From Lewinella sp. 4G2 (GTDB lineage Bacteria; Bacteroidota; Bacteroidia; Chitinophagales; Saprospiraceae): DNA of 64,000 bases. Position 1 is the first letter of the stretch; the number at the start of each line of letters is the position of its first letter. The position numbers were made by a program, and so were the translations under genes. Under the pieces are notes generated by a model that was not told where the DNA came from, did no database searches, and was given only the letters and a program-made list of their open reading frames with translations. Location: NCBI RefSeq assembly GCF_001625015.1, contig NZ_LVWJ02000014.1:3286001-3350000 (forward strand), read 5' to 3'. Shown here in pieces: positions 1 to 64,000 of the stretch.

Positions 1-3
1 TTT

Positions 4-831
4 ATGAAAAGTCAGAATAAATTTGGACTAAAATATTTTAGTGATGAAGAAATTCAAGTAACAAATGCAACTGACACTTTTGAATTAAAAATCAATAAAC
101 TTTTTGATGAAACATTCGATATTTCGGGAGATAGTTCACTTAAATTTATTTATCATAAGATTCCTAATATAGATTACAAAAATGAATCCTTTAGCGACAT
201 CTTAAATAAAAATTACATCTTCAAAGCAAGTAGTGGAATAGAATACAAAATCACATTTTATCATTTTCAATGTTTAATACAATACAGTAAAGGCTTAGAT
301 ATTTACGTGGAACTAGCTAATTATTCAATGAAAAGAATAAATGAAATATTAATTTTAGTAATCGATACGGATGATGAAGTTTTAAAATTTCAGATCGGAG
401 ATATTTTAAAAGATGGATTTAGAGCAAATCAATATTCTGAATCAAAAATTGATGAAATTGTTTTTTTAGAAATAATTTCTAGCTCTATACTCTCACAAAC
501 ACCTATTTGGTATTCTAGTGATAATTTCATTAAGATCTACTCAGGTCAGTTTAATACATCTCAATCTAAATCTAAATATGGTTGGTTATTTAATAAAAAT
601 AAAATGGTGGTGTCAAATTTGTTGTTCGAAAAAGATAGGCCGTTTCATATAAATTGGTTTAACAACACAGGAATTTATAATCATAATAATCTGATTTCGT
701 TCAATATACTTGACGGGGGTGTAATCGAAGTATTTGAAATTCACCAAGATGGAAGAGTAAATACTAATTATTCAAAGTTATTCTACTCAGATAATTACAA
801 ATTTGAGTCTGATAAAACTTATACCGATTAG
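4..831 (+). CDS. Hypothetical cassette protein (275 aa)
   Basis: I do not recognise the family. The protein is 275 residues, rich in Lys, Asn, Ile and Ser, with no signal peptide or clear membrane segment, so it is probably cytoplasmic. The ATG sits three bases from the window edge, so a longer start cannot be excluded. It reads in the same direction as the other array genes and is followed 63 bp downstream by an attC-like site, which makes it the first visible cassette gene. Codon use is AT-rich like its neighbours and unlike the genes after 42 kb. Confidence 0.7.
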   Translation: MKSQNKFGLKYFSDEEIQVTNATDTFELKINKLFDETFDISGDSSLKFIYHKIPNIDYKNESFSDILNKNYIFKASSGIEYKITFYHFQCLIQYSKGLDIYVELANYSMKRINEILILVIDTDDEVLKFQIGDILKDGFRANQYSESKIDEIVFLEIISSSILSQTPIWYSSDNFIKIYSGQFNTSQSKSKYGWLFNKNKMVVSNLLFEKDRPFHINWFNNTGIYNHNNLISFNILDGGVIEVFEIHQDGRVNTNYSKLFYSDNYKFESDKTYTD

Positions 832-894
832 CTTATCAGCATTTAGTTTGAAATATCTATTGAACCTCATTCAAACGAGCGAAATAAAAAATGC

Positions 895-1027
895 AGCTAA
901 CACAGCAGCACCGACAAGCCACGCTTAAAGATTTGATGTGCTAGGGTAGGGAACTCAGAGCGTTAAGTTTTGAATTTCTATCTTAGCTTTCTCAGGAGCG
1001 TGGCCTGCGTTGCTGCATCCGTTGGGC
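895..1027 (+). repeat. attC-like recombination site, short variant (133 bp)
   Basis: R'' is AGCTAAC at 895-901 and R' is GTTGGGC at 1021-1027. The arms pair through CAGCA..AGCCACGCT against AGCGTGGCCT..TGCTG. It differs from the 220-bp family in its middle. R'' does not match its own R', so the preceding R' outside the window is predicted to be GTTAGCT. One copy of the 54-bp leader repeat follows (1028-1081), ending in another GTTGGGC at 1075-1081. Confidence 0.7.
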
Positions 1028-1202
1028 GTAATAGAATAATTATTATGACTTAGAATACGTTCGATCATCGTCACGTTGGGCGTAAAGGAACAAATAAAAA
1101 GGAATAGATGCTGTTCACTGATTATCGTATCCGGCGATTCAAAGTGACAATGAAAAGTTCGCAACTTACCTTGTTTCAGGTAGCGAATTTCAAATCTTGA
1201 TT

Positions 1203-2087
1203 ATGAAAAAGTATGATTATACATGTGATGGTTGCGGAAGGGAGCATGCTTATTTGACAGGTTGAATTACTCAAGGTTCACCAACCGATATTCTTCAAAA
1301 TAAAGAGAATGTTATTGATAACCCCCACTCTTCAATTCACATAGTGAATAAGGAAAGAGTATATATCAATGGAATAATTCCGCTGTACACACCGGAATTA
1401 GGTGATGAATTAGAATTAGATAACTGGTGTGTTATCAGTTATGATAGTTGGAATGAGGCTATAAAAAATAAAAATTCTATTGAAGGGCGATTATTGTATA
1501 AAGATGATCTATTTCACATTAAGGCCAACACAAATTTCAAAATTGGTTATGATGAAGAAAAAGATGAATTCTTATTTTTTACTGATCAAGAATCATCTGA
1601 CCTGTATAGATGGCAATCGAATGGTTTAATAACAAAAGAAATCAAAAGTCTATTTTCTTCCTTTTATCACAATCTAGAAGATGAAGATACAAGAGATCTG
1701 TACACCTACGATATTAAAGAAGCGGTAGAGTTTCTTCTAGATAATCAAGGAATTTCATACGTGCATGCCCTACTTAATGATGAGATTATATTTCAGTTGA
1801 TCGACTCTTCTGGGCTAGAAAAACCTTCATCAAAGATTATTGGAATAGGAATTGATATTCCCATCGATACAACTGATACAATAACAGAATACAAGATTTT
1901 AAACTTTAGTCGATTATCAACTTTTGATGTCCATTACATTGAAGGAATCAAATTGTACCAGTATGATTATGTTGATGATATGGGAAAACTAGATAAAGAT
2001 GTTCGCGACATCGTGACAGAAGTATATGGAGCTACACCAAGTGAAGTCAAGTACAGATTAAATTTCATGACGAAATTAAAATTATAA
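1203..2087 (+). pseudogene. Hypothetical cassette gene with in-frame TGA near the start
   Basis: An ATG at 1203 opens a frame with a short Cys-rich start (CDGCGREH, zinc-ribbon-like) that meets TGA at 1263-1265 after 20 codons. The same frame then stays open to 2087. Either the gene is broken by one nonsense change (294 codons before it), or translation now begins at the GTG at 1344, giving 247 aa. The long part has no recognised domain. It is acidic, with no signal peptide, and the segment around residues 130-230 has alternating hydrophobic residues typical of a beta-rich fold. An attC-like site starts 6 bp after the stop codon. Confidence 0.55.
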
Positions 2088-2092
2088 AATCC

Positions 2093-2312
2093 GCCCAACA
2101 CTGCAATCCACGTCAAGCCGCTGTCACTTCGAGTCCAGCAGGGTAGGAGGGTTGATGCCCGGCCACTGTTCCGAACACTCGGATGGCCAAAAGTCCTCCG
2201 CAGGCTCCGGAGTTTTGGCCATGCTCGCTTATCGGCGCAGTGGCCTTTCAGTTCCGATTGAGTATCTTAGTGGAGTCAAGGACGCGGCCTGCGTGGGCTG
2301 CAATCGTTGGGC
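2093..2312 (+). repeat. attC-like recombination site (220-bp family)
   Basis: R'' GCCCAAC 2093-2099; R' GTTGGGC 2306-2312. Variable segment is of the GGTAGGAGGGTTGATG type. Followed by a full and a decayed copy of the leader repeat (2313-2406); the GTTGGGC between them is mutated to GTTTTGGGTGC. Confidence 0.9.
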
Positions 2313-2406
2313 GTAAAAGAATAAATATTATGACTTAGAATACGTTCGTTCATCGTCGTTTTGGGTGCGAAAGAAATAAATAATATGAATTAGAATACGT
2401 TTGTTT

Positions 2407-2580
2407 CCTTTACTGGTAGCAATATTGCCGAGTACAATAAATTCGTAGCTTTAGAAAATTACGTTTTATTGTAATCTTCCTGATAAAATTTTAAAGTCAA
2501 TGGGACTGACATTAAATGCTCCTCGTGATTCAAGACTAAGCGTAGAAAAGAAAATATTAACTCATTATGAACTTAGATGA
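2407..2580 (+). pseudogene. Possible 3' remnant of a lost cassette gene
   Basis: Two short protein-like stretches follow each other in different frames. One holds NIAEYNKFVALENYV; the other, open from 2455 to a TGA at 2578, holds KSMGLTLNAPRDSRL. They could be the end of one decayed gene joined by a frameshift, and the tail overlaps the start of the next gene. The stretch is too short to assign to a family and may be chance. Confidence 0.2.
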
Positions 2581-3088
2581 AAAGAAAAGGCTTGCTTTAT
2601 TAAAGAGAAAGAATCAGTTTAGGCTAGAGGCACCTAAATATCTAAAGAAGCTTGAGAGTATCTATGGCGCAAATTCTAAATTTGAAATAGTACAATTAGA
2701 AGATGTTGAAGAGATTCATCCTCGATTAAGAGCTTTAGGCTACGTCCAGAAGTTCAGTGCTAGATACTATGTAGATGATTGGACACATATAAAATCTATC
2801 TTACACGACTTGTCGCCAAAATTAAACAGTACTAACTATTTTACTATTCAAAGCTTATCGAAGTACTGGTTCATTAAAGCGGATACAGCATTCGTTATTG
2901 AGAATTTTAAATCCATTTTGGAAATAGATGGAGATGGATTTGAGGTATATGACCTAGGAATAAGAAATGGTCTTCGACTAGAACTATATGAACATTATTA
3001 TATGTTTGAGAACGAAAAAATTTACGGCTTTGGGTACGAAATAGATTTGTGGGGAGAAGATTGGATCAGCCTTTTAATTGACAAATGA
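2567..3088 (+). CDS. Hypothetical cassette protein (173 aa)
   Basis: I do not recognise this family. The ATG at 2567 gives 173 aa with a basic, helical N-terminus (about residues 1-30, KKRLALLKRKNQFR) and then a mixed region rich in Tyr and Trp (YWFIKAD, GEDWISLLID). No signal peptide or membrane segment is visible. It stands alone between two attC-like sites, as expected of a single-gene cassette. Confidence 0.65.
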   Translation: MNLDEKKRLALLKRKNQFRLEAPKYLKKLESIYGANSKFEIVQLEDVEEIHPRLRALGYVQKFSARYYVDDWTHIKSILHDLSPKLNSTNYFTIQSLSKYWFIKADTAFVIENFKSILEIDGDGFEVYDLGIRNGLRLELYEHYYMFENEKIYGFGYEIDLWGEDWISLLIDK

Positions 3089-3222
3089 GACTTTACTCTG
3101 TCAATAAATTTAGTAGTTGAGGTACAAACTGCTTTGCCCCAATAGAAATTACAATTAAGGTTACAAAATACTCAGTTAGTTTTTATTAAGTCAAAGGGTA
3201 GTAGTGAAAGAAAAATTAATCC

Positions 3223-3442
3223 GCCCAACACTGCAATCCACGTCAAGCCGCTGTCACTTCGAGTCTAGTAGTGTAGGAGGGTTCATGCCTGGCCACTGGT
3301 CCGAACACTCGGATGGCCAAAAGTCCTCCGCAAGCTCCGGAGTTTTGGCCATGCTCGCTTATCGGCCCAGTGGCCTTTTAGTTCCGATTGACTATCTTAG
3401 TGGAGTTAATGACGCGGCCTGCGTGGGCTGCAATCGTTGGGC
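3223..3442 (+). repeat. attC-like recombination site (220-bp family)
   Basis: R'' GCCCAAC 3223-3229; R' GTTGGGC 3436-3442. The next gene starts only 5 bp after R', with no leader repeat. Confidence 0.9.
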
Positions 3443-3447
3443 GAAAC

Positions 3448-4392
3448 ATGCAAAAATCTCGCTATCAAATCAGTCACCAAATTTTTAAAAATTGTACTTT
3501 GAGAAAGATCGTTCTTCTAGCCATATTGATCACTTCATTATTGAAATGTAATGGAAAAGGTGAGAAAGGAGAATCGACTAATTTAGTGCAAATTGATGAT
3601 TTGCAAGAAACAAAAATAGAAACCAATCCTAATAGGTCAATTGATTCTGCTGGGTTTGGTCAGCAGTTAAATTTTATTGAGGCAAATTTTCCATACTCTT
3701 TGGCTGATTTAAATTGTTCTAAATCAAATAGCATACTAATACCTGACAGTGTATTACTTATCGTAAATGAAAGTATAGCCGAATATTTTGAGTCAAATGA
3801 AAGCGGTCGAGGTCAAGGAGAGTATCTATCAACAGTATTAGTTAGAAGAAATTCAATTCAATTTTATCAGAATATTTTTGAGCACTGGTCAGGTGAAATT
3901 AATTCGAATTATTTTCTATTGCTTAATGGTGAAGTAGTCATACCAACTACAAACTTAGATATTCATGCTCTCTATAATTTGGTAGGAAATGAAATACGGA
4001 TTAGTAATCTAAACCGGAAGTTCTTTAGTAGTTTCAAAGAAGTAAATTTTGATTATTTAGATTTAGACGGACACTTTGCAGCAACTAGGTTAATTCATAA
4101 CGGAACATATAACGCTTTAGAAACTCATTCATTTAATATTAATAAGATTCGAGATGGATTAAAGGTGGACACAATTAATATGACGACAAGAAAATTTGAG
4201 AAGTCATACTCTAAATCCGATGAAAAGTGTATTAGCAAGAGTTACATTTCTCTATTCATGTCAAACGAAATCAATACACTGCCAAGTGGAGATTACGACG
4301 GCGATGGAATTAGCGAATCATTGCTTGTAGAGATGTTTCTGGATGCTCCTAAGAAAGACACTACAGTAATAATTTCTAGAGGAGTTGACTAT
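3448..4392 (+). pseudogene. 5' part of an exported cassette gene interrupted by an IS
   Basis: From ATG 3448 the frame runs 315 codons to the IS junction. Joined to 5542-5961, after removing the IS and one target copy, it would encode about 454 aa. The N-terminus holds a hydrophobic segment (IVLLAILITSLLKC) that looks like a signal peptide, possibly a lipoprotein although the lipobox is poor. A TTG at 3499 is an alternative start that would place it at the extreme N-terminus. Near the break is DYDGDGISES, a DxDxDG calcium-binding-like loop. The family is otherwise unknown. As it stands the truncated product would end a few codons into the IS. Confidence 0.65.
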
Positions 4393-5532
4393 GGCGTTGT
4401 TGCATGAAGATTTAAGACAAAGCTTGCGCTCATAAAATATTTAATTAAGCATTTTTTAGTTGAGAAATCGGCATGCCATGGGCTGTCATATGATTGAGTG
4501 CTTTGATTTTAATTTTGTTTTCCTGCGTTTGAGTTTCAAGTGATCGAGAGTAGTGGGTTGGACCAAAGATGGTTTTATAACGGTACATCGCCGTCTCAGA
4601 TAAACTTCGTTGGTGGTAATCGGCTTCTTTTTTCCATTCTGCCCTTCCGACTTCTTCTATGCGTTTAATAAATTGATTGCGAGGATAGTCATCGGCATCA
4701 CCCGGTTCCTCCCAATACCATTTCACCGCGCCTCTCTGAGGTGGAATGACAGGCCAAATATCTCGCTCCAATAAACCATCGTAGCAACTCTGTGCATCAT
4801 AAGCACCATCAAGGTAGACCTCATCGATTTCGGCTTCGACCTGATCGAGAAGATCATTTACCTGAGATTCATCGCTCTCGGAGTTAGTCGTCGTGATATG
4901 GCAATGAATAAAGCCAGTGCAAGGATCAACACCCAAATGAAGTTTACGCCAGGTACGACGCTTGCTCCATCCGTGCTTGCGGCATTTCCACTCGCCTTCA
5001 CCGTAAACCTTGACTCCCGTCGAGTCTATCGCAATCGTGATCGGGCCGCTAGCTGGAATCGCAAAAGGACTAATGTTGAGAGTGCGAAAACGGCGGTTAA
5101 CCTGTGTAAAACTTGGTACTTTCAGGTGCGCTAGGTCCATGAGTTGAAGCAGACCCACGGTAAAACCACGAGACTGTCGATAGGGTAACCGAAAAATAGT
5201 CTTGATCATCATAATGGCCTCGATACAGGTATCACTATAAGTTTCTTGAGCACCTCTCTGGGCTGGCGAGTCACTATACCAATTTTGGGTGACCGACTCG
5301 TCAATAATAAACGTGATGTTACCACGATTTTCCAGGGCTTTGTTGTACTCCGCCCAGTTGACTACCCGGTAATCCTGCTTATCTTTTACTTCAAATCGCT
5401 CGTCCTTCTTTATCTTTGACATGGGCTGGAAATCTATTGATTTAGTTGTCGTAAACCAAAGATATGGGCTCCAGCCCAAATTTATACTAGCCGTTTATGA
5501 GGGGAATCAGGCCCGATTCATGCAACAACGCC
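4393..5532 (-). mobile_element. IS5-family (IS903-type) insertion sequence
   Basis: A complete 1140-bp element. The 16-bp terminal inverted repeats are perfect: GGCGTTGTTGCATGAA at 4393-4408 and its complement at 5517-5532. The flanks carry a 9-bp direct target duplication, GTTGACTAT, at 4384-4392 and 5533-5541; 9 bp is the duplication length of the IS903 group. The single transposase gene runs on the minus strand. Removing the element and one target copy restores one open reading frame across the junction, so insertion into a formerly intact cassette gene is certain. Confidence 0.95.
4445..5479 (-). CDS. IS5-family transposase (DDE)
   Basis: A DDE transposase that cuts and pastes the surrounding IS. 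The region near residues 40-60 (VVNWAEYNKALENRG) is the conserved IS903/IS5 N-terminal signature. Catalytic acidic residues are visible in IAIDSTGVKVYGEGEWK (first Asp), VYLDGAYDA (second Asp) and the late ..LSETAMYRYKTIFG (Glu). The frame opens at 5479, but Met at residue 20 (MSKIKKDERF) is a plausible true start. Length (325-344 aa) suits the family, and the gene appears intact. Confidence 0.93.
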   Translation of the reverse strand: MGWSPYLWFTTTKSIDFQPMSKIKKDERFEVKDKQDYRVVNWAEYNKALENRGNITFIIDESVTQNWYSDSPAQRGAQETYSDTCIEAIMMIKTIFRLPYRQSRGFTVGLLQLMDLAHLKVPSFTQVNRRFRTLNISPFAIPASGPITIAIDSTGVKVYGEGEWKCRKHGWSKRRTWRKLHLGVDPCTGFIHCHITTTNSESDESQVNDLLDQVEAEIDEVYLDGAYDAQSCYDGLLERDIWPVIPPQRGAVKWYWEEPGDADDYPRNQFIKRIEEVGRAEWKKEADYHQRSLSETAMYRYKTIFGPTHYSRSLETQTQENKIKIKALNHMTAHGMPISQLKNA

Positions 5533-5541
5533 GTTGACTAT

Positions 5542-5961
5542 TATGGAATACAAAAGTGGGCTGCCGAAAACACACCCACATTATCTATCTCAAGTGACAA
5601 CAGTAATGTCAATTCACTAAACATCTTAAATAGATCATTTATTTCAGGTGTTTCTTATTCATGCAATGTAGGAAATGTTGATGACAGAAAAGGCGACGAA
5701 CTAGTAATAGTGTTTTACCAACCAGATTATTCAAATTTGGCGACTATGTATTTATTCTCTTACTTCAATGAAGAATGGGACGTCATAAGTAAGTGGACTG
5801 TAAGAGAAGACGATTTGAATGGTCACGATCATGTAACAAGAGGAGATAATTTTGGAGAAATAGAAATAAGGACGCTTGATTTTGAAGCGATAGTGCATGA
5901 CACAGTCATCAAATTGAAAGACTTTGATTCTCGGAATTTGCCTTTCGAAATCAAAAAATAA
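5542..5961 (+). pseudogene. 3' part of the IS-interrupted cassette gene
   Basis: The 139 codons after the IS continue the frame of 3448-4392 exactly (..GVDY joined to YGIQKWAAENTP..). It contains a second acidic stretch (VGNVDDRKGDELVIVFYQPD) that resembles FG-GAP/EF-hand-like beta-propeller repeats in exported proteins. An open frame now begins inside the IS end at 5497, but no start signal for it is evident. The attC-like site begins 6 bp after the stop. Confidence 0.65.
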
Positions 5962-5966
5962 AATTC

Positions 5967-6185
5967 GCCCAACACTGCAGCCACGCCAAGCCGCTGTCAC
6001 TTTAAGTCGAGCAAAGTAGTAGGGTAGTTGCCCGGCCACCGGTCCGAACACTCGGATGTCCAAAAGTCCTCCGCAAGCTCCGGAGTTTTGGCCATGCTCG
6101 CTTATCGGCCCAGTGGCCTTTTAGTTCCGATTGATTAACTTAGTGGAGTTAAGGACGCGGCCTGCGTGGGCTGCGTTCGTTGGGC
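5967..6185 (+). repeat. attC-like recombination site (220-bp family)
   Basis: R'' GCCCAAC 5967-5973; R' GTTGGGC 6179-6185. Near R'' it reads CACTGCAGCCACGCC, so one arm position differs from the majority. One leader repeat follows at 6186-6241 with its terminal box mutated (TTTTGGACGC). Confidence 0.9.
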
Positions 6186-6272
6186 GAAATCGAATTAATA
6201 CTATGACTTAGAATACGTTCGTTCATCGTCGTTTTGGACGCAAAAGGAATAAAATTAAAGATTATTAATGAT

Positions 6273-6992
6273 ATGGAAAATAGTGATCAGTTGTTTTACC
6301 AAGCACAAGAAGTTGTTCAAAGAAAAAATGACGATGGACAATTAGAACAACTAATCAAACAAGGCTTAGATGTCAATAATATAGATGAGTACGGAATGTC
6401 CTTAGCGGAAAGGGCAACCTTTGGTGCTATTAATTATAACGCATTGTTTACACTGTGGAAAGCCAAAGCAACTCCTACTACGGATTACATCAAGGAAATT
6501 TTTGATCAATTCGAAGATGGAAAATCAGTTGCGGATTTATATGATGAATCAGAAATGAGCATAAAGATGCAAAGTGCATTGGAATTAAGTGAAAACTTTT
6601 CCGCGAGAAAGTTGAAGATCGAAAGTGCATTGCTTACAATCCATGAAGAAAACAATAACTCTCAAAATTCAGATCTAATATTAAGTATTGTGCTAAAGCC
6701 ATTCCTTTTTGAAGGTACAATAATTGAGACCACGATGGAGTTCGTTACATCTGTTCACGACGAGATGAAAAAGAATCTATTTGTAGGAAATGGCTATAGT
6801 TTTATTGGAGAGCCTATATCATCATCAATTTATATCCAAAATGTTCATAATCCGGTTGACTTACAGAGGCTTTATATTAAGAGAGGTAAAAAGTACTACA
6901 CTGTTTCCGCCGATCTATACTTTGATTTTGCGTTTGAAAATGCAACCTACCCAAACGAGTTAGTCACTTTCAAGTTTAAGACTCCACTATAA
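6273..6992 (+). CDS. Hypothetical cassette protein, ankyrin-like N-terminus (239 aa)
   Basis: ATG 6273 (MENSDQLFYQ) is preferred over the upstream TTG that lies inside the leader repeat. Residues about 20-60 (LEQLIKQGLDVNNIDEYGMSLAERA) match one ankyrin-type repeat. The rest, from about 100, is beta-rich and ends in a segment (KKYYTVSADLYFDFAFENATYP) I cannot assign. No signal peptide. It is the only gene between its two attC-like sites, 5 bp from the downstream one. Function unknown; ankyrin repeats usually mediate protein contacts. Confidence 0.65.
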   Translation: MENSDQLFYQAQEVVQRKNDDGQLEQLIKQGLDVNNIDEYGMSLAERATFGAINYNALFTLWKAKATPTTDYIKEIFDQFEDGKSVADLYDESEMSIKMQSALELSENFSARKLKIESALLTIHEENNNSQNSDLILSIVLKPFLFEGTIIETTMEFVTSVHDEMKKNLFVGNGYSFIGEPISSSIYIQNVHNPVDLQRLYIKRGKKYYTVSADLYFDFAFENATYPNELVTFKFKTPL

Positions 6993-6997
6993 TATCC

Positions 6998-7217
6998 GCC
7001 CAACACTGCAATCCACGTCAAGCCGCTGTCACTTCGAGTCGATGGCTTTACTACGTCCAAAGCCCGGCCACTGGTCCGAACACTCGGATGTCCAAAAGTC
7101 CTCCGCAGGCTCCGGAGTTTTGGCCATGCTCGCTTATCGGCCCAGTGGCCTTTCAGTTCCGATTGAGTATCTTAGTGGAGTCGAGGACGCGGCCTGCGTG
7201 GGCTGCAATCGTTGGGC
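6998..7217 (+). repeat. attC-like recombination site (220-bp family), followed by a group II intron
   Basis: R'' GCCCAAC 6998-7004; R' GTTGGGC 7211-7217. Variable segment is of the CTACGTCCAAAG type. Five bases after R' (GTAAC) the group II intron begins. The leader repeat that should follow resumes at 9140. Confidence 0.9.
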
Positions 7218-7611
7218 GTAACGTGTGCTCTGAATGGAACTACCAACTATTGATTCAATCAAATAATTTCAAGAACCAATGCTGTGAGTAAGATGATGGT
7301 ATGGCCCATCACTGGCGATTTACAGGAATAGCCAGTAAACTACCCCGAGGTGCTTTGATAGCAATTGATAGGTGCTGAACGTCGTGGGAGAAGGTCCGAC
7401 AAGATCGGATCATGTGAGAATAGAGAAGATGAACGAAAGTGAACCTTTGAAGAAGCGTCGAGAGAACCAAACTCCATCACAACTGTCGGTCTGTTGCTGC
7501 CGAAGGATTAAAGTATTGCGGGTTACCTGTTTACTAGCGTACGGTGGACGGTGTATAGAAGGCATGATCTCTATTCAGGCTTATTCACGGAACAGAGGAA
7601 GCCAGAGTTGA

Positions 7612-9051
7612 ATGTTAAGAGGAAGGCACAAGTCGGTAGAACATCGGCAAGGTCGAATATCGAAGTCAGCTGCTGGTGGCGGATTCAGTCGTAGTAGTGA
7701 TGAAGATGCTGTAATGGCATTGGAGCGAAGGGCTGGACGTGTACAGTCTGGTAAAAGTATGACAACGCCGTCGGGTCGCAAGGTCCGACATAGGAAGATC
7801 AACTGGCACCGGACACGAGGACTATCTAAGTTAACCCCAAAACACTTTCTGGATGCTTATCAAAAAGTAAGGCGAAACGCAGGAGGACCAGGAGTTGACG
7901 GTGTGACGTTGGCAGACTTTGCCCTCGATCTGACCGGTAACCTGTATACTCTGTGGAATCGAGTAACCTCGGGTAGCTATCATCCGGCTGCCGTAAGACG
8001 AAAAGGAATACCGAAAGGGAATGGACAGACTCGCTATCTGGGCATCCCGACGGTTGGAGATCGAATAGTTCAACAAGTTATAAAGGACCGCATCGAGTAC
8101 ATACTGGAAGCCGAATTTATGGATTGTTCGTACGGGTATCGTCCAGGGCGGAGCCAGCATGATGCGCTCCAAGTGGTTCGGTTGGGCGTACGGCAAACGA
8201 GTTGGGTTGTGGATCTGGACGTGTCCAAGTTCTTTGATGAGATGCCGCACGACCTGTTGCGCAAAGCATTAGACCGGCACATCACCGACAAACAGACACG
8301 GGACCTTATCGATCGCTGGCTGGAGGCACCACACCAAGATGAGGAAGGACAATTACACTATCCGCAAGGAGTTGGTACTCCTCAGGGTGGGGTAGTGAGT
8401 CCGCTGCTATCCAACTTGTTCCTGCACTATACGCTGGACAAATGGATGGCGATTAATCGACCGGAGGAAAAGTTGGTACGCTATGCCGATGATGCCATTA
8501 TCTTTTGCCACTCCCGGACAAGAGCGGAGATGGTCAAGAGACTGGTCGAGGAACGCTTCCGAGCGTGTGGTCTGAGGTTGCATCACGAGAAAACGAGGAT
8601 AGTATTTTGTAAGAGGAGTAACAATGCTTCCTCCCACGAGAATATTAGCTTCGACTTCTTAGGCTATCGGTTCAAGCCTTGCTCAAAGAGAACCCAAAGC
8701 GGGAAACTGTTCACTTCTTTTGATGGGGCGATGAGTCCTAAGAAGAAGAAACTAAAGACCGCTGAGTTCCGAGCGATGAAGTTCCACCTGTGGAACACGA
8801 CGACACTGGAAAAGATAGCTGAGGTGCTGAACCCGATCTTACGAGGAATACTCAACTACTATGGCCGGTTCAACCCGCACGGGATGGAAAGTGTGATGAT
8901 GGCGGTTAATGACCGGTTATGCAAATGGGCTAGCCGGAAGTATAGGAAAGTAGGCAAATCAATCCACCGAGTGAGAAAATGGCTGCGGACTACTGCCACC
9001 AGGCGGCCGGAGTTGTTCGCTCATTGGCAGTGGGGATTTACCTATATTTAG
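7612..9051 (+). CDS. ltrA: Group II intron reverse transcriptase/maturase
   Basis: A 479-residue protein that helps splice the intron RNA and copies it into DNA at new sites. RT blocks appear in order: GGPGVDGVTLADF, KGNGQTRYLGIPTVGDRIVQ, YGYRPGRSQHDAL, VVDLDVSKFFDEMPH, GTPQGGVVSPLLSNL, then the catalytic YADDAIIF (about residue 290). A thumb/X (maturase) region follows with ILNYYGRFNPHGMESV and the C-terminal KWLRTTATRRPELFAHWQWG. No HNH endonuclease domain is present, as in short bacterial intron proteins. The start at 7612 is the first in frame; a later Met near residue 70 would still keep all RT blocks. No frameshift, so the intron may be active. Confidence 0.93.
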   Translation: MLRGRHKSVEHRQGRISKSAAGGGFSRSSDEDAVMALERRAGRVQSGKSMTTPSGRKVRHRKINWHRTRGLSKLTPKHFLDAYQKVRRNAGGPGVDGVTLADFALDLTGNLYTLWNRVTSGSYHPAAVRRKGIPKGNGQTRYLGIPTVGDRIVQQVIKDRIEYILEAEFMDCSYGYRPGRSQHDALQVVRLGVRQTSWVVDLDVSKFFDEMPHDLLRKALDRHITDKQTRDLIDRWLEAPHQDEEGQLHYPQGVGTPQGGVVSPLLSNLFLHYTLDKWMAINRPEEKLVRYADDAIIFCHSRTRAEMVKRLVEERFRACGLRLHHEKTRIVFCKRSNNASSHENISFDFLGYRFKPCSKRTQSGKLFTSFDGAMSPKKKKLKTAEFRAMKFHLWNTTTLEKIAEVLNPILRGILNYYGRFNPHGMESVMMAVNDRLCKWASRKYRKVGKSIHRVRKWLRTTATRRPELFAHWQWGFTYI

Positions 9052-9065
9052 CTTCGGTACGCGAA

Positions 9066-9139
9066 GAGCCGGATGATGGGAGACTATCAAGTCCGGTTCT
9101 GCGAGAGCCTCGGGGGGAAGTGCCCCGGGGCTACTCAAC
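9066..9139 (+). ncRNA. Group II intron domains V and VI
   Basis: Domain V spans 9066-9099: GAGCCGG pairs with CCGGTTC around a GGGAGACT-type internal region, with the catalytic AGC at 9067-9069. Domain VI (about 9103-9136) is a GC stem, GAG-A-GCC.. with ..GGC-T-A-CTC, leaving A9133 bulged as the lariat branch point six bases before the 3' splice site at 9139. Confidence 0.85.
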
Positions 9140-9234
9140 AAAATAAATACTATGACTTAGAATACGTTCGTTCATAGTCATGTTGGGCGAGAAAGGAACA
9201 ACAACTGTTATCTGAATTAACTTTACAGGATATA

Positions 9235-9927
9235 ATGGATTTCAATCTTTATCAGTTTTGGGATAGCAATAGCACAAGCAACTCAAGATTGACTAACAAG
9301 TCAATCAAAATGGCTGAACAAGAACTAGGTGTAGATCTTCCTGAATTATTTATAGATCTACTTAAGGTCCAAAATGGAGGATACACAAAGGGGTTTGCCT
9401 ATCCTATGACTATTGAGACTTCATGGTCGAAAAATCATATTCCTCTCTACGAACTGTTTGGTATTGATTTATACCACGGGCCGGGAAATTCTTCAAATAT
9501 TTTGTACTCAACCTACATGATTGAAGAATGGGGCTTACCTGAAAAACAGGTTTTGCTATCAGGTGATGGACATTGGTGGATAACGCTGGACTATCGTAAA
9601 TCTACTATACCTTCTGTAAATTGGATTGATTGTGAATGTAGCGAAGACATACATGTTGCAAACAACTTCACAGATTTTATTAGGATCGACTTCGTTTATC
9701 TACCAACCTATTCGCCTAACCTGAACCTAATCGAGCGCCTGTGGCACTTTATGCGGGTTAAGATATTGAACTCAACTTATTACGAGAAGTCTAGTGAATT
9801 TAAATCGGCCATCGTTTCATTTCTGGGTGGGATAAAATTGTATAAGGAAGAATTACGTAGCCTACTGACTTTAAACTTCAGGACAGTAGGAGGCACTTCC
9901 GTGCATTTGTCCCAAACCTCTTCGTGA
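9235..9927 (+). CDS. SMI1/KNR4 (SUKH) protein fused to an IS630 transposase tail
   Basis: Residues about 1-150 form a SUKH-type domain: the N-terminal helix KMAEQELGVDLPELFIDLLKVQNGG, then IPLYELFGIDLYHG, and GDGHWWITLDYRKS. SUKH proteins are often immunity proteins of contact-dependent toxins. From about residue 152 the sequence switches to the C-terminus of an IS630-family DDE transposase (YLPTYSPNLNLIERLWHFMRVK), including the catalytic Glu of IER. The IS head is missing, so a deletion probably fused the two. The stop overlaps the next start (TGATG). Whether the chimera folds is unknown. Confidence 0.8.
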   Translation: MDFNLYQFWDSNSTSNSRLTNKSIKMAEQELGVDLPELFIDLLKVQNGGYTKGFAYPMTIETSWSKNHIPLYELFGIDLYHGPGNSSNILYSTYMIEEWGLPEKQVLLSGDGHWWITLDYRKSTIPSVNWIDCECSEDIHVANNFTDFIRIDFVYLPTYSPNLNLIERLWHFMRVKILNSTYYEKSSEFKSAIVSFLGGIKLYKEELRSLLTLNFRTVGGTSVHLSQTSS

Positions 9928-10928
9928 TGCGTATACTCTGCGACATTGGAGACAAACCAAATTTCTTAATTGATGGTCACGGGAAATCAGTGGACTTCAA
10001 CGAAATTGAAAAAAGCGAAAACCTAAATAGAATTTATCGTTTTCAATTCAAACAAGCACCAAAAAACGGACAACTCGACCGAGTAATTTCGGCTATTAAA
10101 AAGCGACCTGAAATAGGACTTCGGTTCTACGGAGACTATTCCGAAGAATTAATTGATTGGGACAGTCTGATTGAAATTGAAAATCTTCAAATTGATTTGT
10201 GGGAAACGAATGACTTAAAAGAAGTAAGCAGACTTAGGAATTTAAAAAGACTTGGAATAACTAAGAATGTAAAATCAAAGGTTTCATTAGAAATCCTTGA
10301 ACCCCTGCAAAACTTGGAGACTTTTTATACCTCAATTTCCAAGAACATTGAAACAATATCAAAGCTTCCAAGGCTTGAATTTTTAAGTCTAAATGAAATC
10401 AAAAATGACAATCTTGATTTTCTGACAAAGCTGAATAACCTTAAAACCCTATGGTTATCATTGGGTAGCTTTAAGGACTTCTCGGGATTATCAAAAATCG
10501 AGAAATTGCAAAAGCTTCAAGTTCATCAAGTTAGGGGTTTCGAAAGTGAAGTTATCAATCCAATACTTAAAGACTGTTCACAGCTATGGGCTCTGAAACT
10601 TGACAACTTAAAGGGAATCAAAAACCTTGACTTCATCCCGAGTATGCCCAAAATAAAGTACTTATCAATGGAAGGGATAAAAAACCTTGACACCTATGCA
10701 CCAATCAGAATTTCTAAGACAATGGAAACCATAGCAGGCTACAATTGCAGACCAGCTGATAAATCCCTTAATGGATTAAAAAGACTAAAAGAAATTTGGT
10801 TAGGAGACTTATATACAAAAAGTAAAATCGACAACTTATTGAATGACAAGGACGCAGAGAATATTTGGATTAGGGGTAAGAACTTGAAAGGTTTGGGTAA
10901 GCTTAAAAATCCGTTTGAAATAAAATAA
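9927..10928 (+). CDS. Leucine-rich repeat protein (333 aa)
   Basis: ATG 9927 overlaps the preceding stop. From about residue 70 the protein is a run of irregular leucine-rich repeats (LRNLKRLGI, LQNLETFYT, LPRLEFLSL, LNNLKTLWLSL, MPKIKYLSMEG, LKRLKEIWLGD). These form a curved solenoid used for protein binding. No signal peptide, so a cytoplasmic role is likely. It lies between an IS630 remnant and an attC-like site of a different type from its neighbours, which suggests it came from another array. Confidence 0.8.
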   Translation: MRILCDIGDKPNFLIDGHGKSVDFNEIEKSENLNRIYRFQFKQAPKNGQLDRVISAIKKRPEIGLRFYGDYSEELIDWDSLIEIENLQIDLWETNDLKEVSRLRNLKRLGITKNVKSKVSLEILEPLQNLETFYTSISKNIETISKLPRLEFLSLNEIKNDNLDFLTKLNNLKTLWLSLGSFKDFSGLSKIEKLQKLQVHQVRGFESEVINPILKDCSQLWALKLDNLKGIKNLDFIPSMPKIKYLSMEGIKNLDTYAPIRISKTMETIAGYNCRPADKSLNGLKRLKEIWLGDLYTKSKIDNLLNDKDAENIWIRGKNLKGLGKLKNPFEIK

Positions 10929-10941
10929 AAAAAGCACGATT

Positions 10942-11072
10942 GCCCAACATTGGCTATACGTAATGCGGGTTTTGGTACTAAATTAAATGTAAATAAATAT
11001 TAACAAACACTCGGCTAAAATGAATGTGAAGTCCATTTTATCCCACACTACGCATAGCCGAGACCGTTGCTC
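10942..11072 (+). repeat. attC-like recombination site, divergent type (131 bp)
   Basis: R'' is GCCCAAC at 10942-10948. The arms are GGCTATACGTA (10952-10962) and TACGCATAGCC (11049-11059), a near-perfect inverted repeat. The R' position reads GTTGCTC (11066-11072), keeping only GTT of the consensus. The loop is AT-rich and unrelated to the 220-bp family. Confidence 0.65.
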
Positions 11073-11142
11073 GAGAAAGACTAAATATTATGCCGTAGAT
11101 GATACTCGAAGAGGCTGGTGTTGAGTACAAAAAGAAGACTAA

Positions 11143-11493
11143 ATGACGATGAATTTGGAGTTATCCGACGATATTGTAGAGTTGCAATCTGGTATGGTAA
11201 CTATATGGATCTTAGGCGGATACAGAGTGAAGTTGAATAACTTTGAGGTCCATATTATAAACATGAGAACCAGACACATTGCAGTAGCTACTGTAGCGAT
11301 GTTAAAAATTCAATGGATTAAGAATGGAAGGAAGGCGAAGCGCATGCTGAAACCTAAAATACAAGAAGACGGTATGCATCAGATTCAGCTTCATAATGTT
11401 GATAGCGTCGAAGTCCGTAGATCAAATCTCTTCTTTACCTCACTTTTTCAGAAGCCGCTCCGGAAAGATCAAATTAGACTTGTAATTGAATAA
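11143..11493 (+). CDS. Hypothetical cassette protein (116 aa)
   Basis: I do not recognise this family. The 116-aa product is beta-rich in its first half (VTIWILGGYRVKLNNFEVHI) and basic in the second (WIKNGRKAKRMLKP). No signal peptide. It shares a cassette with the EF-Tu-like gene 130 bp downstream and could be co-transcribed with it. Confidence 0.5.
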   Translation: MTMNLELSDDIVELQSGMVTIWILGGYRVKLNNFEVHIINMRTRHIAVATVAMLKIQWIKNGRKAKRMLKPKIQEDGMHQIQLHNVDSVEVRRSNLFFTSLFQKPLRKDQIRLVIE

Positions 11494-11622
11494 TGAGTAC
11501 AAGGCTACCTACGCCATCTTACTAATCATGGTAAGGCACAAAGCCTCAGGTTGAGCGAAGAAAAAAATACTTTAAATACGGAGACCTTTAAAATAATAGT
11601 AAATTTCACACTGTTTTAAATT

Positions 11623-11955
11623 ATGGACTGGAATAAGAACACCCTGCACTTTCAGAACAGCGACTTGAGAGGAACAATATCCTTAGTTCGAGAAGCTGGA
11701 AGAAGAACACCTATCTCAACCGGATACGCATCGCATTGTCAAATTGATTGTTCAAAGATGCAATACTCGTACGTAATCTATTTGATCGACCGGGATGAGT
11801 TACGCCCTGGGGAATCTTGTTCAGCTCTGCTTAAGTTCAAATTCGGCTCAATCAGCGAGTTGGGGTTAAATGTTTCCGTGAAATCCAAGTTACAATTGAA
11901 TGAAGGTAAAAGAATTATAGGCATGTTGGATAATCTAATACTCTGCATAGAATAA
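11623..11955 (+). CDS. EF-Tu C-terminal-domain-like protein (110 aa)
   Basis: The 110-residue protein matches the order of elements in the third domain of elongation factor Tu: REAGRRTPISTGYASH (compare EGGRHTPF..GYRPQ), a middle with DELRPGES (PGD..), and LNEGKRIIGMLDNLI (EGGRTVGAG-V). It lacks the GTPase domain, so it cannot act as an elongation factor. As a free beta-barrel it may bind a protein or mimic EF-Tu. Assignment is by motif recall only. No attC lies between it and 11143-11493. Confidence 0.6.
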   Translation: MDWNKNTLHFQNSDLRGTISLVREAGRRTPISTGYASHCQIDCSKMQYSYVIYLIDRDELRPGESCSALLKFKFGSISELGLNVSVKSKLQLNEGKRIIGMLDNLILCIE

Positions 11956-12058
11956 CCTAGGACAATCAATATTATAATCACCCTATACTATGCAAAATTG
12001 CTAAAGTAAATAAATCAAACTTGCTAGTTTCATCATCTTGAAAATGATAATATTACTC

Positions 12059-12276
12059 GCCCAACATCGCAGCCACGCCAAGCCGCTACCACTTCGAATC
12101 AATTAGGGTAGGGGGTGGATGCCCGGCCACTGGTCCGAACACTCGGATGTCCAAAAGTCCTCCGCAAGCTCCGGAGTTTTGGCCATGCTCGTTTATCGGC
12201 CCAGCGGCCTTTTAGTTCCGGTTTAGTATCTTAGTGGAGTCAAGGACGCGGCCTGCGTGGGCTGCAGTCGTTGAGC
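12059..12276 (+). repeat. attC-like recombination site (220-bp family), altered R'
   Basis: R'' GCCCAAC 12059-12065; R' GTTGAGC 12270-12276 (one change from GTTGGGC). The arm starts ATCGCAGCCACGCC. No leader repeat follows; the 289 bp before the next gene show no recognisable feature. Confidence 0.88.
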
Positions 12277-12565
12277 GTAACAGAATAAAGTAAAACGCTC
12301 GATGACGTAAATTGATCCATGTGAGTCGAAGAGACGCCATACATAAACACCTCGGGATATTCGGTTTTGTGAACTTTAGTTGTCGTCGAATATAGCTAAA
12401 ACTAATAGTGACATTTGTTGATGAAGTTGTTGAAGATTAATCTAGGTCAACGGTATGTTGTGTCCAAGAATTGTGGACATTTGAAATTAGAATGCCATTG
12501 ATGTACAGCAACCTGAACCTACAATTTATTTCGTAGATAGGCGTTTATATAGAAACAAATTAATC

Positions 12566-13567
12566 ATGATATATAAAGTGATCCTATCTATAATTTTGCA
12601 TTTTGTAAGCATAGGGCTTTACGCACAGACCATAGTTCTACCACAAGTATTTACTATTAAAAATAATATTGATACGATAATTATTACGGAATATGGTACC
12701 CAAGTGAAGATTGAGAGGAACTCTATCGAAACATCTGATACTTCGATGAATCTTGTAGATGAATACAGTATTCACATACGAGAAGTTATTGATAATCTAG
12801 GCGCGGTTGTAAATCAAGTATCGACAAATAGCAATCGAGGGATCCTTATATCCAATGGCATGTTATACATTACGGCTTATGTAGGCGATCAAGAACTTGA
12901 ATTGAGATCGGATCGAAAAATTGAAATTAGAACACCAGTTAGTGCTGGCAATTTTGATATGGGATTGTACTCTATTTCATCAACTGACGAGTGGACTAAA
13001 ATGACAAGTGAAATCTCTCTTGATACCTGTCCTTCTTTTATTATGACCGTGTTGACATACGATTCTATAGTTGATAAAAATTCCTATCGCGTATGGCAAA
13101 AGAAAAACAACAGGGTCGATGGACTGTTTGGAGGAACAAACCGACCTAGACAGCAAGTTTATACTATACCTATCCCATACGACACAGTGTGGAATTGTGA
13201 TAACAATGAATTATCTTACTATAATTTTAATATTCAAGATTTTGGTTGGTACAACATCGATAAGCTTGCCAAAATTAGAAAGCCAAGAAGTATGTCAGTT
13301 GTTTGTAGAGAAGGAATGAGAGTAATCGCACTTGTAGATAAGAAAAATATAGTAATTAGGTTTAATGAAAGTAAAAGCGAAGTATACCACTTGTCAAATT
13401 ACCCATCTACATTAGGATCGACGGTGATTAGTTACAAAACTGTAGAAGATGACAAGGTTTTGTTTAGTGTTTATTCCATGAAGAAATTTAGATCTAGATT
13501 AAATATGCCGGAACCAAATGTGGTATCTAATGCTGAATTTAGGAAAATAATTAGACAATTACATTAA
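12566..13567 (+). CDS. Secreted hypothetical cassette protein (333 aa)
   Basis: A clear signal peptide (MIYKVILSIILHFVSIGLYA, cleavage near AQ) puts the protein in the envelope or outside. The mature part is beta-rich with no family I recognise. Asp/Asn-rich stretches (YDTVWNCDNNELSYYNFN) and the middle segment VGDQELELRSDRKIEIRTPV recall the propeller or carboxypeptidase-like modules of Bacteroidota surface proteins, but this is only resemblance. Single gene between two attC-like sites. Confidence 0.65.
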   Translation: MIYKVILSIILHFVSIGLYAQTIVLPQVFTIKNNIDTIIITEYGTQVKIERNSIETSDTSMNLVDEYSIHIREVIDNLGAVVNQVSTNSNRGILISNGMLYITAYVGDQELELRSDRKIEIRTPVSAGNFDMGLYSISSTDEWTKMTSEISLDTCPSFIMTVLTYDSIVDKNSYRVWQKKNNRVDGLFGGTNRPRQQVYTIPIPYDTVWNCDNNELSYYNFNIQDFGWYNIDKLAKIRKPRSMSVVCREGMRVIALVDKKNIVIRFNESKSEVYHLSNYPSTLGSTVISYKTVEDDKVLFSVYSMKKFRSRLNMPEPNVVSNAEFRKIIRQLH

Positions 13568-13679
13568 GAATATTATTTAGAGATAAACACTAACTTCTAT
13601 ACTCTGTACAGCACCTCAAGATATATGGAAGACGCTACTTGACTTTATTAACTCAACTCGTTAATAATTAATATAATCC

Positions 13680-13899
13680 GCCCAACACTGCAATCCACGT
13701 CAAGCCGCTGTTACTTCGGGTCGAAGGCTCTATCATGTCCAATGCCCGGCCACTGGTCCGAACACTCGGATGGCCAAAAGTCCTCCGCAGGCTCCGGAGT
13801 TTTGGCCATGCTCGCTTATCGTCCCAGTGGCCTTTCAGTTCCGGTTTAGTATCTTAGTGGAGTCATGGACGCGGCCTGCGTGGGCTGCGTTCGTTGGGC
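13680..13899 (+). repeat. attC-like recombination site (220-bp family)
   Basis: R'' GCCCAAC 13680-13686; R' GTTGGGC 13893-13899. One leader repeat follows (13900-13953), ending in a second intact GTTGGGC at 13947-13953. Confidence 0.9.
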
Positions 13900-14095
13900 G
13901 AAATCGAATAAATACTATGACTTAGAATACGTTCGTTGATCGTCACGTTGGGCGAAAAGAATAACAATTGGCATTGGATGACGTCCGTTCATCTTTCTAT
14001 TTAACGGATTCTGACTATACTTGGGCTTTGTAGATCGTCGTTATTAACTGCTAGAGTTGGGTGGGAACTTTAAAAGCACATTCAAGCTATAGCTT

Positions 14096-14800
14096 ATGAG
14101 AGTAATTGTAATTCTATTGACCTTGTTTCCTTGTATGTTAATTGGACAAAGTGATTTCTATGTACAATGGATGTCAACAGGTAAGCCAGTTATGGGTATG
14201 TATAATTACTTTAAATTGTATGGAGGAGATAACTACCGATATGGGCAAATTTCACCCAAAATTTATGCTGCGGACTTCGTTTCTTTGGATACTATAACTT
14301 ACGAATCAAGATATAGATTCAAAGAACTCAAAGTTACATTAGATACTTCCGGGGACTACTACAGATTCACAAACAACCTCAGTGACGTCATTAAAATTGA
14401 GATTGTAGATGAACAAAACAAAATTCTTTTTGAAGAACTTTTTGAAAACTCTCCGTTATCGGCAACAGTTTCTTTAAACGGAAAGCATAGGAGTACTTCA
14501 GATATAGATACGATTTCGTATCAAAGATTGATTCAGGGGCAAGGACTCACTGCGACTGTAGACCGTGATGATATCAATGCTAAATGCTCTATCTTACGCT
14601 TTAATCTAACATTGAGTAGACACAATTTAAATACAACTTATGAATTCTGTGATAGGAATTCTTTCCGGAGTTGGCTAAACAGACTAAATAGGGATGAACT
14701 AATAGGGTCCGTTATTATAATCCATAATATCTATTATTCTTGTTCAGGTGCTGATGATAGTCAGAAAGCTAATCCCCTTATATTGTATGTCAAGAGGTGA
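14096..14800 (+). CDS. Secreted hypothetical cassette protein (234 aa)
   Basis: The N-terminus MRVIVILLTLFPCMLIGQ is a signal peptide typical of Bacteroidota (cleavage after IG/Q). The mature protein carries a repeated beta pattern and three Cys that may form disulfides (NAKCS, YEFCDR, YSCSGA). No family recognised. It is the only gene of its cassette, with 222 bp between stop and attC that I cannot assign. Confidence 0.65.
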   Translation: MRVIVILLTLFPCMLIGQSDFYVQWMSTGKPVMGMYNYFKLYGGDNYRYGQISPKIYAADFVSLDTITYESRYRFKELKVTLDTSGDYYRFTNNLSDVIKIEIVDEQNKILFEELFENSPLSATVSLNGKHRSTSDIDTISYQRLIQGQGLTATVDRDDINAKCSILRFNLTLSRHNLNTTYEFCDRNSFRSWLNRLNRDELIGSVIIIHNIYYSCSGADDSQKANPLILYVKR

Positions 14801-15021
14801 ATCAAAAGATAGTGTAAACATGAACATACATAATCTTACAATAGGAGTAAACCCTAAGGTTATTAAGACACTATCTGTAATTATACCTGTTATCAGACCT
14901 TTTTAAGTAATTATGTTAATTTCTGCATTTCGCGGCGGGCAATAATTTATAACAGTCCGAAAAACTTAATTATTCAATCAACTTCCTAGCTATCACGGCT
15001 CAATAATAAATAATATTACTC

Positions 15022-15241
15022 GCCCAACACTGCAATCCACGTCAAGCCGCTGTAACTTGGAGTCAAGCAGAGTAGGAAGGTTGATGCCCGGCCACCGGGC
15101 CGAACACTCGGATGGCCAAAAGTCCTCCGCAGGCTCCGGAGTTTTGGCCATGCTCGCTTATCGGCCCAGTGGCCTTTTAGTTCCGATTGAGTATCTTAGT
15201 GGAGTCAAGGACGCGGCCTGCGTGGGCTGCAATCGTTGGGC
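15022..15241 (+). repeat. attC-like recombination site (220-bp family)
   Basis: R'' GCCCAAC 15022-15028; R' GTTGGGC 15235-15241. Followed by two leader repeats (15242-15340) that are shared base for base with 24647-24745. Confidence 0.9.
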
Positions 15242-15398
15242 GAGAAGGAATAAATACTATGACTTAGAATACGTTTGTTTATCGTCGTGTCGGGCGTAAA
15301 GGAATAAATTCTATGACTTAGAATACGTTCGTTCATCGCTGGTAATTACGATATAAAGTGAGTAATTACGTTTACAATCTTTTATTAAATCTATCACT

Positions 15399-15494
15399 AT
15401 GTTCTGGAAGCGAAAGCCAAAGTGTCCAATAACAGAGCAGGATCGGCTCTGGATTGAAGAGAGACGCGGCCTGCGTGGGCTGCAATCGTTGGGC
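15399..15494 (+). pseudogene. Truncated 5' end of a metalloprotease gene joined to an attC 3' end
   Basis: Bases 15242-15462 are identical to 24647-24867: both leader repeats, the upstream region and the first 21 codons of the metalloprotease gene (MFWKRKPKCPITEQDRLWIE). At 15462 the sequence jumps to the last ~33 bases of an attC-like site, ending with R' GTTGGGC at 15488-15494. A deletion must have removed the rest of the gene and most of its attC. Confidence 0.85.
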
Positions 15495-15510
15495 GCAATC
15501 AAAATAGAAT

Positions 15511-16041
15511 ATGAATAGAATAATTGAAAATAGTTTAAAGGAAATTTCAATTAGAGGTAGAATGGCACTAGGTATAAAGTGCTTGGAAATAGTATTAGAT
15601 AAGAATAACCTCATTCACAAAAAAGATATTAAAGAATTACTTACAGTTTTGTGGGGATTCATAAGTTCAGAAAGGTTGGACTTATGGAGTGAAGAGATAA
15701 TTGATTACGACCCAAAATCATTAATTGAGGACTATGAAAATAGTAACTTTGAGGATTTTAGATTTCTATCTGAAGTAGAAATAGAAAGAATGTATTGTAT
15801 TTATAAGAATTCAAAAAGCGAGGTTTTGGAGTTAATCGAATTGGTCATTGCTATCGGAACTGGAAACTTATATGGCGGGACTGGTGAATACAGCAAAATG
15901 ACGTTGATTCCCACGATTCAAGTTTTGAATATAATGGCAAGGAATAACTACCAAACTCCTAAATTAGCAAATTTTGAAAAGTCAAAGTACTCAGAACTCC
16001 ATGGCTGGGGCACTAAAAGGGAGAAGTCATTCTTTGATTAA
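15511..16041 (+). CDS. Hypothetical cassette protein (176 aa)
   Basis: ATG 15511 lies 17 bp after the remnant R' box. The 176-aa product is helical and acidic (LEIVLDKNNLIHKKDIKELLTVLWGFI), has no signal peptide or membrane segment and no domain I recognise. It ends SELHGWGTKREKSFFD. A 31-codon open frame (16050-16145) follows it and runs into the duplicated block, so the original gene order here has been disturbed. Confidence 0.6.
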   Translation: MNRIIENSLKEISIRGRMALGIKCLEIVLDKNNLIHKKDIKELLTVLWGFISSERLDLWSEEIIDYDPKSLIEDYENSNFEDFRFLSEVEIERMYCIYKNSKSEVLELIELVIAIGTGNLYGGTGEYSKMTLIPTIQVLNIMARNNYQTPKLANFEKSKYSELHGWGTKREKSFFD

Positions 16042-16266
16042 CTTCTGGAATGAATAAGAATAGGTGGTTAAGTGACAACTATGAACAATTTATATCTTCT
16101 GATTTGCTAAGGATATCTGAAGATATGTCTAAAAATGGAATTTGACAGAGAGTGACTTTTTATGTAAGCAAAATAATATATGTAAGCGATGTAAATGATG
16201 TGATATGGTTTAACTTTTCAGTTATATAGCCATATATTATAGTTTAATCCATGCGTGTTCAATGTG

Positions 16267-16458
16267 ATGAATTGTAATCTTATTCACCCAATTCTTGCAA
16301 ATGAAAATGTTGATCCTAGCTCATGTGGTGAAATACTAAAAAGTACACTGAAATACAAAAAGAGTACTATAGAAAATTACATGAGCCAATCTGGCCACAA
16401 TTATGTTAATAATCTTGTAGAAAAAGTGTTCGATGATTCAACAAACATTGAATTATAG
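16267..16458 (+). CDS. Small hypothetical protein, duplicate copy 1
   Basis: ATG 16267 gives 63 aa (GTG 16255 would add four). It contains DPSSCGEILKSTLKYKKST and ends VFDDSTNIEL. It may be the surviving C-terminus of a larger protein. The identical frame recurs at 16915-17106. No family recognised. Confidence 0.3.
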   Translation: MNCNLIHPILANENVDPSSCGEILKSTLKYKKSTIENYMSQSGHNYVNNLVEKVFDDSTNIEL

Positions 16459-16625
16459 CTCGGTCGAACTGGATATTTAGGACAATCATTGAGATAATAC
16501 TGGATTAAAATAAATTTAATTGAAATTATCTCATCGTGTTTAGTTGGAATAGAAGATTAATTATAATTATTCTTGACTCGCCCAACTTCACAGCCATTAA
16601 GGCTCCTTAAGAAATAAAATTATTC

Positions 16626-16718
16626 GCCCAACACTGCAATCCACGTCAAGCCGCTGTCACTTCGAGTCGATTGTAGTATCACAACCAAAGCCCGGCCACT
16701 AGCCCGCACACTCGGATG
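16626..16718 (+). repeat. Half attC-like site (R'' side only)
   Basis: R'' GCCCAAC 16626-16632 followed by the 5' arm up to the central hairpin, where the tandem duplication restarts. There is no L' arm or R' box, so it should not recombine as a site. Confidence 0.85.
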
Positions 16719-16914
16719 GTCGACAACTATGAACAATTTATATCTTCTGATTTGCTAAGGATATCTGAAGATATGTCTAAAAATGGAATTTGACAGAGAG
16801 TGACTTTTTATGTAAGCAAAATAATATATGTAAGCGATGTAAATGATGTGATATGGTTTAACTTTTCAGTTATATAGCCATATATTATAGTTTAATCCAT
16901 GCGTGTTCAATGTG

Positions 16915-17106
16915 ATGAATTGTAATCTTATTCACCCAATTCTTGCAAATGAAAATGTTGATCCTAGCTCATGTGGTGAAATACTAAAAAGTACACTGAA
17001 ATACAAAAAGAGTACTATAGAAAATTACATGAGCCAATCTGGCCACAATTATGTTAATAATCTTGTAGAAAAAGTGTTCGATGATTCAACAAACATTGAA
17101 TTATAG
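16915..17106 (+). CDS. Small hypothetical protein, duplicate copy 2
   Basis: Identical to 16267-16458. This copy is the one linked to a complete attC-like site (17274-17492), so if either is a working cassette gene it is this one. Confidence 0.3.
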   Translation: MNCNLIHPILANENVDPSSCGEILKSTLKYKKSTIENYMSQSGHNYVNNLVEKVFDDSTNIEL

Positions 17107-17273
17107 CTCGGTCGAACTGGATATTTAGGACAATCATTGAGATAATACTGGATTAAAATAAATTTAATTGAAATTATCTCATCGTGTTTAGTTGGAATAG
17201 AAGATTAATTATAATTATTCTTGACTCGCCCAACTTCACAGCCATTAAGGCTCCTTAAGAAATAAAATTATTC

Positions 17274-17492
17274 GCCCAACACTGCAATCCACGTCAAGCC
17301 GCTGTCACTTCGAGTCGATTGTAGTATCACAACCAAAGCCCGGCCACTAGCCCGCACACTCGGATGTCCAAAAGTCCTCCGCAAGCTCCGGAGTTTTGGC
17401 CATGCTCGCTTATCGGCCCAGTGGCCTTTTAGTTCCGATTGAGTATCTTAGTGGAGTCTAGGACGCGGCCTGCGTGGCTGCAATCGTTGGGC
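17274..17492 (+). repeat. attC-like recombination site (220-bp family)
   Basis: R'' GCCCAAC 17274-17280; R' GTTGGGC 17486-17492. One base of the L' arm is missing (GCGTGGCTGC instead of GCGTGGGCTGC). Two leader repeats follow (17493-17597), the first ending in GCTGGGC. Confidence 0.9.
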
Positions 17493-17761
17493 GTAACAGA
17501 ATAAATACTGTGCCTTAGAATACGTTCGTTCATCGTCGTGCTGGGCGCAAAAGTATAAATACTATGATTTAGAATACTTTCGTTCATCTCTGTATAAGGC
17601 TAGAACGAAGCATTAACAACGATGGCTTGAAAAGTCTAAAATATTTTGATTCATCGATTATAAAATTGTGCGGATTCCTTTGGTCGTAGAAAATTGTATT
17701 GACATCAAAACTTTAAGGCATGTCAAAATTATGATTAAAGAGTAATCTTTTGTTTCAGAAA

Positions 17762-18574
17762 ATGATATCCAGTATGCATAGTTGCTTAATAAGATTCTAC
17801 GTAATTTTTTTGATAATAATTGGATGCTGTTATAATTTGAAATGTTGTAGTTGTCTACAACCTACAGTTAACCTTCCACTACCAAGTAAATTTCTTGATG
17901 TTATTGTCCCGCCTCAAATTTCGCAAAGCAGGGAAACACAAGAGTTAATTGTTTTCCATGGTACTTTGGTTGACTATTACATTTTAGATGATAGTAAAGT
18001 GATATTGAAGTATTCTATCAACCATGTATATACTGATACGGCGATAAAATCAATAGAGGTTGTAACAAATATTGGAACTGATGCTTGTGGTTACTTTGAT
18101 GAAATTGGAGGGGAATCAATCATAACAGCTATGCTGCAAGGTGACAGATACTATACCGCCCGTGAAGATTGCGCTAGGAATATTTCAAGAAGAGCTAACC
18201 CAACGATTTTCAAGTATTGGCTAACACTACTCAATACCTTGACTATGGGCAAAGATGGAGACTATCATTTTAGACAAAATAAATCAACGCACGATGAAAT
18301 AAGAAAAGACCTAAAGCCTAACTTACCTGGCATATTATTTTCGATCAAAAATGGAAAGCTGAATGGAGGATTCCAAGTTTACAGTCTAAAAGGCGATTTG
18401 CTAGTTAAGGGGAGATATCGGAATGGTGAGAAACATGGAAGATGGTCTTATTTTGAAGCTGGGCTAACCTGGGATTTATCGTATTGGTATTCAACTCTCA
18501 CAAAGATTAAGTACAAAGGTGGACAGCTAATGAAATCAACGACAGATATGGAATATACTCCATTTCAAATGTAA
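17762..18574 (+). CDS. Exported hypothetical protein with C-terminal MORN-like repeats (270 aa)
   Basis: ATG 17762 is chosen over a TTG at 17750. A hydrophobic N-terminal segment (FYVIFLIIIGCCYNLKC) is a signal peptide or anchor, and several Cys follow (CCSCLQP). The C-terminus (LNGGFQVYSLKGDLLVKGRYRNGEKHGRWSYF) is a pair of MORN/YwqK-type repeats. The middle (about residues 70-150) resembles the pattern of tissue-inhibitor-of-metalloprotease-like proteins, with conserved Cys (GTDACGYF..REDCARN), but this is tentative. Single gene of its cassette. Confidence 0.7.
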   Translation: MISSMHSCLIRFYVIFLIIIGCCYNLKCCSCLQPTVNLPLPSKFLDVIVPPQISQSRETQELIVFHGTLVDYYILDDSKVILKYSINHVYTDTAIKSIEVVTNIGTDACGYFDEIGGESIITAMLQGDRYYTAREDCARNISRRANPTIFKYWLTLLNTLTMGKDGDYHFRQNKSTHDEIRKDLKPNLPGILFSIKNGKLNGGFQVYSLKGDLLVKGRYRNGEKHGRWSYFEAGLTWDLSYWYSTLTKIKYKGGQLMKSTTDMEYTPFQM

Positions 18575-18635
18575 ACATTCGTCCAACTTGATAGCCATCA
18601 AAGCCAACACAGTTCCATAACGAATAGAATTATTC

Positions 18636-18855
18636 GCCCAACACTGCAATCCACGTCAAGCCGCTGTAACTTCGAATCAAGTAGGGTAGAAGGGTTGATG
18701 CCCGGCCACTGGCCCGAACACTCGGATGTCCAAAATTCCTCCGCAGGCTCCGGAGTTTTGGCCATGCTCGTTTATCGGCCCAGCGGCCTTTTAGTTCCGG
18801 TTTAGTATCTTAGTGGAGTCAAGGACGCGGCCTGCGTGGGCTGCAGTCGTTGGGC
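18636..18855 (+). repeat. attC-like recombination site (220-bp family)
   Basis: R'' GCCCAAC 18636-18642; R' GTTGGGC 18849-18855. Shares the TTTAGTATC and CTCGTTTATCGG variants with the site at 12059. No leader repeat follows. Confidence 0.9.
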
Positions 18856-18874
18856 GAAACAAAAAAACGAGTGA

Positions 18875-19237
18875 ATGATTGAAATCCTAAAGATTTTTGT
18901 AATAATTAGTATGTTGACTTCTTGTGAGGATAGATGTTACGGTAATCACCTTAGTCTAACCGTTCAGGGTAAAGTCGATAGCTTAGAATTTAGCTACTGC
19001 GAATCATCCGTTATGTTCAATCATCCGTATTATGATTCAGTTGACACTATGAAATCCCATTTCGAAGGAAATATTGAGCCAGATTATGCTAGAGATAAAT
19101 GTATGACTTCTTTTAAATTATTTTTTGAAGGTAACATAGAAACTATCAAAGGGGATACTTTCAGTAATTTTAACGCAGATGGTAATCACCACTATATCAT
19201 CCTCAATAATAAAGTCATTTACGAATTTAGTAGCTAA
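18875..19237 (+). CDS. Small lipoprotein (120 aa)
   Basis: MIEILKIFVIISMLTSC is a short lipoprotein signal with lipobox LTSC, Cys 17 being the lipidated residue. The remaining ~100 aa carry three further Cys (DRCYGN, FSYCES, RDKCMTS) and no family I know. It shares the cassette with the SRPBCC gene 59 bp downstream. Confidence 0.65.
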   Translation: MIEILKIFVIISMLTSCEDRCYGNHLSLTVQGKVDSLEFSYCESSVMFNHPYYDSVDTMKSHFEGNIEPDYARDKCMTSFKLFFEGNIETIKGDTFSNFNADGNHHYIILNNKVIYEFSS

Positions 19238-19296
19238 TCAATTAGGTATACATAATGCATCTATTATTATTACTCGTTTGACAGGCAACAATCGTT

Positions 19297-19758
19297 ATGA
19301 AAATTACAGAGAACATTCTGATAGCCAGGGAAGCAACATTTCTATTTGATTTTACGCAAGACTATAGAAATAGGCTTAGCTGGGACACTTTTCTTAGAAA
19401 GGCTATCATTCTCAATAATGCACAAGAAGTGGGTCTTGGTGTCAAAACATATTGTGAATCCGCCAGCGGAGTGGGAATAGAGACAGAGTACATTTCATTT
19501 AATAGACCAAATGTTACAGCTGTGAAAATGACGAGTTCGAATTTAATCTTTAAGGCATTCTCTGGTTCGTGGCGCTTCAAGAAGGTACATTCATCAAGCA
19601 CTAAGGTGATCTTTACGTACTCCTTCGAATTCAGATGGCCTTTTAAATTAATAAGTAGGTTTATAGGGTATATTCTTGCGGCTAATATGCGCGGAAGGCT
19701 TTCAGATCTTAAATTATATGTTGAGAGGGAATATCAAAGTAAGGCTACAACCAATTAA
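19297..19758 (+). CDS. SRPBCC (START-like) domain protein (153 aa)
   Basis: The length and layout match the polyketide cyclase/START-like fold, a helix-grip cavity that binds hydrophobic ligands. The N-terminal strand and helix ITENILIAREATFLFDFTQDYRNRLSWDTFLRKA is the typical opening (..I.AP...VF.F..D..N...W), followed by strands with GSWRFKKVHSSSTKVIFTYSFEF and the long C-terminal helix MRGRLSDLKLYVERE. The ligand cannot be told. Second gene of a two-gene cassette; the attC begins 12 bp after the stop. Confidence 0.8.
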   Translation: MKITENILIAREATFLFDFTQDYRNRLSWDTFLRKAIILNNAQEVGLGVKTYCESASGVGIETEYISFNRPNVTAVKMTSSNLIFKAFSGSWRFKKVHSSSTKVIFTYSFEFRWPFKLISRFIGYILAANMRGRLSDLKLYVEREYQSKATTN

Positions 19759-19770
19759 AATATATCATCC

Positions 19771-19990
19771 GCCCAACACTGCAATCCACGTCAAGCCGCT
19801 ATCACTTCGAGATGATGGCACTATTACGTCCAAAGCCCGGCCACTGGTCCGAACGCTCGGATGGCCAAAAGTCCTCCGCAAGCTCCGGAGTTTTGGCCAT
19901 GCTCGCTTATCGGCCCAGTGGCCTTTTAGTTCCAGTTTAGTATCTTAGTGGAGTCAAGGACGCGGCCTGCGTGGGCTGCAATCGTTGGGC
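19771..19990 (+). repeat. attC-like recombination site (220-bp family)
   Basis: R'' GCCCAAC 19771-19777; R' GTTGGGC 19984-19990. Two leader repeats follow. Confidence 0.9.
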
Positions 19991-20098
19991 GAAACGAATA
20001 AATACTATGACTTAGAATACGTTCGTTCATCGTCGCGTTGGGCGAAATCGAATAAAAACTATGACTTAGAATACGTTCGTTCATCAATGTGCTGGACA
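19991..20098 (+). repeat. Leader repeat, two tandem ~54-bp units (family entry)
   Basis: The unit runs from the tail of one GTTGGGC to the next and has the core ACTATGACTTAGAATACG then TTCGTTCATCG. Here the first unit ends in an intact GTTGGGC and the second in GCTGGAC. Runs follow attC-like sites at 1028-1081, 2313-2406, 6186-6241, 9140-9188, 13900-13953, 15242-15340, 17493-17597, 21117-21170, 24647-24745, 27356-27470, 28638-28692, 30811-30865, 32141-32252, 33731-33786 and 37255-37363. Some copies read TACGTTTG, which fits the Bacteroidota -7 consensus TAnnTTTG, but no matching -33 box is at the right distance. Confidence 0.85.
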
Positions 20099-20202
20099 AG
20101 AAGGAGTAAAAACTATACAAAAGATAACGATTTTTGATCTTAATCTTAGTCGATACAAGAAATGCATATAACTTTAATCAGCATTTAGGAAATATCTAGA
20201 TC

Positions 20203-20805
20203 ATGACCAATAAGTTTAAGTTCTTTAGTGTCGTTTCAATCGTCGTTACTATTGTTATCTCTCTACTCGTCACTAAACTCTATTCAGATGAACTGAATAA
20301 TGGTGGAGATGTGATGATCGTCTTCATTGTACCAATAATAGTTATTTTAGTAGTTTTAGTTGTCGGTATGTTAGTATTAGCTTCTCGGTATACGAACGTA
20401 CGAAACTCACTACTACTAACTCTACTAGTGATTTTAATCCCTTGTACTGCTTTATTGGTCACGAGGTACAGAGAGATTTCCCGTAACGATGGAGTTCTGA
20501 TTTCTACATTACAATATACACATCACTATGATTTAAGAATGCTATTTAAAAATAATGGATCGGTCAAGCTATATAATGAACACATGCTGGGAACGGACTA
20601 TAAGTTCTCAAAGTATACTGTTCAAGGATCAAATATTATTTTGCGAAAACCGGTTAGAATAAATAGTTATATAATTGGAGATACAATTAGAGTAGGCCCA
20701 GATTATATTTATTTACAATTCCATAAGTCTGACGGCACATTAAACTTTGAGGACTCAATTGATGTTTCTTGGAACGTAGATGTGAAGAATATGGTTGTTC
20801 AATAA
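20203..20805 (+). CDS. Membrane hypothetical protein (200 aa), paralogue type 1
   Basis: Three hydrophobic segments fill the first half (about residues 7-25, 36-60 and 68-88), followed by a soluble C-terminal domain (LRMLFKNNGSVKLYNEHMLG..YTVQGSNIILRKP). The layout is the same as the gene at 29953-30561, so the two are probably distant members of one family. The C-terminal pattern, a strand with NG/DGG then GxY..x(S/G)..I, occurs in many uncharacterised Bacteroidota membrane proteins. Function unknown. Confidence 0.65.
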   Translation: MTNKFKFFSVVSIVVTIVISLLVTKLYSDELNNGGDVMIVFIVPIIVILVVLVVGMLVLASRYTNVRNSLLLTLLVILIPCTALLVTRYREISRNDGVLISTLQYTHHYDLRMLFKNNGSVKLYNEHMLGTDYKFSKYTVQGSNIILRKPVRINSYIIGDTIRVGPDYIYLQFHKSDGTLNFEDSIDVSWNVDVKNMVVQ

Positions 20806-20896
20806 AATATAAATAAGTCAGTTTAATAACGTAATTGAAGACTATAGTCGACTGTAATTTCACAACAAGATAATTGCGAGAGTTAACGAATCATTC

Positions 20897-21116
20897 GCCC
20901 AACACTGCAATCCACGTCAAGCCGCTGTCACTTCGAATCAAGCAGGGTAGAAGGGTGCAGGCTCGGCCACTGGTCCGAACACTCGGATGTCCAAAAGTCC
21001 TCCGCAAGCTCCGGAGTTTTGGCCATGCTCGCTTATCGGTCCAGTGGCCTTTCAGTTCCGATTGAGTATCTTAGTGGAGTCAAGGACGCGGCCTGCGTGG
21101 GCTGCAATCGTTGGGC
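20897..21116 (+). repeat. attC-like recombination site (220-bp family)
   Basis: R'' GCCCAAC 20897-20903; R' GTTGGGC 21110-21116. One leader repeat follows (21117-21170), ending GTTGGGC. Confidence 0.9.
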
Positions 21117-21185
21117 GTAACGAATAAATACTATGACTTAGAATACGTTCGTTCATCGCCGTGTTGGGCGCAACGAAAAAAAACT

Positions 21186-23213
21186 ATGAATAAATCAAGT
21201 CAAGGACTCGCATCATTAGCTCTATTTAGAGAACTGTACGAAGCTAAAACAAATGTTTACGAAGTTATTAAGCACTTTGTTTTGAGTATTTGTAAGCGTC
21301 ACAATCTATATCAGTTTTCAGAATTTCAAGTTGGAGAAAAATTAAATTCTGATTATGGATTTGACATTCCAATTGCAGTAGTCAAAACATCCATTAAAAG
21401 GATAAAAGGGATTGAAAGAAATCAAGGTAAATTTATTTTACCGAAAAACATTAATATAGATGGAAACAATAATAAACTTAAAAGTATTGGTAATACCCAT
21501 GAAGTAATATTTAATAGGTTAGTTGAGTTTATACAAATCAAAACTGACGAAAAATTAGATGAGAAAGAAAAACAAGAACTGATTAATGGATTCACAGAGT
21601 TCTTATTAGAAGATTCTACGTCTTCTAAGTATGCATCATACATTGGCGCTTTTGTATTAGAATGCTCGCAGGAGTTGAGCTTGTTCAAACAAATGCAGAG
21701 AATTAAGGAAGGAGTGATTTTATACTCTGGTTTGAGATTTAATACAAACTTGAATGAACTGGGCCAATGGAAAAAGCCTATACTTGTCTTTCTGGATACT
21801 GAAATTTTATTTCATGCCCAAGGTTTGAATGGAAAAATGTTTACCAAGCAATTTAACGATTTCTATGATTTTGTTAAGGAGATCAATTCAATTAAGAAAT
21901 TAGTTAAATTATGCTATTTCCCCGAGACTAAGCGTGAAGTTGAACATTACTTTGCAACAGCATCTTTAATTGTAAGAGAAGGAAGTGCAAAGGGACCAAT
22001 GAAGCCTGCAATGGCCGAAATAGTTAATGGCTGTGAAAATAAGGCAGATGTTTTGATAAAAGAGTCAAGTTTTTTTGAGAGATTAAAAGGTTTGGGGATT
22101 TATGAAGATGACTATGAAAACTATTATAATGTTGACCATCAAAAATTTAACATAGCTAGTACTGCCTTGTTGACTGAATTGCAAAAGAAATCAGATAACC
22201 CGAAACTTGAAAGAGCCGTAGAAACTCTTAACAAGATTTCAATAAGAAGAGGAGAAAAAAATCCTGTCATCTTCGACAATTCTGGATATGTGCTTTTAAC
22301 GGGTAACAGAATGACGCTAAATATAGCTTGGGATGAAGAAATGAGGCCAAACCATACTGTTCCACTCGCTACAAACTTAACTTTTATAACAAGCAGATTC
22401 TGGTTCAAGCTAAATAAAGGATTTACTTCATCAGCTCCATCCTCTTTTAGTGTTATAAACAATGCTCAAATATTATTGTCAAGTAGATTAAATGATTCTG
22501 TTTCAAAAACGTATCAAATGCTTAAGAATCAGCATAAAGCGGGAACTCTTAGCGACGATCAAGTTATTAGCGCAATTGTTAAATTAAGAACTGAAACTAG
22601 GAAGCCGGAAGATATTTTAGTAGATGAAGTTAATGATATTTTGGATACGATTAAAGAATCTGACATTAGTAAGTACGTTAGTGAAAAAGAACAATTAGAA
22701 ATTGACATTAGAACTAGAGACTCAAATATTAACTTTCTTGAAGAAAAATCATCTCAACTTCAAAACGAAAACCTAGGGATGAAGGCTAAATTTGAGAGTA
22801 GTCTAAAGAGTGTTAGTGCAGAAAAGAGAAAGTTATTAAAAGAGAAGGAAGAGAGATTAAAAATATTAAACTCAATTAAAGTGGCGGCAGATATTGCCGT
22901 TGAAGATTGGACTCAAAGAGCAGATAATTTGATGATATCTGGCTTAGTAATTTATATATTGGTACTAATCGGAGCAGTAGTATATTTTGGTTGGGATATA
23001 ATGGAGCCAGTAACTTATTTGATGGGAGCAATAGGCGTAGTTGGTCTAGCAATATATTTAATTAAGACGGGCCGAAACTTCAATGTTTTTAAGACTAGAG
23101 ATAAATATCTTGGAGTTAAGTTTGAGGATGAATACAAGAAAAGAGATTTTAACTTGAAGTCTTTAGAGGATTTGAAAAGTGAAATAGACCAGTTGAAAAA
23201 TGAATTGGAATGA
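21186..23213 (+). CDS. Large membrane-anchored coiled-coil protein, possibly PIN-like (675 aa)
   Basis: ATG 21186 lies 70 bp after R'; the frame is open further upstream only through repeat DNA. The N-terminus (about residues 5-75) looks like a winged-helix or helical bundle. Around residue 203 the stretch ILVFLDTEILFHAQGLNG is a hydrophobic strand followed by acidic residues, as in PIN-like nucleases. A long coiled coil follows (about 500-580), then two membrane segments (MISGLVIYILVLIGAVVYFG and YLMGAIGVVGLAIYLI) and a final short coiled coil. A nuclease-like head tethered to the inner membrane would suit a defence or stress role, but no family is certain. Confidence 0.6.
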   Translation: MNKSSQGLASLALFRELYEAKTNVYEVIKHFVLSICKRHNLYQFSEFQVGEKLNSDYGFDIPIAVVKTSIKRIKGIERNQGKFILPKNINIDGNNNKLKSIGNTHEVIFNRLVEFIQIKTDEKLDEKEKQELINGFTEFLLEDSTSSKYASYIGAFVLECSQELSLFKQMQRIKEGVILYSGLRFNTNLNELGQWKKPILVFLDTEILFHAQGLNGKMFTKQFNDFYDFVKEINSIKKLVKLCYFPETKREVEHYFATASLIVREGSAKGPMKPAMAEIVNGCENKADVLIKESSFFERLKGLGIYEDDYENYYNVDHQKFNIASTALLTELQKKSDNPKLERAVETLNKISIRRGEKNPVIFDNSGYVLLTGNRMTLNIAWDEEMRPNHTVPLATNLTFITSRFWFKLNKGFTSSAPSSFSVINNAQILLSSRLNDSVSKTYQMLKNQHKAGTLSDDQVISAIVKLRTETRKPEDILVDEVNDILDTIKESDISKYVSEKEQLEIDIRTRDSNINFLEEKSSQLQNENLGMKAKFESSLKSVSAEKRKLLKEKEERLKILNSIKVAADIAVEDWTQRADNLMISGLVIYILVLIGAVVYFGWDIMEPVTYLMGAIGVVGLAIYLIKTGRNFNVFKTRDKYLGVKFEDEYKKRDFNLKSLEDLKSEIDQLKNELE

Positions 23214-23265
23214 AAATGCGCAGAACTTCACAGCCATCAAGGCTTTTTAAAGAATAAAATCATCC

Positions 23266-23485
23266 GCCCAACACTGCAATCCACGTCAAGCCGCTGTTAC
23301 TTCGGATCGAAGGCTCTATTACGTCCCAAGCCCGGCCACTGGTCCGAACACTCGGATGTCCAAAAGTCCTCCGCAGGCTCCGGAGTTTTGGCCATGCTCG
23401 CTTATCGGCCCAGTGGCCTTTTAGTTCCGATTGAGTATCTTAGTGGAGTGAAGGACGCGGCCTGCGTGGGCTGCAATCGTTGGGC
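23266..23485 (+). repeat. attC-like recombination site (220-bp family)
   Basis: R'' GCCCAAC 23266-23272; R' GTTGGGC 23479-23485. A vestigial GCAGAACTTCACAGCC motif lies 46 bp upstream (23220). Only the first bases of a leader repeat follow. Confidence 0.9.
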
Positions 23486-23642
23486 GTAACCGAATAAATA
23501 ATATGTACAAAACTACGATTGTCTAGCATTTCGTAATACCCGACAAAATCAATGGGCGAACTGTTTATAATTAGTCATAAAGTTTTAACCGCCGTTACCT
23601 AAGTGTCTTACGATAATTATCTAACTCTAAGTATAAGTTACT

Positions 23643-24368
23643 ATGAAATCTTTCTTTCTGGCCACTTTTTTTGCTTTCTGTAATATTAATATATATTCTC
23701 AGTCTACAATTCAAACGGGAGATACACTCTATGTATGGGCAGGTGAAAACCTTCTACTTAGAAGTGAACCTTCAGCAGATTCTGAAGTACTACAGAGGAT
23801 GAAGTTGGGCGATATTCTTATTGCAAAAGAAAACTATAATTTCAACAGCGCTGCAGATTTTAAAGTTAGTACTCTTGTGGAAGGTGTTTATTTAGAAGGA
23901 GGCTATATTAAAGTCACCATTGATGATGAAATAGGGTATGTTTTCTCAGGTTATGTTTCAGACAAGGAAGCGTATGCAGCTATTGATAATGTAGACCATC
24001 TTCATTATGATGACCTGGCATCTTATATCTCTAGAACTTGTGAGATGACTGATTCAAGTAGTCAGAAAAATGAATTCGGAACAATTGTGAACACCAAATT
24101 TGGCGAGAATGTAGAAATTAGTAGAATCTGGAATAGAGCATCTTCTACAACCTACATTCTAAAAGATTGGACTGTAAATGAGGTTCTTTTGTTAGTACTT
24201 AATTCATATAGATTAGACCAAAACGATGTCTCTTTGCCGAAATTGATTTCTTACAAAAGAACGGATGGATTTACTATCATTGAAATTGATTTAGGAGAAA
24301 TCGAGAACACGTTTACAATTTTTCGGTCTGGTCCGGTCATTTTAGTAACTCACTATTTGTCTTGTTAA
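23643..24368 (+). CDS. Secreted SH3-domain protein (241 aa)
   Basis: MKSFFLATFFAFCNINIYSQ is a signal peptide. Residues about 25-110 form a bacterial SH3 domain: GDTLYVWAGENLLLRSEPSADSEVLQRMKLGD, then an insertion, then GGYIKVTIDDEIGYVFSGYVSD. Bacterial SH3 domains often bind cell-wall peptides. The rest is unassigned. Single gene of its cassette, with 158 bp of unassigned DNA before it. Confidence 0.8.
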   Translation: MKSFFLATFFAFCNINIYSQSTIQTGDTLYVWAGENLLLRSEPSADSEVLQRMKLGDILIAKENYNFNSAADFKVSTLVEGVYLEGGYIKVTIDDEIGYVFSGYVSDKEAYAAIDNVDHLHYDDLASYISRTCEMTDSSSQKNEFGTIVNTKFGENVEISRIWNRASSTTYILKDWTVNEVLLLVLNSYRLDQNDVSLPKLISYKRTDGFTIIEIDLGEIENTFTIFRSGPVILVTHYLSC

Positions 24369-24427
24369 AAGTGTTTTACATGAAATTGTGACGTCGAAAC
24401 CGACACAATTCTTTAATAGGATCATCC

Positions 24428-24646
24428 GCCCAACACTGCATCCACGTCAAGCCGCTGTCACTTCGAGTTCAGCCTTTTATTACGGTTCATGCCCGGCCAC
24501 TGGTCCGAACACTCGGATGGCCAAAAGTCCTCCGCAAGCTACGGAGTTTTGGCCATGCTCGCTTTTCGGCCCAGTGGCCTTTTAGTTCCGATTGATTATC
24601 TTAGTGGAGTCAAAGACGCGGCCTGCGTGGGCTGCAATCGTTGGGC
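24428..24646 (+). repeat. attC-like recombination site (220-bp family)
   Basis: R'' GCCCAAC 24428-24434; R' GTTGGGC 24640-24646. The central hairpin has one change (GCTACGGAG for GCTCCGGAG). Two leader repeats follow (24647-24745). Confidence 0.9.
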
Positions 24647-24803
24647 GAGAAGGAATAAATACTATGACTTAGAATACGTTTGTTTATCGTCGTGTCGGGC
24701 GTAAAGGAATAAATTCTATGACTTAGAATACGTTCGTTCATCGCTGGTAATTACGATATAAAGTGAGTAATTACGTTTACAATCTTTTATTAAATCTATC
24801 ACT

Positions 24804-25538
24804 ATGTTCTGGAAGCGAAAGCCAAAGTGTCCAATAACAGAGCAGGATCGGCTCTGGATTGAAGAGAAACTTAAATGGATAAATCTGAACTTTATTAATC
24901 TTCAAAAGCAGCCTACATTTCTTTTGAATTCTCAATACTTTCCAGTAGAATTTGATGGTACCTACGAAAGTGCCGAAGAAACTCTCAATATACTGTGTGA
25001 TTACTTTCAAATTAGTTCGCACCGAATTAAATTCGGAATTTATAAAGATGATCCAAATGAACCTCGAAGTAAAATAATCGTCAATCGTGATGGTGGAGGG
25101 TCAGCAGGTCTATATTATCAAGATGATAATATTGGCAATATCTTACTAGAAGAGAAAGAATTGTTAAATCCTACATCTATGATTTCTACGCTAAGTCACG
25201 AACTGAGTCATTATGTCATTATGGAGGAGAAGGGATATTACTTTCAAGAATCAGAGAATGAAATACTAACCGATCTCTTATCTATTGCGTATGGATTCGG
25301 CTTATTTATGGGAGCAAGTCGATTTACTTTTAGTCAATGGCAATCCGATGATGGATGGGGCGGTTGGTCTACATCAACTAAAGGCTATCTTCCATCACAA
25401 ATTATAGGTTACGCGCTTGCTGAATTGCAGAATTATAAGGATGATTTTCATCCAAATTGGCTTAGTGAGGTCAGTGGTAGCTTCAAGAAAGACATCGTAA
25501 AGGGGCTAAAGTACATTGAATACAATAGGCAAATTTGA
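24804..25538 (+). CDS. Putative zinc metalloprotease, HExxH type (244 aa)
   Basis: The sequence SHELSHYV places HExxH at residues 132-136, where two His bind zinc and Glu is the catalytic base. The acidic helix 16-21 residues later (ENEILTDLLSIAYGFG) could supply the third zinc ligand. Residues 1-100 precede the catalytic part and contain no export signal, so it is likely cytoplasmic. A short relative is DUF-type cassette peptidases, but the substrate is unknown. The first 21 codons recur at 15399, and a diverged copy of the last 18 codons recurs at 29397, so at least three relatives once existed in the array. Confidence 0.75.
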   Translation: MFWKRKPKCPITEQDRLWIEEKLKWINLNFINLQKQPTFLLNSQYFPVEFDGTYESAEETLNILCDYFQISSHRIKFGIYKDDPNEPRSKIIVNRDGGGSAGLYYQDDNIGNILLEEKELLNPTSMISTLSHELSHYVIMEEKGYYFQESENEILTDLLSIAYGFGLFMGASRFTFSQWQSDDGWGGWSTSTKGYLPSQIIGYALAELQNYKDDFHPNWLSEVSGSFKKDIVKGLKYIEYNRQI

Positions 25539-25635
25539 ATAGATAGAAGAATGTAAACATCGAACAAGTAGAATTAAGCAGAAAAGTAAACTCGTAGTAT
25601 CAGGTCGTAACCTAATAAACATGGTCTTATTATCC

Positions 25636-25855
25636 GCCCAACACTGCAATCCACGTCAAGCCGCTGTCACTTCGAGTCGATGGCTAGTCTACGTCCAAAG
25701 CCCGGCCACTGGTCCGAACACTCGGATGTCCAAAAGTCCTCCGCAAGCTCCGGAGTTTTGGCCATGCTCGTTTATCGGCCCATTGGCCTTTTAGTTCCGA
25801 TTGAGTATCTTAGTGGAGTCAAGGACGCGGCCTGCGTGGGCTGCAATCGTTGGGC
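25636..25855 (+). repeat. attC-like recombination site (220-bp family)
   Basis: R'' GCCCAAC 25636-25642; R' GTTGGGC 25849-25855. No leader repeat; the next ATG is 22 bp away. Confidence 0.9.
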
Positions 25856-25877
25856 GAAATACAAACAGTGAGTTAGT

Positions 25878-26147
25878 ATGAATGATGATTATAATAAGAT
25901 TGAGCAAATGAAAAAAGATGGACAATCCTTACTAGAGACTGTAAAGTATATTAGGAAGAAGTATAGATGTTCTATTAACGATGCGAACGAAATTGTACTG
26001 AATTCACCTGCGTGGATACACTATAAAGATGAATTTTATTCATTACAAGATAGTTTTCATAGCTTACTTGATCAAGTAGCTGATGAAATTGAAGAAGAAG
26101 ATGGAAAAGTTTCATGGATCTTCAATATAGACCAAGACAAGGATTAG
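25878..26147 (+). CDS. Small hypothetical cassette protein (89 aa)
   Basis: An acidic, helical 89-aa protein (KKDGQSLLETVKYIRKKYRCSINDANEIVLNSPAW). The stretch KYRCSINDANEIV resembles the ribosomal L7/L12-type or helix-turn-helix-like motif of small cassette proteins. No signal peptide. It shares a cassette with 26394-27032; a lone GTTGGGC box (26262-26268) lies between them with no attC arms. Confidence 0.55.
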   Translation: MNDDYNKIEQMKKDGQSLLETVKYIRKKYRCSINDANEIVLNSPAWIHYKDEFYSLQDSFHSLLDQVADEIEEEDGKVSWIFNIDQDKD

Positions 26148-26393
26148 ACTCTACGGACTCTATCATCCCTAAATGGGATAAATTTTTTATAATGAAAATA
26201 GAAGTATAATCGTACATTTTGCATCATTTTTTTCGGTCTACACCAGTGAATATATTTACTTGTTGGGCGAAACGGAATAATGATGAGCATTCGAAGTCGG
26301 TTGCCGCACTAAGTGTTTGGATAAACAAAATACTTTAAGTACCGGCTAATTTCTGCGGCACCAATATTTCGTTTCAAAAATTAGAATGAAAAT

Positions 26394-27032
26394 ATGAGGC
26401 AAACAATACAACTTATTTATTTAGTCATACTCGTTGTGATTTCTATGAATCTAAATGGTCAATCATCTGAAATAGTTACGCTGGATGAAAAGAATTCCTA
26501 CCAATATAAAAGCTATTATAAAGATGGGAGCTTGAAATCAGTTATAGACTTTTATGCCAAAAAACCATATTCGTCGGTCGAAACATTTGAACTCAAATTA
26601 GAAGCATATAAAATAAAATATCATGGAGAAAGTAAAGAGTTTTATGAGAATGGGCAACTTAAAGAAATCGTGGTTTATGAGAGAGGAAAGGTAATCCAAT
26701 TTATGAAACAATATTTTGAAGATGGGGAGGAACTTTCGGTACATACAGAGTCATTGCCAGAATTTCAATTTATTATTGAGAAGCAAAACATTTGGCTGAA
26801 CAATAAAATTAAAGAGACTGAGGAAAAATATAAAATTGATCTTGAAGGGCAGGGTGTGATACTACTTGAAATCAGTAAAGACGGCACAATCAAGACAGTA
26901 AAAGCCAAGACAGCCATCGAAAGTCATAGGAAATATCTCATTGAGATTGGCGAGCAAATTAAGGTTACAAAACCGGCTATGAAGAATGGAGAACCGATCG
27001 GGACAAGATTTGCTTTTCGTATAGCAATGTAG
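26394..27032 (+). CDS. Secreted MORN/TonB C-terminal-like protein (212 aa)
   Basis: A signal peptide (MRQTIQLIYLVILVVISMNLNGQ) is followed by MORN/YwqK-type repeats (YKDGSLKSVIDFYAK, KIKYHGESKEFYENGQLKEIVVYERGK). From about residue 130 comes a TonB C-terminal-like domain (EGQGVILLEISKDGTIKTVKAKTAI..TKPAMKNGEPIGTRFAFRIAM). This pairing is common in Bacteroidota envelope proteins. The domain probably acts in the periplasm, but a partner is not visible. Confidence 0.75.
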   Translation: MRQTIQLIYLVILVVISMNLNGQSSEIVTLDEKNSYQYKSYYKDGSLKSVIDFYAKKPYSSVETFELKLEAYKIKYHGESKEFYENGQLKEIVVYERGKVIQFMKQYFEDGEELSVHTESLPEFQFIIEKQNIWLNNKIKETEEKYKIDLEGQGVILLEISKDGTIKTVKAKTAIESHRKYLIEIGEQIKVTKPAMKNGEPIGTRFAFRIAM

Positions 27033-27136
27033 AGGTGTTGAATGCACTATATGTGCAAAGGTGTCACCTTGGTAGAGGCTAATATGATTTGCCTAACAGG
27101 ACAGCGGTTACGCCTCGTTAACAAATAAAAGTACTC

Positions 27137-27355
27137 GCCCAACACTGCATCCACGTCAAGCCGCTGTCACTTCGAGTCAATGGCTCTGCTACAGTTCGTG
27201 CCCGGCCACTGGTCCGCATACTCGGATGTCCAAAAGTCCTCCGCAAGCTCCGGAGTTTTGGCCATGCTCGCTTAGCGGCCCAGTGGCCTTTTAGTTCCGA
27301 TTGAGTATCTTAGTGGAATTAAGGACGCGGCCTGCGTGGGCTGCAATCGTTGGGC
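27137..27355 (+). repeat. attC-like recombination site (220-bp family)
   Basis: R'' GCCCAAC 27137-27143; R' GTTGGGC 27349-27355. Two leader repeats follow (27356-27470), the first ending GCTGGGC. Confidence 0.9.
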
Positions 27356-27599
27356 GTAACGAATAAATACTATGACTTAGAATACGTTCGTTCATCGTCA
27401 CGCTGGGCGAAACAGGATAAACACTATGACTTAGAATACGTTCGTTTATCGTCATGTCGGATCCAAAGGAATAATGCTAAATCACTAGATTGCGTTTATT
27501 GATCTTCCTATAATGCCAAAGGTATTTTTGAGCTGAACGGACAATCGTTGAACTTTCGCCTACAAGGAGTAACGAATAACTAGTATCACTGTATAAGAT

Positions 27600-28331
27600 A
27601 TGATGATAGATACATTGACAAGAATAGGAAAGCACCACACTAATCACTGTGAAGATTCATGTGGAAATTTTCAAATCGATGAAAGTCGGTTCCTAATCGC
27701 GGTTTCCGATGGTTGTTCGATGGGTACTGAAAGTCACTTTGCGTCGACTTTATTCATGAAAGTGCTTAAGGAGATAGCCAAGGTCCACTATAACTTAAGT
27801 TTCATCGGTAAGAGTGAACCAAATATTGATGGTCTTTTAATGGTGATTTTGAAAGGACTTTTTAATAAAGTCAAAATGATTAGAGATACACTTCAGCTTG
27901 ATAAATATGAATTATTGGCTACCTTGATAGTAGCGGTGTTTGATAGTAAGACCAAAGAGGTATCTGTTATTACAATAGGCGATGGTTTAATCTCTATTGA
28001 TGACAAGATATATGAATACGACCAATCTAATCGACCTGATTATGTTGGCTATCACTTAGACGAAATCTTTGAGGATTGGTTCAGCGACCAAAGGCAAATC
28101 TTGTCTACGACATTTGAAAAATCAATATCAATATCATCAGATGGTATATTTACTTTTTCGGATGACTTCGATGAGCCAGTGAGAAACATCAGGCAAAGAC
28201 AAATAATTGCGGATTTAATGATACGCGTAAATCCGGATCAACGAAGTATACAAAATAAAATGGATGGATATTTGGATAATGAAAACTTATCAACAAATGA
28301 TGATGTCGCAGTTGTAAGTGTTTGTCTATAA
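27600..28331 (+). CDS. PP2C-family Ser/Thr phosphatase-like protein (243 aa)
   Basis: The order of motifs fits a compact PP2C phosphatase, a metal-dependent enzyme that removes phosphate from Ser/Thr: HTNHCEDS near the start, FLIAVSDGCSMGTESHFAS (the metal-binding DG), ITIGDGLISI, SISISSDGIFTFSDD, and NDDVAVVSV at the end. No signal peptide or membrane segment. It stands alone in its cassette, with no kinase partner nearby. ATG 27600 or the next ATG at 27603 may be used. Confidence 0.82.
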   Translation: MMIDTLTRIGKHHTNHCEDSCGNFQIDESRFLIAVSDGCSMGTESHFASTLFMKVLKEIAKVHYNLSFIGKSEPNIDGLLMVILKGLFNKVKMIRDTLQLDKYELLATLIVAVFDSKTKEVSVITIGDGLISIDDKIYEYDQSNRPDYVGYHLDEIFEDWFSDQRQILSTTFEKSISISSDGIFTFSDDFDEPVRNIRQRQIIADLMIRVNPDQRSIQNKMDGYLDNENLSTNDDVAVVSVCL

Positions 28332-28416
28332 AGTCAAAAGTAATTATCGACAAAATTCAATTTTGATCTGGTAGATAAGATCCCATCGAGCGATAGGGTG
28401 AAATTTACTATCATCC

Positions 28417-28637
28417 GCCCAACACTGCAATCCACGGCAAGCCGCTGTCACTTCGAGTCGAAGGCTGTATTTCGTCCAAAGCCCGGCCACCGATCCGAAC
28501 ACTCGGATGTCCAAAAGTCCTCCGCAGAGCTCCGGAGTTTTGGCCATGCTCGCTTATCGGCCCAGTGGCCTTTTAGTTCCGATTGACTATCTTAGTGGAG
28601 TCAAGGACGCGGCCTGCGTGGGCTGCAATCGTTGGGC
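28417..28637 (+). repeat. attC-like recombination site (220-bp family)
   Basis: R'' GCCCAAC 28417-28423; R' GTTGGGC 28631-28637. One extra base in the central hairpin loop (GCAGAGCTCC). One leader repeat follows (28638-28692). Confidence 0.9.
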
Positions 28638-28718
28638 GAGAAAGAATAAACACTATGACTTAGAATACGTTCGTTCATCGTCGTGTTGGGCGAAAAAGTA
28701 AAAGACAATAACCCTACA

Positions 28719-29393
28719 ATGGAAGATGATAGATTAAATGAAACAATAAAATTACATTCTGCGGGTGCAACTGTTAGACACAATTCGCCATTTGAAGAAT
28801 TGGAATCTTATAAAAACGAAATTGAAATAGACCAATCATTCCGAGAAGAATGGGTGATTCCTTTTTATTTTGAACTTCATAGAAATGATGAAGAATGGGT
28901 TAATAGAATAGTCGAATTGCGCCCTAAAATAAGTGATGAAGTTATCCACAAAAATTTAGGTGATTTTAATTGGCGAACTCGTTCAACAGGTGCATTCTTC
29001 GCTGCCGTTAAAGATAAAAAGGAGTACATCGAAATAATCGGAACTCATTTGTTAAAAAGTGAAGTTTGTTATGCAGGAAGAACATATGCAAAAGTCTTAG
29101 CTTATTTCAATGACGAAAAAGGAAATGAATATTTAGAGAGATACTTAGAATATTATCTTAAACGAAAAGACCTCTATTTTGATCAAGGCAATATCTTCCA
29201 AGCGGTCAAATATTTAGATAAAATAAATGGAACAAATAAACTTGACAGATTTGTTGATGATTGGAAGGAATTCTCGAAAGGAAAATTCCAGAATGAGGAT
29301 AATGATGATGAAATGGAAACAGATGATTTGAAAAAGCAAATAGATACAATTGAAAAAATAATAAACACGGCAGCCTATAAAACAAGCCGCTAA
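28719..29393 (+). CDS. DUF6000-family protein (224 aa)
   Basis: ATG 28719 (MEDDRLNETI) is preferred; the frame is open upstream only through the leader repeat. The core WVIPFYFELHRNDEEW, LGDFNWRTRSTGAFFAAV, IGTHLLKSEVCYAG and AVKYLDKINGTN is the pattern I associate with DUF6000, a helical family of unknown function found in Bacteroidota. The C-terminus is acidic (NEDNDDEMETDDLKK). Three bases after the stop begins a diverged copy of the metalloprotease gene tail, so this cassette is a recombinant. Confidence 0.75.
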   Translation: MEDDRLNETIKLHSAGATVRHNSPFEELESYKNEIEIDQSFREEWVIPFYFELHRNDEEWVNRIVELRPKISDEVIHKNLGDFNWRTRSTGAFFAAVKDKKEYIEIIGTHLLKSEVCYAGRTYAKVLAYFNDEKGNEYLERYLEYYLKRKDLYFDQGNIFQAVKYLDKINGTNKLDRFVDDWKEFSKGKFQNEDNDDEMETDDLKKQIDTIEKIINTAAYKTSR

Positions 29394-29396
29394 TTT

Positions 29397-29554
29397 AGCT
29401 TCAAGAAAGACATCGTAAAGCAGCTAAAGTACATTGAATTCAAAAGCTAACTTTGAATAAATAGAAGAATGTGATCATCGAGCAAACAACAAGCAAATAG
29501 AAAAGTGAACTCATAATATGAGGTCGTAAAGCAATGAAGAAAGTCTTATCATCC
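29397..29554 (+). pseudogene. 3' tail of a metalloprotease paralogue
   Basis: Bases 29397-29450 encode SFKKDIVKQLKYIEFKS, close to the last residues of the gene at 24804-25538 (SFKKDIVKGLKYIEYNRQI). The similarity continues through the ~100 bp up to R'' (29451-29554 against 25539-25635). The gene body is gone and the DUF6000 gene sits in its place. Confidence 0.85.
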
Positions 29555-29774
29555 GCCCAACACTGCAATCCACGTCAAGCCGCTGTCGTTTCGAGTCTAT
29601 TATAGAACTACGTCCAAAGCCCGGCCACTGGTCCGAACACTCGGATGGCCAAAAGTCCTCCGCAGGCTCCGGAGTTTTGGCCATGCTCGCTTATCGGCCC
29701 AGTGGCCTTTCAGTTCCGATTGAGTATCTTAGTGGAGTCGAGGACGCGGCCTGCGTGGGCTGCAATCGTTGGGC
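29555..29774 (+). repeat. attC-like recombination site (220-bp family)
   Basis: R'' GCCCAAC 29555-29561; R' GTTGGGC 29768-29774. No leader repeat. The next 178 bp hold a short protein-like stretch (GQISEQSNKDDKFTHGKPV) that may be a gene remnant. Confidence 0.9.
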
Positions 29775-29952
29775 GAAATCGAATAATAAGAATTAAAGGA
29801 CGTGGACAAATCTCTGAGCAATCTAATAAAGATGATAAGTTTACACATGGGAAGCCAGTACTAATGAATAGACATAATAAGCCGTCGAGTGGAGCTAAGA
29901 GTTAAATCACTTGGTATTCAGGATTGTAATATAAAGAATAAGAGTAATTACC

Positions 29953-30561
29953 ATGAAACACAATGATACGATACTGTATAAATGGATTGATTTTTTCTCA
30001 GTTGTTTCAGTTGTTTCAATGTTCTTCTGGTACTACAATAGTTTTGAAGGCGGAGCATTCATATATTTATTTGAATATGGACTTCTGCTTTTAATTATGT
30101 TTTGTATCTACATTTCGACTTTAATCTTTATAATCTATAGAGTGTTAAATGGCAAAGGTAAAATGATGTTTCTTAGTAAAGTTTTCCATGTTTCTTTTGC
30201 TGTTCTACTTCTTACGACGACTATTTATAACTCAGAGCTATTTAAATCAGCTGTAATAATAAAAGCTATAATGGTTGATGACTTATATTCGTACACTCTC
30301 GTGTTTAGAACGGATGGTGGAGTGACTACAGAAATTAATGGTATGTTTGGTTATACTGAAACAATTAATGGAAAATACCATCTGAGTGACTCACTAATCA
30401 TATTCGATATTCAACCGTATGATAAAGGATTTCTAAAAGATACCATGCTAATTGATCCGAGCTCTAATGCACTTTACATGTATAAAGACTCAAACGGACA
30501 ATTTATAAAAAAGAAAGACTGGCTGTCCAATTTTGACATAATTGAAATGTCCCAGTATTAA
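29953..30561 (+). CDS. Membrane hypothetical protein (202 aa), paralogue type 2
   Basis: Three hydrophobic segments (about residues 12-30, 35-62 and 75-92) precede a soluble domain with YTLVFRTDGGVTTEINGMFGYTETINGKYHLSDSLIIFDI. Size, membrane layout and the C-terminal strand pattern match the gene at 20203-20805, although sequence identity is low. Function unknown; the soluble domain should lie on one side of the inner membrane. Confidence 0.65.
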   Translation: MKHNDTILYKWIDFFSVVSVVSMFFWYYNSFEGGAFIYLFEYGLLLLIMFCIYISTLIFIIYRVLNGKGKMMFLSKVFHVSFAVLLLTTTIYNSELFKSAVIIKAIMVDDLYSYTLVFRTDGGVTTEINGMFGYTETINGKYHLSDSLIIFDIQPYDKGFLKDTMLIDPSSNALYMYKDSNGQFIKKKDWLSNFDIIEMSQY

Positions 30562-30590
30562 ACTAACAGGCGAAATTAAAACAATCATTC

Positions 30591-30810
30591 GCCCAACACT
30601 GCAATCCACGTCAAGCCGCTGTCACTTCGAGTCGATTGTAGTATTACGTCCGAAGCCCGGCCACTGGTCCGAACACTCGGATGGCCAAAAGTCCTCCGCA
30701 AGCTCCGGAGTTTTGGCCATGCTCGCTTAACGGCCCAGTGGCCTTTTAGTTCCGATTGAGTATCTTAGTGGAGTTAAGGATGCGGCCTGCGTGGGCTGCA
30801 ATCGTTGGGC
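30591..30810 (+). repeat. attC-like recombination site (220-bp family)
   Basis: R'' GCCCAAC 30591-30597; R' GTTGGGC 30804-30810. One leader repeat follows (30811-30865), ending GTTGGTGG. Confidence 0.9.
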
Positions 30811-30942
30811 GTAAAAGAATAAATACTATGATTTAGAATACGTTCGTTCATCATCGTGTTGGTGGTAAAAGGAATCAAAAAAGTATACTGACGTTCGCTG
30901 ATCTTTGTGTACTTTTCAATAAATAGATTAAAATATGAAGTC

Positions 30943-31899
30943 ATGGCAATGATCGTAAATAAAATGCTAAGGGTAATACCTAAGAAACATAAAATAAAGG
31001 ATATCGATTGCCATGCAATTTGTTTAAATTTAGCTGAAACAGGTGGGGAACTTTGGGAAAAAGTAATTTACTTCGTCAATGAAGAGGAAAATTGTTTAGA
31101 CATAAAATACAAATCTAGAAAAGGTAAAGGCAACCTCGGTATTGAAGACAAATCTAAAGATTTTGACATTTGGACAATCGAAAATTATGAAGGAGGGGTA
31201 GATAATATTTACTTTTTAAATTTTAAAGAATATGGACTGAAGATGCCTTTTGAAACTATCAATTTATATGGCTTTGATGAGTTACGGTTAAGGGGTAATC
31301 ACGTCAACCTGAAACAAGATTTTTACCCAATGTTTTTTCATTTTAATAATGACAAAGCACCATATCAATTAGAAAACGTTCTGAAAAATTGCAAAGATGA
31401 TTATGTATCATTTGATGTAAATGGTATTTATTCTGCTGGAACAATTTATAGCGTAGGAGAAGAGTTTTCAAGAATTCCTGAATTACAAACAAAAGAAGAA
31501 TTTCATAAGCCAAGAAGTGTTTCTTATTGGGAGGCAAACTTTTTGATATTGAATTATGAACTTAATAAATTAATACAGGAGGCGGTAAATAATAAGTTTT
31601 CTTCTATCGAATGGGATAAGTCAAATTTATCAGAAATTCAATTTTGCTACAAAAAGAGAATTGTGAAGAAAATTGAGATTGGGGAACGATGGAAGTTTTT
31701 CAACGCTGAATTCTTTGACAATACGGTAGAAAAAAAACTGGATAGATTACTCTTCATTGTGGAAAAGAGGATTAATTTAATAGAGAATAGTGATGAGGAA
31801 AATGTATACCCGTCGTTGCAAGCAAAAATTGGCAATGACGGGTACGCGGAGGCCTTAAGCGACATAGTAATTAATTATGTTAGAATTACTGTAAGATGA
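30943..31899 (+). CDS. Hypothetical cassette protein (318 aa)
   Basis: ATG 30943 is chosen; a GTG at 30907 would add 12 residues. The protein is cytoplasmic by sequence, basic and acidic in blocks, with WTIENYEGGVDNIYFLNF and YGFDELRLRGNHVNL in the middle and a helical C-terminus (LDRLLFIVEKRINLIENS). No family recognised. It is the only gene between its attC-like sites. Confidence 0.6.
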   Translation: MAMIVNKMLRVIPKKHKIKDIDCHAICLNLAETGGELWEKVIYFVNEEENCLDIKYKSRKGKGNLGIEDKSKDFDIWTIENYEGGVDNIYFLNFKEYGLKMPFETINLYGFDELRLRGNHVNLKQDFYPMFFHFNNDKAPYQLENVLKNCKDDYVSFDVNGIYSAGTIYSVGEEFSRIPELQTKEEFHKPRSVSYWEANFLILNYELNKLIQEAVNNKFSSIEWDKSNLSEIQFCYKKRIVKKIEIGERWKFFNAEFFDNTVEKKLDRLLFIVEKRINLIENSDEENVYPSLQAKIGNDGYAEALSDIVINYVRITVR

Positions 31900-31920
31900 A
31901 TACAGGATTGAATATTATCC

Positions 31921-32140
31921 GCCCAACACTGCAATCCACGTCAAGCCGCTGTCACTTCAAGTCGATTGTAGTATTACGTCCAAAGCCCGGCCACTGGTCC
32001 GAACACTCGGATGGCCAAAAGTCCTCCGCAAGCTCCGGAGTTTTGGCCATGCTCGCTTATCGGCCCAGTGGCCTTTTAGTTCCGATTGAGTATCTTAGTG
32101 GAGTCAAGGATGCGGCCTGCGTGGGCTGCAATCGTTGGGC
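31921..32140 (+). repeat. attC-like recombination site (220-bp family)
   Basis: R'' GCCCAAC 31921-31927; R' GTTGGGC 32134-32140. Two leader repeats follow (32141-32252), the second ending GTTGGGC. Nearly identical to the site at 30591. Confidence 0.9.
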
Positions 32141-32290
32141 GTAAAAGAATAAATACAATGACTTAGAATACGTTCGATCATCGTCACGTTGGGTGAGAAA
32201 GAACAAATACTTTGACTTAGAATACGTTCGTTCATCGTTGTGTTGGGCTAAAAAGAATAGTAAAATCTATAGCTCACTTCTGAATTTAGT

Positions 32291-33505
32291 ATGGCAAAAG
32301 TAATTATCCAAATAGCAGTACTTCTAATCCTTATCACTTCATGGAGTTGCGAGAGAAAATTAGACCTAAACGGCCATTACCATGTTGAGAAGCTATTAAC
32401 TCAAAGTGATTTAGATGTACAACATATTGAGATAGTCAATGATTCGGTAGTCTATTTATATTACTTAAACGAAAGGGTAGGTCAAGGGAAATTATCTCTA
32501 AAAGATAGTATAATTTATCTACCAAGTGGCCATGGTATCCGTAAATACGGGATAGAGAATTTTACAACTTTAGAGCTTTCTTTCGAGGATTCAATAGCCT
32601 ATACGCTTCAGCGAGTAAATAATAGTATCAAGCATCAGAAAATTGATTATTACAATAGCACTGGTTTAGATATCAACTTGCCTTATTGTAGTTATATAGA
32701 ATCTGATTACCCCGCGAAACAATTATGGTTGCCAACCTACATTGGTCCAGTTACAAATGTTGGTGATACTCAGATAAAATATTCGCACGGTTATAGGGCG
32801 AAATCATTAAGTAATATGCATGAAATATGGCTAAAGGTAGCTCAACATAGAGTAAAGCTTCCGGAAAGGCTAAGAGACAGCGTTGCGGTCATATTACACG
32901 TTGATGAATCAATTTCTGCTTCTTTAGTTGATAGTGTTGTAAAGCAATATGTTAAACAAGACATTGGAAACTTTTATATGACTTGTCAGGATGAAAATGC
33001 AATTGATACATTCAAAACTATCTTGATTAAACATTTTGTCAATGTTGATGAGATTTTGCAACAAGAAATCGAAAGAGCACGAAAAACAGAAAGCCGTAGA
33101 CAGTTTTATCAAGAAGAATTTATAGATAGACTTGGTTCAGTAACGTTCGGCCATTTATCTCTTTCGGATAACCTTAATTCAGAATTTAGCAAATTCGAAC
33201 TTCAATTTTACAGCGAATTAGTTAATACTGATATATACGAGTATGAAGTGACTAACTTTCTTATCAAACTTTATAAATACCATTTAGAAAGAGCCCATCA
33301 AGGCTACGCTATAAACGGAAACCACGAAAAGTTTTCGAAAAGTTTGATAAATAGATACTTAGCCATGTACGATTTAGAAAAAAAGGAATTTATTTCGTCA
33401 GGCATTGTTGAGTACCTTATTAATAACAAATTAGTCACGAATTACGATAGGGCAGAGTATGCTGATCTTGAAGAGACAAAGAGATCGATTATCTTAAGAA
33501 GATAA
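32291..33505 (+). CDS. Lipoprotein, hypothetical (404 aa)
   Basis: The signal MAKVIIQIAVLLILITSWSC ends in a lipobox-like SWSC with Cys 20 as anchor. Residues about 25-110 look like a lipocalin-type repeat (GHYHVEKLLT..DSVVYLYYLNERVGQGKLSL). The rest is helical and mixed and includes a Ser/Asp-rich middle (DSVAVILHVDESISASL). No family recognised. The attC begins 5 bp after the stop. It is one of the larger genes of the array. Confidence 0.65.
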   Translation: MAKVIIQIAVLLILITSWSCERKLDLNGHYHVEKLLTQSDLDVQHIEIVNDSVVYLYYLNERVGQGKLSLKDSIIYLPSGHGIRKYGIENFTTLELSFEDSIAYTLQRVNNSIKHQKIDYYNSTGLDINLPYCSYIESDYPAKQLWLPTYIGPVTNVGDTQIKYSHGYRAKSLSNMHEIWLKVAQHRVKLPERLRDSVAVILHVDESISASLVDSVVKQYVKQDIGNFYMTCQDENAIDTFKTILIKHFVNVDEILQQEIERARKTESRRQFYQEEFIDRLGSVTFGHLSLSDNLNSEFSKFELQFYSELVNTDIYEYEVTNFLIKLYKYHLERAHQGYAINGNHEKFSKSLINRYLAMYDLEKKEFISSGIVEYLINNKLVTNYDRAEYADLEETKRSIILRR

Positions 33506-33510
33506 CATCC

Positions 33511-33730
33511 GCCCAACACTGCAATCCACGTCAAGCCGCTATCACTTCGGGTCGACGGCTCTATTACGTCCTAAGACCGGCCACTGGTCCGTTCACTCGG
33601 ATGTCCAAAAGTCCTCCGCAAGCTCCGGAGTTTTGGCCATGCTCGCTTATCGGCCCAGTGGCCTTTCAGTTTCGGTTTAGTATCTTAGTGGAGTCAAGGA
33701 CGCGGCCTGCGTGCACTGCAATCGTTGGGC
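33511..33730 (+). repeat. attC-like recombination site (220-bp family)
   Basis: R'' GCCCAAC 33511-33517; R' GTTGGGC 33724-33730. The L' arm reads GCGTGCACTGC, which weakens the stem next to R'. One leader repeat follows (33731-33786), ending GTTAGGC. Confidence 0.88.
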
Positions 33731-33858
33731 GCAAAAGGAATAAATACTATGACTTAGAATACGTTTATTCATCGTTGTGTTAGGCGAAGAAAGTATAAAA
33801 TAACGCACTTGATGACATTCGATGATTTAGGTGTTCGACTAAATAAAAGAGAAAGAGT

Positions 33859-34188
33859 ATGGATAATATAAAAGAATATTTAGATCAGTACGTTCAATCA
33901 ATTAGGCCACCCGCCGAAATTAGGCCTAACCTCGATATTAATTACAGTATTGAGAATCATTCAGTTTATATAAATGAGGTACGACCAAGAGACTATGGGA
34001 ATTTAGCCGATTACCGTTCATATCCAAATGTAAAATTCACATATGTTAAATCAAGAAACATCTGGAAAATCTACTGGATGAGGGCAGACTTGAAATGGCA
34101 TGCGTATACACCGGCGAAAGAAGTGAATACTATTGAGGACGCTATAAAAGTATACGATGCGGATGAATATGGCTGTTTCAAAGGTTAA
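33859..34188 (+). CDS. DUF3024-type small protein (109 aa)
   Basis: The pattern fits DUF3024: an N-terminal helix (IKEYLDQYVQSIRPPAEIR), then SVYINEVRP, KFTYVKSRNIWKIYWMRADLKWHAYTP, and the ending VYDADEYGCFKG. The W.IYWMRADLKWH core is diagnostic for me. Members are small bacterial proteins of unknown function. It opens the cassette; a decayed gene lies downstream. Confidence 0.75.
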   Translation: MDNIKEYLDQYVQSIRPPAEIRPNLDINYSIENHSVYINEVRPRDYGNLADYRSYPNVKFTYVKSRNIWKIYWMRADLKWHAYTPAKEVNTIEDAIKVYDADEYGCFKG

Positions 34189-34284
34189 AACGCAAACGTT
34201 ACTTGGAAGTCTCAGAGATGTGGCTCTGCTTCCGTATGCAGATCAAAGCATAAGCGAATAACAATGAAGCCAAGCAAGCAATGT

Positions 34285-34818
34285 TTCTTATCAATTAGCA
34301 GAGACAATTCAAAGAAAATTTCCGAATCTATATTTTTATTATGCCGGAATTATTCCTACAATTGATAGTGAATTCAGGTCTGATTTGACACCACAGAATT
34401 CTACAGTCTTTGCCCAAACTGGAGGGGATAGTGTATATTACAGTTATCTAGAAGTGTCATCTGATTGCACGTTGATAGTACTGACAGTTCCATGCAATTA
34501 TACTGAGGATATTAGCGAAGCAAATATCATTTTAGCCGAAAGCCTTACCGAATTCTTAGGATTGTAATATTATAAGGGGTGGTTTAGTCTGGAGCAGATT
34601 TGTTACAACTTTCAAAAGCAGAATCGTACTATTGTGAATCTTATTTCGACGGAAACATACCTGAAGATGGTGAGATTCGATTTATCAAAATGCTAAGGGA
34701 AAATCTTGAATACGAACACGTCAAATTAATTAAAGAAAGACTCGAATTCTTAAAGTCTAATTATTTCAGCATGCTTGCATTTAGATCTGACTATAGAAAT
34801 AGGCATAAGGAGTTGTAG
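34285..34818 (+). pseudogene. Decayed gene (stop codon plus frameshift)
   Basis: One frame reads SNVSYQLAETIQRKFPNLYF and on to ..ESLTEFLGL, then TAA (34565-34567), and continues YYKGWFSLEQICYNF in the same frame. A frameshift then leads into LLQLSKAESYYCESYFDGN (34600-34818). The pieces read as a single protein of about 175 residues broken at least twice. I have no function for it. The start is lost. Confidence 0.55.
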
Positions 34819-34905
34819 TCACATGACGTTATTCGCAAAGCCGACCGCTGTATGAAAAGTAAAACAATGACAAGAGTCAGAATAACTTACGAGAAATAAA
34901 AATCC

Positions 34906-35125
34906 GCCCAACACTGCACTCCACGTCAAGCCGCTGTCACTTCAAGTCGATTGTAGTATTACGTCCAAAGCCCGGCCACTGGTCCGAACACTCGGATGTC
35001 CAAAAGTCCTCCGCAGGCTCCGGAGTTTTGGCCATGCTCACTTATCGGCCCAGTGGCCTTTTAGTTCCGATTGAGTATCTTAGTGGCGTCAAGGACGCGG
35101 CCTGCGTGGGCTGCAATCGTTCCAT
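34906..35125 (+). repeat. attC-like recombination site (220-bp family) with R' GTTCCAT
   Basis: R'' GCCCAAC 34906-34912. R' reads GTTCCAT (35119-35125), which does not match its own R'' but is the exact complement of the next cassette's R'' (ATGGAAC, 37122-37128). This is what integron crossover at G/TT predicts. Confidence 0.9.
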
Positions 35126-35146
35126 GCAATGTAAAAAACAGAGACA

Positions 35147-37117
35147 GTGAAAAGAAGCTATTATGATGATCAATTTAGTGAGTTCAAGAAATTAGAAGTC
35201 AACCATATCCTGGGCGAATTAAGCCTAAATCATTCATTTGATCTAAACGATCTACAAAAGAACGCATGGGTTTCGCAAATTCAACTACTACAGGAAGCTA
35301 TCGATGATAATATTAGAGGTAAAATTTATTTTGAGTTTGGAATTCCCAGAATGGGTAAAAGAGTTGATAATATTTTAATTATCAATGGCATAATTCTGGT
35401 CGTAGAATTTAAAATCGGTGAAAAGTCTTACCCAAAACATGCCGTTGAGCAAGTACTCGATTATTCAATTGATCTACAGAACTTTCATGAAGGGAGCCAT
35501 TCTGCACTTCTAATTCCGGTACTAGTCTGTACGAAGGGGTACGAGGAGAGTTTCTCTTTAGAGTTCATCAAGAATATTTCAAATGTAGTGAAGTTGAATG
35601 CTGAGAACCTAGGTCCATTTATTAAATACATAGATGGATTAGATGTTAGTTCTTGTCTAAATGTAGGGGCATGGGAAAATTCTAGCTATAAGCCCACTCC
35701 AACAATCGTCCAAGCAGCTCAGGCATTATATAAAGGGCATAATGTCGACGAGATATCAAGGTCTGACTCCGGAGCGATAAATTTATCTAAAACAGCGAAC
35801 TGTCTTAGCTCAATAATAGAATCCTCGAAGCAAAGTAGACAAAAATCGATATGCTTTGTAACAGGGGTTCCAGGAGCAGGTAAAACCTTGGCTGGTTTAA
35901 ATATTGCAACAAGTCGAATGAAAGTTGATGAGGATGAACATGCAGTATTCCTTTCTGGAAACGGCCCTCTAGTCGATGTATTAAGAGAAGCGTTAACGCG
36001 CGATGAAGTCAGAACAGGAAAAAGCTCGGGAGTAATCATCACAAAAAAAGAAGCAGCAATAAAATCGAACGCTTTCATCCAAAATATTCACCACTTTCGA
36101 GATGATAATTTAAGGTCAATTAAGCCGCCAGTTGAGAAAGTCGTAGTATTTGATGAAGCCCAACGTGCATGGACAAAAAAACAAGCTTCTGATTTTATGT
36201 CTCGTAAGAAGGGAGTTTCAGATTTTGATATGTCAGAACCGGAATTCTTAATCAGCGTAATGGATCGGCATAGTGACTGGTGTACCATAGTTTGTCTCAT
36301 CGGTGGTGGACAAGAGATAAACACTGGTGAAGCAGGATTAGAGGAATGGGTAGCTTCTCTAGGTAATTCGTATACTGATTGGAAGGTCTATTTTTCGGAG
36401 CAGATTGTTCAAGATCAAAATTACTTGAGGACCACCGAGTCTATATCGTGGCTAAAGTACAACGGAAATAGAGAGACTAACTTACATCTTGCTGTCTCAG
36501 TTAGATCATTTAGATCCGAACGGGTGTCAGAATTCGTACAAAGCTTACTTGATGTTAACCTGCTACGATGTCAGCAAACTTACGAATCGATTCACAAAGA
36601 ATTTCCTATCGTGGTGACTAGAAGTTTAAAGAAAGCAAAGCAATGGTTAAGATTCCGACGAAGAGGAACAGAGAGGATCGGAATAGTATCATCGTCAGGA
36701 GCTAAAAGGCTAAGAACTGTTAGCGTGGACGTTGCTCATTCAATAGTACCTTCCAATTGGTTTTTAAACACAAGTTCTGACATTAGGTCGTCAGACTTTC
36801 TAGAGGAAGTTGCAACTGAGTTTGATATTCAAGGTCTAGAAATAGATTGGACTTGTTTAGCATGGGGAGCAAATTTATTTCTTGATGAAAATAATGAATG
36901 GAATTTCAGAAAACTGAGTGGGACCAAGTGGCAGAAGATCAAGAAGGATGTTGATCAACAATATTTGTTGAATTCATACAGGGTGTTGCTGACTAGGGCG
37001 AGACAAGGTATGATCATCTTTATTCCAGAAGGCGACTCAAGAGATCAAACACGAGATATTCGTTTCTATGATGGAACATTTGCTTTCCTAAAAGCAATTG
37101 GCTTACAGGAAATTTAG
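35147..37117 (+). CDS. PD-(D/E)XK nuclease-DUF2075 helicase fusion (656 aa)
   Basis: The GTG start at 35147 lies 21 bp after R'. Residues about 58-90 (KIYFEFGIPRMGKRVDNILIINGIILVVEFKIG) contain the D..ExK core of a PD-(D/E)XK nuclease. A P-loop helicase of the DUF2075 type follows: Walker A GVPGAGKT (240-247), Walker B VVVFDEAQ (about 340), and a C-terminal motif YRVLLTRARQGMIIFIP. Enzymes of this build act on nucleic acids in defence or repair; which one is unknown. At almost 2 kb it is the largest cassette gene, and its attC-like site (37122) is of another type than the site before it, so it probably entered from a different array. Confidence 0.85.
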   Translation: MKRSYYDDQFSEFKKLEVNHILGELSLNHSFDLNDLQKNAWVSQIQLLQEAIDDNIRGKIYFEFGIPRMGKRVDNILIINGIILVVEFKIGEKSYPKHAVEQVLDYSIDLQNFHEGSHSALLIPVLVCTKGYEESFSLEFIKNISNVVKLNAENLGPFIKYIDGLDVSSCLNVGAWENSSYKPTPTIVQAAQALYKGHNVDEISRSDSGAINLSKTANCLSSIIESSKQSRQKSICFVTGVPGAGKTLAGLNIATSRMKVDEDEHAVFLSGNGPLVDVLREALTRDEVRTGKSSGVIITKKEAAIKSNAFIQNIHHFRDDNLRSIKPPVEKVVVFDEAQRAWTKKQASDFMSRKKGVSDFDMSEPEFLISVMDRHSDWCTIVCLIGGGQEINTGEAGLEEWVASLGNSYTDWKVYFSEQIVQDQNYLRTTESISWLKYNGNRETNLHLAVSVRSFRSERVSEFVQSLLDVNLLRCQQTYESIHKEFPIVVTRSLKKAKQWLRFRRRGTERIGIVSSSGAKRLRTVSVDVAHSIVPSNWFLNTSSDIRSSDFLEEVATEFDIQGLEIDWTCLAWGANLFLDENNEWNFRKLSGTKWQKIKKDVDQQYLLNSYRVLLTRARQGMIIFIPEGDSRDQTRDIRFYDGTFAFLKAIGLQEI

Positions 37118-37121
37118 ATGC

Positions 37122-37254
37122 ATGGAACACCGCAGCCGCGTCAACCCACGCGGATCGCCGGTGGGGTGGAGCCTAAGTTTCGGGGGAGGGACCATCTTGT
37201 GCTTTGCCCTATCTTTGGTGGTGCGCGCGGGCTGCGCGACTGCAAACGTTGGGC
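37122..37254 (+). repeat. attC-like recombination site, GC-rich short type (133 bp)
   Basis: R'' ATGGAAC 37122-37128; R' GTTGGGC 37248-37254. Arms CCGCAGCCGCG and GCGCGACTGC pair. The loop is GC-rich (GGATCGCCGGTGGGGTGGAGCC) and matches only the site at 39988. Leader repeats follow (37255-37363), ending GTTAGGC. Confidence 0.85.
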
Positions 37255-37445
37255 GTAACAGAATAAATACTATGACTTAGAATACGTTCGTTCATGGTCG
37301 TGTTGGGCCAGAAAGAAACAAACACTATGCCTCAGAGGACGTTCGTTCACTGTTGTGTTAGGCGGAAAATGTACAGACTCCTGACAGGCGAAACTTAAAA
37401 ATGGCCTAACCTGTTACTATCGATTAGAAGACAAAAGATGTCAAA

Positions 37446-37667
37446 ATGGTACTAGAATCACCACTAACTAACGTACAGCTTGAACTGATGAAGATGTTTA
37501 GTCATGATCTTGATGATGATGACCTGATCTCTCTTAAACGGACTTTGGCAAATTTCTTTGCTGAGAAAGCCAGCGCTGAGATGGATAGGCTTTGGAAGGA
37601 GAAAAACTGGTCTGATCAAACTATGGAGAACTGGCTAGAAGGAGATAAGGAATTCAGCGAGCAGTGA
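37446..37667 (+). CDS. Antitoxin-like small protein (73 aa)
   Basis: A short acidic, helical protein (LELMKMFSHDLDDDDLISLKRTLANFFAEKASAEMDRLWKEKNW). Its stop overlaps the toxin start by four bases (GTGA), the usual coupling in toxin-antitoxin pairs. The N-terminus has no visible DNA-binding ribbon, so autoregulation is unproven. It would neutralise the PIN toxin by binding it. Confidence 0.75.
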   Translation: MVLESPLTNVQLELMKMFSHDLDDDDLISLKRTLANFFAEKASAEMDRLWKEKNWSDQTMENWLEGDKEFSEQ

Positions 37668-38083
37668 GAGTTGTATTAGATACAAATAGCCTGATCGTTT
37701 CAATTGGTCGAAAATCTAAATTCCGTCCAATATTTGATTCACTTCTCCACGGTCAAATCACTTTGGTCGTTTCTAATGATGTTCTTTCCGAATACGTTGA
37801 AATACTAGAGCAAAGAACAAATGCAATAGTTGCAGAAAACATTGGTAACTTCTTGATGAGGTCGCCTGACGTGAATAAGATTGAAATATATTTTAAATGG
37901 GCCGCAATATACGCGGATGCGCATGATAACAAATTTGTCGATTGTGCACTCAATGGAAATGCTCAATTCATTGTGACTGATGACAAGCACTTAAATGTTT
38001 TGAAGGAAACTGAATTCCCAAAGATGAAAGTCATCAGAACCAGAGACTTTTTGAATATGATTAGTGAGCAGGATGGATTATAG
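37664..38083 (+). CDS. PIN-domain toxin (139 aa)
   Basis: A PIN-domain RNase of a type II toxin-antitoxin pair. Acidic residues of the fold are visible: VVLDTNSLI (Asp 5/6), LSEYVEILEQ (Glu near 46), DNKFVDCALN (Asp near 87-91) and FIVTDDKHL (Asp near 105). The GTG start overlaps the antitoxin gene. Toxin-antitoxin cassettes are common in large integron arrays, where they are thought to limit loss of the array. The pair appears intact. Confidence 0.88.
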   Translation: MRVVLDTNSLIVSIGRKSKFRPIFDSLLHGQITLVVSNDVLSEYVEILEQRTNAIVAENIGNFLMRSPDVNKIEIYFKWAAIYADAHDNKFVDCALNGNAQFIVTDDKHLNVLKETEFPKMKVIRTRDFLNMISEQDGL

Positions 38084-38228
38084 GCAGGGCTTCATCACGA
38101 TCATCCATTACCGATGGAGTGTTGAGTAATCGAATCTAGATAACTAGGCTCCTTAACCAGCAAACATATACGGATAACCAAATCTATATGGGTGAGTAGA
38201 TCTATGATTGGTCTAATTAATAAAATCT

Positions 38229-38448
38229 GCCCAACACGGCAATCCACGTCAAGCCGCTGTTACTTCGAGTCGATTGTAATATTAAGTCCATAGCCCGGCC
38301 ACTGGTCCGAACACTCGGATGGCCAAAAGTCCTCCGCAAGCTCCGGAGTTTTGGCCATGCTCGCTTACCGGCCCAGTGCCCTTTTAGTTCCAATTGAGTA
38401 TCTTAGTAAAGTTAAAGACGCGGCCTGCGTGGGCTGTAATCGTTCTGC
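38229..38448 (+). repeat. attC-like recombination site (220-bp family) with R' GTTCTGC
   Basis: R'' GCCCAAC 38229-38235. R' reads GTTCTGC (38442-38448), the exact complement of the next cassette's R'' GCAGAAC (39988-39994). Confidence 0.9.
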
Positions 38449-38465
38449 GAAATCAACAAAACAAG

Positions 38466-38837
38466 CTATTGAAATATAATTTTCCCCTCTTCCTTAAAAA
38501 ACTGATGACTCCAATCGACCATCAATTGTAAGAGTGGATTTAAACTTTCCCCAAAATCGGTTAAACTATATTCTACTATTTTTGGCTCCTTACTTTTAAT
38601 CTCTACTCTAACTATTAATTTATCTTTTTCGAGTTTTTTCAGTTGATCTGTAAGAGTTTTGTCAGTGATTTCGGGAATCAATTTTTTGATTTGGTTAAAC
38701 CGAAGCTTCTCCTGACTAAGATACCAGAGTATTGGTAATCTCTATTTCCCACTAATGTATCGATTGACTAAATCCATAGAGCAATGAAAGCTCTCATTTC
38801 TGACGGATAATCTAATTTCTTTTCCTTCAAATTTCAT
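38466..38837 (-). pseudogene. HxlR-family regulator with an in-frame amber codon
   Basis: On the minus strand a frame starts at ATG 38837 (MKFEGKEIRLSVRNESFHCSM) and reads to 38466, 123 codons, with one TAG at 38742-38744. HxlR proteins have SGKWxLPILWYL here; this reads SGK-stop-RLPILWYL, so a Trp codon (TGG) became TAG. The rest of the winged helix (LRFNQIKKLIPEITDKTLTDQL) is intact. It is the only minus-strand gene of the array apart from the IS and is divergent from the SDR gene, a usual place for a regulator. Confidence 0.8.
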
Positions 38838-38922
38838 AAGACAAGTTTATACTATCCATGTGGATAGTTATTGTGTAGGTAGTTTAAGAAACATAGTTTT
38901 GCGCTTCACTAAGAAACAAACC

Positions 38923-39564
38923 ATGAAGACAGCTATCATAATTGGATACGGACCTGGGGTAAGTCACTATGTAGGTCATCTATTGGGAGGCAGAGGTTAT
39001 CGACTAGGCATCATAAGTAGAAGTAAAGATAGACTAGAAAAATATTCCAGCTCCAACATGATAAAAGGAGTTTCTACTACGTTTAGGGTGGCAGATGCAT
39101 ATGATACGGACAGATTACTGCAAGCAGTTAGTGAACTTGTCGCTGAACTTGGAGGTGTTGATCTCATTATCTATAATGCTGCTGCGTTAAAGATGCGTGG
39201 TATTTTAGAGGATAATATATCAGAAATGTTAGATGACTACAAAATTACTGTTTTGAATGGTCTTGAGGTAGTTAAAAGTAATATTCAACATCTATCTGAC
39301 AAGAGGGGTACAGTAATTTTCACAGGTGCTGTTTTTTCGGAAAATCCTAGTTCTGATTTTGGTTCCCTGTCTTTAGGAAAGGCTTCATTGAAAAATCTTG
39401 TCTACCAACTTAACCCATTATTGAATAAGCACAATATAAATGTGGGCTTGATAACTATCATGGGCCATATGCATGAAGGTGCAGATAAATATCACCCGAG
39501 TAGTGTCGCAGAGAAGTATATTGAGTTACTAGACGACCCCTCAAAAACTGAAATTATTTACTAA
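38923..39564 (+). CDS. Short-chain dehydrogenase/reductase (213 aa)
   Basis: ATG 38923 gives the typical Rossmann start MKTAIIIGYGPGVSHYVGHLL, a GxGxxxxxx nucleotide site (GYGPGVS). Other SDR motifs are visible: a D in VADAYDTD, VDLIIYNAAALK (the NNAG-like motif), and GTVIFTGA. The usual YxxxK is replaced by SLSLGKAS, so the catalytic Tyr appears lost and activity is uncertain. The gene overlaps the SnoaL-like gene by one base (TAATG) and is divergent from the HxlR pseudogene. Confidence 0.8.
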   Translation: MKTAIIIGYGPGVSHYVGHLLGGRGYRLGIISRSKDRLEKYSSSNMIKGVSTTFRVADAYDTDRLLQAVSELVAELGGVDLIIYNAAALKMRGILEDNISEMLDDYKITVLNGLEVVKSNIQHLSDKRGTVIFTGAVFSENPSSDFGSLSLGKASLKNLVYQLNPLLNKHNINVGLITIMGHMHEGADKYHPSSVAEKYIELLDDPSKTEIIY

Positions 39565-39920
39565 TGGATATAATAATCACTTTTATAGAAGGTTGGAACT
39601 CTCCCCACTCAGACAGAAGAGGTGAACTAATTAGATTGTCCACCTCTAAAGATATCATTTATAGTGATACTCATGTTCCTGAAGAAATTATTGGTAGAGA
39701 TAAGCTAGTTGGATTGGTGACTTTATTTCGAAGTAGAATAAGTCATAAATTAACTATAGTTGATGACATAAATTGTCACCACAACCGCTTCTATTTTCGT
39801 TGGAGGTTGATCGAAGATCATCATACGCTATCAGATGGTGTCTACTTTGGAACGATAGATGCTTCCGGGAGGATTTCTGAACTCATTGGATTCATTGATA
39901 ACTTTTATGGATTCAGATGA
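39564..39920 (+). CDS. SnoaL/NTF2-like protein (118 aa)
   Basis: A small cone-shaped fold protein: helical start (IITFIEGWNSPHSDRRGELIRL), then FEATURE strands around YSDTHVPEEIIGRDKLVGLV, and a C-terminal strand pair FYFRWRLIEDHHTLSDGVYFGTIDASGRISELIGFID. This is the SnoaL-like pattern (..F.W......G.D......GrI..l.gF). It follows the SDR gene with a one-base overlap, so the two are co-translated and may act on the same small molecule. Confidence 0.75.
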   Translation: MDIIITFIEGWNSPHSDRRGELIRLSTSKDIIYSDTHVPEEIIGRDKLVGLVTLFRSRISHKLTIVDDINCHHNRFYFRWRLIEDHHTLSDGVYFGTIDASGRISELIGFIDNFYGFR

Positions 39921-39987
39921 CCTACAATAGGCTCTATCAGAAAATAGGGCAGACCGTAAATCCAACTTTATTGACAAAATAAAATTC

Positions 39988-40122
39988 GCAGAACACCGCA
40001 GCCGCGTCACCCCCCGCGCGGATCGTCGGTGGGGCGGAGCCGAAGTTTTGGGGGAGGGACCATCCTTTGCTTTGCCTTATCTTAGGTGGGAGGCGCGGGC
40101 TGCGCGGCTGCAAACGTTGGGC
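39988..40122 (+). repeat. attC-like recombination site, GC-rich short type (135 bp); last in the array
   Basis: R'' GCAGAAC 39988-39994; R' GTTGGGC 40116-40122. The arms CCGCAGCCGCG and CGCGGCTGC pair well. Together with 37122 it forms a second site family near the right end. Confidence 0.85.
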
Positions 40123-40207
40123 GTGACGAGGTCGGTCAACAGACAAACTTGACAACGTACAAGAGACATACTTGACACTTTTAATTGGCGAGATTTGATT
40201 AAAAATC

Positions 40208-41437
40208 ATGCCATTTAAAAGCAGTTCATCGATGGACCAACAGCAATCATTCATACGTGATTGCCTAACGGACGAATATTCATTTTCAAGTCTTTGCAGA
40301 GCCTACAAGATTAGCCGCCAGGCGGGGTATAATCTCGTAGCTCGATACCAAGCTGAAGGAGATAATTGCTTTGCACAGCGATCTCGTCGTCCATCATCCA
40401 GTCCGAATGCGACGCCGGATTATATAATTGACCGAATCAAGTTCTGGCGTTTGCGAAAGGATAAGAATCAATGGGGAGCCAGGAAGATTCGGGTCAAACT
40501 CTTAGAGGAGTATATTGAAGAGGCGGTGCCAAGTACAACGACTATCAATAATATTCTGAAACGTGAAAAGCTGATTACTCCTAATAAGAGAAGGCGTTTA
40601 GTTGAGCCCCAGCGTCCGGTGTTTGATCCTTGCGCAAACAATGAGATATGGTCCGTAGACCATAAGGGTAAGTTCTACCTGGGGAATGGCAGAAGATGCT
40701 CTCCAATGACAGTGTGCGACTCTAAAAGCCGCTACCTACTCTTAGCTAAAGGACAGTACAAGGAGACATGGTGGGATACTCAGAAGGAGCTCTAAGCTCT
40801 TTTTCAGCGCTATGGACAACCTGAGTATCTACACAGTGACAATGGTAGTGCTTTCGCTAGTATCCAGAGCCCGCGGGGCTTTGGCTCTCTATCTTATTGG
40901 TTGTTAGATCACGATATAGTGCCAGTGTTTAGCGATCCTGGGAGCCCTTCACAAAACGGGCGTCACGAAAGAATGCACCGAGATTTAAAGGCGGAATGCT
41001 GTAGTCCAGGTCAGGTCGACCTAAGGACTCAGAATCGCTCTATGAACTTATTTGTGAAGGAGTATAACGAGATGCGGCCTCACGAAGCATTAGACATGCG
41101 GACACCCGCTGCAGTACATGATTGGTCGTCGAGACAGTATAAGCAGAAGGTACGTGCTCCTGAATATGGAGCGGACATGTCAGTGCGTAAGGTGTCATTG
41201 AGCGGCGCTTTGCGCTGGAAGTCCTACGAATACCTTAGTATCTGCAACGCACTAGCGGGGAAGTACATCGGAGTAAAGTCATTACCTAATCGAGTATACG
41301 AAATCTACTATCGGCAGGAATGCTTAGGATGCTTTCAAGAGGGTAGTGAAGTGGTCAATGGTCGATATTACCTGTTGAGTTCAGATCGAGATTTACCGGA
41401 GCGCTATCGGGACACGAAGGCTCGGAAACGTCGATAG
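40208..41437 (+). pseudogene. IS481-type transposase with in-frame stop
   Basis: The frame of about 409 codons is broken by one TAA at 40793-40795 (..TQKEL-stop-ALFQRYGQ..). The N-terminus is a helix-turn-helix (SFSSLCRAYKISRQAGYNLVARY). The integrase core has WSVDHKGKFYLGNG (first Asp), HSDNGSAF (second Asp) and SPSQNGRHERMHRDLKAE (Glu). The layout matches IS481. Possible ends are not clear; TGTCAACAGACAAAC... upstream near 40136 may be the left one. It sits just after the last attC-like site. Confidence 0.8.
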
Positions 41438-41454
41438 TAGATAGAGAACGTCTG

Positions 41455-41703
41455 ATGGCTATGTATCTCTCTGAAGCTAATTTAGGCGGCAAAAAAATCT
41501 TTATCAGGGTAGGGTCAAATGAAGGAAAAGAGATGATAACGGATGCGGAAGCAATCTTTACTAAATTTGAATCTCAAGCAATGGATGATAATTCATTAAA
41601 TTTTGCAATCATAGCAGGAGGAAAATCCAATGGTGGGCACTGGAATATGACTTGGAGAGAATCTTTTGCATTATGCTATCCTTGGTTAACGGAATTAGAA
41701 TAA
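41455..41703 (+). pseudogene. C-terminal fragment of an alpha/beta-hydrolase esterase
   Basis: The 82 codons (FIRVGSNEGKEMITDAEAIFTKF..GGKSNGGHWNMTWRESFALCYPWL) resemble the C-terminus of IroE/esterase-type hydrolases, where GGxHxxxxWRexF carries the catalytic His. The front two thirds are missing, probably lost with the IS481 insertion. It is the first chromosomal-backbone sequence right of the array. Confidence 0.5.
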
Positions 41704-41764
41704 ACCCGTGTCAAAAAATTGATACACACCTACAAAAACAATCCCATTCGTCAGTCCTTACTGC

Positions 41765-41780
41765 GCACCTGCGGCAGCGC
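41765..41780 (+). repeat. 16-bp dispersed motif, forward copy
   Basis: GCACCTGCGGCAGCGC. The family has nine copies at 41.7-62.8 kb and none in the array. This one is upstream of the gene at 41897 and pairs with the inverted copy at 42578. Confidence 0.8.
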
Positions 41781-41896
41781 CTGCTTATCTTTAATATGTA
41801 TGTGATCAATGATTTTAGAGGCTTACTTCTTTCGTTCTATTTGTCGCTTTAATTGAAACTTTTCACGTATCTTTCATCCGCATCAGCTACACCCCT

Positions 41897-42571
41897 ATGT
41901 CCGTCAAAAACTGGAAAGATTACCTTTTACAAGTATCCCTGATCATTGTTTCCCTATTCATCGCCTTCGGGGTAAACCGCTGCGGCGATAGGGCACGTGA
42001 CAATAATAAACTGGAGATATACCAGGATGCCATCACGGAGGAAATCGCCTACGAGATCGACGCCACGCAGAGCAATATCGCCGACGCACTTAACGACCTG
42101 GAAGACTTAGGGACGGGTATCGATCTGCTTAGAAACAAAAACCCGGAATCCCTCCCTCAAGCCCTCGAAGCCATCGGAACTGTTTTGCAGCGCGGCGTCT
42201 TCCGTGGCTTCGAGCCGATGGTTTACGAACAAATGTCCGCCGCCGGCGACCTGCTGCTTATTGAGGACCTTGAATACCGCTCCTCCCTCGCGTCGCTGTC
42301 CGCTTTTCGTCGTGATTACGTCCAGCAAGACCTAGCCCGTCACGACGCCATTACGCTGGAAACCATCGCGGAGATCGCCGAGTACGTCGATCTCATGTGC
42401 CTGCGAAGCGTCGAGCCCAGCAATATGCGTCAGTGCCTTCCGGACCCGGAGCGTCTATACCGTGAAATGGGTTCCGACTTGGCCAAACTCACTCGCCACG
42501 CCGAACTCCGCGCCTTTCACCTTAATCTTTATCTGAAGTCCTTGCAGAATATGGAAAAGCGTATTGAGTAG
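41897..42571 (+). CDS. Single-pass membrane protein, DUF6090-like (224 aa)
   Basis: One N-terminal membrane segment (YLLQVSLIIVSLFIAFGV) is followed by a helical soluble part with EIYQDAITEEIAYEIDATQ. This build recalls DUF6090-type proteins of Bacteroidota, with a membrane helix, an NxxxD/E-rich neck and an alpha-helical tail. The function is unknown. The base composition changes here to that of the GC-richer backbone. It is bracketed by two inverted copies of the 16-bp motif (41765 and 42578). Confidence 0.65.
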   Translation: MSVKNWKDYLLQVSLIIVSLFIAFGVNRCGDRARDNNKLEIYQDAITEEIAYEIDATQSNIADALNDLEDLGTGIDLLRNKNPESLPQALEAIGTVLQRGVFRGFEPMVYEQMSAAGDLLLIEDLEYRSSLASLSAFRRDYVQQDLARHDAITLETIAEIAEYVDLMCLRSVEPSNMRQCLPDPERLYREMGSDLAKLTRHAELRAFHLNLYLKSLQNMEKRIE

Positions 42572-42934
42572 CAGAGGGCGCTGCCGCAGGTGCAATTAAA
42601 TGGGGATGAACCAGCCAGGCAAACTGATTGGCCAGTTGATTTATACGGACTTCTATCGAAATTAATGGCTACTGGCCGCTCCATGTGTGAGCCGTATTTG
42701 CAGCGGTATCAACTTGTCCCTAGTACTGCTTTTCGGCAATTACCACCTGAAGGGTCCACGGAGGCCCACCTTGCAAAAGTCATATTGTTTTCCGAAATTG
42801 CTGTTACCACGCTTTCTTGGGACGATTCCTCGTCCCTTCAACCAAGTCAGCGCGAGTTTTCAAGCGATTCATCCTTAGTGGAACGGTAACTAGTTAGATT
42901 GCCAATTTAGAGCGATTTCCGTGGATCCACCTCA
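42572..42934. other. Intergenic region without a convincing gene
   Basis: It holds a copy of the 16-bp motif at 42578-42593. A 99-codon open frame at 42590-42889 begins inside that repeat and has no protein-like domain, so I do not call it. Confidence 0.5.
42578..42593 (-). repeat. 16-bp dispersed motif, inverted copy
   Basis: GCGCTGCCGCAGGTGC, complementary to the copy at 41765. It begins 7 bp after the stop of the gene it brackets. Confidence 0.8.
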
Positions 42935-43585
42935 ATGCAAAAAAAATCACCGGCAGTGGGGGCAAATAATGAAAAGAATACACCGATGCGGGAAAGCGAT
43001 GCAAGTATTGACACAATCAAGGCCAAGTCCAAAAAAGGGTCATCAAAGAAAGCGTTCAAGAGCAAAACCTTAGATACGTATCTGAAGAACCAGAGTCGTT
43101 TGTTGATGAGCTCAATCTCCATCGCGGACAAAAAGGCGTCCATTTTGATCAGGTTGAATACTGCATTGGTATCAAGTTTGATCGTATTTGAAAGCTACTT
43201 TAACGTCAATCTGAGTTTGAATCAATACTTCGTTCCAGTTTTGATCATAGGCTTATCCATCTCATTGCTGTTCGCGATACTCGTTGCCAAACCTTTCAGT
43301 TACAAACTTTACGCCGTCCTGAACAAAGTGGTAAAGAGTAGCTACCCGAAACTTGAAGAGAATAACTTCTTCTTAATCGACGACGTCTCTTTCAGCGACT
43401 ACGAAGCGTCGATGGAAAAAGTCGTTGAGTCTCAGGACCTCCAGATAGGTAACTTGACACGGTTTAATTTCTTCATGAGTAAGAGTATATCCCAAAAGTT
43501 TGTTCTGCTAGAAATAGCCTATACGATCTTTTTCCTGACTCTGTTCAGTGTCCTCGTTTTATATTTATTTTCCAAGTTTGCTTGA
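42935..43585 (+). CDS. Pycsar-effector-like membrane protein (216 aa)
   Basis: Residues about 48-85 (YLKNQSRLLMSSISIADKKASILIRLNTALVSSLIVF) carry the N-terminal signature of the Pycsar effector/DUF5706 membrane family (..D.KA..L...N). Two membrane segments follow (YFVPVLIIGLSISLLFAILVA) and one closes the protein (YTIFFLTLFSVLVLYLF). In the Pycsar defence system such effectors open the membrane on sensing cyclic CMP or UMP. No cyclase gene is next to it, so it may be an orphan or do something else. The first ~45 residues are charged. Confidence 0.65.
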   Translation: MQKKSPAVGANNEKNTPMRESDASIDTIKAKSKKGSSKKAFKSKTLDTYLKNQSRLLMSSISIADKKASILIRLNTALVSSLIVFESYFNVNLSLNQYFVPVLIIGLSISLLFAILVAKPFSYKLYAVLNKVVKSSYPKLEENNFFLIDDVSFSDYEASMEKVVESQDLQIGNLTRFNFFMSKSISQKFVLLEIAYTIFFLTLFSVLVLYLFSKFA

Positions 43586-43874
43586 GGTTTGGGACTAGCT
43601 ATCACATCAGAATGAAATGGAGGTTGAGAAGTGAATTGGACCTGTAAGGAATTGGTAATACAAGACTGATTAAAGCATCGAATCATCACAACTGGAGCAA
43701 TTAGTGATACGCAGTATCGAGAGAGCCACTTGGCATCGCTGGTTTTATTTAAAGTAACCTAACAGATTCAGTTAAAGTGATCATAATAAAGGACTGGCTG
43801 GCATACTTGCTGGACTTTCCACGATGTCCCATCTTTATTTTCACTGTCGAATTTACACCAGCAAACACCCAACC

Positions 43875-44339
43875 ATGAAAACCCTAACTCTGCTATTCTT
43901 CTTTTCCCTAAGCACCATGCTATCTGCCCAACCACTCTCTCAACAGTTAGGTGGCATCAAGACCGATTTTACCATCTACTTCCAGAGTCAACAAGTGGAG
44001 GTGCTCGACCAAGTAGTTATCAAACGCGGATTAAGCAATTACCAGTACGAAACGGATGGCATCTTGGAACACGCGTACGGTTTCGGCTACGGCTTGCAGA
44101 CCTACCGCTTGGAAGTGATGTCTCCGGTTGATTTTGAGATCGAAGAGCGACGTAGAAAGTCCCATTACCGGCTCGTTTTCTTCGGGGAGGACGGCACTAA
44201 ACTACTCAGTCGTTATCTCTCAAGATCCCACCTTTTCGTACTGAAGGGTGACGTCAATTTCTATTCCATTAACCTGGAGGATATTCCAATGCTGCTGCTC
44301 GACAACACCGCGAGTATTGATATTGAATTCGTCTACTAG
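43875..44339 (+). CDS. Secreted hypothetical protein (154 aa)
   Basis: ATG 43875 is chosen because it places a signal peptide (MKTLTLLFFFSLSTMLSAQ) at the N-terminus; an upstream ATG at 43824 would put 17 residues before it. The mature protein is beta-rich (GLQTYRLEVMSPVDFEIEERRRKSHYRLVFFGEDG). No family recognised. Confidence 0.65.
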   Translation: MKTLTLLFFFSLSTMLSAQPLSQQLGGIKTDFTIYFQSQQVEVLDQVVIKRGLSNYQYETDGILEHAYGFGYGLQTYRLEVMSPVDFEIEERRRKSHYRLVFFGEDGTKLLSRYLSRSHLFVLKGDVNFYSINLEDIPMLLLDNTASIDIEFVY

Positions 44340-44399
44340 ATTCAAGGATTCGAGTTTGAATCGTTATTGCACATCAACCCCTTTCTCGGTCCTTACCGT

Positions 44400-44415
44400 G
44401 CACCCGCGGCAGCGC
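44400..44415 (+). repeat. 16-bp dispersed motif, forward copy
   Basis: GCACCCGCGGCAGCGC (one base from consensus). It lies after the secreted gene at 43875 and pairs with the inverted copy at 46063 around the transglutaminase gene. Confidence 0.75.
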
Positions 44416-44461
44416 AAAATTGCCAGCTCAAACATAATCATGAGCCCAAAATTGCACGGAC

Positions 44462-45604
44462 TCATTTCACACCAACTACCGGCTTCGTCCAAAACAGGCC
44501 AGGGTTATGCGTCCGGTAGGTAGTTACGTTGACGTTATCCGCCCAGGTCTCAACTGCTTTGGCTGGTAGCTCCTGAGCTGTTCCGGCCGGCCGGAGTTCT
44601 ACGTAGACACGTTGCTTATTCGTTGCACTAGTTTCGTACCCATAGGTGCTGTGTAGTGGCGTAGCAAAACGATACAGATTTTTGGCCATGTAATACCCGA
44701 GGTACCATTCCTTGTCGGTGGTGGCGCGGTAGTTCCAGTTTGCGTCGGGGTTGATGAGCAACGGTTCGTCGTTGATAAGCCGTTCGCGTACTTCCGGGAT
44801 GCTTAATAAAGTACCCTCTTCGTTCATGACGTAGGCGTTTTGCGTTGGGTCCAACCAGACCCATTTATCCAGGTGTTGGGAATAGGCCGTGTTGATCACG
44901 TGGCAATCAAAATCGGTGGTATCCCGGGGAAGGCACGTCACGAAGCGGGAAGGAATGCCCATCGCCAGATACACTTCATTCAGTACGACGCCGAGTCCGC
45001 GGCAATTCAATGTGCCTTTGCCCGCCCCACAGGTGGTGATCAGGGCGTCTGCGTCCATGGTGGTGGGATTATTTTTGCCTCCATCGTGTTCAACGGCGTT
45101 GTGCACCCACCGCATGAGGTTAAGCATTTGGGATATATCATTGCCCTGGCCGGCAATAGAATCCAAATGGTATTTCTCTCGCAAGGCCAGCAGGTAGGGG
45201 CTATCGGCAGATGCATAGGTAAAGTTGGGGATATCCATCCGTTCATCAGTATCGTAGGCTGCGTAGGCTTTCAATACCTGAAGTTTGGATACCTCGTAGA
45301 CGATACGGGTAAAGGCAGAGTCCGTTCCGCGAACCACCACGAAGTCAAAGGCTTCCCCTTCTTTCAACGTGTAACTGATGGAGTCCAGGTCAGATATGAA
45401 CGTGACGCTTTCGCCCAGTTTACTGGAGGAAAATTGGTCCGGGTACAGTTCAGGAGCCAGTCTCCAACTTTCTGTCTCTGCATCATCTCCATTCCTCAGG
45501 GAAATAACCGTGTCGGTGGAGTAGAGGACGGGTAAGTTGGCCTGGCCGTTAAGCACAGTAGCAAATACGACGGCAAAAAAGAGGAGTAAATAGCGTGGCT
45601 GCAT
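44462..45604 (-). CDS. Transglutaminase-like domain protein, secreted (380 aa)
   Basis: ATG at 45604 (MQPRYLLLFFAVVFATVLNGQ) gives a signal peptide; a longer frame upstream has none. The papain-like catalytic triad of the transglutaminase fold is visible: Cys in GTLNCRGLGVVLNEVYLAMG, His in DFDCHVINTAY and Asp in KWVWLDPTQN. Members act as peptidases or cross-linkers; the substrate is not visible. It is the only minus-strand gene before 58 kb outside the array and is convergent with the gene at 43875. Confidence 0.85.
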   Translation of the reverse strand: MQPRYLLLFFAVVFATVLNGQANLPVLYSTDTVISLRNGDDAETESWRLAPELYPDQFSSSKLGESVTFISDLDSISYTLKEGEAFDFVVVRGTDSAFTRIVYEVSKLQVLKAYAAYDTDERMDIPNFTYASADSPYLLALREKYHLDSIAGQGNDISQMLNLMRWVHNAVEHDGGKNNPTTMDADALITTCGAGKGTLNCRGLGVVLNEVYLAMGIPSRFVTCLPRDTTDFDCHVINTAYSQHLDKWVWLDPTQNAYVMNEEGTLLSIPEVRERLINDEPLLINPDANWNYRATTDKEWYLGYYMAKNLYRFATPLHSTYGYETSATNKQRVYVELRPAGTAQELPAKAVETWADNVNVTTYRTHNPGLFWTKPVVGVK

Positions 45605-45831
45605 GGTGTAAGGTTTAGATGGTCGTGCCTTAAGGGATTGTTCCAGCACGTTAATAGGATCAGGTGGAAAGTGATAGCTCCCCATCCGTAGACGGTCTAA
45701 CATCCGGATTCCGTGAGTGATAAGCAAGGTAAATTAGTTGGTAGGCGGGATTTCGGACAACTTTAGTGGGCTAACGGTAACGCTCAATTATCTATAAAAA
45801 TAAAAGAGTATCAATGCTTAACAAACCACCA

Positions 45832-46018
45832 GGGCCGAAGGTCCGATCCACCTTAGCGTAGGATGGAGTAGGCCGCAGGGCCACGGAATCCTACGTATTC
45901 GTTCAATCCCACCGCAGGGCCACGGAATCCTACGTGTTCATTTACCACCGCAGGGCCACGCAATCCCACGTATTCGTTCAATCACATCGATCGGCCTCGG
46001 ATTCCACGTGTTCGTTAA
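45832..46018. repeat. Block A of a ~38-bp dispersed repeat
   Basis: Starts GGGCCGAAGGTCCG then TAGCGTAGGATGGAGTAGG, followed by four copies of a unit with the core GGCCACGGAATCCTACG then TATTCGTTCAATC. Blocks B, C and D are at 48066, 50632 and 53431. It is intergenic, between the transglutaminase and lyase genes. Confidence 0.85.
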
Positions 46019-46062
46019 ATCAAATATCACATATCACCAATCCAATATCACATATCCACCGG

Positions 46063-46078
46063 GCGCTGCCGCAGGTGC
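46063..46078 (-). repeat. 16-bp dispersed motif, inverted copy
   Basis: GCGCTGCCGCAGGTGC, complementary to 44400. It follows repeat block A. Confidence 0.8.
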
Positions 46079-46198
46079 AAAGCTAAGGATGGAGTGCACA
46101 AAGACATATCCGAGATGATGTGGACAAATGAGAATAGGAGCGTAAGAAACTCCTTACCTTAACCGACAAACAAGCTAGGCTGATCAGCCCCGAAGTCA

Positions 46199-48061
46199 AT
46201 GACCACACCTTCCAAGAAGAACCAAACCCGAATGACGCGAATGATGAGGGTGTACGCTGCCGTACTACTCTTCCTCTTCGTCGGCCACCTCGACGCGCAG
46301 GCCTATTTCGACGATCCGGACGACCTCGTAAGCGCCGTCAACCGATCTACCGACGGCGGCACCTTCATCGTTTCCGACGGCACCTACCGAGATTTTGAAG
46401 CGACCGTACAGGTAGTGGGCACTGCGGATAAACCGGTCATCATCAAGGCGGAAACGGTGGGTGGTGTGACCCTAACTGGAGAGTCCAAGTTCGTGCTGAA
46501 AAAGTCCGCTCACGTCGTGCTACAAGGATTTGTGTTCGATGCGAAGGGAGACGAAACCCTGGTGAAGCTGGAGGGGTGTAACCACATCCGTATCACCCGC
46601 AATGTATTTGAGTTGGAGACTTCGGAATCCATCAAATGGGTATTCATCGGGGGCGTCTGGAACGATAATGTATTCCCCTTCGAGTACCCCAGCCACCACA
46701 ATCGGATCGACCACAATACCTTCCAGAACAAGACTTCGCCCGGCCACTTCATTACGGTGGATGGTTCGAATGACGCGACCGGTTCCACCAAGGTCTACTA
46801 CCAATCTACCAACGATACGATCGACCATAACTACTTCCGCAATAACGGACCGCGGGCGGTCAACGGTCAGGAATCGATCCGGGTTGGATGGAGCCAAATG
46901 TCCCTCAGCAGCGGCCACACCATTCTGGAACGCAACCTGTTTGAGGACTGCGACGGCGACCCGGAGATCATTTCGGTTAAGACGTGCGATAACGTCATCC
47001 GCCACAACACCTTCATCGCCAGCTACGGGACACTTTCCCTCCGCCACGGCAACCGGAATAGGGTAGAGGGCAACTACTTTTTTGGCGACGATAAACCCAT
47101 CAGCGTATCCGCCACCGGGTCGCTGTTGCAAACTGGCGGTATCCGAATCTATGGTACTGATCACCTCATCATCAATAATTATATGGAGGGTTTGACCGGC
47201 ACCCGCTGGGACGCTCCTATCACTCTCACGCAAGGAGATGCTATCGATGGGGAGAGCTCCAGCCTGTCCAAACACTTCCGCGCGGAGCGGGTGACAATCG
47301 CGTACAACACCCTCGTCAATAATAGCCACGGGATTGAGATCGGCTTCGATAACGCCAATCGATACAATAAAGGGCTAAAGGACATCACCATCGCCAACAA
47401 CCTCATCACCGGATCGGAAAATAGCCTGGTGGCCATCGTCGATCCCAACAACGACCAGGGAGATGAGATCACCTGGTCCAATAACCTGATGTACCCCACG
47501 GGCGAAGCTTCCCTACTTACTGGCGCCACTACCACCACCTTTGATGAAACCGCGGTTGTAAATTTAGACCCGAACTTGACCTTCGACGAATACCTCGGCA
47601 TCTGGCGGTCAACCCAAAATACCCCCACCTTCGACCTTACTAACGGGATGGACCCCGTCGCACAGGATATCGACGGCCATGCCAGAACCTCCCCGAGCAC
47701 CGTGGGCGCTGATCACTACTCCCTCGAATCCATCCGCTACCCACCCCTCACCCCTGCGGATGTGGGCCCCAACGCTTACGAGGAATCCACCACGTCAACC
47801 TCTCCTGAAACGACCGTCTCAACAATTAATGCCTATCCCATACCCGCCAATAACGTCCTCCAATTGGATAACCTGGATATCCGCACGACGAGGATAGACA
47901 TCCTAAACCTCAACGGTCAGATCGTCCTATCCACCAACCTCCCACGCACCGCAGGTGCCGCCAATTTAAATACTGCCCTCCTACCAAACGGCATTTACGT
48001 CCTAACTGCCTTCAACGGCCCCCAACTATTACAATCGAAGAAGATCGTCATCCACCACTAA
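46199..48061 (+). CDS. Polysaccharide lyase family 6 protein, T9SS-secreted (620 aa)
   Basis: PL6 enzymes (alginate lyases and chondroitinase B) cleave uronic-acid polymers by beta-elimination in a right-handed beta-helix. The signal peptide lies near residues 15-34 (MMRVYAAVLLFLFVGHLDAQA); the upstream Met at residue 1 may not be the start. The helix repeats fill about 40-470 (NHIRITRNVFE, HHNRIDHNTFQN, NRVEGNYFFGD). The catalytic Lys 261 (ISVKTCDN) and Arg 282 (LSLRHGNRN) are 21 residues apart, as in chondroitinase B. The C-terminal ~75 residues are a type IX secretion sorting domain (INAYPIPANNVLQLDN.. KKIVIHH), so it should reach the outside. Confidence 0.88.
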   Translation: MTTPSKKNQTRMTRMMRVYAAVLLFLFVGHLDAQAYFDDPDDLVSAVNRSTDGGTFIVSDGTYRDFEATVQVVGTADKPVIIKAETVGGVTLTGESKFVLKKSAHVVLQGFVFDAKGDETLVKLEGCNHIRITRNVFELETSESIKWVFIGGVWNDNVFPFEYPSHHNRIDHNTFQNKTSPGHFITVDGSNDATGSTKVYYQSTNDTIDHNYFRNNGPRAVNGQESIRVGWSQMSLSSGHTILERNLFEDCDGDPEIISVKTCDNVIRHNTFIASYGTLSLRHGNRNRVEGNYFFGDDKPISVSATGSLLQTGGIRIYGTDHLIINNYMEGLTGTRWDAPITLTQGDAIDGESSSLSKHFRAERVTIAYNTLVNNSHGIEIGFDNANRYNKGLKDITIANNLITGSENSLVAIVDPNNDQGDEITWSNNLMYPTGEASLLTGATTTTFDETAVVNLDPNLTFDEYLGIWRSTQNTPTFDLTNGMDPVAQDIDGHARTSPSTVGADHYSLESIRYPPLTPADVGPNAYEESTTSTSPETTVSTINAYPIPANNVLQLDNLDIRTTRIDILNLNGQIVLSTNLPRTAGAANLNTALLPNGIYVLTAFNGPQLLQSKKIVIHH

Positions 48062-48065
48062 ACAA

Positions 48066-48220
48066 GGGCCGAAGGTCCGGTCCACCTTAGCGTAGGATGG
48101 AGTAGGCCGCGAGGCCACGAAATCCTACGTGTTCGTTCAATCCCACCGCAAGGCCACGGAATCCTACGTGTTCGTTCAATCCCACCGCGAGGCCACGGAA
48201 TCCTACGTGTTCGTTCAATC
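48066..48220. repeat. Block B of a ~38-bp dispersed repeat
   Basis: Same head as block A, then three units (GGCCACGAAATCCTACG, GTTCGTTCAATC). Begins 4 bp after the PL6 stop. Confidence 0.85.
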
Positions 48221-48350
48221 GAATTTCGCATATCACATATCGCATATCGCATATCACCTATCCAATATCCCCACCTTAGCCAAATACATTCCACCCCACC
48301 GAAGGATTCCCACCTACCTTGCGGTCCAACCACCAAACCCAACCCACACC

Positions 48351-49235
48351 ATGATAAAACCCATCTCCGGGCTCCTCTTCGCCCTATCCCTGTGCACCCT
48401 TATTGCTTGTAACGACGACGACGGCATGGCCTGCACCGAATCCACCTGGTACCAGGACGCCGACGGTGACGGCCTCGGTAACCCGGACGTAACCGAATCC
48501 GCCTGCGAACAACCCGAGGGTTTCGTGGCGGATAATACCGATACCAATGATGCCGGTGGCGCCGTAGGTACCCCCATCAGCGCCTTCGATGAGTTTAACC
48601 AGGACGCAGTTACCATTTCTTTTGATGGCGACGAGATCAACATCGAAACGACGGGAATCCCAAACCATACGTCTCCCTACTTCGAGGAGACGGACCCTCT
48701 GTACATTTCACCAGTCGTGGCCGCAGCCCAGACGCCCGGCCGGATTGGCGAGCGCAACCTGTCGGTCACCCTACCGGCCTCGCCGGAATTGGCTGCCTCC
48801 AGCACGGCTACCGGCCTCGGACCAATTGGTATATCCGTAACCGGTGTCCCCATCTTCAACGATACGGAAGGCCCCAACCGCCCCCTAGAACTTGAGATCG
48901 CGGAAACCTTCGATTACGCCGGTGCGCACAACGGCCCCTCGGGCTACCACTACCACGTCGAGTCGATGGACGTACCGGAAAATACCGTGCTGTCTCACGA
49001 CGACGAGAAGCTCGTTGGCATCATGGCGGATGGCTTTCTCATCTACGGTCGCCGCTGTAGCGCCAGTAGTGATTACCCCGGTGATCTGGATGAATCCGGC
49101 GGCCACAGTTCCGCGACCCAGCACAGTAGCGGCCAGTCCTTTTACCATTACCATATCATCAACGAACTGTACATCGGTAACCTGATCGTGCTGTTCGGGG
49201 TAGACCTGAAAGGAACGCCCAGTACAATTATGTAG
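48351..49235 (+). CDS. YHYH-domain lipoprotein (294 aa)
   Basis: ATG 48351 gives a lipoprotein signal (MIKPISGLLFALSLCTLIAC, lipobox LIAC). The mature part has the YHYH signature twice (GYHYHVES and FYHYHII) with the DG.xxYGR core (IMADGFLIYGRRCS). An Asp-rich N-terminal stretch (YQDADGDGLGNPDV) is a thrombospondin-type calcium repeat. YHYH proteins often occur with SCO-type copper proteins, as here. Probably outer-membrane attached and first of a lipoprotein group with 49287 and 49915. Confidence 0.85.
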   Translation: MIKPISGLLFALSLCTLIACNDDDGMACTESTWYQDADGDGLGNPDVTESACEQPEGFVADNTDTNDAGGAVGTPISAFDEFNQDAVTISFDGDEINIETTGIPNHTSPYFEETDPLYISPVVAAAQTPGRIGERNLSVTLPASPELAASSTATGLGPIGISVTGVPIFNDTEGPNRPLELEIAETFDYAGAHNGPSGYHYHVESMDVPENTVLSHDDEKLVGIMADGFLIYGRRCSASSDYPGDLDESGGHSSATQHSSGQSFYHYHIINELYIGNLIVLFGVDLKGTPSTIM

Positions 49236-49286
49236 GGTGGACAATGCGTTCTGCCCCTCCGCCATCTTGATTACCGATTTCCACGA

Positions 49287-49925
49287 ATGCTGCCAATGAC
49301 GGGCCAGGTTTCCCTCTTGCTATTACTCACCTTGTTCCTTTCCGCTTGCGGTATGGAACCCGCTGTGGTAGCCGTTACCTCAACAACCGAGCCGCAACCC
49401 GTCGAGGCAGTGATCCCGGATACCACCGTCGATAAGGCACTACTTACTTACAACCCTCAAGGAGCGGTGTGGCTACTTGATGCGTCACCCTATTCAGGCC
49501 ATGCGGTAGTTGCCTTCCCCGATGGTTCACTTGAAGAACGGATGGGTTTTATTGCCGGCAAGAAACACGGTCCTGCTTCCCGCTGGTTTGCTGATGGCCA
49601 CTTGCGGCAGGAAGCCCACTTTGTCCATGGAAAATTACACGGTGATAAGAAAACCTGGGCCAAGGAATCCGGCCACGTATTGCTAGCTCACCTTCACTAC
49701 GAGCGGGGTAAGGCCCACGGCGAACAACGAAAATGGTACCCCACCGGCGAATTGTATAAAGTCCTCCATCTCGAAATGGGTAGAGAAGAGGGTCTCCAGC
49801 GCGCCTTCCGTAAAAACGGTGAATTATACGCCAATTACGAAGCCAAAAACGGCCGGATCTTTGGCCTGAAAAAAGCCGCCCTCTGCTACGGCCTGGAGAA
49901 CGAAACCGTGGTGTATGGTCAATAG
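49287..49925 (+). CDS. Lipoprotein with MORN/YwqK repeats (212 aa)
   Basis: MLPMTGQVSLLLLLTLFLSAC is a lipoprotein signal (lipobox LSAC). From about residue 60 the protein is built of MORN/YwqK-type repeats (GHAVVAFPDGSLEERMGFIAGKKHGPASRWFADGHLRQEAHFVHGKLHGDKKTW). These are common in Bacteroidota envelope proteins and have no set role. It overlaps the following SCO-type gene by 11 bp, so they form one transcription unit. Confidence 0.75.
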   Translation: MLPMTGQVSLLLLLTLFLSACGMEPAVVAVTSTTEPQPVEAVIPDTTVDKALLTYNPQGAVWLLDASPYSGHAVVAFPDGSLEERMGFIAGKKHGPASRWFADGHLRQEAHFVHGKLHGDKKTWAKESGHVLLAHLHYERGKAHGEQRKWYPTGELYKVLHLEMGREEGLQRAFRKNGELYANYEAKNGRIFGLKKAALCYGLENETVVYGQ

Positions 49926-50571
49926 AATGCTGATGGTGCTCGCCATGCTCCAGTTACTATCCTGTAACGTCGACTCTGAGGTCAACGGTAGTAGGGTAGA
50001 CCGCCTTCCCTTTTACCAGGAAGCTACGTTCACTCCGCTCTGGATGGAAGCAGGTGTTGCTCCGCCCGATACCTTTCACCGCATTGGGCCCTTCGAACTC
50101 CTCAACCAGGAAGGCGAAACCGTAACCGAGCAAACATTTGCCGGCAAGATCTACGTCGCTGATTTCTTCTTCACCGTTTGCCCCGGCATTTGCCCGAAGA
50201 TGACGGATAACATGAAACTCCTCCAGGACGAGTTTCTCGACGATGACGAAGTGCTCCTGCTTTCGCATTCCGTCACCCCCAAATACGATTCCGTCCCGGT
50301 CCTGAAGCGCTACGCGGAGGAGAAGGAGATCGTCTCACGCAAATGGCACCTCGTCACCGGCGACCAGCAGGCAATCTACAAACTCGGCCGCCACGACTAT
50401 TTCGTCGAAGAAAGCTTGGGGCTCAAAAAGGGTGAGGACGATTTCCTCCACACGGAAAACTTCGTCCTGGTGGACAAGCACCGCTACATCCGGGGCATCT
50501 ACAATGGCCTCAACAAAACCTCCGTCAACCAACTCATTGCGGACATCCGTACCCTGAAATACGAGGAGTAG
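49915..50571 (+). CDS. SCO1/SenC-type copper/thioredoxin protein (218 aa)
   Basis: A thioredoxin-like protein that delivers copper to cytochrome oxidase or acts as a thiol reductant. Cys 89 and Cys 93 in TVCPGICPKM (CxxxC) and His 179 in DFLHTENFVLVD are the copper ligands of the SCO family. The N-terminus is a lipoprotein signal (MLQLLSC). It overlaps 49287-49925, so it is likely co-expressed with the YHYH and MORN genes. Confidence 0.9.
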   Translation: MVNRMLMVLAMLQLLSCNVDSEVNGSRVDRLPFYQEATFTPLWMEAGVAPPDTFHRIGPFELLNQEGETVTEQTFAGKIYVADFFFTVCPGICPKMTDNMKLLQDEFLDDDEVLLLSHSVTPKYDSVPVLKRYAEEKEIVSRKWHLVTGDQQAIYKLGRHDYFVEESLGLKKGEDDFLHTENFVLVDKHRYIRGIYNGLNKTSVNQLIADIRTLKYEE

Positions 50572-50631
50572 ACCGTCAAGCAACGAAACCCTATGCGTTC
50601 GTTAAATCACCTATCGCCTATTAAAGTCCTA

Positions 50632-50819
50632 GGGCCGAAGGTCCGGTCCACCTTAGCGTAGGATGGAGTAGGCCGGGAGGCCACGAAATCCTACGTGTTC
50701 GTTCAATAACGTGAGGCCACGAAATCCTACGTGTTCGTTTAATAACGCGAGGCCACGGAATCCTGCGTGTTCGTTCATTCCAACTGCAAGGCCACGAATT
50801 CCCCCATGTTCGTTTAATC
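50632..50819. repeat. Block C of a ~38-bp dispersed repeat
   Basis: Same head as A and B, then four units (cores GGCCACGAAATCCTACG and GGCCACGGAATCCTGCG). Followed closely by a 16-bp motif copy at 50834. Confidence 0.85.
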
Positions 50820-50833
50820 CCATCAATTACCCC

Positions 50834-50849
50834 GCACCCGCGGCAGCGC
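50834..50849 (+). repeat. 16-bp dispersed motif, forward copy
   Basis: GCACCCGCGGCAGCGC. With the inverted copy at 53645 it brackets the Ig-like gene. Confidence 0.75.
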
Positions 50850-50980
50850 CCAAACGACCTATTTGTCAAAACACCAACAATCATTTACCTTAGCCCCACC
50901 TACACACGTCTTCGCAGCATTCACCTCAATTTTCCAAACCGGCAACGCAGATTGCCGCAGATGTTTAATGCTGTCACCTC

Positions 50981-53431
50981 ATGTTTTCATACTATCGCAC
51001 CCTTGCCACTACGTTGGTGATCACTGCCCTGATGGGGCTACCTGTTTACCTCACCGCACAGAACGTCGATTACGAAGCATTGGTAAATAGTTACCAGGCC
51101 CAAAACATGTGTAACGATCTGTTCGGAGACGAAGACTATACCTGGAAATCGTGGTTTAGCGACGATGAATTCACAACGGAAGTCGGCGGTGCCTGCACTA
51201 CGCAGGACGCCAACGGGAGCACCACCGTATCTGGACAATTCACTCGTATCGTAAGGAACAATATTGCCGCTACGGAACTCCGGGCAAGATTAGATGCCTG
51301 GGAAAACGATGAAAACCCTCGGTGTGAATTCGACAACGGGGATGACTGCCGCACGCAAACTACATGCGTCTATCCCTTTACGGACCCGTTGGAAAATACC
51401 TGGCGTATCGGTAATGAAACCTGCGGTAGCGGCAATTACAGCATGGGCATCAACTATCGGTACCGCTATACGACAATCGACCTGCGATTAGCAACCGATT
51501 TCGTTGATGAGCAATTACTTGCCGGCGGTTCAAGACCCTTCTGGGGCGCCGTCGGCAACTGGGCTAACGGGGGGAGCGACTGCGCCGCCTCCGGTACCAT
51601 CGGAGACAACGCTCACTCCAACCTGCGCTTCACTACCAGGTGTAAAGAGACGCTCACGTTCGACTGGCGCGTCTCCTCTGAGGTCGACGGCGACTACCTT
51701 CAGTTGTACAAAAACAACGTCCTCGTCCGGCAGATCTCCGGGCAAACCAGGTGGGCTACGGTCACCATCCCGCTCGATGCCGGGTACAATATTATTGAAT
51801 GGCGCTATCAAAAAAATGGTAGCATCAGTGCGGGCGAAGACCGGGGGTGGATCGATCATATCCGCCTTCAGGATGCGACCTCCCTTAATCCCGGTTCTAT
51901 AAGTGGCACGCAAACTATTTGCTCCGGCGGCAACCCAAGTAATTTGGCCTCCACCGCTGCCGGTGTTTCATTCGGTACTAATATTTTATATCAGTGGCAG
52001 ATTAGCATCGATCAAGTTAATTGGCGCAACATCGGTACGGCTACTAACCTTAGCTATAACCCGCCTGCTGGTTTGTCCCAAACGGTTTACTACCGCCGCC
52101 GTGCTACCGATAATTGCGGCATAACTGGTTTTTCCAACGTAGTCACCGTAACCGTCAAGCCACTCCCTAACGGCAGCCTTACCGGAGACGCGACCATCTG
52201 TGAGGGCAACTCCGCCAACCTCACCTTTACCGCGACTTCCGGTACGGCGCCCTTCGACCTCGTGTTTAACGGTACCAGCTACCAGAACCTCACCTCCGGC
52301 ACCCAAATTCCCGTCACGCCAACTACGACCACCATTTATTCCCTTAGTTCCGTTGTAGACGATAATGGCTGCGTTCGCACCAGCGGTCTGGGTACGTCGG
52401 CAACGGTGACGGTAGAGACTAATTCCACCCCGCCAACAATCGCGCCGGTCTCCCCGGGCGTCTGCCCCAATACCAATATCGTCCTATCTGCAAGCGGTGG
52501 CATCGTCGGGACGGGTGCAGTAATTCGCTGGTACACCGGTCCGAATGGTACGGGCTCCTTGCTGGGTTCGGGGCCGACGGTCACTGTATCGCCTACCGTT
52601 GAGACCACGTATTACGCCCGTCGCGAAGGCAACTGCAACACGACGGCCGATGCCTCGGTCACCGTCTCACCAGCGCTCTTCGGGTACATCCCGGTCGGTA
52701 CGGAAACGGCGACTTCCAGCTGCACGGACAACGATGGTTGGACTCATTTCGTCACCGGCGGCGGCGTAATCATCCTTTCGATTAAGGGTGACTTTGCCGG
52801 CGCCACCGTGCTCCCACAGGTCAGTGTCAGGAACAATGGTACGTTCTACGTCGAGTCCACCGAAGCTGGCGATTGTACCCAGGGTAACTCTCCCGGCGAG
52901 CGCCGCTACGAACTGCCCCGCTCCTGGAACGTCGATTTCACCGGCACGCTCAACGGTACCTATGACGTTCGCTTCTACTACCCAAGCAGCGAGCGCATGG
53001 CCATGGAGACTGCCGCCGACGAGTATATCACCGCCAATCCGGATTGCAACTACACCTACAAATACGCTACGCCGAACGGCTTCCGCCACTTCAAGAATGT
53101 AGGCGGTCCGTACGTCGCGCCACAATACGATGAATCCATTTCGCTTGCGAGCACGAGCGGCTTGGTAGCCGGCATCGAGTACGCTGAATTCACCGGCATC
53201 ACCAGCTTCTCGGGCGGCTCGGGCGGTATTGTCCTCTCCTCCGCCGTCGTCCCCAACGACGTGGCTTTTCTGGACGACGCCACCAACGGCTACCCCTCCA
53301 TCCAGGCCGCCATCGATGCGGCTACGGACGGCCAAACGCTGTTCATACTCGGCGGCAACTACAATGAGACCACCGATTTTGGCACCAAAATGCTAACCGT
53401 AAAAATCGGAATGCCCCCCACCAATAACTAG
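50981..53431 (+). CDS. Secreted protein with Ig-like domains, probably truncated (816 aa)
   Basis: A signal peptide (MFSYYRTLATTLVITALMGLPVYLTAQ) leads into a Cys-rich region (about 30-180), then a lectin-like part and repeated Ig-like domains (QTICSGGNPSNLASTAAGVSFGTNILYQWQ..YYRRRATDNC; DATICEGNSANLTFTAT; SPGVCPNTNIVLSASGG). The C-terminus breaks off in the start of a pectate-lyase-like segment (NGYPSIQAAIDAATDGQTLFILGGNY) without a sorting domain, and its stop overlaps the first base of repeat block D. A truncation is likely, so secretion by the type IX route may be lost. Confidence 0.75.
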   Translation: MFSYYRTLATTLVITALMGLPVYLTAQNVDYEALVNSYQAQNMCNDLFGDEDYTWKSWFSDDEFTTEVGGACTTQDANGSTTVSGQFTRIVRNNIAATELRARLDAWENDENPRCEFDNGDDCRTQTTCVYPFTDPLENTWRIGNETCGSGNYSMGINYRYRYTTIDLRLATDFVDEQLLAGGSRPFWGAVGNWANGGSDCAASGTIGDNAHSNLRFTTRCKETLTFDWRVSSEVDGDYLQLYKNNVLVRQISGQTRWATVTIPLDAGYNIIEWRYQKNGSISAGEDRGWIDHIRLQDATSLNPGSISGTQTICSGGNPSNLASTAAGVSFGTNILYQWQISIDQVNWRNIGTATNLSYNPPAGLSQTVYYRRRATDNCGITGFSNVVTVTVKPLPNGSLTGDATICEGNSANLTFTATSGTAPFDLVFNGTSYQNLTSGTQIPVTPTTTTIYSLSSVVDDNGCVRTSGLGTSATVTVETNSTPPTIAPVSPGVCPNTNIVLSASGGIVGTGAVIRWYTGPNGTGSLLGSGPTVTVSPTVETTYYARREGNCNTTADASVTVSPALFGYIPVGTETATSSCTDNDGWTHFVTGGGVIILSIKGDFAGATVLPQVSVRNNGTFYVESTEAGDCTQGNSPGERRYELPRSWNVDFTGTLNGTYDVRFYYPSSERMAMETAADEYITANPDCNYTYKYATPNGFRHFKNVGGPYVAPQYDESISLASTSGLVAGIEYAEFTGITSFSGGSGGIVLSSAVVPNDVAFLDDATNGYPSIQAAIDAATDGQTLFILGGNYNETTDFGTKMLTVKIGMPPTNN

Positions 53432-53583
53432 GGCCGAAGGTCCGGTCCAATTTAGCGTAGGATGGAGTAGGCCGCGAGGCCACGGAATCCTACGTTTTCG
53501 TTCATTTCCACCGCAACGCCACGTAATCCTACGTATTCGTTTAACAACATTACGAGGCCACGTAATCCTACGTGTTCGTTCAA
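53431..53583. repeat. Block D of a ~38-bp dispersed repeat
   Basis: Begins exactly at the last base of the preceding stop codon. Has the same head and three units (GGCCACGGAATCCTACG, CGCCACGTAATCCTACG, GGCCACGTAATCCTACG). Confidence 0.85.
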
Positions 53584-53604
53584 CATCGCATTCCCCATTC
53601 CCTC

Positions 53605-53660
53605 GCACCCGCGTCAGCGCCTAAACGATCTAATCAGGATCAGGGCGCTGCCGCAGGTGC
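53605..53660. repeat. Inverted pair of the 16-bp dispersed motif
   Basis: Forward copy GCACCCGCGTCAGCGC (53605-53620) and inverted copy GCGCTGCCGCAGGTGC (53645-53660) face each other across 24 bp. They can form a strong stem, so this may also work as a bidirectional terminator. Confidence 0.85.
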
Positions 53661-53794
53661 GAAGTTTTTTAGGATGAGCGAAAAAGGGGGCACAGGCCAA
53701 CTCCAAGTGCTGCCTTAATAAGTTAGAGGTATTTTACGGCCGGGGAGGATGCCAGAGCAGTTCGACGGGCAACCATCACCTAAGCCCATACCAA

Positions 53795-54748
53795 ATGGAG
53801 ACCGTCACCATTGACATCAGCCGCGCCCTGCGGGAGCAATTCATCGATCATTTTGCGGGCGTAGCAACGGAAGAAGGTTTCCTGCTGCACAATCACCTCG
53901 TGACGGGAACACTGCAAGACTTGTCCTTCGGCGGAAAGGCCACCGTACTCTCGTTCAAATACGGTATTGAGCAGGCCTTCATCTTTTCATCCGTGAATCC
54001 GGTCAATAGTGAGTCTATCCTGCTGAACGTGAACCTTTCCGCCAGTGAAATGGCCAAGGAAATAAATGGGGAAACCGTGGTGTCTTCGGTCCGAAACGAT
54101 AGCGCCATGGTGTATTATCCCGAGAACACGAAAGTGCGCCACCGGCTAAATCGTGGGGAACGCGGAGAAAATATCATCATCCAACTGCACGCCGATTTCT
54201 TAAAGACGTTTTTCAGCGAGCATGAAATAGCTCGGTATTTGCGTGCCTCGTCCTACTACAGTTTGTGGCTCTCCGTTCACCAGGAACAACTGATTCGCCA
54301 GCTTTTCATTGTAGAGAATAAGCTTCAATCCTTTACCAAACTGTCCGCCTTCCTGGAGACCTTTTTCAAGGCGCTGGATAAGCGGATCGACGGTCTGGCG
54401 GCCCTGAAAGTTTCGGACGATGACGTGGCGCGGATCCGCATCAGTCTTGAAACCCACGCTGCTAATGGGAAACTATTTACGGTTAAGGTTTCCGAACTCG
54501 CTAAAGCTGCGGGGATGAGCACGACGAAGTTTAATCACGCATTTAGACTGCTTTATGACCGGTCGCCCAAGCAATTTCTGATGAAGGTGAAAATGGACTT
54601 GGCACTGGAGAAATTGAAGAATGGTACGGATAGTATCGCCAATCTCAGCTACGAAATCGGGTATGCGGACCCGACTAAATTTACCCGCGCTTTTAAAAAG
54701 TATTTCGGATATGCTCCGAATAAAATTAAAAATCAAAAGGGTAAGTAA
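53795..54748 (+). CDS. AraC-family transcriptional regulator (317 aa)
   Basis: Two helix-turn-helix motifs of the AraC C-terminus are visible (VSELAKAAGMSTTKFNHAFRLLY and DSIANLSYEIGYADPTKFTRAFKKYFGYAP). The N-terminal ~200 residues would sense a ligand. It precedes the SDR gene by 51 bp in the same direction, so it may control it. Confidence 0.88.
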   Translation: METVTIDISRALREQFIDHFAGVATEEGFLLHNHLVTGTLQDLSFGGKATVLSFKYGIEQAFIFSSVNPVNSESILLNVNLSASEMAKEINGETVVSSVRNDSAMVYYPENTKVRHRLNRGERGENIIIQLHADFLKTFFSEHEIARYLRASSYYSLWLSVHQEQLIRQLFIVENKLQSFTKLSAFLETFFKALDKRIDGLAALKVSDDDVARIRISLETHAANGKLFTVKVSELAKAAGMSTTKFNHAFRLLYDRSPKQFLMKVKMDLALEKLKNGTDSIANLSYEIGYADPTKFTRAFKKYFGYAPNKIKNQKGK

Positions 54749-54799
54749 AACGACCAAAAGGGTAGGGGAGCCGGTCCATGCCCACCGGATCTTTGCCCT

Positions 54800-55813
54800 A
54801 TGGAAAAGCATAGATCAGTATTTGTTACCGGTGGTTCCGGGTTCGTAGGTAGCCACGTTATTCCCATTTTAGTAGAGCGTGGTTTCGTCGTTTATGCCCT
54901 GGCCCGAAGCCCTAAGGCGGTTCAAAAAGTAGTAGCGCTCGGTGCCGTGGCCGTGGAAGGCGATCTACTCGCGCTATCCGGGCAGGTCGAAGCAGCACTC
55001 AAAAAATGCCGTTACGTGCTGCACGTAGCGGCCTACATGAACATCACCGTGGACCCGGCGCCTTACTACGCCATCAACGTGGAGGCGACCAGGGACCTGC
55101 TGCGCAAAGCCGAAAAGAACGGCGTTGAGAAATTCGTCTACATCAGTGCGGCCCCGGTCATCAGCGGCTCCCCGATCATCAAAATGACGGAAGCGGCCGC
55201 CGACAATTGCCTGCCGCCGGAGTTGTACCCCAAAACGAAGGCCATTGCCGAACGGTACGTACTCGAACGGAATGCTGCACATTTCTCTACCATCGCCCTC
55301 CGCCCGCCCGCGATCTGGGGCCCGAATAATCCTCATTATGATGATCTTCTCGAAAACGTCAAGAGCGGTAAGTGGCGGTGGGTGAATGGGGGTGAACACG
55401 TGTTGTCCACCATCCACGTGAAGAATTTGGCCAGTGCGATCCTGGCGGCATTTACCAGCCCCGAGAGCGGAAAGGCCTATTTCGTAACCGACGGTGATCG
55501 CCGACCCCTTAAAACATTTTTCACCACCTTGTTGAATGCAGAAGGCCTGGACCCCGGCGAGAAACGTCTCCCGCTCTGGATCGCTACGGCCGCGGCTCAT
55601 ACCTTTCATCAGACGTATAAGCTTTTCGGCCTCAAGTCTAAACCGCCCGTCGCCCCACTGATGATCCGACTGATGGGTAAGGAATTCTCAGTGGACGATA
55701 GCCTGGCTCGCGCGGAGCTGGGGTACCGCAACGCAATCACATTTGAAGAAGGGATCGAGGAGATCAAACGTTTAAAACGGGAAGCACAGTTGGCAGTTGC
55801 CAACGTAGTCTAA
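54800..55813 (+). CDS. NAD-dependent epimerase/dehydratase (extended SDR, 337 aa)
   Basis: Acts on a nucleotide sugar, steroid or dihydroflavonol-type substrate with NAD(P)+. Rossmann motif VFVTGGSGFVGSHVIPIL (TGGxGFxG) at residues 8-25 and the catalytic YPKTK (YxxxK) near 149, with Ser near YISAAPV. The length fits the extended family. It may be regulated by the AraC gene upstream. Confidence 0.88.
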   Translation: MEKHRSVFVTGGSGFVGSHVIPILVERGFVVYALARSPKAVQKVVALGAVAVEGDLLALSGQVEAALKKCRYVLHVAAYMNITVDPAPYYAINVEATRDLLRKAEKNGVEKFVYISAAPVISGSPIIKMTEAAADNCLPPELYPKTKAIAERYVLERNAAHFSTIALRPPAIWGPNNPHYDDLLENVKSGKWRWVNGGEHVLSTIHVKNLASAILAAFTSPESGKAYFVTDGDRRPLKTFFTTLLNAEGLDPGEKRLPLWIATAAAHTFHQTYKLFGLKSKPPVAPLMIRLMGKEFSVDDSLARAELGYRNAITFEEGIEEIKRLKREAQLAVANVV

Positions 55814-55884
55814 CCAACTACAAGGAGAACGCTATTTTGCGGAGGATTAAGGATTTTAGTCAACCCAAATAAGCTGACTTAGTA

Positions 55885-56928
55885 ATGACCTTGCAACTCA
55901 CCTACGAAGCCCACCTGCTCCCCCAGGATTTGAAGAAGTTTGGAGCAGAACTTGCCGCCCTTTCTCAACACCAATTTTCAGATCAGGACCTCCACAAATA
56001 CCTCGATGATAACCTGCCAGCGGTAGAGATTACGGGTTCAAGGGTTCAATTCTCTTTCGACCCCAAGCAACAGCGTGTACTGACGCTCGTGGAACTGGAC
56101 ATTCCTGGTCAGATTTTGGACGAAACCGTAAAAGCGGTGATCGAGGAAACGAACGCGCAGCTTTCGGATGGTTGTTACGAAGAGCCGGAACGGGTAGCCT
56201 TGCCCAGCGGAAGCCTCGAAATTTTTCTGGCCGACCCTGGTAGACCCGTGCACCCAATTAAGGTATCGAAGTTGGCTGGTGCCCCGCTCCCGAGACTAAA
56301 GAAGGAGAAGAGCAACGCCAAGTATGGCAAAAAAATAGAAACCTACCTGACCGCCGGCGACTTAATGGGAATCCGCCAATACTACCAGGATGGAGGTAAC
56401 CTGAACGCCAGCAACAAGTGGAATACACCACTGTTGCTAGCCTCCATTCTAGGCCCGAATGAAGAGATAGCTCTCTTCCTGATGCGCCAAGGTGCCGACG
56501 TTCACCTTGTCGGCGACGATGGAGAATCCGCGCTTTTCAAAACCGGTTTCACCGGCTACGTGGAAGTGGCCCGGCAACTCCTCCAAATGGGCCTGGACGT
56601 CAACCAGAAATCCCCACAAAGTGGAATGACACCCTTAATGGTGGCCGCCAACCGCAACCACCTGGACCTGGTAAAACTACTGGTGGAGAACGGTGCTACC
56701 ATCAACGTATCCTGCGACAACGATCACACGCCCCTCACCTACACCTCCTCCCCGGCGGTAGTGGAATATCTCCTCAAACAAGGTCGCACCACGTTTAGTG
56801 CAAAAGATATCTCAACAGCATTAGAAAAGGCAAAGTGGGAGCTGGAGGACGTCAAAGACTACCAGACGGAAGAGGTAATCAAAGAACACGAAGAGATTGT
56901 GGATTTGCTGGCGGGGTTTACCAGCTGA
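55885..56928 (+). CDS. Ankyrin-repeat protein (347 aa)
   Basis: Residues about 165-310 contain ankyrin repeats (NKWNTPLLLASILGPNEEIALFLMRQGADV; GMTPLMVAANRNHLDLVKLLVENGATINV). The N-terminus (about 1-130) is a separate alpha/beta domain that I cannot name (VQFSFDPKQQRVLTLVELDIPG). No signal peptide, so cytoplasmic. Ankyrin repeats imply a protein partner. Same direction as the SDR gene, 71 bp away. Confidence 0.8.
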   Translation: MTLQLTYEAHLLPQDLKKFGAELAALSQHQFSDQDLHKYLDDNLPAVEITGSRVQFSFDPKQQRVLTLVELDIPGQILDETVKAVIEETNAQLSDGCYEEPERVALPSGSLEIFLADPGRPVHPIKVSKLAGAPLPRLKKEKSNAKYGKKIETYLTAGDLMGIRQYYQDGGNLNASNKWNTPLLLASILGPNEEIALFLMRQGADVHLVGDDGESALFKTGFTGYVEVARQLLQMGLDVNQKSPQSGMTPLMVAANRNHLDLVKLLVENGATINVSCDNDHTPLTYTSSPAVVEYLLKQGRTTFSAKDISTALEKAKWELEDVKDYQTEEVIKEHEEIVDLLAGFTS

Positions 56929-56970
56929 CAATCATCAGTTCATAAATACCAGCCCCAGCGGGGCGTCTAT

Positions 56971-57125
56971 TGTAGCGTGGGTTAGAGTTACCGTAGGTAA
57001 CGGAGGCCCACGTTTTCGTTGCCGCAACCTAGGTCAGATTTACCCTAGGCTATTGCGCCCCACGTTTTCGGTACCGCAGCGTGAGTCATAATTACCGTAG
57101 GCTATGGCGGCCCAAGTTTTCGTTG
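56971..57125. repeat. Dispersed repeat, about 2.6 units of ~58 bp
   Basis: Three copies of TTACC[GC]TAGG[TC]..CGGAGGCCCACGTTTTCG-like sequence follow one another between the ankyrin gene and the lipoprotein gene. It is unrelated to the 38-bp blocks. Confidence 0.75.
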
Positions 57126-57207
57126 GCCTGAAAAGGCATTTACCCACCCACCAAACTCCCCCAATCCCGCATCCACCCAGCAATCCCCACCAGTAATTGC
57201 TGACTGA

Positions 57208-58410
57208 ATGTTTAGACTGACCGCCTCACTGTGTTTCCTATTCTTGTTGTCACTTCAATCTTGCTCCAAGTACGAGCCGGTCACTTTTGCAAGTCCGTAC
57301 AGTAGTTCGGAGGCGATCCGGCAGGAGGTAGCTAGCGACACGGGGAACATCTTTCGCTTTGAGCCGGCGGCGAAGCAATACGCCTTCATCGGCCAGGAGG
57401 AACTGGCCATCGCTATGTGGGACAGCAGCCGGTCAGCACTCAAGCGGGCCTACGGTTGGGAAGACCTCGATACCTTTTCTACCGATCAGGTGATGAGGGA
57501 TTTCCCCAATACCATCCCCGCGAAAAAAGTTATTCTTGAGCAATCAGCGAGCCATCGGTTTACGATACTGAACGAAGCGCACCACAACTCCCAGCACCGC
57601 GCTTTCACGCATTCCCTGCTGGAGGACCTGTACGACCAGGGGTATCGCCACCTCGGCGCGGAGGCCCTGATCGTAAACGAACCGGCGGGATTTATTGATG
57701 ATCCCCAACAAATATCAACAGAGAGCGGAACGTACGTGCAGGATCCCGAATTTGCCGAGATGCTTAAGCACGCCGTCGAGTTGGGGTACAAACTCTTTGA
57801 GTACGAAGCCAACGATACCATTTACGGTGCCGACCGGGAAAGGGTGCAGGCCGAAAACATCCTGCGCTACGCCGAACGGTTTCCGAATGACAAGTTGGTC
57901 ATCCACAGCGGGTTCGGCCACCTGATTGAATCGGAGACCAACAAGTACACCGAATGGCCACAAATGGGTAGACAGCTTCACCTGCTCGGTGGCGTGGACC
58001 CCCTGACGGTCGATCAGGAACGCTATCATCCGGCATCCAGCCCCGCATTCGAACAGGCGCTCTACCGATCGGTCAGACCGCAGGAAGCCGTCATCCTCAC
58101 GAATGGGGCGGGGGAGGCCTTCGGTACCAATGGTGCGGACCTCAGCGTATTTCATCCTCCAGTTGGTCTGACTTCGCCGTTGAATAAATTCCGTATTGAC
58201 CGGAGTATCGCGCTGGACTTTCCCGTTCTGGTCCACGCTTTTCGGGATACGGATGACCTGTCCGTTGCCATTCCATTTGCCGTGGCGGAGGCCACCAGCC
58301 ATGAATTCAGTATGTCAACCGCATTAGACAAATCATCCGTCATCATCCTCCAGCAGGCTGATGGTATTTCCATTCGGCTCATGCGGAGTGGGTATCAGGC
58401 CTTGAATTAG
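57208..58410 (+). CDS. Lipoprotein, possibly ChaN/EreA-like (400 aa)
   Basis: A lipoprotein signal (MFRLTASLCFLFLLSLQSC) anchors it in the envelope. The middle has ILNEAHHNSQHRAFTHSLL, GYRHLGAEALIVNEPAGF and a later HSGFGHL. Such His/Glu-rich strands occur in ChaN and erythromycin-esterase-like folds, but the match is loose and I do not claim an activity. The C-terminal half is unassigned. Confidence 0.55.
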   Translation: MFRLTASLCFLFLLSLQSCSKYEPVTFASPYSSSEAIRQEVASDTGNIFRFEPAAKQYAFIGQEELAIAMWDSSRSALKRAYGWEDLDTFSTDQVMRDFPNTIPAKKVILEQSASHRFTILNEAHHNSQHRAFTHSLLEDLYDQGYRHLGAEALIVNEPAGFIDDPQQISTESGTYVQDPEFAEMLKHAVELGYKLFEYEANDTIYGADRERVQAENILRYAERFPNDKLVIHSGFGHLIESETNKYTEWPQMGRQLHLLGGVDPLTVDQERYHPASSPAFEQALYRSVRPQEAVILTNGAGEAFGTNGADLSVFHPPVGLTSPLNKFRIDRSIALDFPVLVHAFRDTDDLSVAIPFAVAEATSHEFSMSTALDKSSVIILQQADGISIRLMRSGYQALN

Positions 58411-58551
58411 GACATTACATTCATTTTATGTGATACAACAGTCGTCCCACACTCCACACCAAATCTAGCCAAAGGGATTCATCTATCGCCACACCGTACT
58501 CATGCTTACTGCAGGGTGATATCTTATCCTTGCCCACCTCCCAATTCCTTC

Positions 58552-58567
58552 GCACCTGCGGCAGCGC
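58552..58567 (+). repeat. 16-bp dispersed motif, forward copy
   Basis: GCACCTGCGGCAGCGC. With the inverted copy at 62769 it brackets the hydrolase and two-component genes. Confidence 0.8.
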
Positions 58568-58604
58568 CCAATTGTGCATATAAATTGGTTGGAGGAGCAA
58601 ATAT

Positions 58605-60101
58605 TTACTTGCGCTCGCAAAGGACCCGCTCGCCGTTCATCACGCGATCAATGACGCGCAGGCTACCGTCTGTTTCCTTTTCGAAATTAAATTCAATGGG
58701 GTAGACGCGGGCGAAGATGGCCGTTTCTGAAGCTGGGTACAGCTTGATGGTCGGCGCCCCCTTCGCCTCGCCGTAGAGCTGACTACCGCGGAGAACGATG
58801 CTGGAGACCCCACCATCCGGATAGGCATAAGTGCCGGTAAATTGCTGCAGTTGCGCGGTCGATAATTGGGTGATGGGGCGGAGGGGCTCATTGAGGGTTT
58901 CCGGCGACAGGGCCGTGCGGCCAAGCTGGTAACGCAGGCCACCGATCTCCATGTCAGCCCCGGACGTATTGCCAATAATGGCCACGACCACGCGCGCATC
59001 GAGGTAAATCGTGAGGTAGGTGCTGGTGCCAGACTGGGCACCACCGTGGCGAACCACGCGACCGAAATCCGCGCTCTCATGGACGTACCAACCCAAACCG
59101 TAGGGCGTGTCGTGCCGCGCTATGTCGGGATACTTTCGCATACTTTTTAGTTCGGCCTCGGTGAGTAATTCGTTATCCAGAATTGCCTGGCCAAAGCGTA
59201 GCAGGTCCTCCGCCGTGGAGTGGATGCCGCCGCCGGCGTACTTGTTGCTGAGGTTGTCCTGAGGGTCATCCTGGAAGTCTCCGGTGGCCGTCATCCCGTA
59301 GAGGCTGGATTTGTTGGGATAAGATTTGCCGGCTACCTCGATATCCGTATTAATCATGCCCGCGGGTTCCCAGACATTTTTTCGCATATAGGCGGCGTAG
59401 CTGTCTCCGGTGACGGCTTCGATAATTGCACCGAGTACCGTATAGCCATAAGTCGTGTACTGGAATCCCTTCCCGGGCTTGAATCGCAGCTTGCGGGTTT
59501 GGAATATATCCATGGCGGCCGCGCTGTTCGGGTATTCCACAAAATTCACGAACTCCTTTTCCGAAGCGTATGCTTTGATGCCGGAAGTGTGGTTGAGCAG
59601 TTGCCGTACGGTGATCTTATCCTTACTCCGAATCTTACTGTCAGGTAGATAGGTATCAATCGAAGCGCCGAGGTCCAATTTGCCGGCGCGGGCGAGTTGC
59701 AGGATGGCGACGGCCGTCATCGGTTTGCTGATGGAGGCGATGCGGTGAAGCATATCCTTGGTGGCGGGCGTCCGTTCCGCTACGTTCAGGTAGCCGCCGC
59801 CGCCGGCCCACCGGATCTTGTCATCGATGAAAATGCCCGCTGAAAGGCCGGCGAAATCCCTGGCTTCAACGCTCTGGGCAATGATCGCATCGGCCTTGGC
59901 CACGAGCTCATCCTGCCGATCGAGCGGTGTCTGTGCTTCCAGGGAAACCCCAACGAGGAAGAAAAGCAGGAACAGGGTAGCGACGAGGCTGAATTGGGTA
60001 AGCAAATGGGGTCGGGACCCGGAAGCGCCTCCGACGGAGTTTTGGTCGTGATCGAGTTGGCACTGGAGAAGGGTAGCGGTAGTATTTTTTGTAGTCTGCA
60101 T
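58605..60101 (-). CDS. Serine hydrolase, beta-lactamase fold (498 aa)
   Basis: A signal/membrane segment is at residues 36-55 (QFSLVATLFLLFFLVGVSLEAQ). The catalytic Ser 123 and Lys 126 of SxxK are in RIASISKPMT; the second motif is YGY in YTTYGYTVLG (YxN in most relatives), and HGG (HGGAQSGT) replaces KTG. Class C-type esterases and penicillin-binding relatives share this pattern. The C-terminal ~100 residues form a separate beta domain. It is divergent from the LytS-type kinase gene, with a shared upstream region of 174 bp. Confidence 0.85.
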   Translation of the reverse strand: MQTTKNTTATLLQCQLDHDQNSVGGASGSRPHLLTQFSLVATLFLLFFLVGVSLEAQTPLDRQDELVAKADAIIAQSVEARDFAGLSAGIFIDDKIRWAGGGGYLNVAERTPATKDMLHRIASISKPMTAVAILQLARAGKLDLGASIDTYLPDSKIRSKDKITVRQLLNHTSGIKAYASEKEFVNFVEYPNSAAAMDIFQTRKLRFKPGKGFQYTTYGYTVLGAIIEAVTGDSYAAYMRKNVWEPAGMINTDIEVAGKSYPNKSSLYGMTATGDFQDDPQDNLSNKYAGGGIHSTAEDLLRFGQAILDNELLTEAELKSMRKYPDIARHDTPYGLGWYVHESADFGRVVRHGGAQSGTSTYLTIYLDARVVVAIIGNTSGADMEIGGLRYQLGRTALSPETLNEPLRPITQLSTAQLQQFTGTYAYPDGGVSSIVLRGSQLYGEAKGAPTIKLYPASETAIFARVYPIEFNFEKETDGSLRVIDRVMNGERVLCERK

Positions 60102-60275
60102 GGTAGGTTTCTTTGTTGGTGATGCAGTAAAACTAGGTGCCCGAACCCGGCCAACAAGGTATTAACTTGCCAACTGCACCGGGGCTTTGCCAACTGCACG
60201 GATGACGCAACGACGCTCCTTTTCTTTGCTGAAACGGAGCCGTTCTAGTCACGTGACAACCGGCGATATCTACTT

Positions 60276-61997
60276 ATGAAAATCAGTTGCCCACCATTCA
60301 TCTTGCTCTTCTTTCTAGGGCTACTGCTGTGTTCGTGCGACGTACAGGAGGTGCAACTGTTCCCGGTAGAGCGATCCATCAAACTGGGTGACGATGCCAC
60401 TTGGTCGGACCCTGACCTGGACGATGCGGACTGGATCAGCGCGTCCGGCGTCGAGGGCCACACCAACTACTGGGTCCGCTTTCGCACAAACTGGACGGCG
60501 GAGCAACTGGCTGCCATCGAAACGAAGGGGCTGCGCATCGTTTCCATCGGCACCTACGAAGCGTACTGGGATGGTGTCGCTATTGGCGGTTCGGGCGTCG
60601 TCGGGACGGATGAAAATACCGAAGTACCCGGCCGCTTCACCTCCTATCTCCGGCTGCCGGATTCACTGGATCTGGCCGGTGACCACGTGCTGGCCCTGCG
60701 GGTGGCTCACTTCCACGGCCCGCCCTACGCCAGTTGGCACACTTTTTATCTCGGGGAGTATTTTCAGCTGGGCCGAACGGGCCTGCTGGTAGCCGCCTGT
60801 ATGCTGATTCTCGGCGGCATGTTTCTCTCGGCCGGTATCTACTATTTACTGCTGTTTTTCCGGGGGCGCGACCCCGCCCGACTGATCTTTGGGCTGATGT
60901 GCCTGCTGTTCTTCGGCTTGCTCATCATGGAATACTGGAAATTTCTGTACGCCTACGAATACACCTTTCACTACACGCGCTTGCTGGCCATAGGTATTAT
61001 GACTTTGATCCTGGCGCTGCTCACCCCCTGGTTCTTTCTGGTCTATTTCGATACGCCGAAAAAGCGCTGGTTGCTGCTGTTGTACGCCGCTAGTCTGGGC
61101 CTTTACCTCACTACGGTAGAACTGCGCTACGATACGACGGTTCAGGCCATGAGCATTGTTGCCTGGCTGGCGACCATCCTGATCACGGCCTTCGCGGTAT
61201 GGAAGAAGCTACCGGAAAGCCGGCTGCTGCTCTTGATCTTGCTGCTATTTTACGCTATCCCGTGGGTCGTTGCCCAGCGCACGTTCAACCTGCTGATCTT
61301 TGACTACGACATCAGTCTTTTCCTCAGTTTTGCGCTACTGGTGATCGTCCAGCTGTACTTACTCGCCCGGCGTAGTCAGACCCAGCAACTTGCCTACGAA
61401 GCTGGTTTGACGCGCGCGAGTAGGTTAGAAAATGAACTCTTGCGCAAGAATATCCAGCCGCATTTTCTGCTCAATACCCTGACCTCCCTCATCGATTGGG
61501 TGGAGGAATCACCCGCGAAAAGTGTGGAATTTATTGAGGCATTATCCGAAGAATTCATGCTCTTTCACTCGGTCGCGGATAAGGAAAGTATTCCGCTTAG
61601 CCAGGCCCTGTTGTTGTGTCGGTCCCATTTGCGCGTCATGGAATTCAGGAAGGAGATCAGCTACGAATGGACCGAAGCCAACCTCGACCCCGAAGCCAAG
61701 CTGCCACCGGGCATTTTGCTCACGCTAGTGGAAAATGGCGTTACCCACTCCAAGCCAGATGAGCAGGGGAGGGTGCGCTTCCATTTACGCGCCGAAACCG
61801 CCGCGGGTTCCGGGGCCGTCACTTACGAGCTCACCGTCTTCGCGCGCCCGCACGCTACCGCCCGGAGTACCGGCACGGGTACCGGCATGGCTTACATTCA
61901 CTCCCGCCTGGAAGAAAGTTTTGGCAGCCAATGGTCCCTCACCGACGGGCCAATTGAAGGCGGATGGCGTACCACCATCACCTTTCCAATCACCTGA
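60276..61997 (+). CDS. LytS-type sensor histidine kinase with 7TMR-DISM module (573 aa)
   Basis: The N-terminus is a lipoprotein-like signal (LLFFLGLLLCSC) and a jelly-roll-like sensor (about 25-150). Seven membrane segments follow (about 165-370, e.g. LLVAACMLILGGMFLSAGIYYLL and LLLLILLLFYAIPWVV), the 7TMR-DISM layout. The kinase part has the phospho-acceptor His in NIQPHFLLNTLTSLIDW and the ATP-binding NGVTHSKP and GTGTGMAYIHSRL. The response regulator gene starts 3 bp after its stop, so the two form one operon. Confidence 0.92.
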   Translation: MKISCPPFILLFFLGLLLCSCDVQEVQLFPVERSIKLGDDATWSDPDLDDADWISASGVEGHTNYWVRFRTNWTAEQLAAIETKGLRIVSIGTYEAYWDGVAIGGSGVVGTDENTEVPGRFTSYLRLPDSLDLAGDHVLALRVAHFHGPPYASWHTFYLGEYFQLGRTGLLVAACMLILGGMFLSAGIYYLLLFFRGRDPARLIFGLMCLLFFGLLIMEYWKFLYAYEYTFHYTRLLAIGIMTLILALLTPWFFLVYFDTPKKRWLLLLYAASLGLYLTTVELRYDTTVQAMSIVAWLATILITAFAVWKKLPESRLLLLILLLFYAIPWVVAQRTFNLLIFDYDISLFLSFALLVIVQLYLLARRSQTQQLAYEAGLTRASRLENELLRKNIQPHFLLNTLTSLIDWVEESPAKSVEFIEALSEEFMLFHSVADKESIPLSQALLLCRSHLRVMEFRKEISYEWTEANLDPEAKLPPGILLTLVENGVTHSKPDEQGRVRFHLRAETAAGSGAVTYELTVFARPHATARSTGTGTGMAYIHSRLEESFGSQWSLTDGPIEGGWRTTITFPIT

Positions 61998-61999
61998 TT

Positions 62000-62698
62000 A
62001 TGCACCTGTTGATCATTGAGGACGAGAATCGCATTGCCCGCCGCGTGCAACGCATGGCCACCGACTATTTTGGCGACCAGCTAACGGCGCTAGCTCACCG
62101 TGATTCCGTCAAGACCGGCCGCGCCTATCTGGATGAACATCAGGTTGATCTGTTGTTGCTCGACCTCAATCTGAACGGCGAGGATGGCTTCACCGTCCTG
62201 CAGGAGATGACCTCTCTTTCCTGCCACGTCGTCATCGTATCCGCCTACCACGACCGCGCGCTGGAAGCCTTTGAATACGGGGTGCTCGATTTTGTCCCCA
62301 AGCCCTTCAATGCCGCGCGGCTTTTCCGTGCCTTCTCCCGCACCAGTGATCGGACCGCCCAGCCGGATGCCCCGCTGAAGTATCTGTCGGTCCGCAAGAA
62401 GGGTGCCATTAATCTGCTCCCGGTAGCCGAGATCAGCCACGTGCAGGGCGCCGGTGTGTACGCGGAGATCGTCCTCCTGAATGGCACCACATTCCTGCAC
62501 GGCAAGAGCCTGGATAAACTGGCTACCTTATTACCTACGAGTTTTCACCGCGTCCACAAATCCTACTTGGTCGATTTGCAGCAGATCCGTCAGATTCGCA
62601 TCGAAGGTGGCGGCAAATACACGGCCGTCCTCCAGAGCGGTACGGAATTGCCCGTAGGTAGGACGAAATATAAAGGTCTTCGTGATTTGGTGGGTTAG
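62000..62698 (+). CDS. LytTR-family response regulator (232 aa)
   Basis: ATG 62000 (MHLLIIEDENRIARRV) directly follows the kinase stop. The receiver domain has the acidic pair ED, the phospho-acceptor Asp in LLLLDLNLNGEDGF and a Lys in FVPKPF. The LytTR DNA-binding domain fills about 130-230 (FLHGKSLDKLATLLPTSFHRVHKSYLVDLQQIRQI). It is the partner of the kinase encoded just upstream. Confidence 0.93.
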   Translation: MHLLIIEDENRIARRVQRMATDYFGDQLTALAHRDSVKTGRAYLDEHQVDLLLLDLNLNGEDGFTVLQEMTSLSCHVVIVSAYHDRALEAFEYGVLDFVPKPFNAARLFRAFSRTSDRTAQPDAPLKYLSVRKKGAINLLPVAEISHVQGAGVYAEIVLLNGTTFLHGKSLDKLATLLPTSFHRVHKSYLVDLQQIRQIRIEGGGKYTAVLQSGTELPVGRTKYKGLRDLVG

Positions 62699-62768
62699 GG
62701 GGAGTTGTTGGGTATTACGAGATCAGGAATATCTGGGCGCCCCGACAAAGTACGGGACTTACTGCGTG

Positions 62769-62784
62769 GCGCTGCCGCAGGTGC
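62769..62784 (-). repeat. 16-bp dispersed motif, inverted copy
   Basis: GCGCTGCCGCAGGTGC, complementary to 58552; the last copy in the window. Confidence 0.8.
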
Positions 62785-62883
62785 GATGTTTTGGGATGGA
62801 GAAATAATGGATGGAGTCGAACCAAGGTGCCCACCCAAGGCCAGGGGCAAAAAATTGTACATTTGGACTAAAACCCAGCTAAC

Positions 62884-64000
62884 GTGTCCGCACCCCATTT
62901 CCACAAACTACTCTTCGTATTCTTAGGTGTATTTGCCTTTCACCTAAATGGTCTCCAAGCCCAGGAAGCCGAACTGACCGAAAGCCAGGGCAAACTGATC
63001 GACCTACTTTATACGGTGGAGGATTTTCAACAACGCTTCGGTGTTGCCTTGCAGAATAATCCGGACTTCCAGTTTATGGAAGAGGATGCTTATTTCATCA
63101 AAGTAGCTAGCCAGGAGGTTCCTAATTCTGCCCTTTCCCGCCACTATGAGGCTGTTAGTGCCGCCGTCGCCTCTATGGCTCCAGCGCGGATTGATAGTCT
63201 GATTACACTGATGGAATCCCCCCATGGCGCGGCCATCCGCGAGCTGTTTTTGGCGGATAACCACTACGTAGAACACGGTATGGCGACTTACGTAAATGAT
63301 CTGGTCAATTTTGCTTGGGAAGAAACGAATAGACGGGATAGTGTCCTCTTCGAAAAGGAATTCCCGTACCCCTTGTCGGAAATTTCTGATGGTACGTACA
63401 CAAACGTCATTGCACCGGGAAAAATAGCTCAAGTGGAAAGGAATGGCCCAGTTCAGACCGAAAGATTACAAGGCCAGGAGGTGAAATTGGAGTTGAAGTG
63501 GCTCAACAACAGCCGTTACGAACTGAAGAATCCTGCCGGTAGCCTTTTCCCGAATGGCGAGCCCGTAACGGCCAATATTTTTCATATCGATGGAGACGAA
63601 TACCACTTCATGGTGCTACTGCCCAATGGGATTTACTTAGAAAACATTTTGCAACGCAAGTCCTATACTTCCTACGCCGACGAAATCAAGTCATTCCAGT
63701 GGGGATTGAATGATGAGTATTACGACGAGTTCACAACCCCGTTACCACAAGAAGATATTGCTGACTTTAGGGCCGGAGGTGGCCACGGCTTCTTCCCCGT
63801 CAGTGAATCAAATAGAGTGACCGCCAAGTTCTCGCAGAACAGTAACGCCGACCAAATTGTCAGCATGGAAACCAGCAGTGGGGAGCAGAAGGAGTACCAA
63901 CTGTACGGTACCGCAGCCTTCCAGTTAAGTGGTAAAGACCAGGAGCTCCAGGTCTTCAAACCCACCGCCCCGGAAAGTGACTATCTCTTCATCCCCTTCA
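62884..64000 (+). CDS. DUF1684-like secreted protein, partial at the window edge
   Basis: GTG 62884 opens a frame that stays open to the last base, so it has no stop in the window. The N-terminus is a signal peptide (KLLFVFLGVFAFHLNGLQAQ). The last ~50 visible residues (KEYQLYGTAAFQLSGKDQELQVFKPTAP..LFIPF) match the start of the DUF1684 domain (GxxxFxLxGxxxxLxVy..lFipF), whose remainder should lie to the right. The preceding ~300 residues are unassigned. The start codon choice is uncertain. Confidence 0.7.
   Translation, partial: MSAPHFHKLLFVFLGVFAFHLNGLQAQEAELTESQGKLIDLLYTVEDFQQRFGVALQNNPDFQFMEEDAYFIKVASQEVPNSALSRHYEAVSAAVASMAPARIDSLITLMESPHGAAIRELFLADNHYVEHGMATYVNDLVNFAWEETNRRDSVLFEKEFPYPLSEISDGTYTNVIAPGKIAQVERNGPVQTERLQGQEVKLELKWLNNSRYELKNPAGSLFPNGEPVTANIFHIDGDEYHFMVLLPNGIYLENILQRKSYTSYADEIKSFQWGLNDEYYDEFTTPLPQEDIADFRAGGGHGFFPVSESNRVTAKFSQNSNADQIVSMETSSGEQKEYQLYGTAAFQLSGKDQELQVFKPTAPESDYLFIPF

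Follow-up and report, generated by a model that had tools for sequence, protein, structure and literature searches.

A large integron-like cassette array in Lewinella sp. 4G2 adjoins a tyrosine recombinase without the IntI-specific insertion

Introduction

Vibrio superintegrons consist of tens of mostly orphan cassettes on the same strand, with near-uniform, species-specific attC sites, duplicated cassettes, toxin-antitoxin pairs, and G/TT boxes. The array of Lewinella sp. 4G2 described here is alike in the scale of cassette number, strand, near-uniform attC, duplicates, toxin-antitoxin content, and G/TT boxes. Unlike Vibrio superintegrons, it has an integrase that is oriented towards the cassettes, carries an additional domain at its N terminus, and lacks the IntI insertion; its attC sites measure approximately 220 bp (285 bp in the same-genus array G019), and it contains 54-bp leader units. 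The integron search program IntegronFinder takes attC lengths up to 200 bp.

Treponema integrons, published as intI integrons, have an integrase transcribed towards attI, in the cassette direction (PMC3607928). They share this direction with the present integrase, which differs from them, as known here by published description, in lacking the IntI insertion. In the available text of PMC9024848, the Salinibacter ruber M1 integron is the complete integron named for Bacteroidetes, in agreement with the preliminary description of our locus, which held that integrons are rarely described in Bacteroidota. This integron belongs to the same phylum but, unlike the present system, was detected with IntegronFinder, a program that searches for the IntI-specific domain (PMC9668308). 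According to PMC8138268, integrons require the insertion in order to function, and surveys screen for it (PMC2426708, PMC9668308). XerA, XerC, and XerD resemble the present recombinase in fold and in having no insertion, whereas only the latter has the extra N-terminal domain and the linkage to cassette arrays. Our literature search found no paper joining Lewinella and integron and, by titles and abstract starts, none on patchless Bacteroidota integrons among the matches listed.

We propose that the locus is very probably a large sedentary integron-like array served by the adjoining non-canonical tyrosine recombinase, which would act via G/TT exchange and circular cassettes.

Results

Extent and gene content of the array

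We analysed 64,000 nucleotides of contig NZ_LVWJ02000014.1 (positions 3,286,001 to 3,350,000), hereafter the window. The preliminary description counted 26 inverted repeats of constant direction; 22 repeats of approximately 220 bp (family D1) and four others match this count, and all 26 lie on the + strand (Table 1). Its span of 895..40122 is right within the window, but the array begins 56 kb further left rather than at 895. The whole array comprises 65 cassettes over 95.9 kb, of which the window covers the right-hand part. Counting both strands, GCCCAAC was seen 62 times in the window compared with 5.4 expected, and 100 shuffles gave at most 12. Throughout the array, the largest ORF lay on the + strand in 64/65 cassettes; in the remaining one, the largest ORF was an inserted transposase. 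As in integrons, the cassette boundaries are attC-like sites, namely foldable palindromes with R''/R' boxes of the form RYYYAAC...GTTRRRY. A BLAST search of one 220-bp repeat against 100 genomes, including its own, gave a single weak 50-bp match outside its own genome; therefore, the repeat sequence looks species-specific. At gathering scores, Rfam reported a group II intron only.

Table 1. Coordinates of attC-like sites and other features in the window.
Feature	Position	Strand	Remark
attC-like, short type	895..1027	+	R'' AGCTAAC pairs with own cassette start GTTAGCT
attC-like, 220-bp type	2093..2312	+	
attC-like, 220-bp type	3223..3442	+	
attC-like, 220-bp type	5967..6185	+	
attC-like, 220-bp type	6998..7217	+	
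attC-like, another type	10942..11072	+	R'' GCCCAAC, R' GTTGCTC
attC-like, 220-bp type	12059..12276	+	R' GTTGAGC
attC-like, 220-bp type	13680..13899	+	
54-bp leader unit, example at cassette start	13893..13946	+	next GTTGGGC at 13947
attC-like, 220-bp type	15022..15241	+	
attC-like, 220-bp type	17274..17492	+	
attC-like, 220-bp type	18636..18855	+	
attC-like, 220-bp type	19771..19990	+	
attC-like, 220-bp type	20897..21116	+	
attC-like, 220-bp type	23266..23485	+	
attC-like, 220-bp type	24428..24646	+	
attC-like, 220-bp type	25636..25855	+	
attC-like, 220-bp type	27137..27355	+	
PP2C-like phosphatase	27600..28331	+	50%-identity relative in G019 array
attC-like, 220-bp type	28417..28637	+	
attC-like, 220-bp type	29555..29774	+	
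attC-like, 220-bp type	30591..30810	+	
attC-like, 220-bp type	31921..32140	+	
attC-like, 220-bp type	33511..33730	+	
attC-like, 220-bp type	34906..35125	+	R' GTTCCAT is part of next cassette
Schlafen group 3 helicase, candidate defence protein	35147..37117	+	SLFN-g3_helicase
attC-like, short type	37122..37254	+	R'' ATGGAAC pairs with own cassette start GTTCCAT
Two-gene cassette: 73-aa ORF and PIN-domain protein, probably toxin-antitoxin	37446..38083	+	PIN_3
attC-like, 220-bp type	38229..38448	+	R' GTTCTGC is part of next cassette
attC-like, short type, last of array	39988..40122	+	R'' GCAGAAC pairs with own cassette start GTTCTGC

The two-gene PIN cassette has a second copy in the cassette starting at C14:3251288, and its PIN gene has a 75%-identity relative in the G019 array. 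The Schlafen gene was the PADLOC candidate PDC-S41 (E 1.5e-280). There was no Pfam match at cut-off for 20/30 window cassette ORFs submitted, with transposase and intron ORFs excluded.

Register of the repeats and the G/TT crossover

In the same-genus array G019, the 9 nt following a repeat exactly complement those that precede the next one in 12/12 cases (shift +1), whereas only 1/13 9-mers match within their own repeat (shift 0); permutation gave at most 10, to be compared with the 12/12. In the 4G2 array, most boxes of which are alike, 7-mers agreed in 60/64 junctions at shift +1 versus 54-56 at the six other shifts, and 9-mers in 16/64 versus 8-11. The four junctions that break the 7-mer rule comprise the starts GTTGAGC (twice) and GTTGCTC (once) and one end GCCCTAC. 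Other repeat families in other genomes follow the same register rule, with 8/9 at shift +1 versus 0/10 at shift 0 in Flavobacterium enshiense, 4/7 versus 0/8 in Rufibacter, where some of the shift +1 misses are neighbours separated by undetected sites, and 2/2 versus 0/3 at locus L160. The reverse strand was tried as a control and is uninformative, as the rule is symmetric. A G/TT crossover, with R' forming part of the next cassette, is found here as a sequence imprint. Judged by this imprint, the repeats behave as attC sites.

Folding of the repeats

The arms of the repeats had been described as pairing. This holds for one 220-bp repeat, the bottom strand of which folds at -53.8 kcal/mol (z -5.8, 0/200 shuffles as good), but not to the same extent for the two short repeats tried: the fold of 892-1027 was weak (z -1.9, 9/200), and that of 37118-37254 was no better than shuffles (z -0.2, 81/200). 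Overall, 4/7 sites folded against shuffles reached z < -2; the two short window sites and L090 lay above that.

Duplicated cassettes and leader units

Both copies of duplicated cassettes begin at GTT in 14/14 pairs examined. Ten of these pairs extend to within 2 nt of attC, and four stop short of it (cassettes 12/48, 8/44, 48/54, and the first piece of 7/61). The 14 pairs were taken from 25 self-similarity rows (over 150 nt, plus strand); eight of the 11 left out were leader-unit similarities (17/18, 18/23, and two each of 17/20, 18/20, and 20/23), and the others were an internal piece of a transposon (7/44), the second piece of 7/61, and an internal match (54/57). Between the same-genus genomes G013 and G016, one block of 86.6% identity spans the integrase and attI and terminates with the final T of GTT. 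Gene blocks change at GTT boxes, which the preliminary description had named as the test of its reading. Its integron-type layout and its view of the units as cassettes are strongly supported by the register complementarity, the GTT starts of duplicated cassettes, and this same-genus homology.

The 220-bp copies are very similar and have a strong inner hairpin, as would be expected if they were dispersed MITE- or REP-like palindromes lying between genes without site-specific recombination. We regard this explanation as extremely unlikely: the repeats occupy one strand in one cluster and show complementarity across cassettes, a rule that other repeat families elsewhere obey as well, and the duplication units start at GTT in every pair examined.

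Leader units numbered 1-4 per cassette in 37/65 cassettes by a loose motif search. Copies of a duplicated cassette differ in the number of units, and the breaks fall at GTT. The idea that the leader unit copies attI found no support in the sequence: 55% of 2000 shuffles scored at least as high as its local score of 12.

The recombinase beside the array

The preliminary description saw no integrase, which is correct for the window; however, a tyrosine recombinase gene (C14:3226738-3228066) lies outside it, just before the array and 58 kb left of base 1. The integrase had been predicted to bear the IntI-specific patch and to diverge from the cassettes. Neither prediction held, as the gene is transcribed towards the cassettes and its product lacks the insertion. 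Its best PDB match was IntI4, with XerA just after it in Foldseek; residues 182-245 of 2A3V were unmatched, and positions 182-238 of the IntI profile were missing (130.8 bits versus a cut-off of 265). Motif spacing was 64-66 residues in 83/90 loci parsed (11 unparsed), compared with 107 in one canonical IntI. Sub-cut-off TIGR02249 matches occurred in 14/14 control genomes; therefore, such a match alone means little. An additional domain at the N terminus of the recombinase is weakly HARP-like in relatives; HARP (SMARCAL1) gave no Pfam match in the recombinase itself, and the SMARCAL1 HARP structure 4O66 was absent among the best 50 Foldseek and best 50 VIA-align matches of the domain.

An orthologue with at least 56% identity was present in 17/20 same-genus genomes, with one full match in most, and was absent from 3/20. 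Candidate attI boxes, picked by eye, lay 99-308 bp after the integrase stop codon in 9/15 same-genus loci; the other six gave no box, some through a contig end. The position of attI beside the integrase gene is supported by a link to cassettes in G019, L069, and L073 and by the GTT break of the G013/G016 block. In the 4G2 genome, the attI box is only the first GTTGGGC, and an IS256-type transposase lies between gene and box.

The 4G2 genome holds several other tyrosine recombinases, and source annotations often give the name XerD to relatives of the neighbouring gene, as might fit an array whose cassettes are exchanged by housekeeping Xer-type recombinases of the host, with the neighbouring gene encoding the integrase of a mobile element. 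The same-genus orthologues and the attI candidates past their stop codons argue against this, as does the association of the long form of the gene with arrays described below, and we consider it unlikely.

Linkage of recombinase and arrays in other Bacteroidota

At least two complementary cassettes lay 3' of the integrase in 17/34 long-form loci versus 0/16 short-form loci, the forms being divided at 210 residues before the KGxxDR motif, a cut chosen after ORF lengths were seen. The shuffle control of cassette chains, run once per locus, gave at most 1. Two of the 34 long-form rows (L092 and L108) were misparsed and have no array; the chain of L080 lies 12 kb from its integrase, the first chain link of L088 spans the integrase, probably by chance, and L144 was unparsed and stands outside the counts. 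At L137 and L143, the latter a short form, a chain of 2 instead lies 5' of the integrase. At the N. maritima locus L067, an integrase and an attI-like box are present, but no chain occurs within 18 kb. A patchless recombinase was found 5' of arrays in many genera.

Published examples exist of attC arrays that have no intI beside them (CALINs; PMC9024848, PMC7923331), and the present array could likewise be canonical, its insertion-bearing IntI lying elsewhere or lost and the neighbouring recombinase being a bystander. However, no IntI above the curated cut-off was found in the 4G2 genome (given as 100% complete) or in 16 further array genomes (12 without a completeness figure), whereas the canonical control was found. 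The recurrence of the patchless recombinase across genera, the tie of arrays to its long form, and the G013/G016 block that joins recombinase and attI also speak against a bystander, making this account very unlikely.

Discussion

We favour service of the array by the adjoining recombinase. Strand exchange by the enzyme would take place at G/TT within the GTTRRRY-like box ending each folded repeat, presumably on the bottom single strand, and also at an attI site 3' to the recombinase gene. Cassettes would leave as circles and then reinsert; such circular excision and reinsertion would explain why the first bases of a cassette are able to pair with the R'' box of that same cassette. The extra N-terminal domain may help bind folded attC DNA.

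An integron layout combined with a recombinase without the IntI insertion leads us to regard the system, on sequence grounds, as an integron in behaviour that is not run by canonical IntI and lies outside the usual IntI definition. As surveys require the insertion, this variant has probably been overlooked until now. More tentatively, and with somewhat less than an even chance in our estimation, it may belong to an integron lineage of Bacteroidota's own, in which recombinases never had the IntI insertion and the N-terminal HARP-like domain recognises folded attC. This would be a second solution to structure-directed capture, missed through insertion-filtering surveys, and the 54-bp leader units here would be further non-palindromic exchange sites.

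The same rules operating without the insertion would mean that integron function is separable from it, and the patchless system would offer a natural comparison for the recognition of folded attC. The arrays form a reservoir of unstudied genes, and the finding suggests that integrons are more prevalent in Bacteroidota than has been estimated.

Extent and composition of the cassette array

The preliminary description had placed a 40-kb array at positions 895–40122 of the window, which corresponds to C14:3286001–3350000. Its 26 attC-like repeats were placed again, but they are the right end of one single cluster. With each repeat placed individually, the array comprised 65 cassettes over 95,932 bp, from the first GTTGGGC to the last R' box (the GTTGGGC-like end of a repeat) at C14:3326116. 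The median cassette was 1,330 bp, the largest ORF lay on the + strand in 64/65 cassettes, and repeats measured 218–221 bp (61 repeats) or 131–135 bp (four). The 32-nt 3' arm (≤3 mismatches) gave 56 matches, on one strand only and all in C14:3231587–3324448; none was found elsewhere across the 5.2-Mb genome. Two transposase-like ORFs and then other genes follow the last repeat; window 45827–53588, right of the array, holds clusters of 37-nt repeats of families distinct from the attC-like ones. The absence of an integrase held for the window and not beyond it, where a recombinase gene was located to the left.

Features at the left end of the array (L018, locus at this end)
Feature	Coordinates	Remark
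Recombinase gene	window -59262 to -57934	left of array
Mutator/IS256-type transposase	L018:6501-7763	between integrase gene and putative attI
Putative attI box	window -55816	first GTTGGGC, C14:3230184
First cassette	L018:8275-9393	encodes a PD-(D/E)XK nuclease-like protein with a partner; match to PADLOC candidate PDC-S26

Other elements were observed within the array. A group II intron with a reverse transcriptase/maturase ORF (window about 7220–9139, 5' end by eye) lies in the cassette direction, seemingly inserted in a leader unit (a 54-bp unit at cassette starts) directly after an attC and not within it. An IS transposase on the - strand (window 4445–5479) appears to interrupt a cassette gene. 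Window 16074–17021 contains a tandem duplication within one cassette, with 648-bp spacing and part of an attC included. Short R''-like fossils (e.g. CCCAACTTCACAGCCATTA), perhaps remains of another attC type, directly precede full attC sites at window about 16580 and 18577 and at about 9067 of locus L021.

The associated recombinase lacks the IntI-specific patch

An IntI with its specific patch had been expected left of the window, an expectation that failed. The genome's top match to the IntI profile TIGR02249 lies 5' of the array and scored 130.8 bits versus the curated cut-off of 265; the profile also gives sub-cut-off matches in each of the 14 control genomes. Among PDB sequences, the recombinase matched IntI4 best (2A3V, E 1.5e-40), in two blocks that left 2A3V residues 182–245 unmatched, and Foldseek also ranked 2A3V first, with XerA a close second. 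R299, K324, H388, R391 and H414 were invariant in 20 aligned proteins and Y423 was conserved at ≥90%; we take these residues to be catalytic.

KGxxDR–HxLRH spacing was 64–66 residues in 83 of the 90 parsed loci, 67–76 in six and 107 in L147, a canonical IntI, a count that leaves out 11 loci that did not parse. When 17 genomes were screened, TIGR02249 exceeded its cut-off in the canonical control and in none of the 16 others, all of which hold arrays. A phylogeny built from 64 recombinases grouped the canonical IntIs used (n = 10, all obtained with L147) in one clade (100/100) separate from patchless forms; the array-bearing recombinases formed no single clade, and the tree does not resolve IntI versus array-bearing proteins.

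Junction bases pair with the following repeat

If the repeats act as attC sites with a cut at G/TT, whatever follows the G is part of the next cassette and is expected to pair with the R'' box of that cassette (shift +1) and not with that of the repeat they end (shift 0). As most junctions of the array carry GTTGGGC, few are informative. The strongly deviating starts GTTAGCT, GTTCCAT and GTTCTGC each paired with the next repeat's R'' but not with their own (3/3). Overall, 7-mer agreement was 60/64 at shift +1, 55/65 at shift 0 and 54–56 at other shifts, and 9-nt agreement was just 16/64 at shift +1 versus 8–11 at other shifts. The four junctions failing the 7-mer rule were GTTGAGC (twice), GTTGCTC and the end GCCCTAC.

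Boxes are variable in the same-genus genome G019, and there the 9-mer rule was exact: 12/12 at shift +1, 1/13 at shift 0 and 0–2 at the remaining shifts (mean 2.3 and maximum 10 in 100,000 permutations). With repeats placed by their arms alone, agreement at shifts +1 and 0 was 8/9 and 0/10 in Flavobacterium enshiense, 4/7 and 0/8 in Rufibacter, and 2/2 and 0/3 in locus L160. At the sequence level, G019 and these arm-located repeats are the independent tests of the register.

Cassettes and leader units change at GTT

Gene blocks do change at the GTT boxes, as the cassette reading of the preliminary description requires. All-vs-all blastn of the 65 cassettes, attC removed, gave 25 rows, from which 14 pairs were used for a breakpoint check. 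GTT stood at the start of both copies in all 14, and the duplication reached to ≤2 nt from the attC in 10/14; cassettes 32 and 60, separated by 43 kb, were identical over 1,377 bp. Between same-genus genomes G013 and G016, an 86.6% block spanning integrase and attI stops at the last T of GTT, with 193/203 positions identical through GTT and 122/200 past it (gapped alignment); the remaining blocks common to both loci are attC-sized. Cassettes 14 and 63 (PIN pair) have relatives of 75% identity within G019 cassettes, and cassette 56 (PP2C) one of 50%; the attC sites of G019 cassettes are of another type.

Leader units (1–4 each) occurred in 37/65 cassettes by a loose motif search. In pairs 4/51, 5/25, 19/40 and 18/46, the two copies were offset by 53 or 162 bp at their 5' ends, i.e., one or three leader units; cassette 46 starts at the position of the third inner box in cassette 18. 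Pair 33/55 differed by 413 bp, again breaking at GTT. Because duplicates differ by whole leader units with breaks at GTT, exchange seems to take place at the GTT within leader units as well. This may account for the start GTTGAGC, as in the case of cassette 46.

Relation to known integrons and distribution

PMC8618304 and PMC9668308 already record Bacteroidota integrons; PMC2426708, which selected proteins having the IntI-specific domain, reports integrons in the Bacteroidetes/Chlorobi group, and PMC9024848 names one Bacteroidetes genome with a complete integron. That domain is described in PMC9668308 as the defining feature and the second profile required by IntegronFinder, and in PMC8138268 as essential for integron function, yet incompletely conserved in the integron-like subgroup. 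Among the 120 matches listed for the integrase of this array, names were XerC, XerD, integrase or tyrosine-type recombinase, with one hypothetical; most were nameless and none was named integron integrase, whereas canonical IntI homologues, among the matches listed, often were. Judged from sequence, the system behaves as integrons do, yet its recombinase lacks the domain that defines an IntI; therefore, we file it as an integron variant.

Orthologues of the recombinase (≥56% identity) were present in 17/20 same-genus genomes, in one of these as a partial match. A scan of named genomes supplied further loci (best 80 of at least 588). Linked-cassette chains were found in G019, Algibacter onchidii, Flavobacterium enshiense, Arundinibacter roseus, Lutibacter, Seonamhaeicola, Rufibacter and others; the chain maximum was 1 in shuffled controls (one shuffle per locus). 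Links were picked by exact complementarity, so these chains are detections and not independent tests of the register rule. In DNA 3' of the integrase only, chains of ≥2 occurred at 17/34 loci with the long form (by a cut at 210 residues before KGxxDR) versus 0/16 with the short form. Since Saccharibacillus kuerlensis (Bacillota, L118) encodes a long integrase devoid of the patch and carries two linked cassettes in one chain, with 96-nt attC-like sites, this type of integrase and array may extend beyond Bacteroidota.
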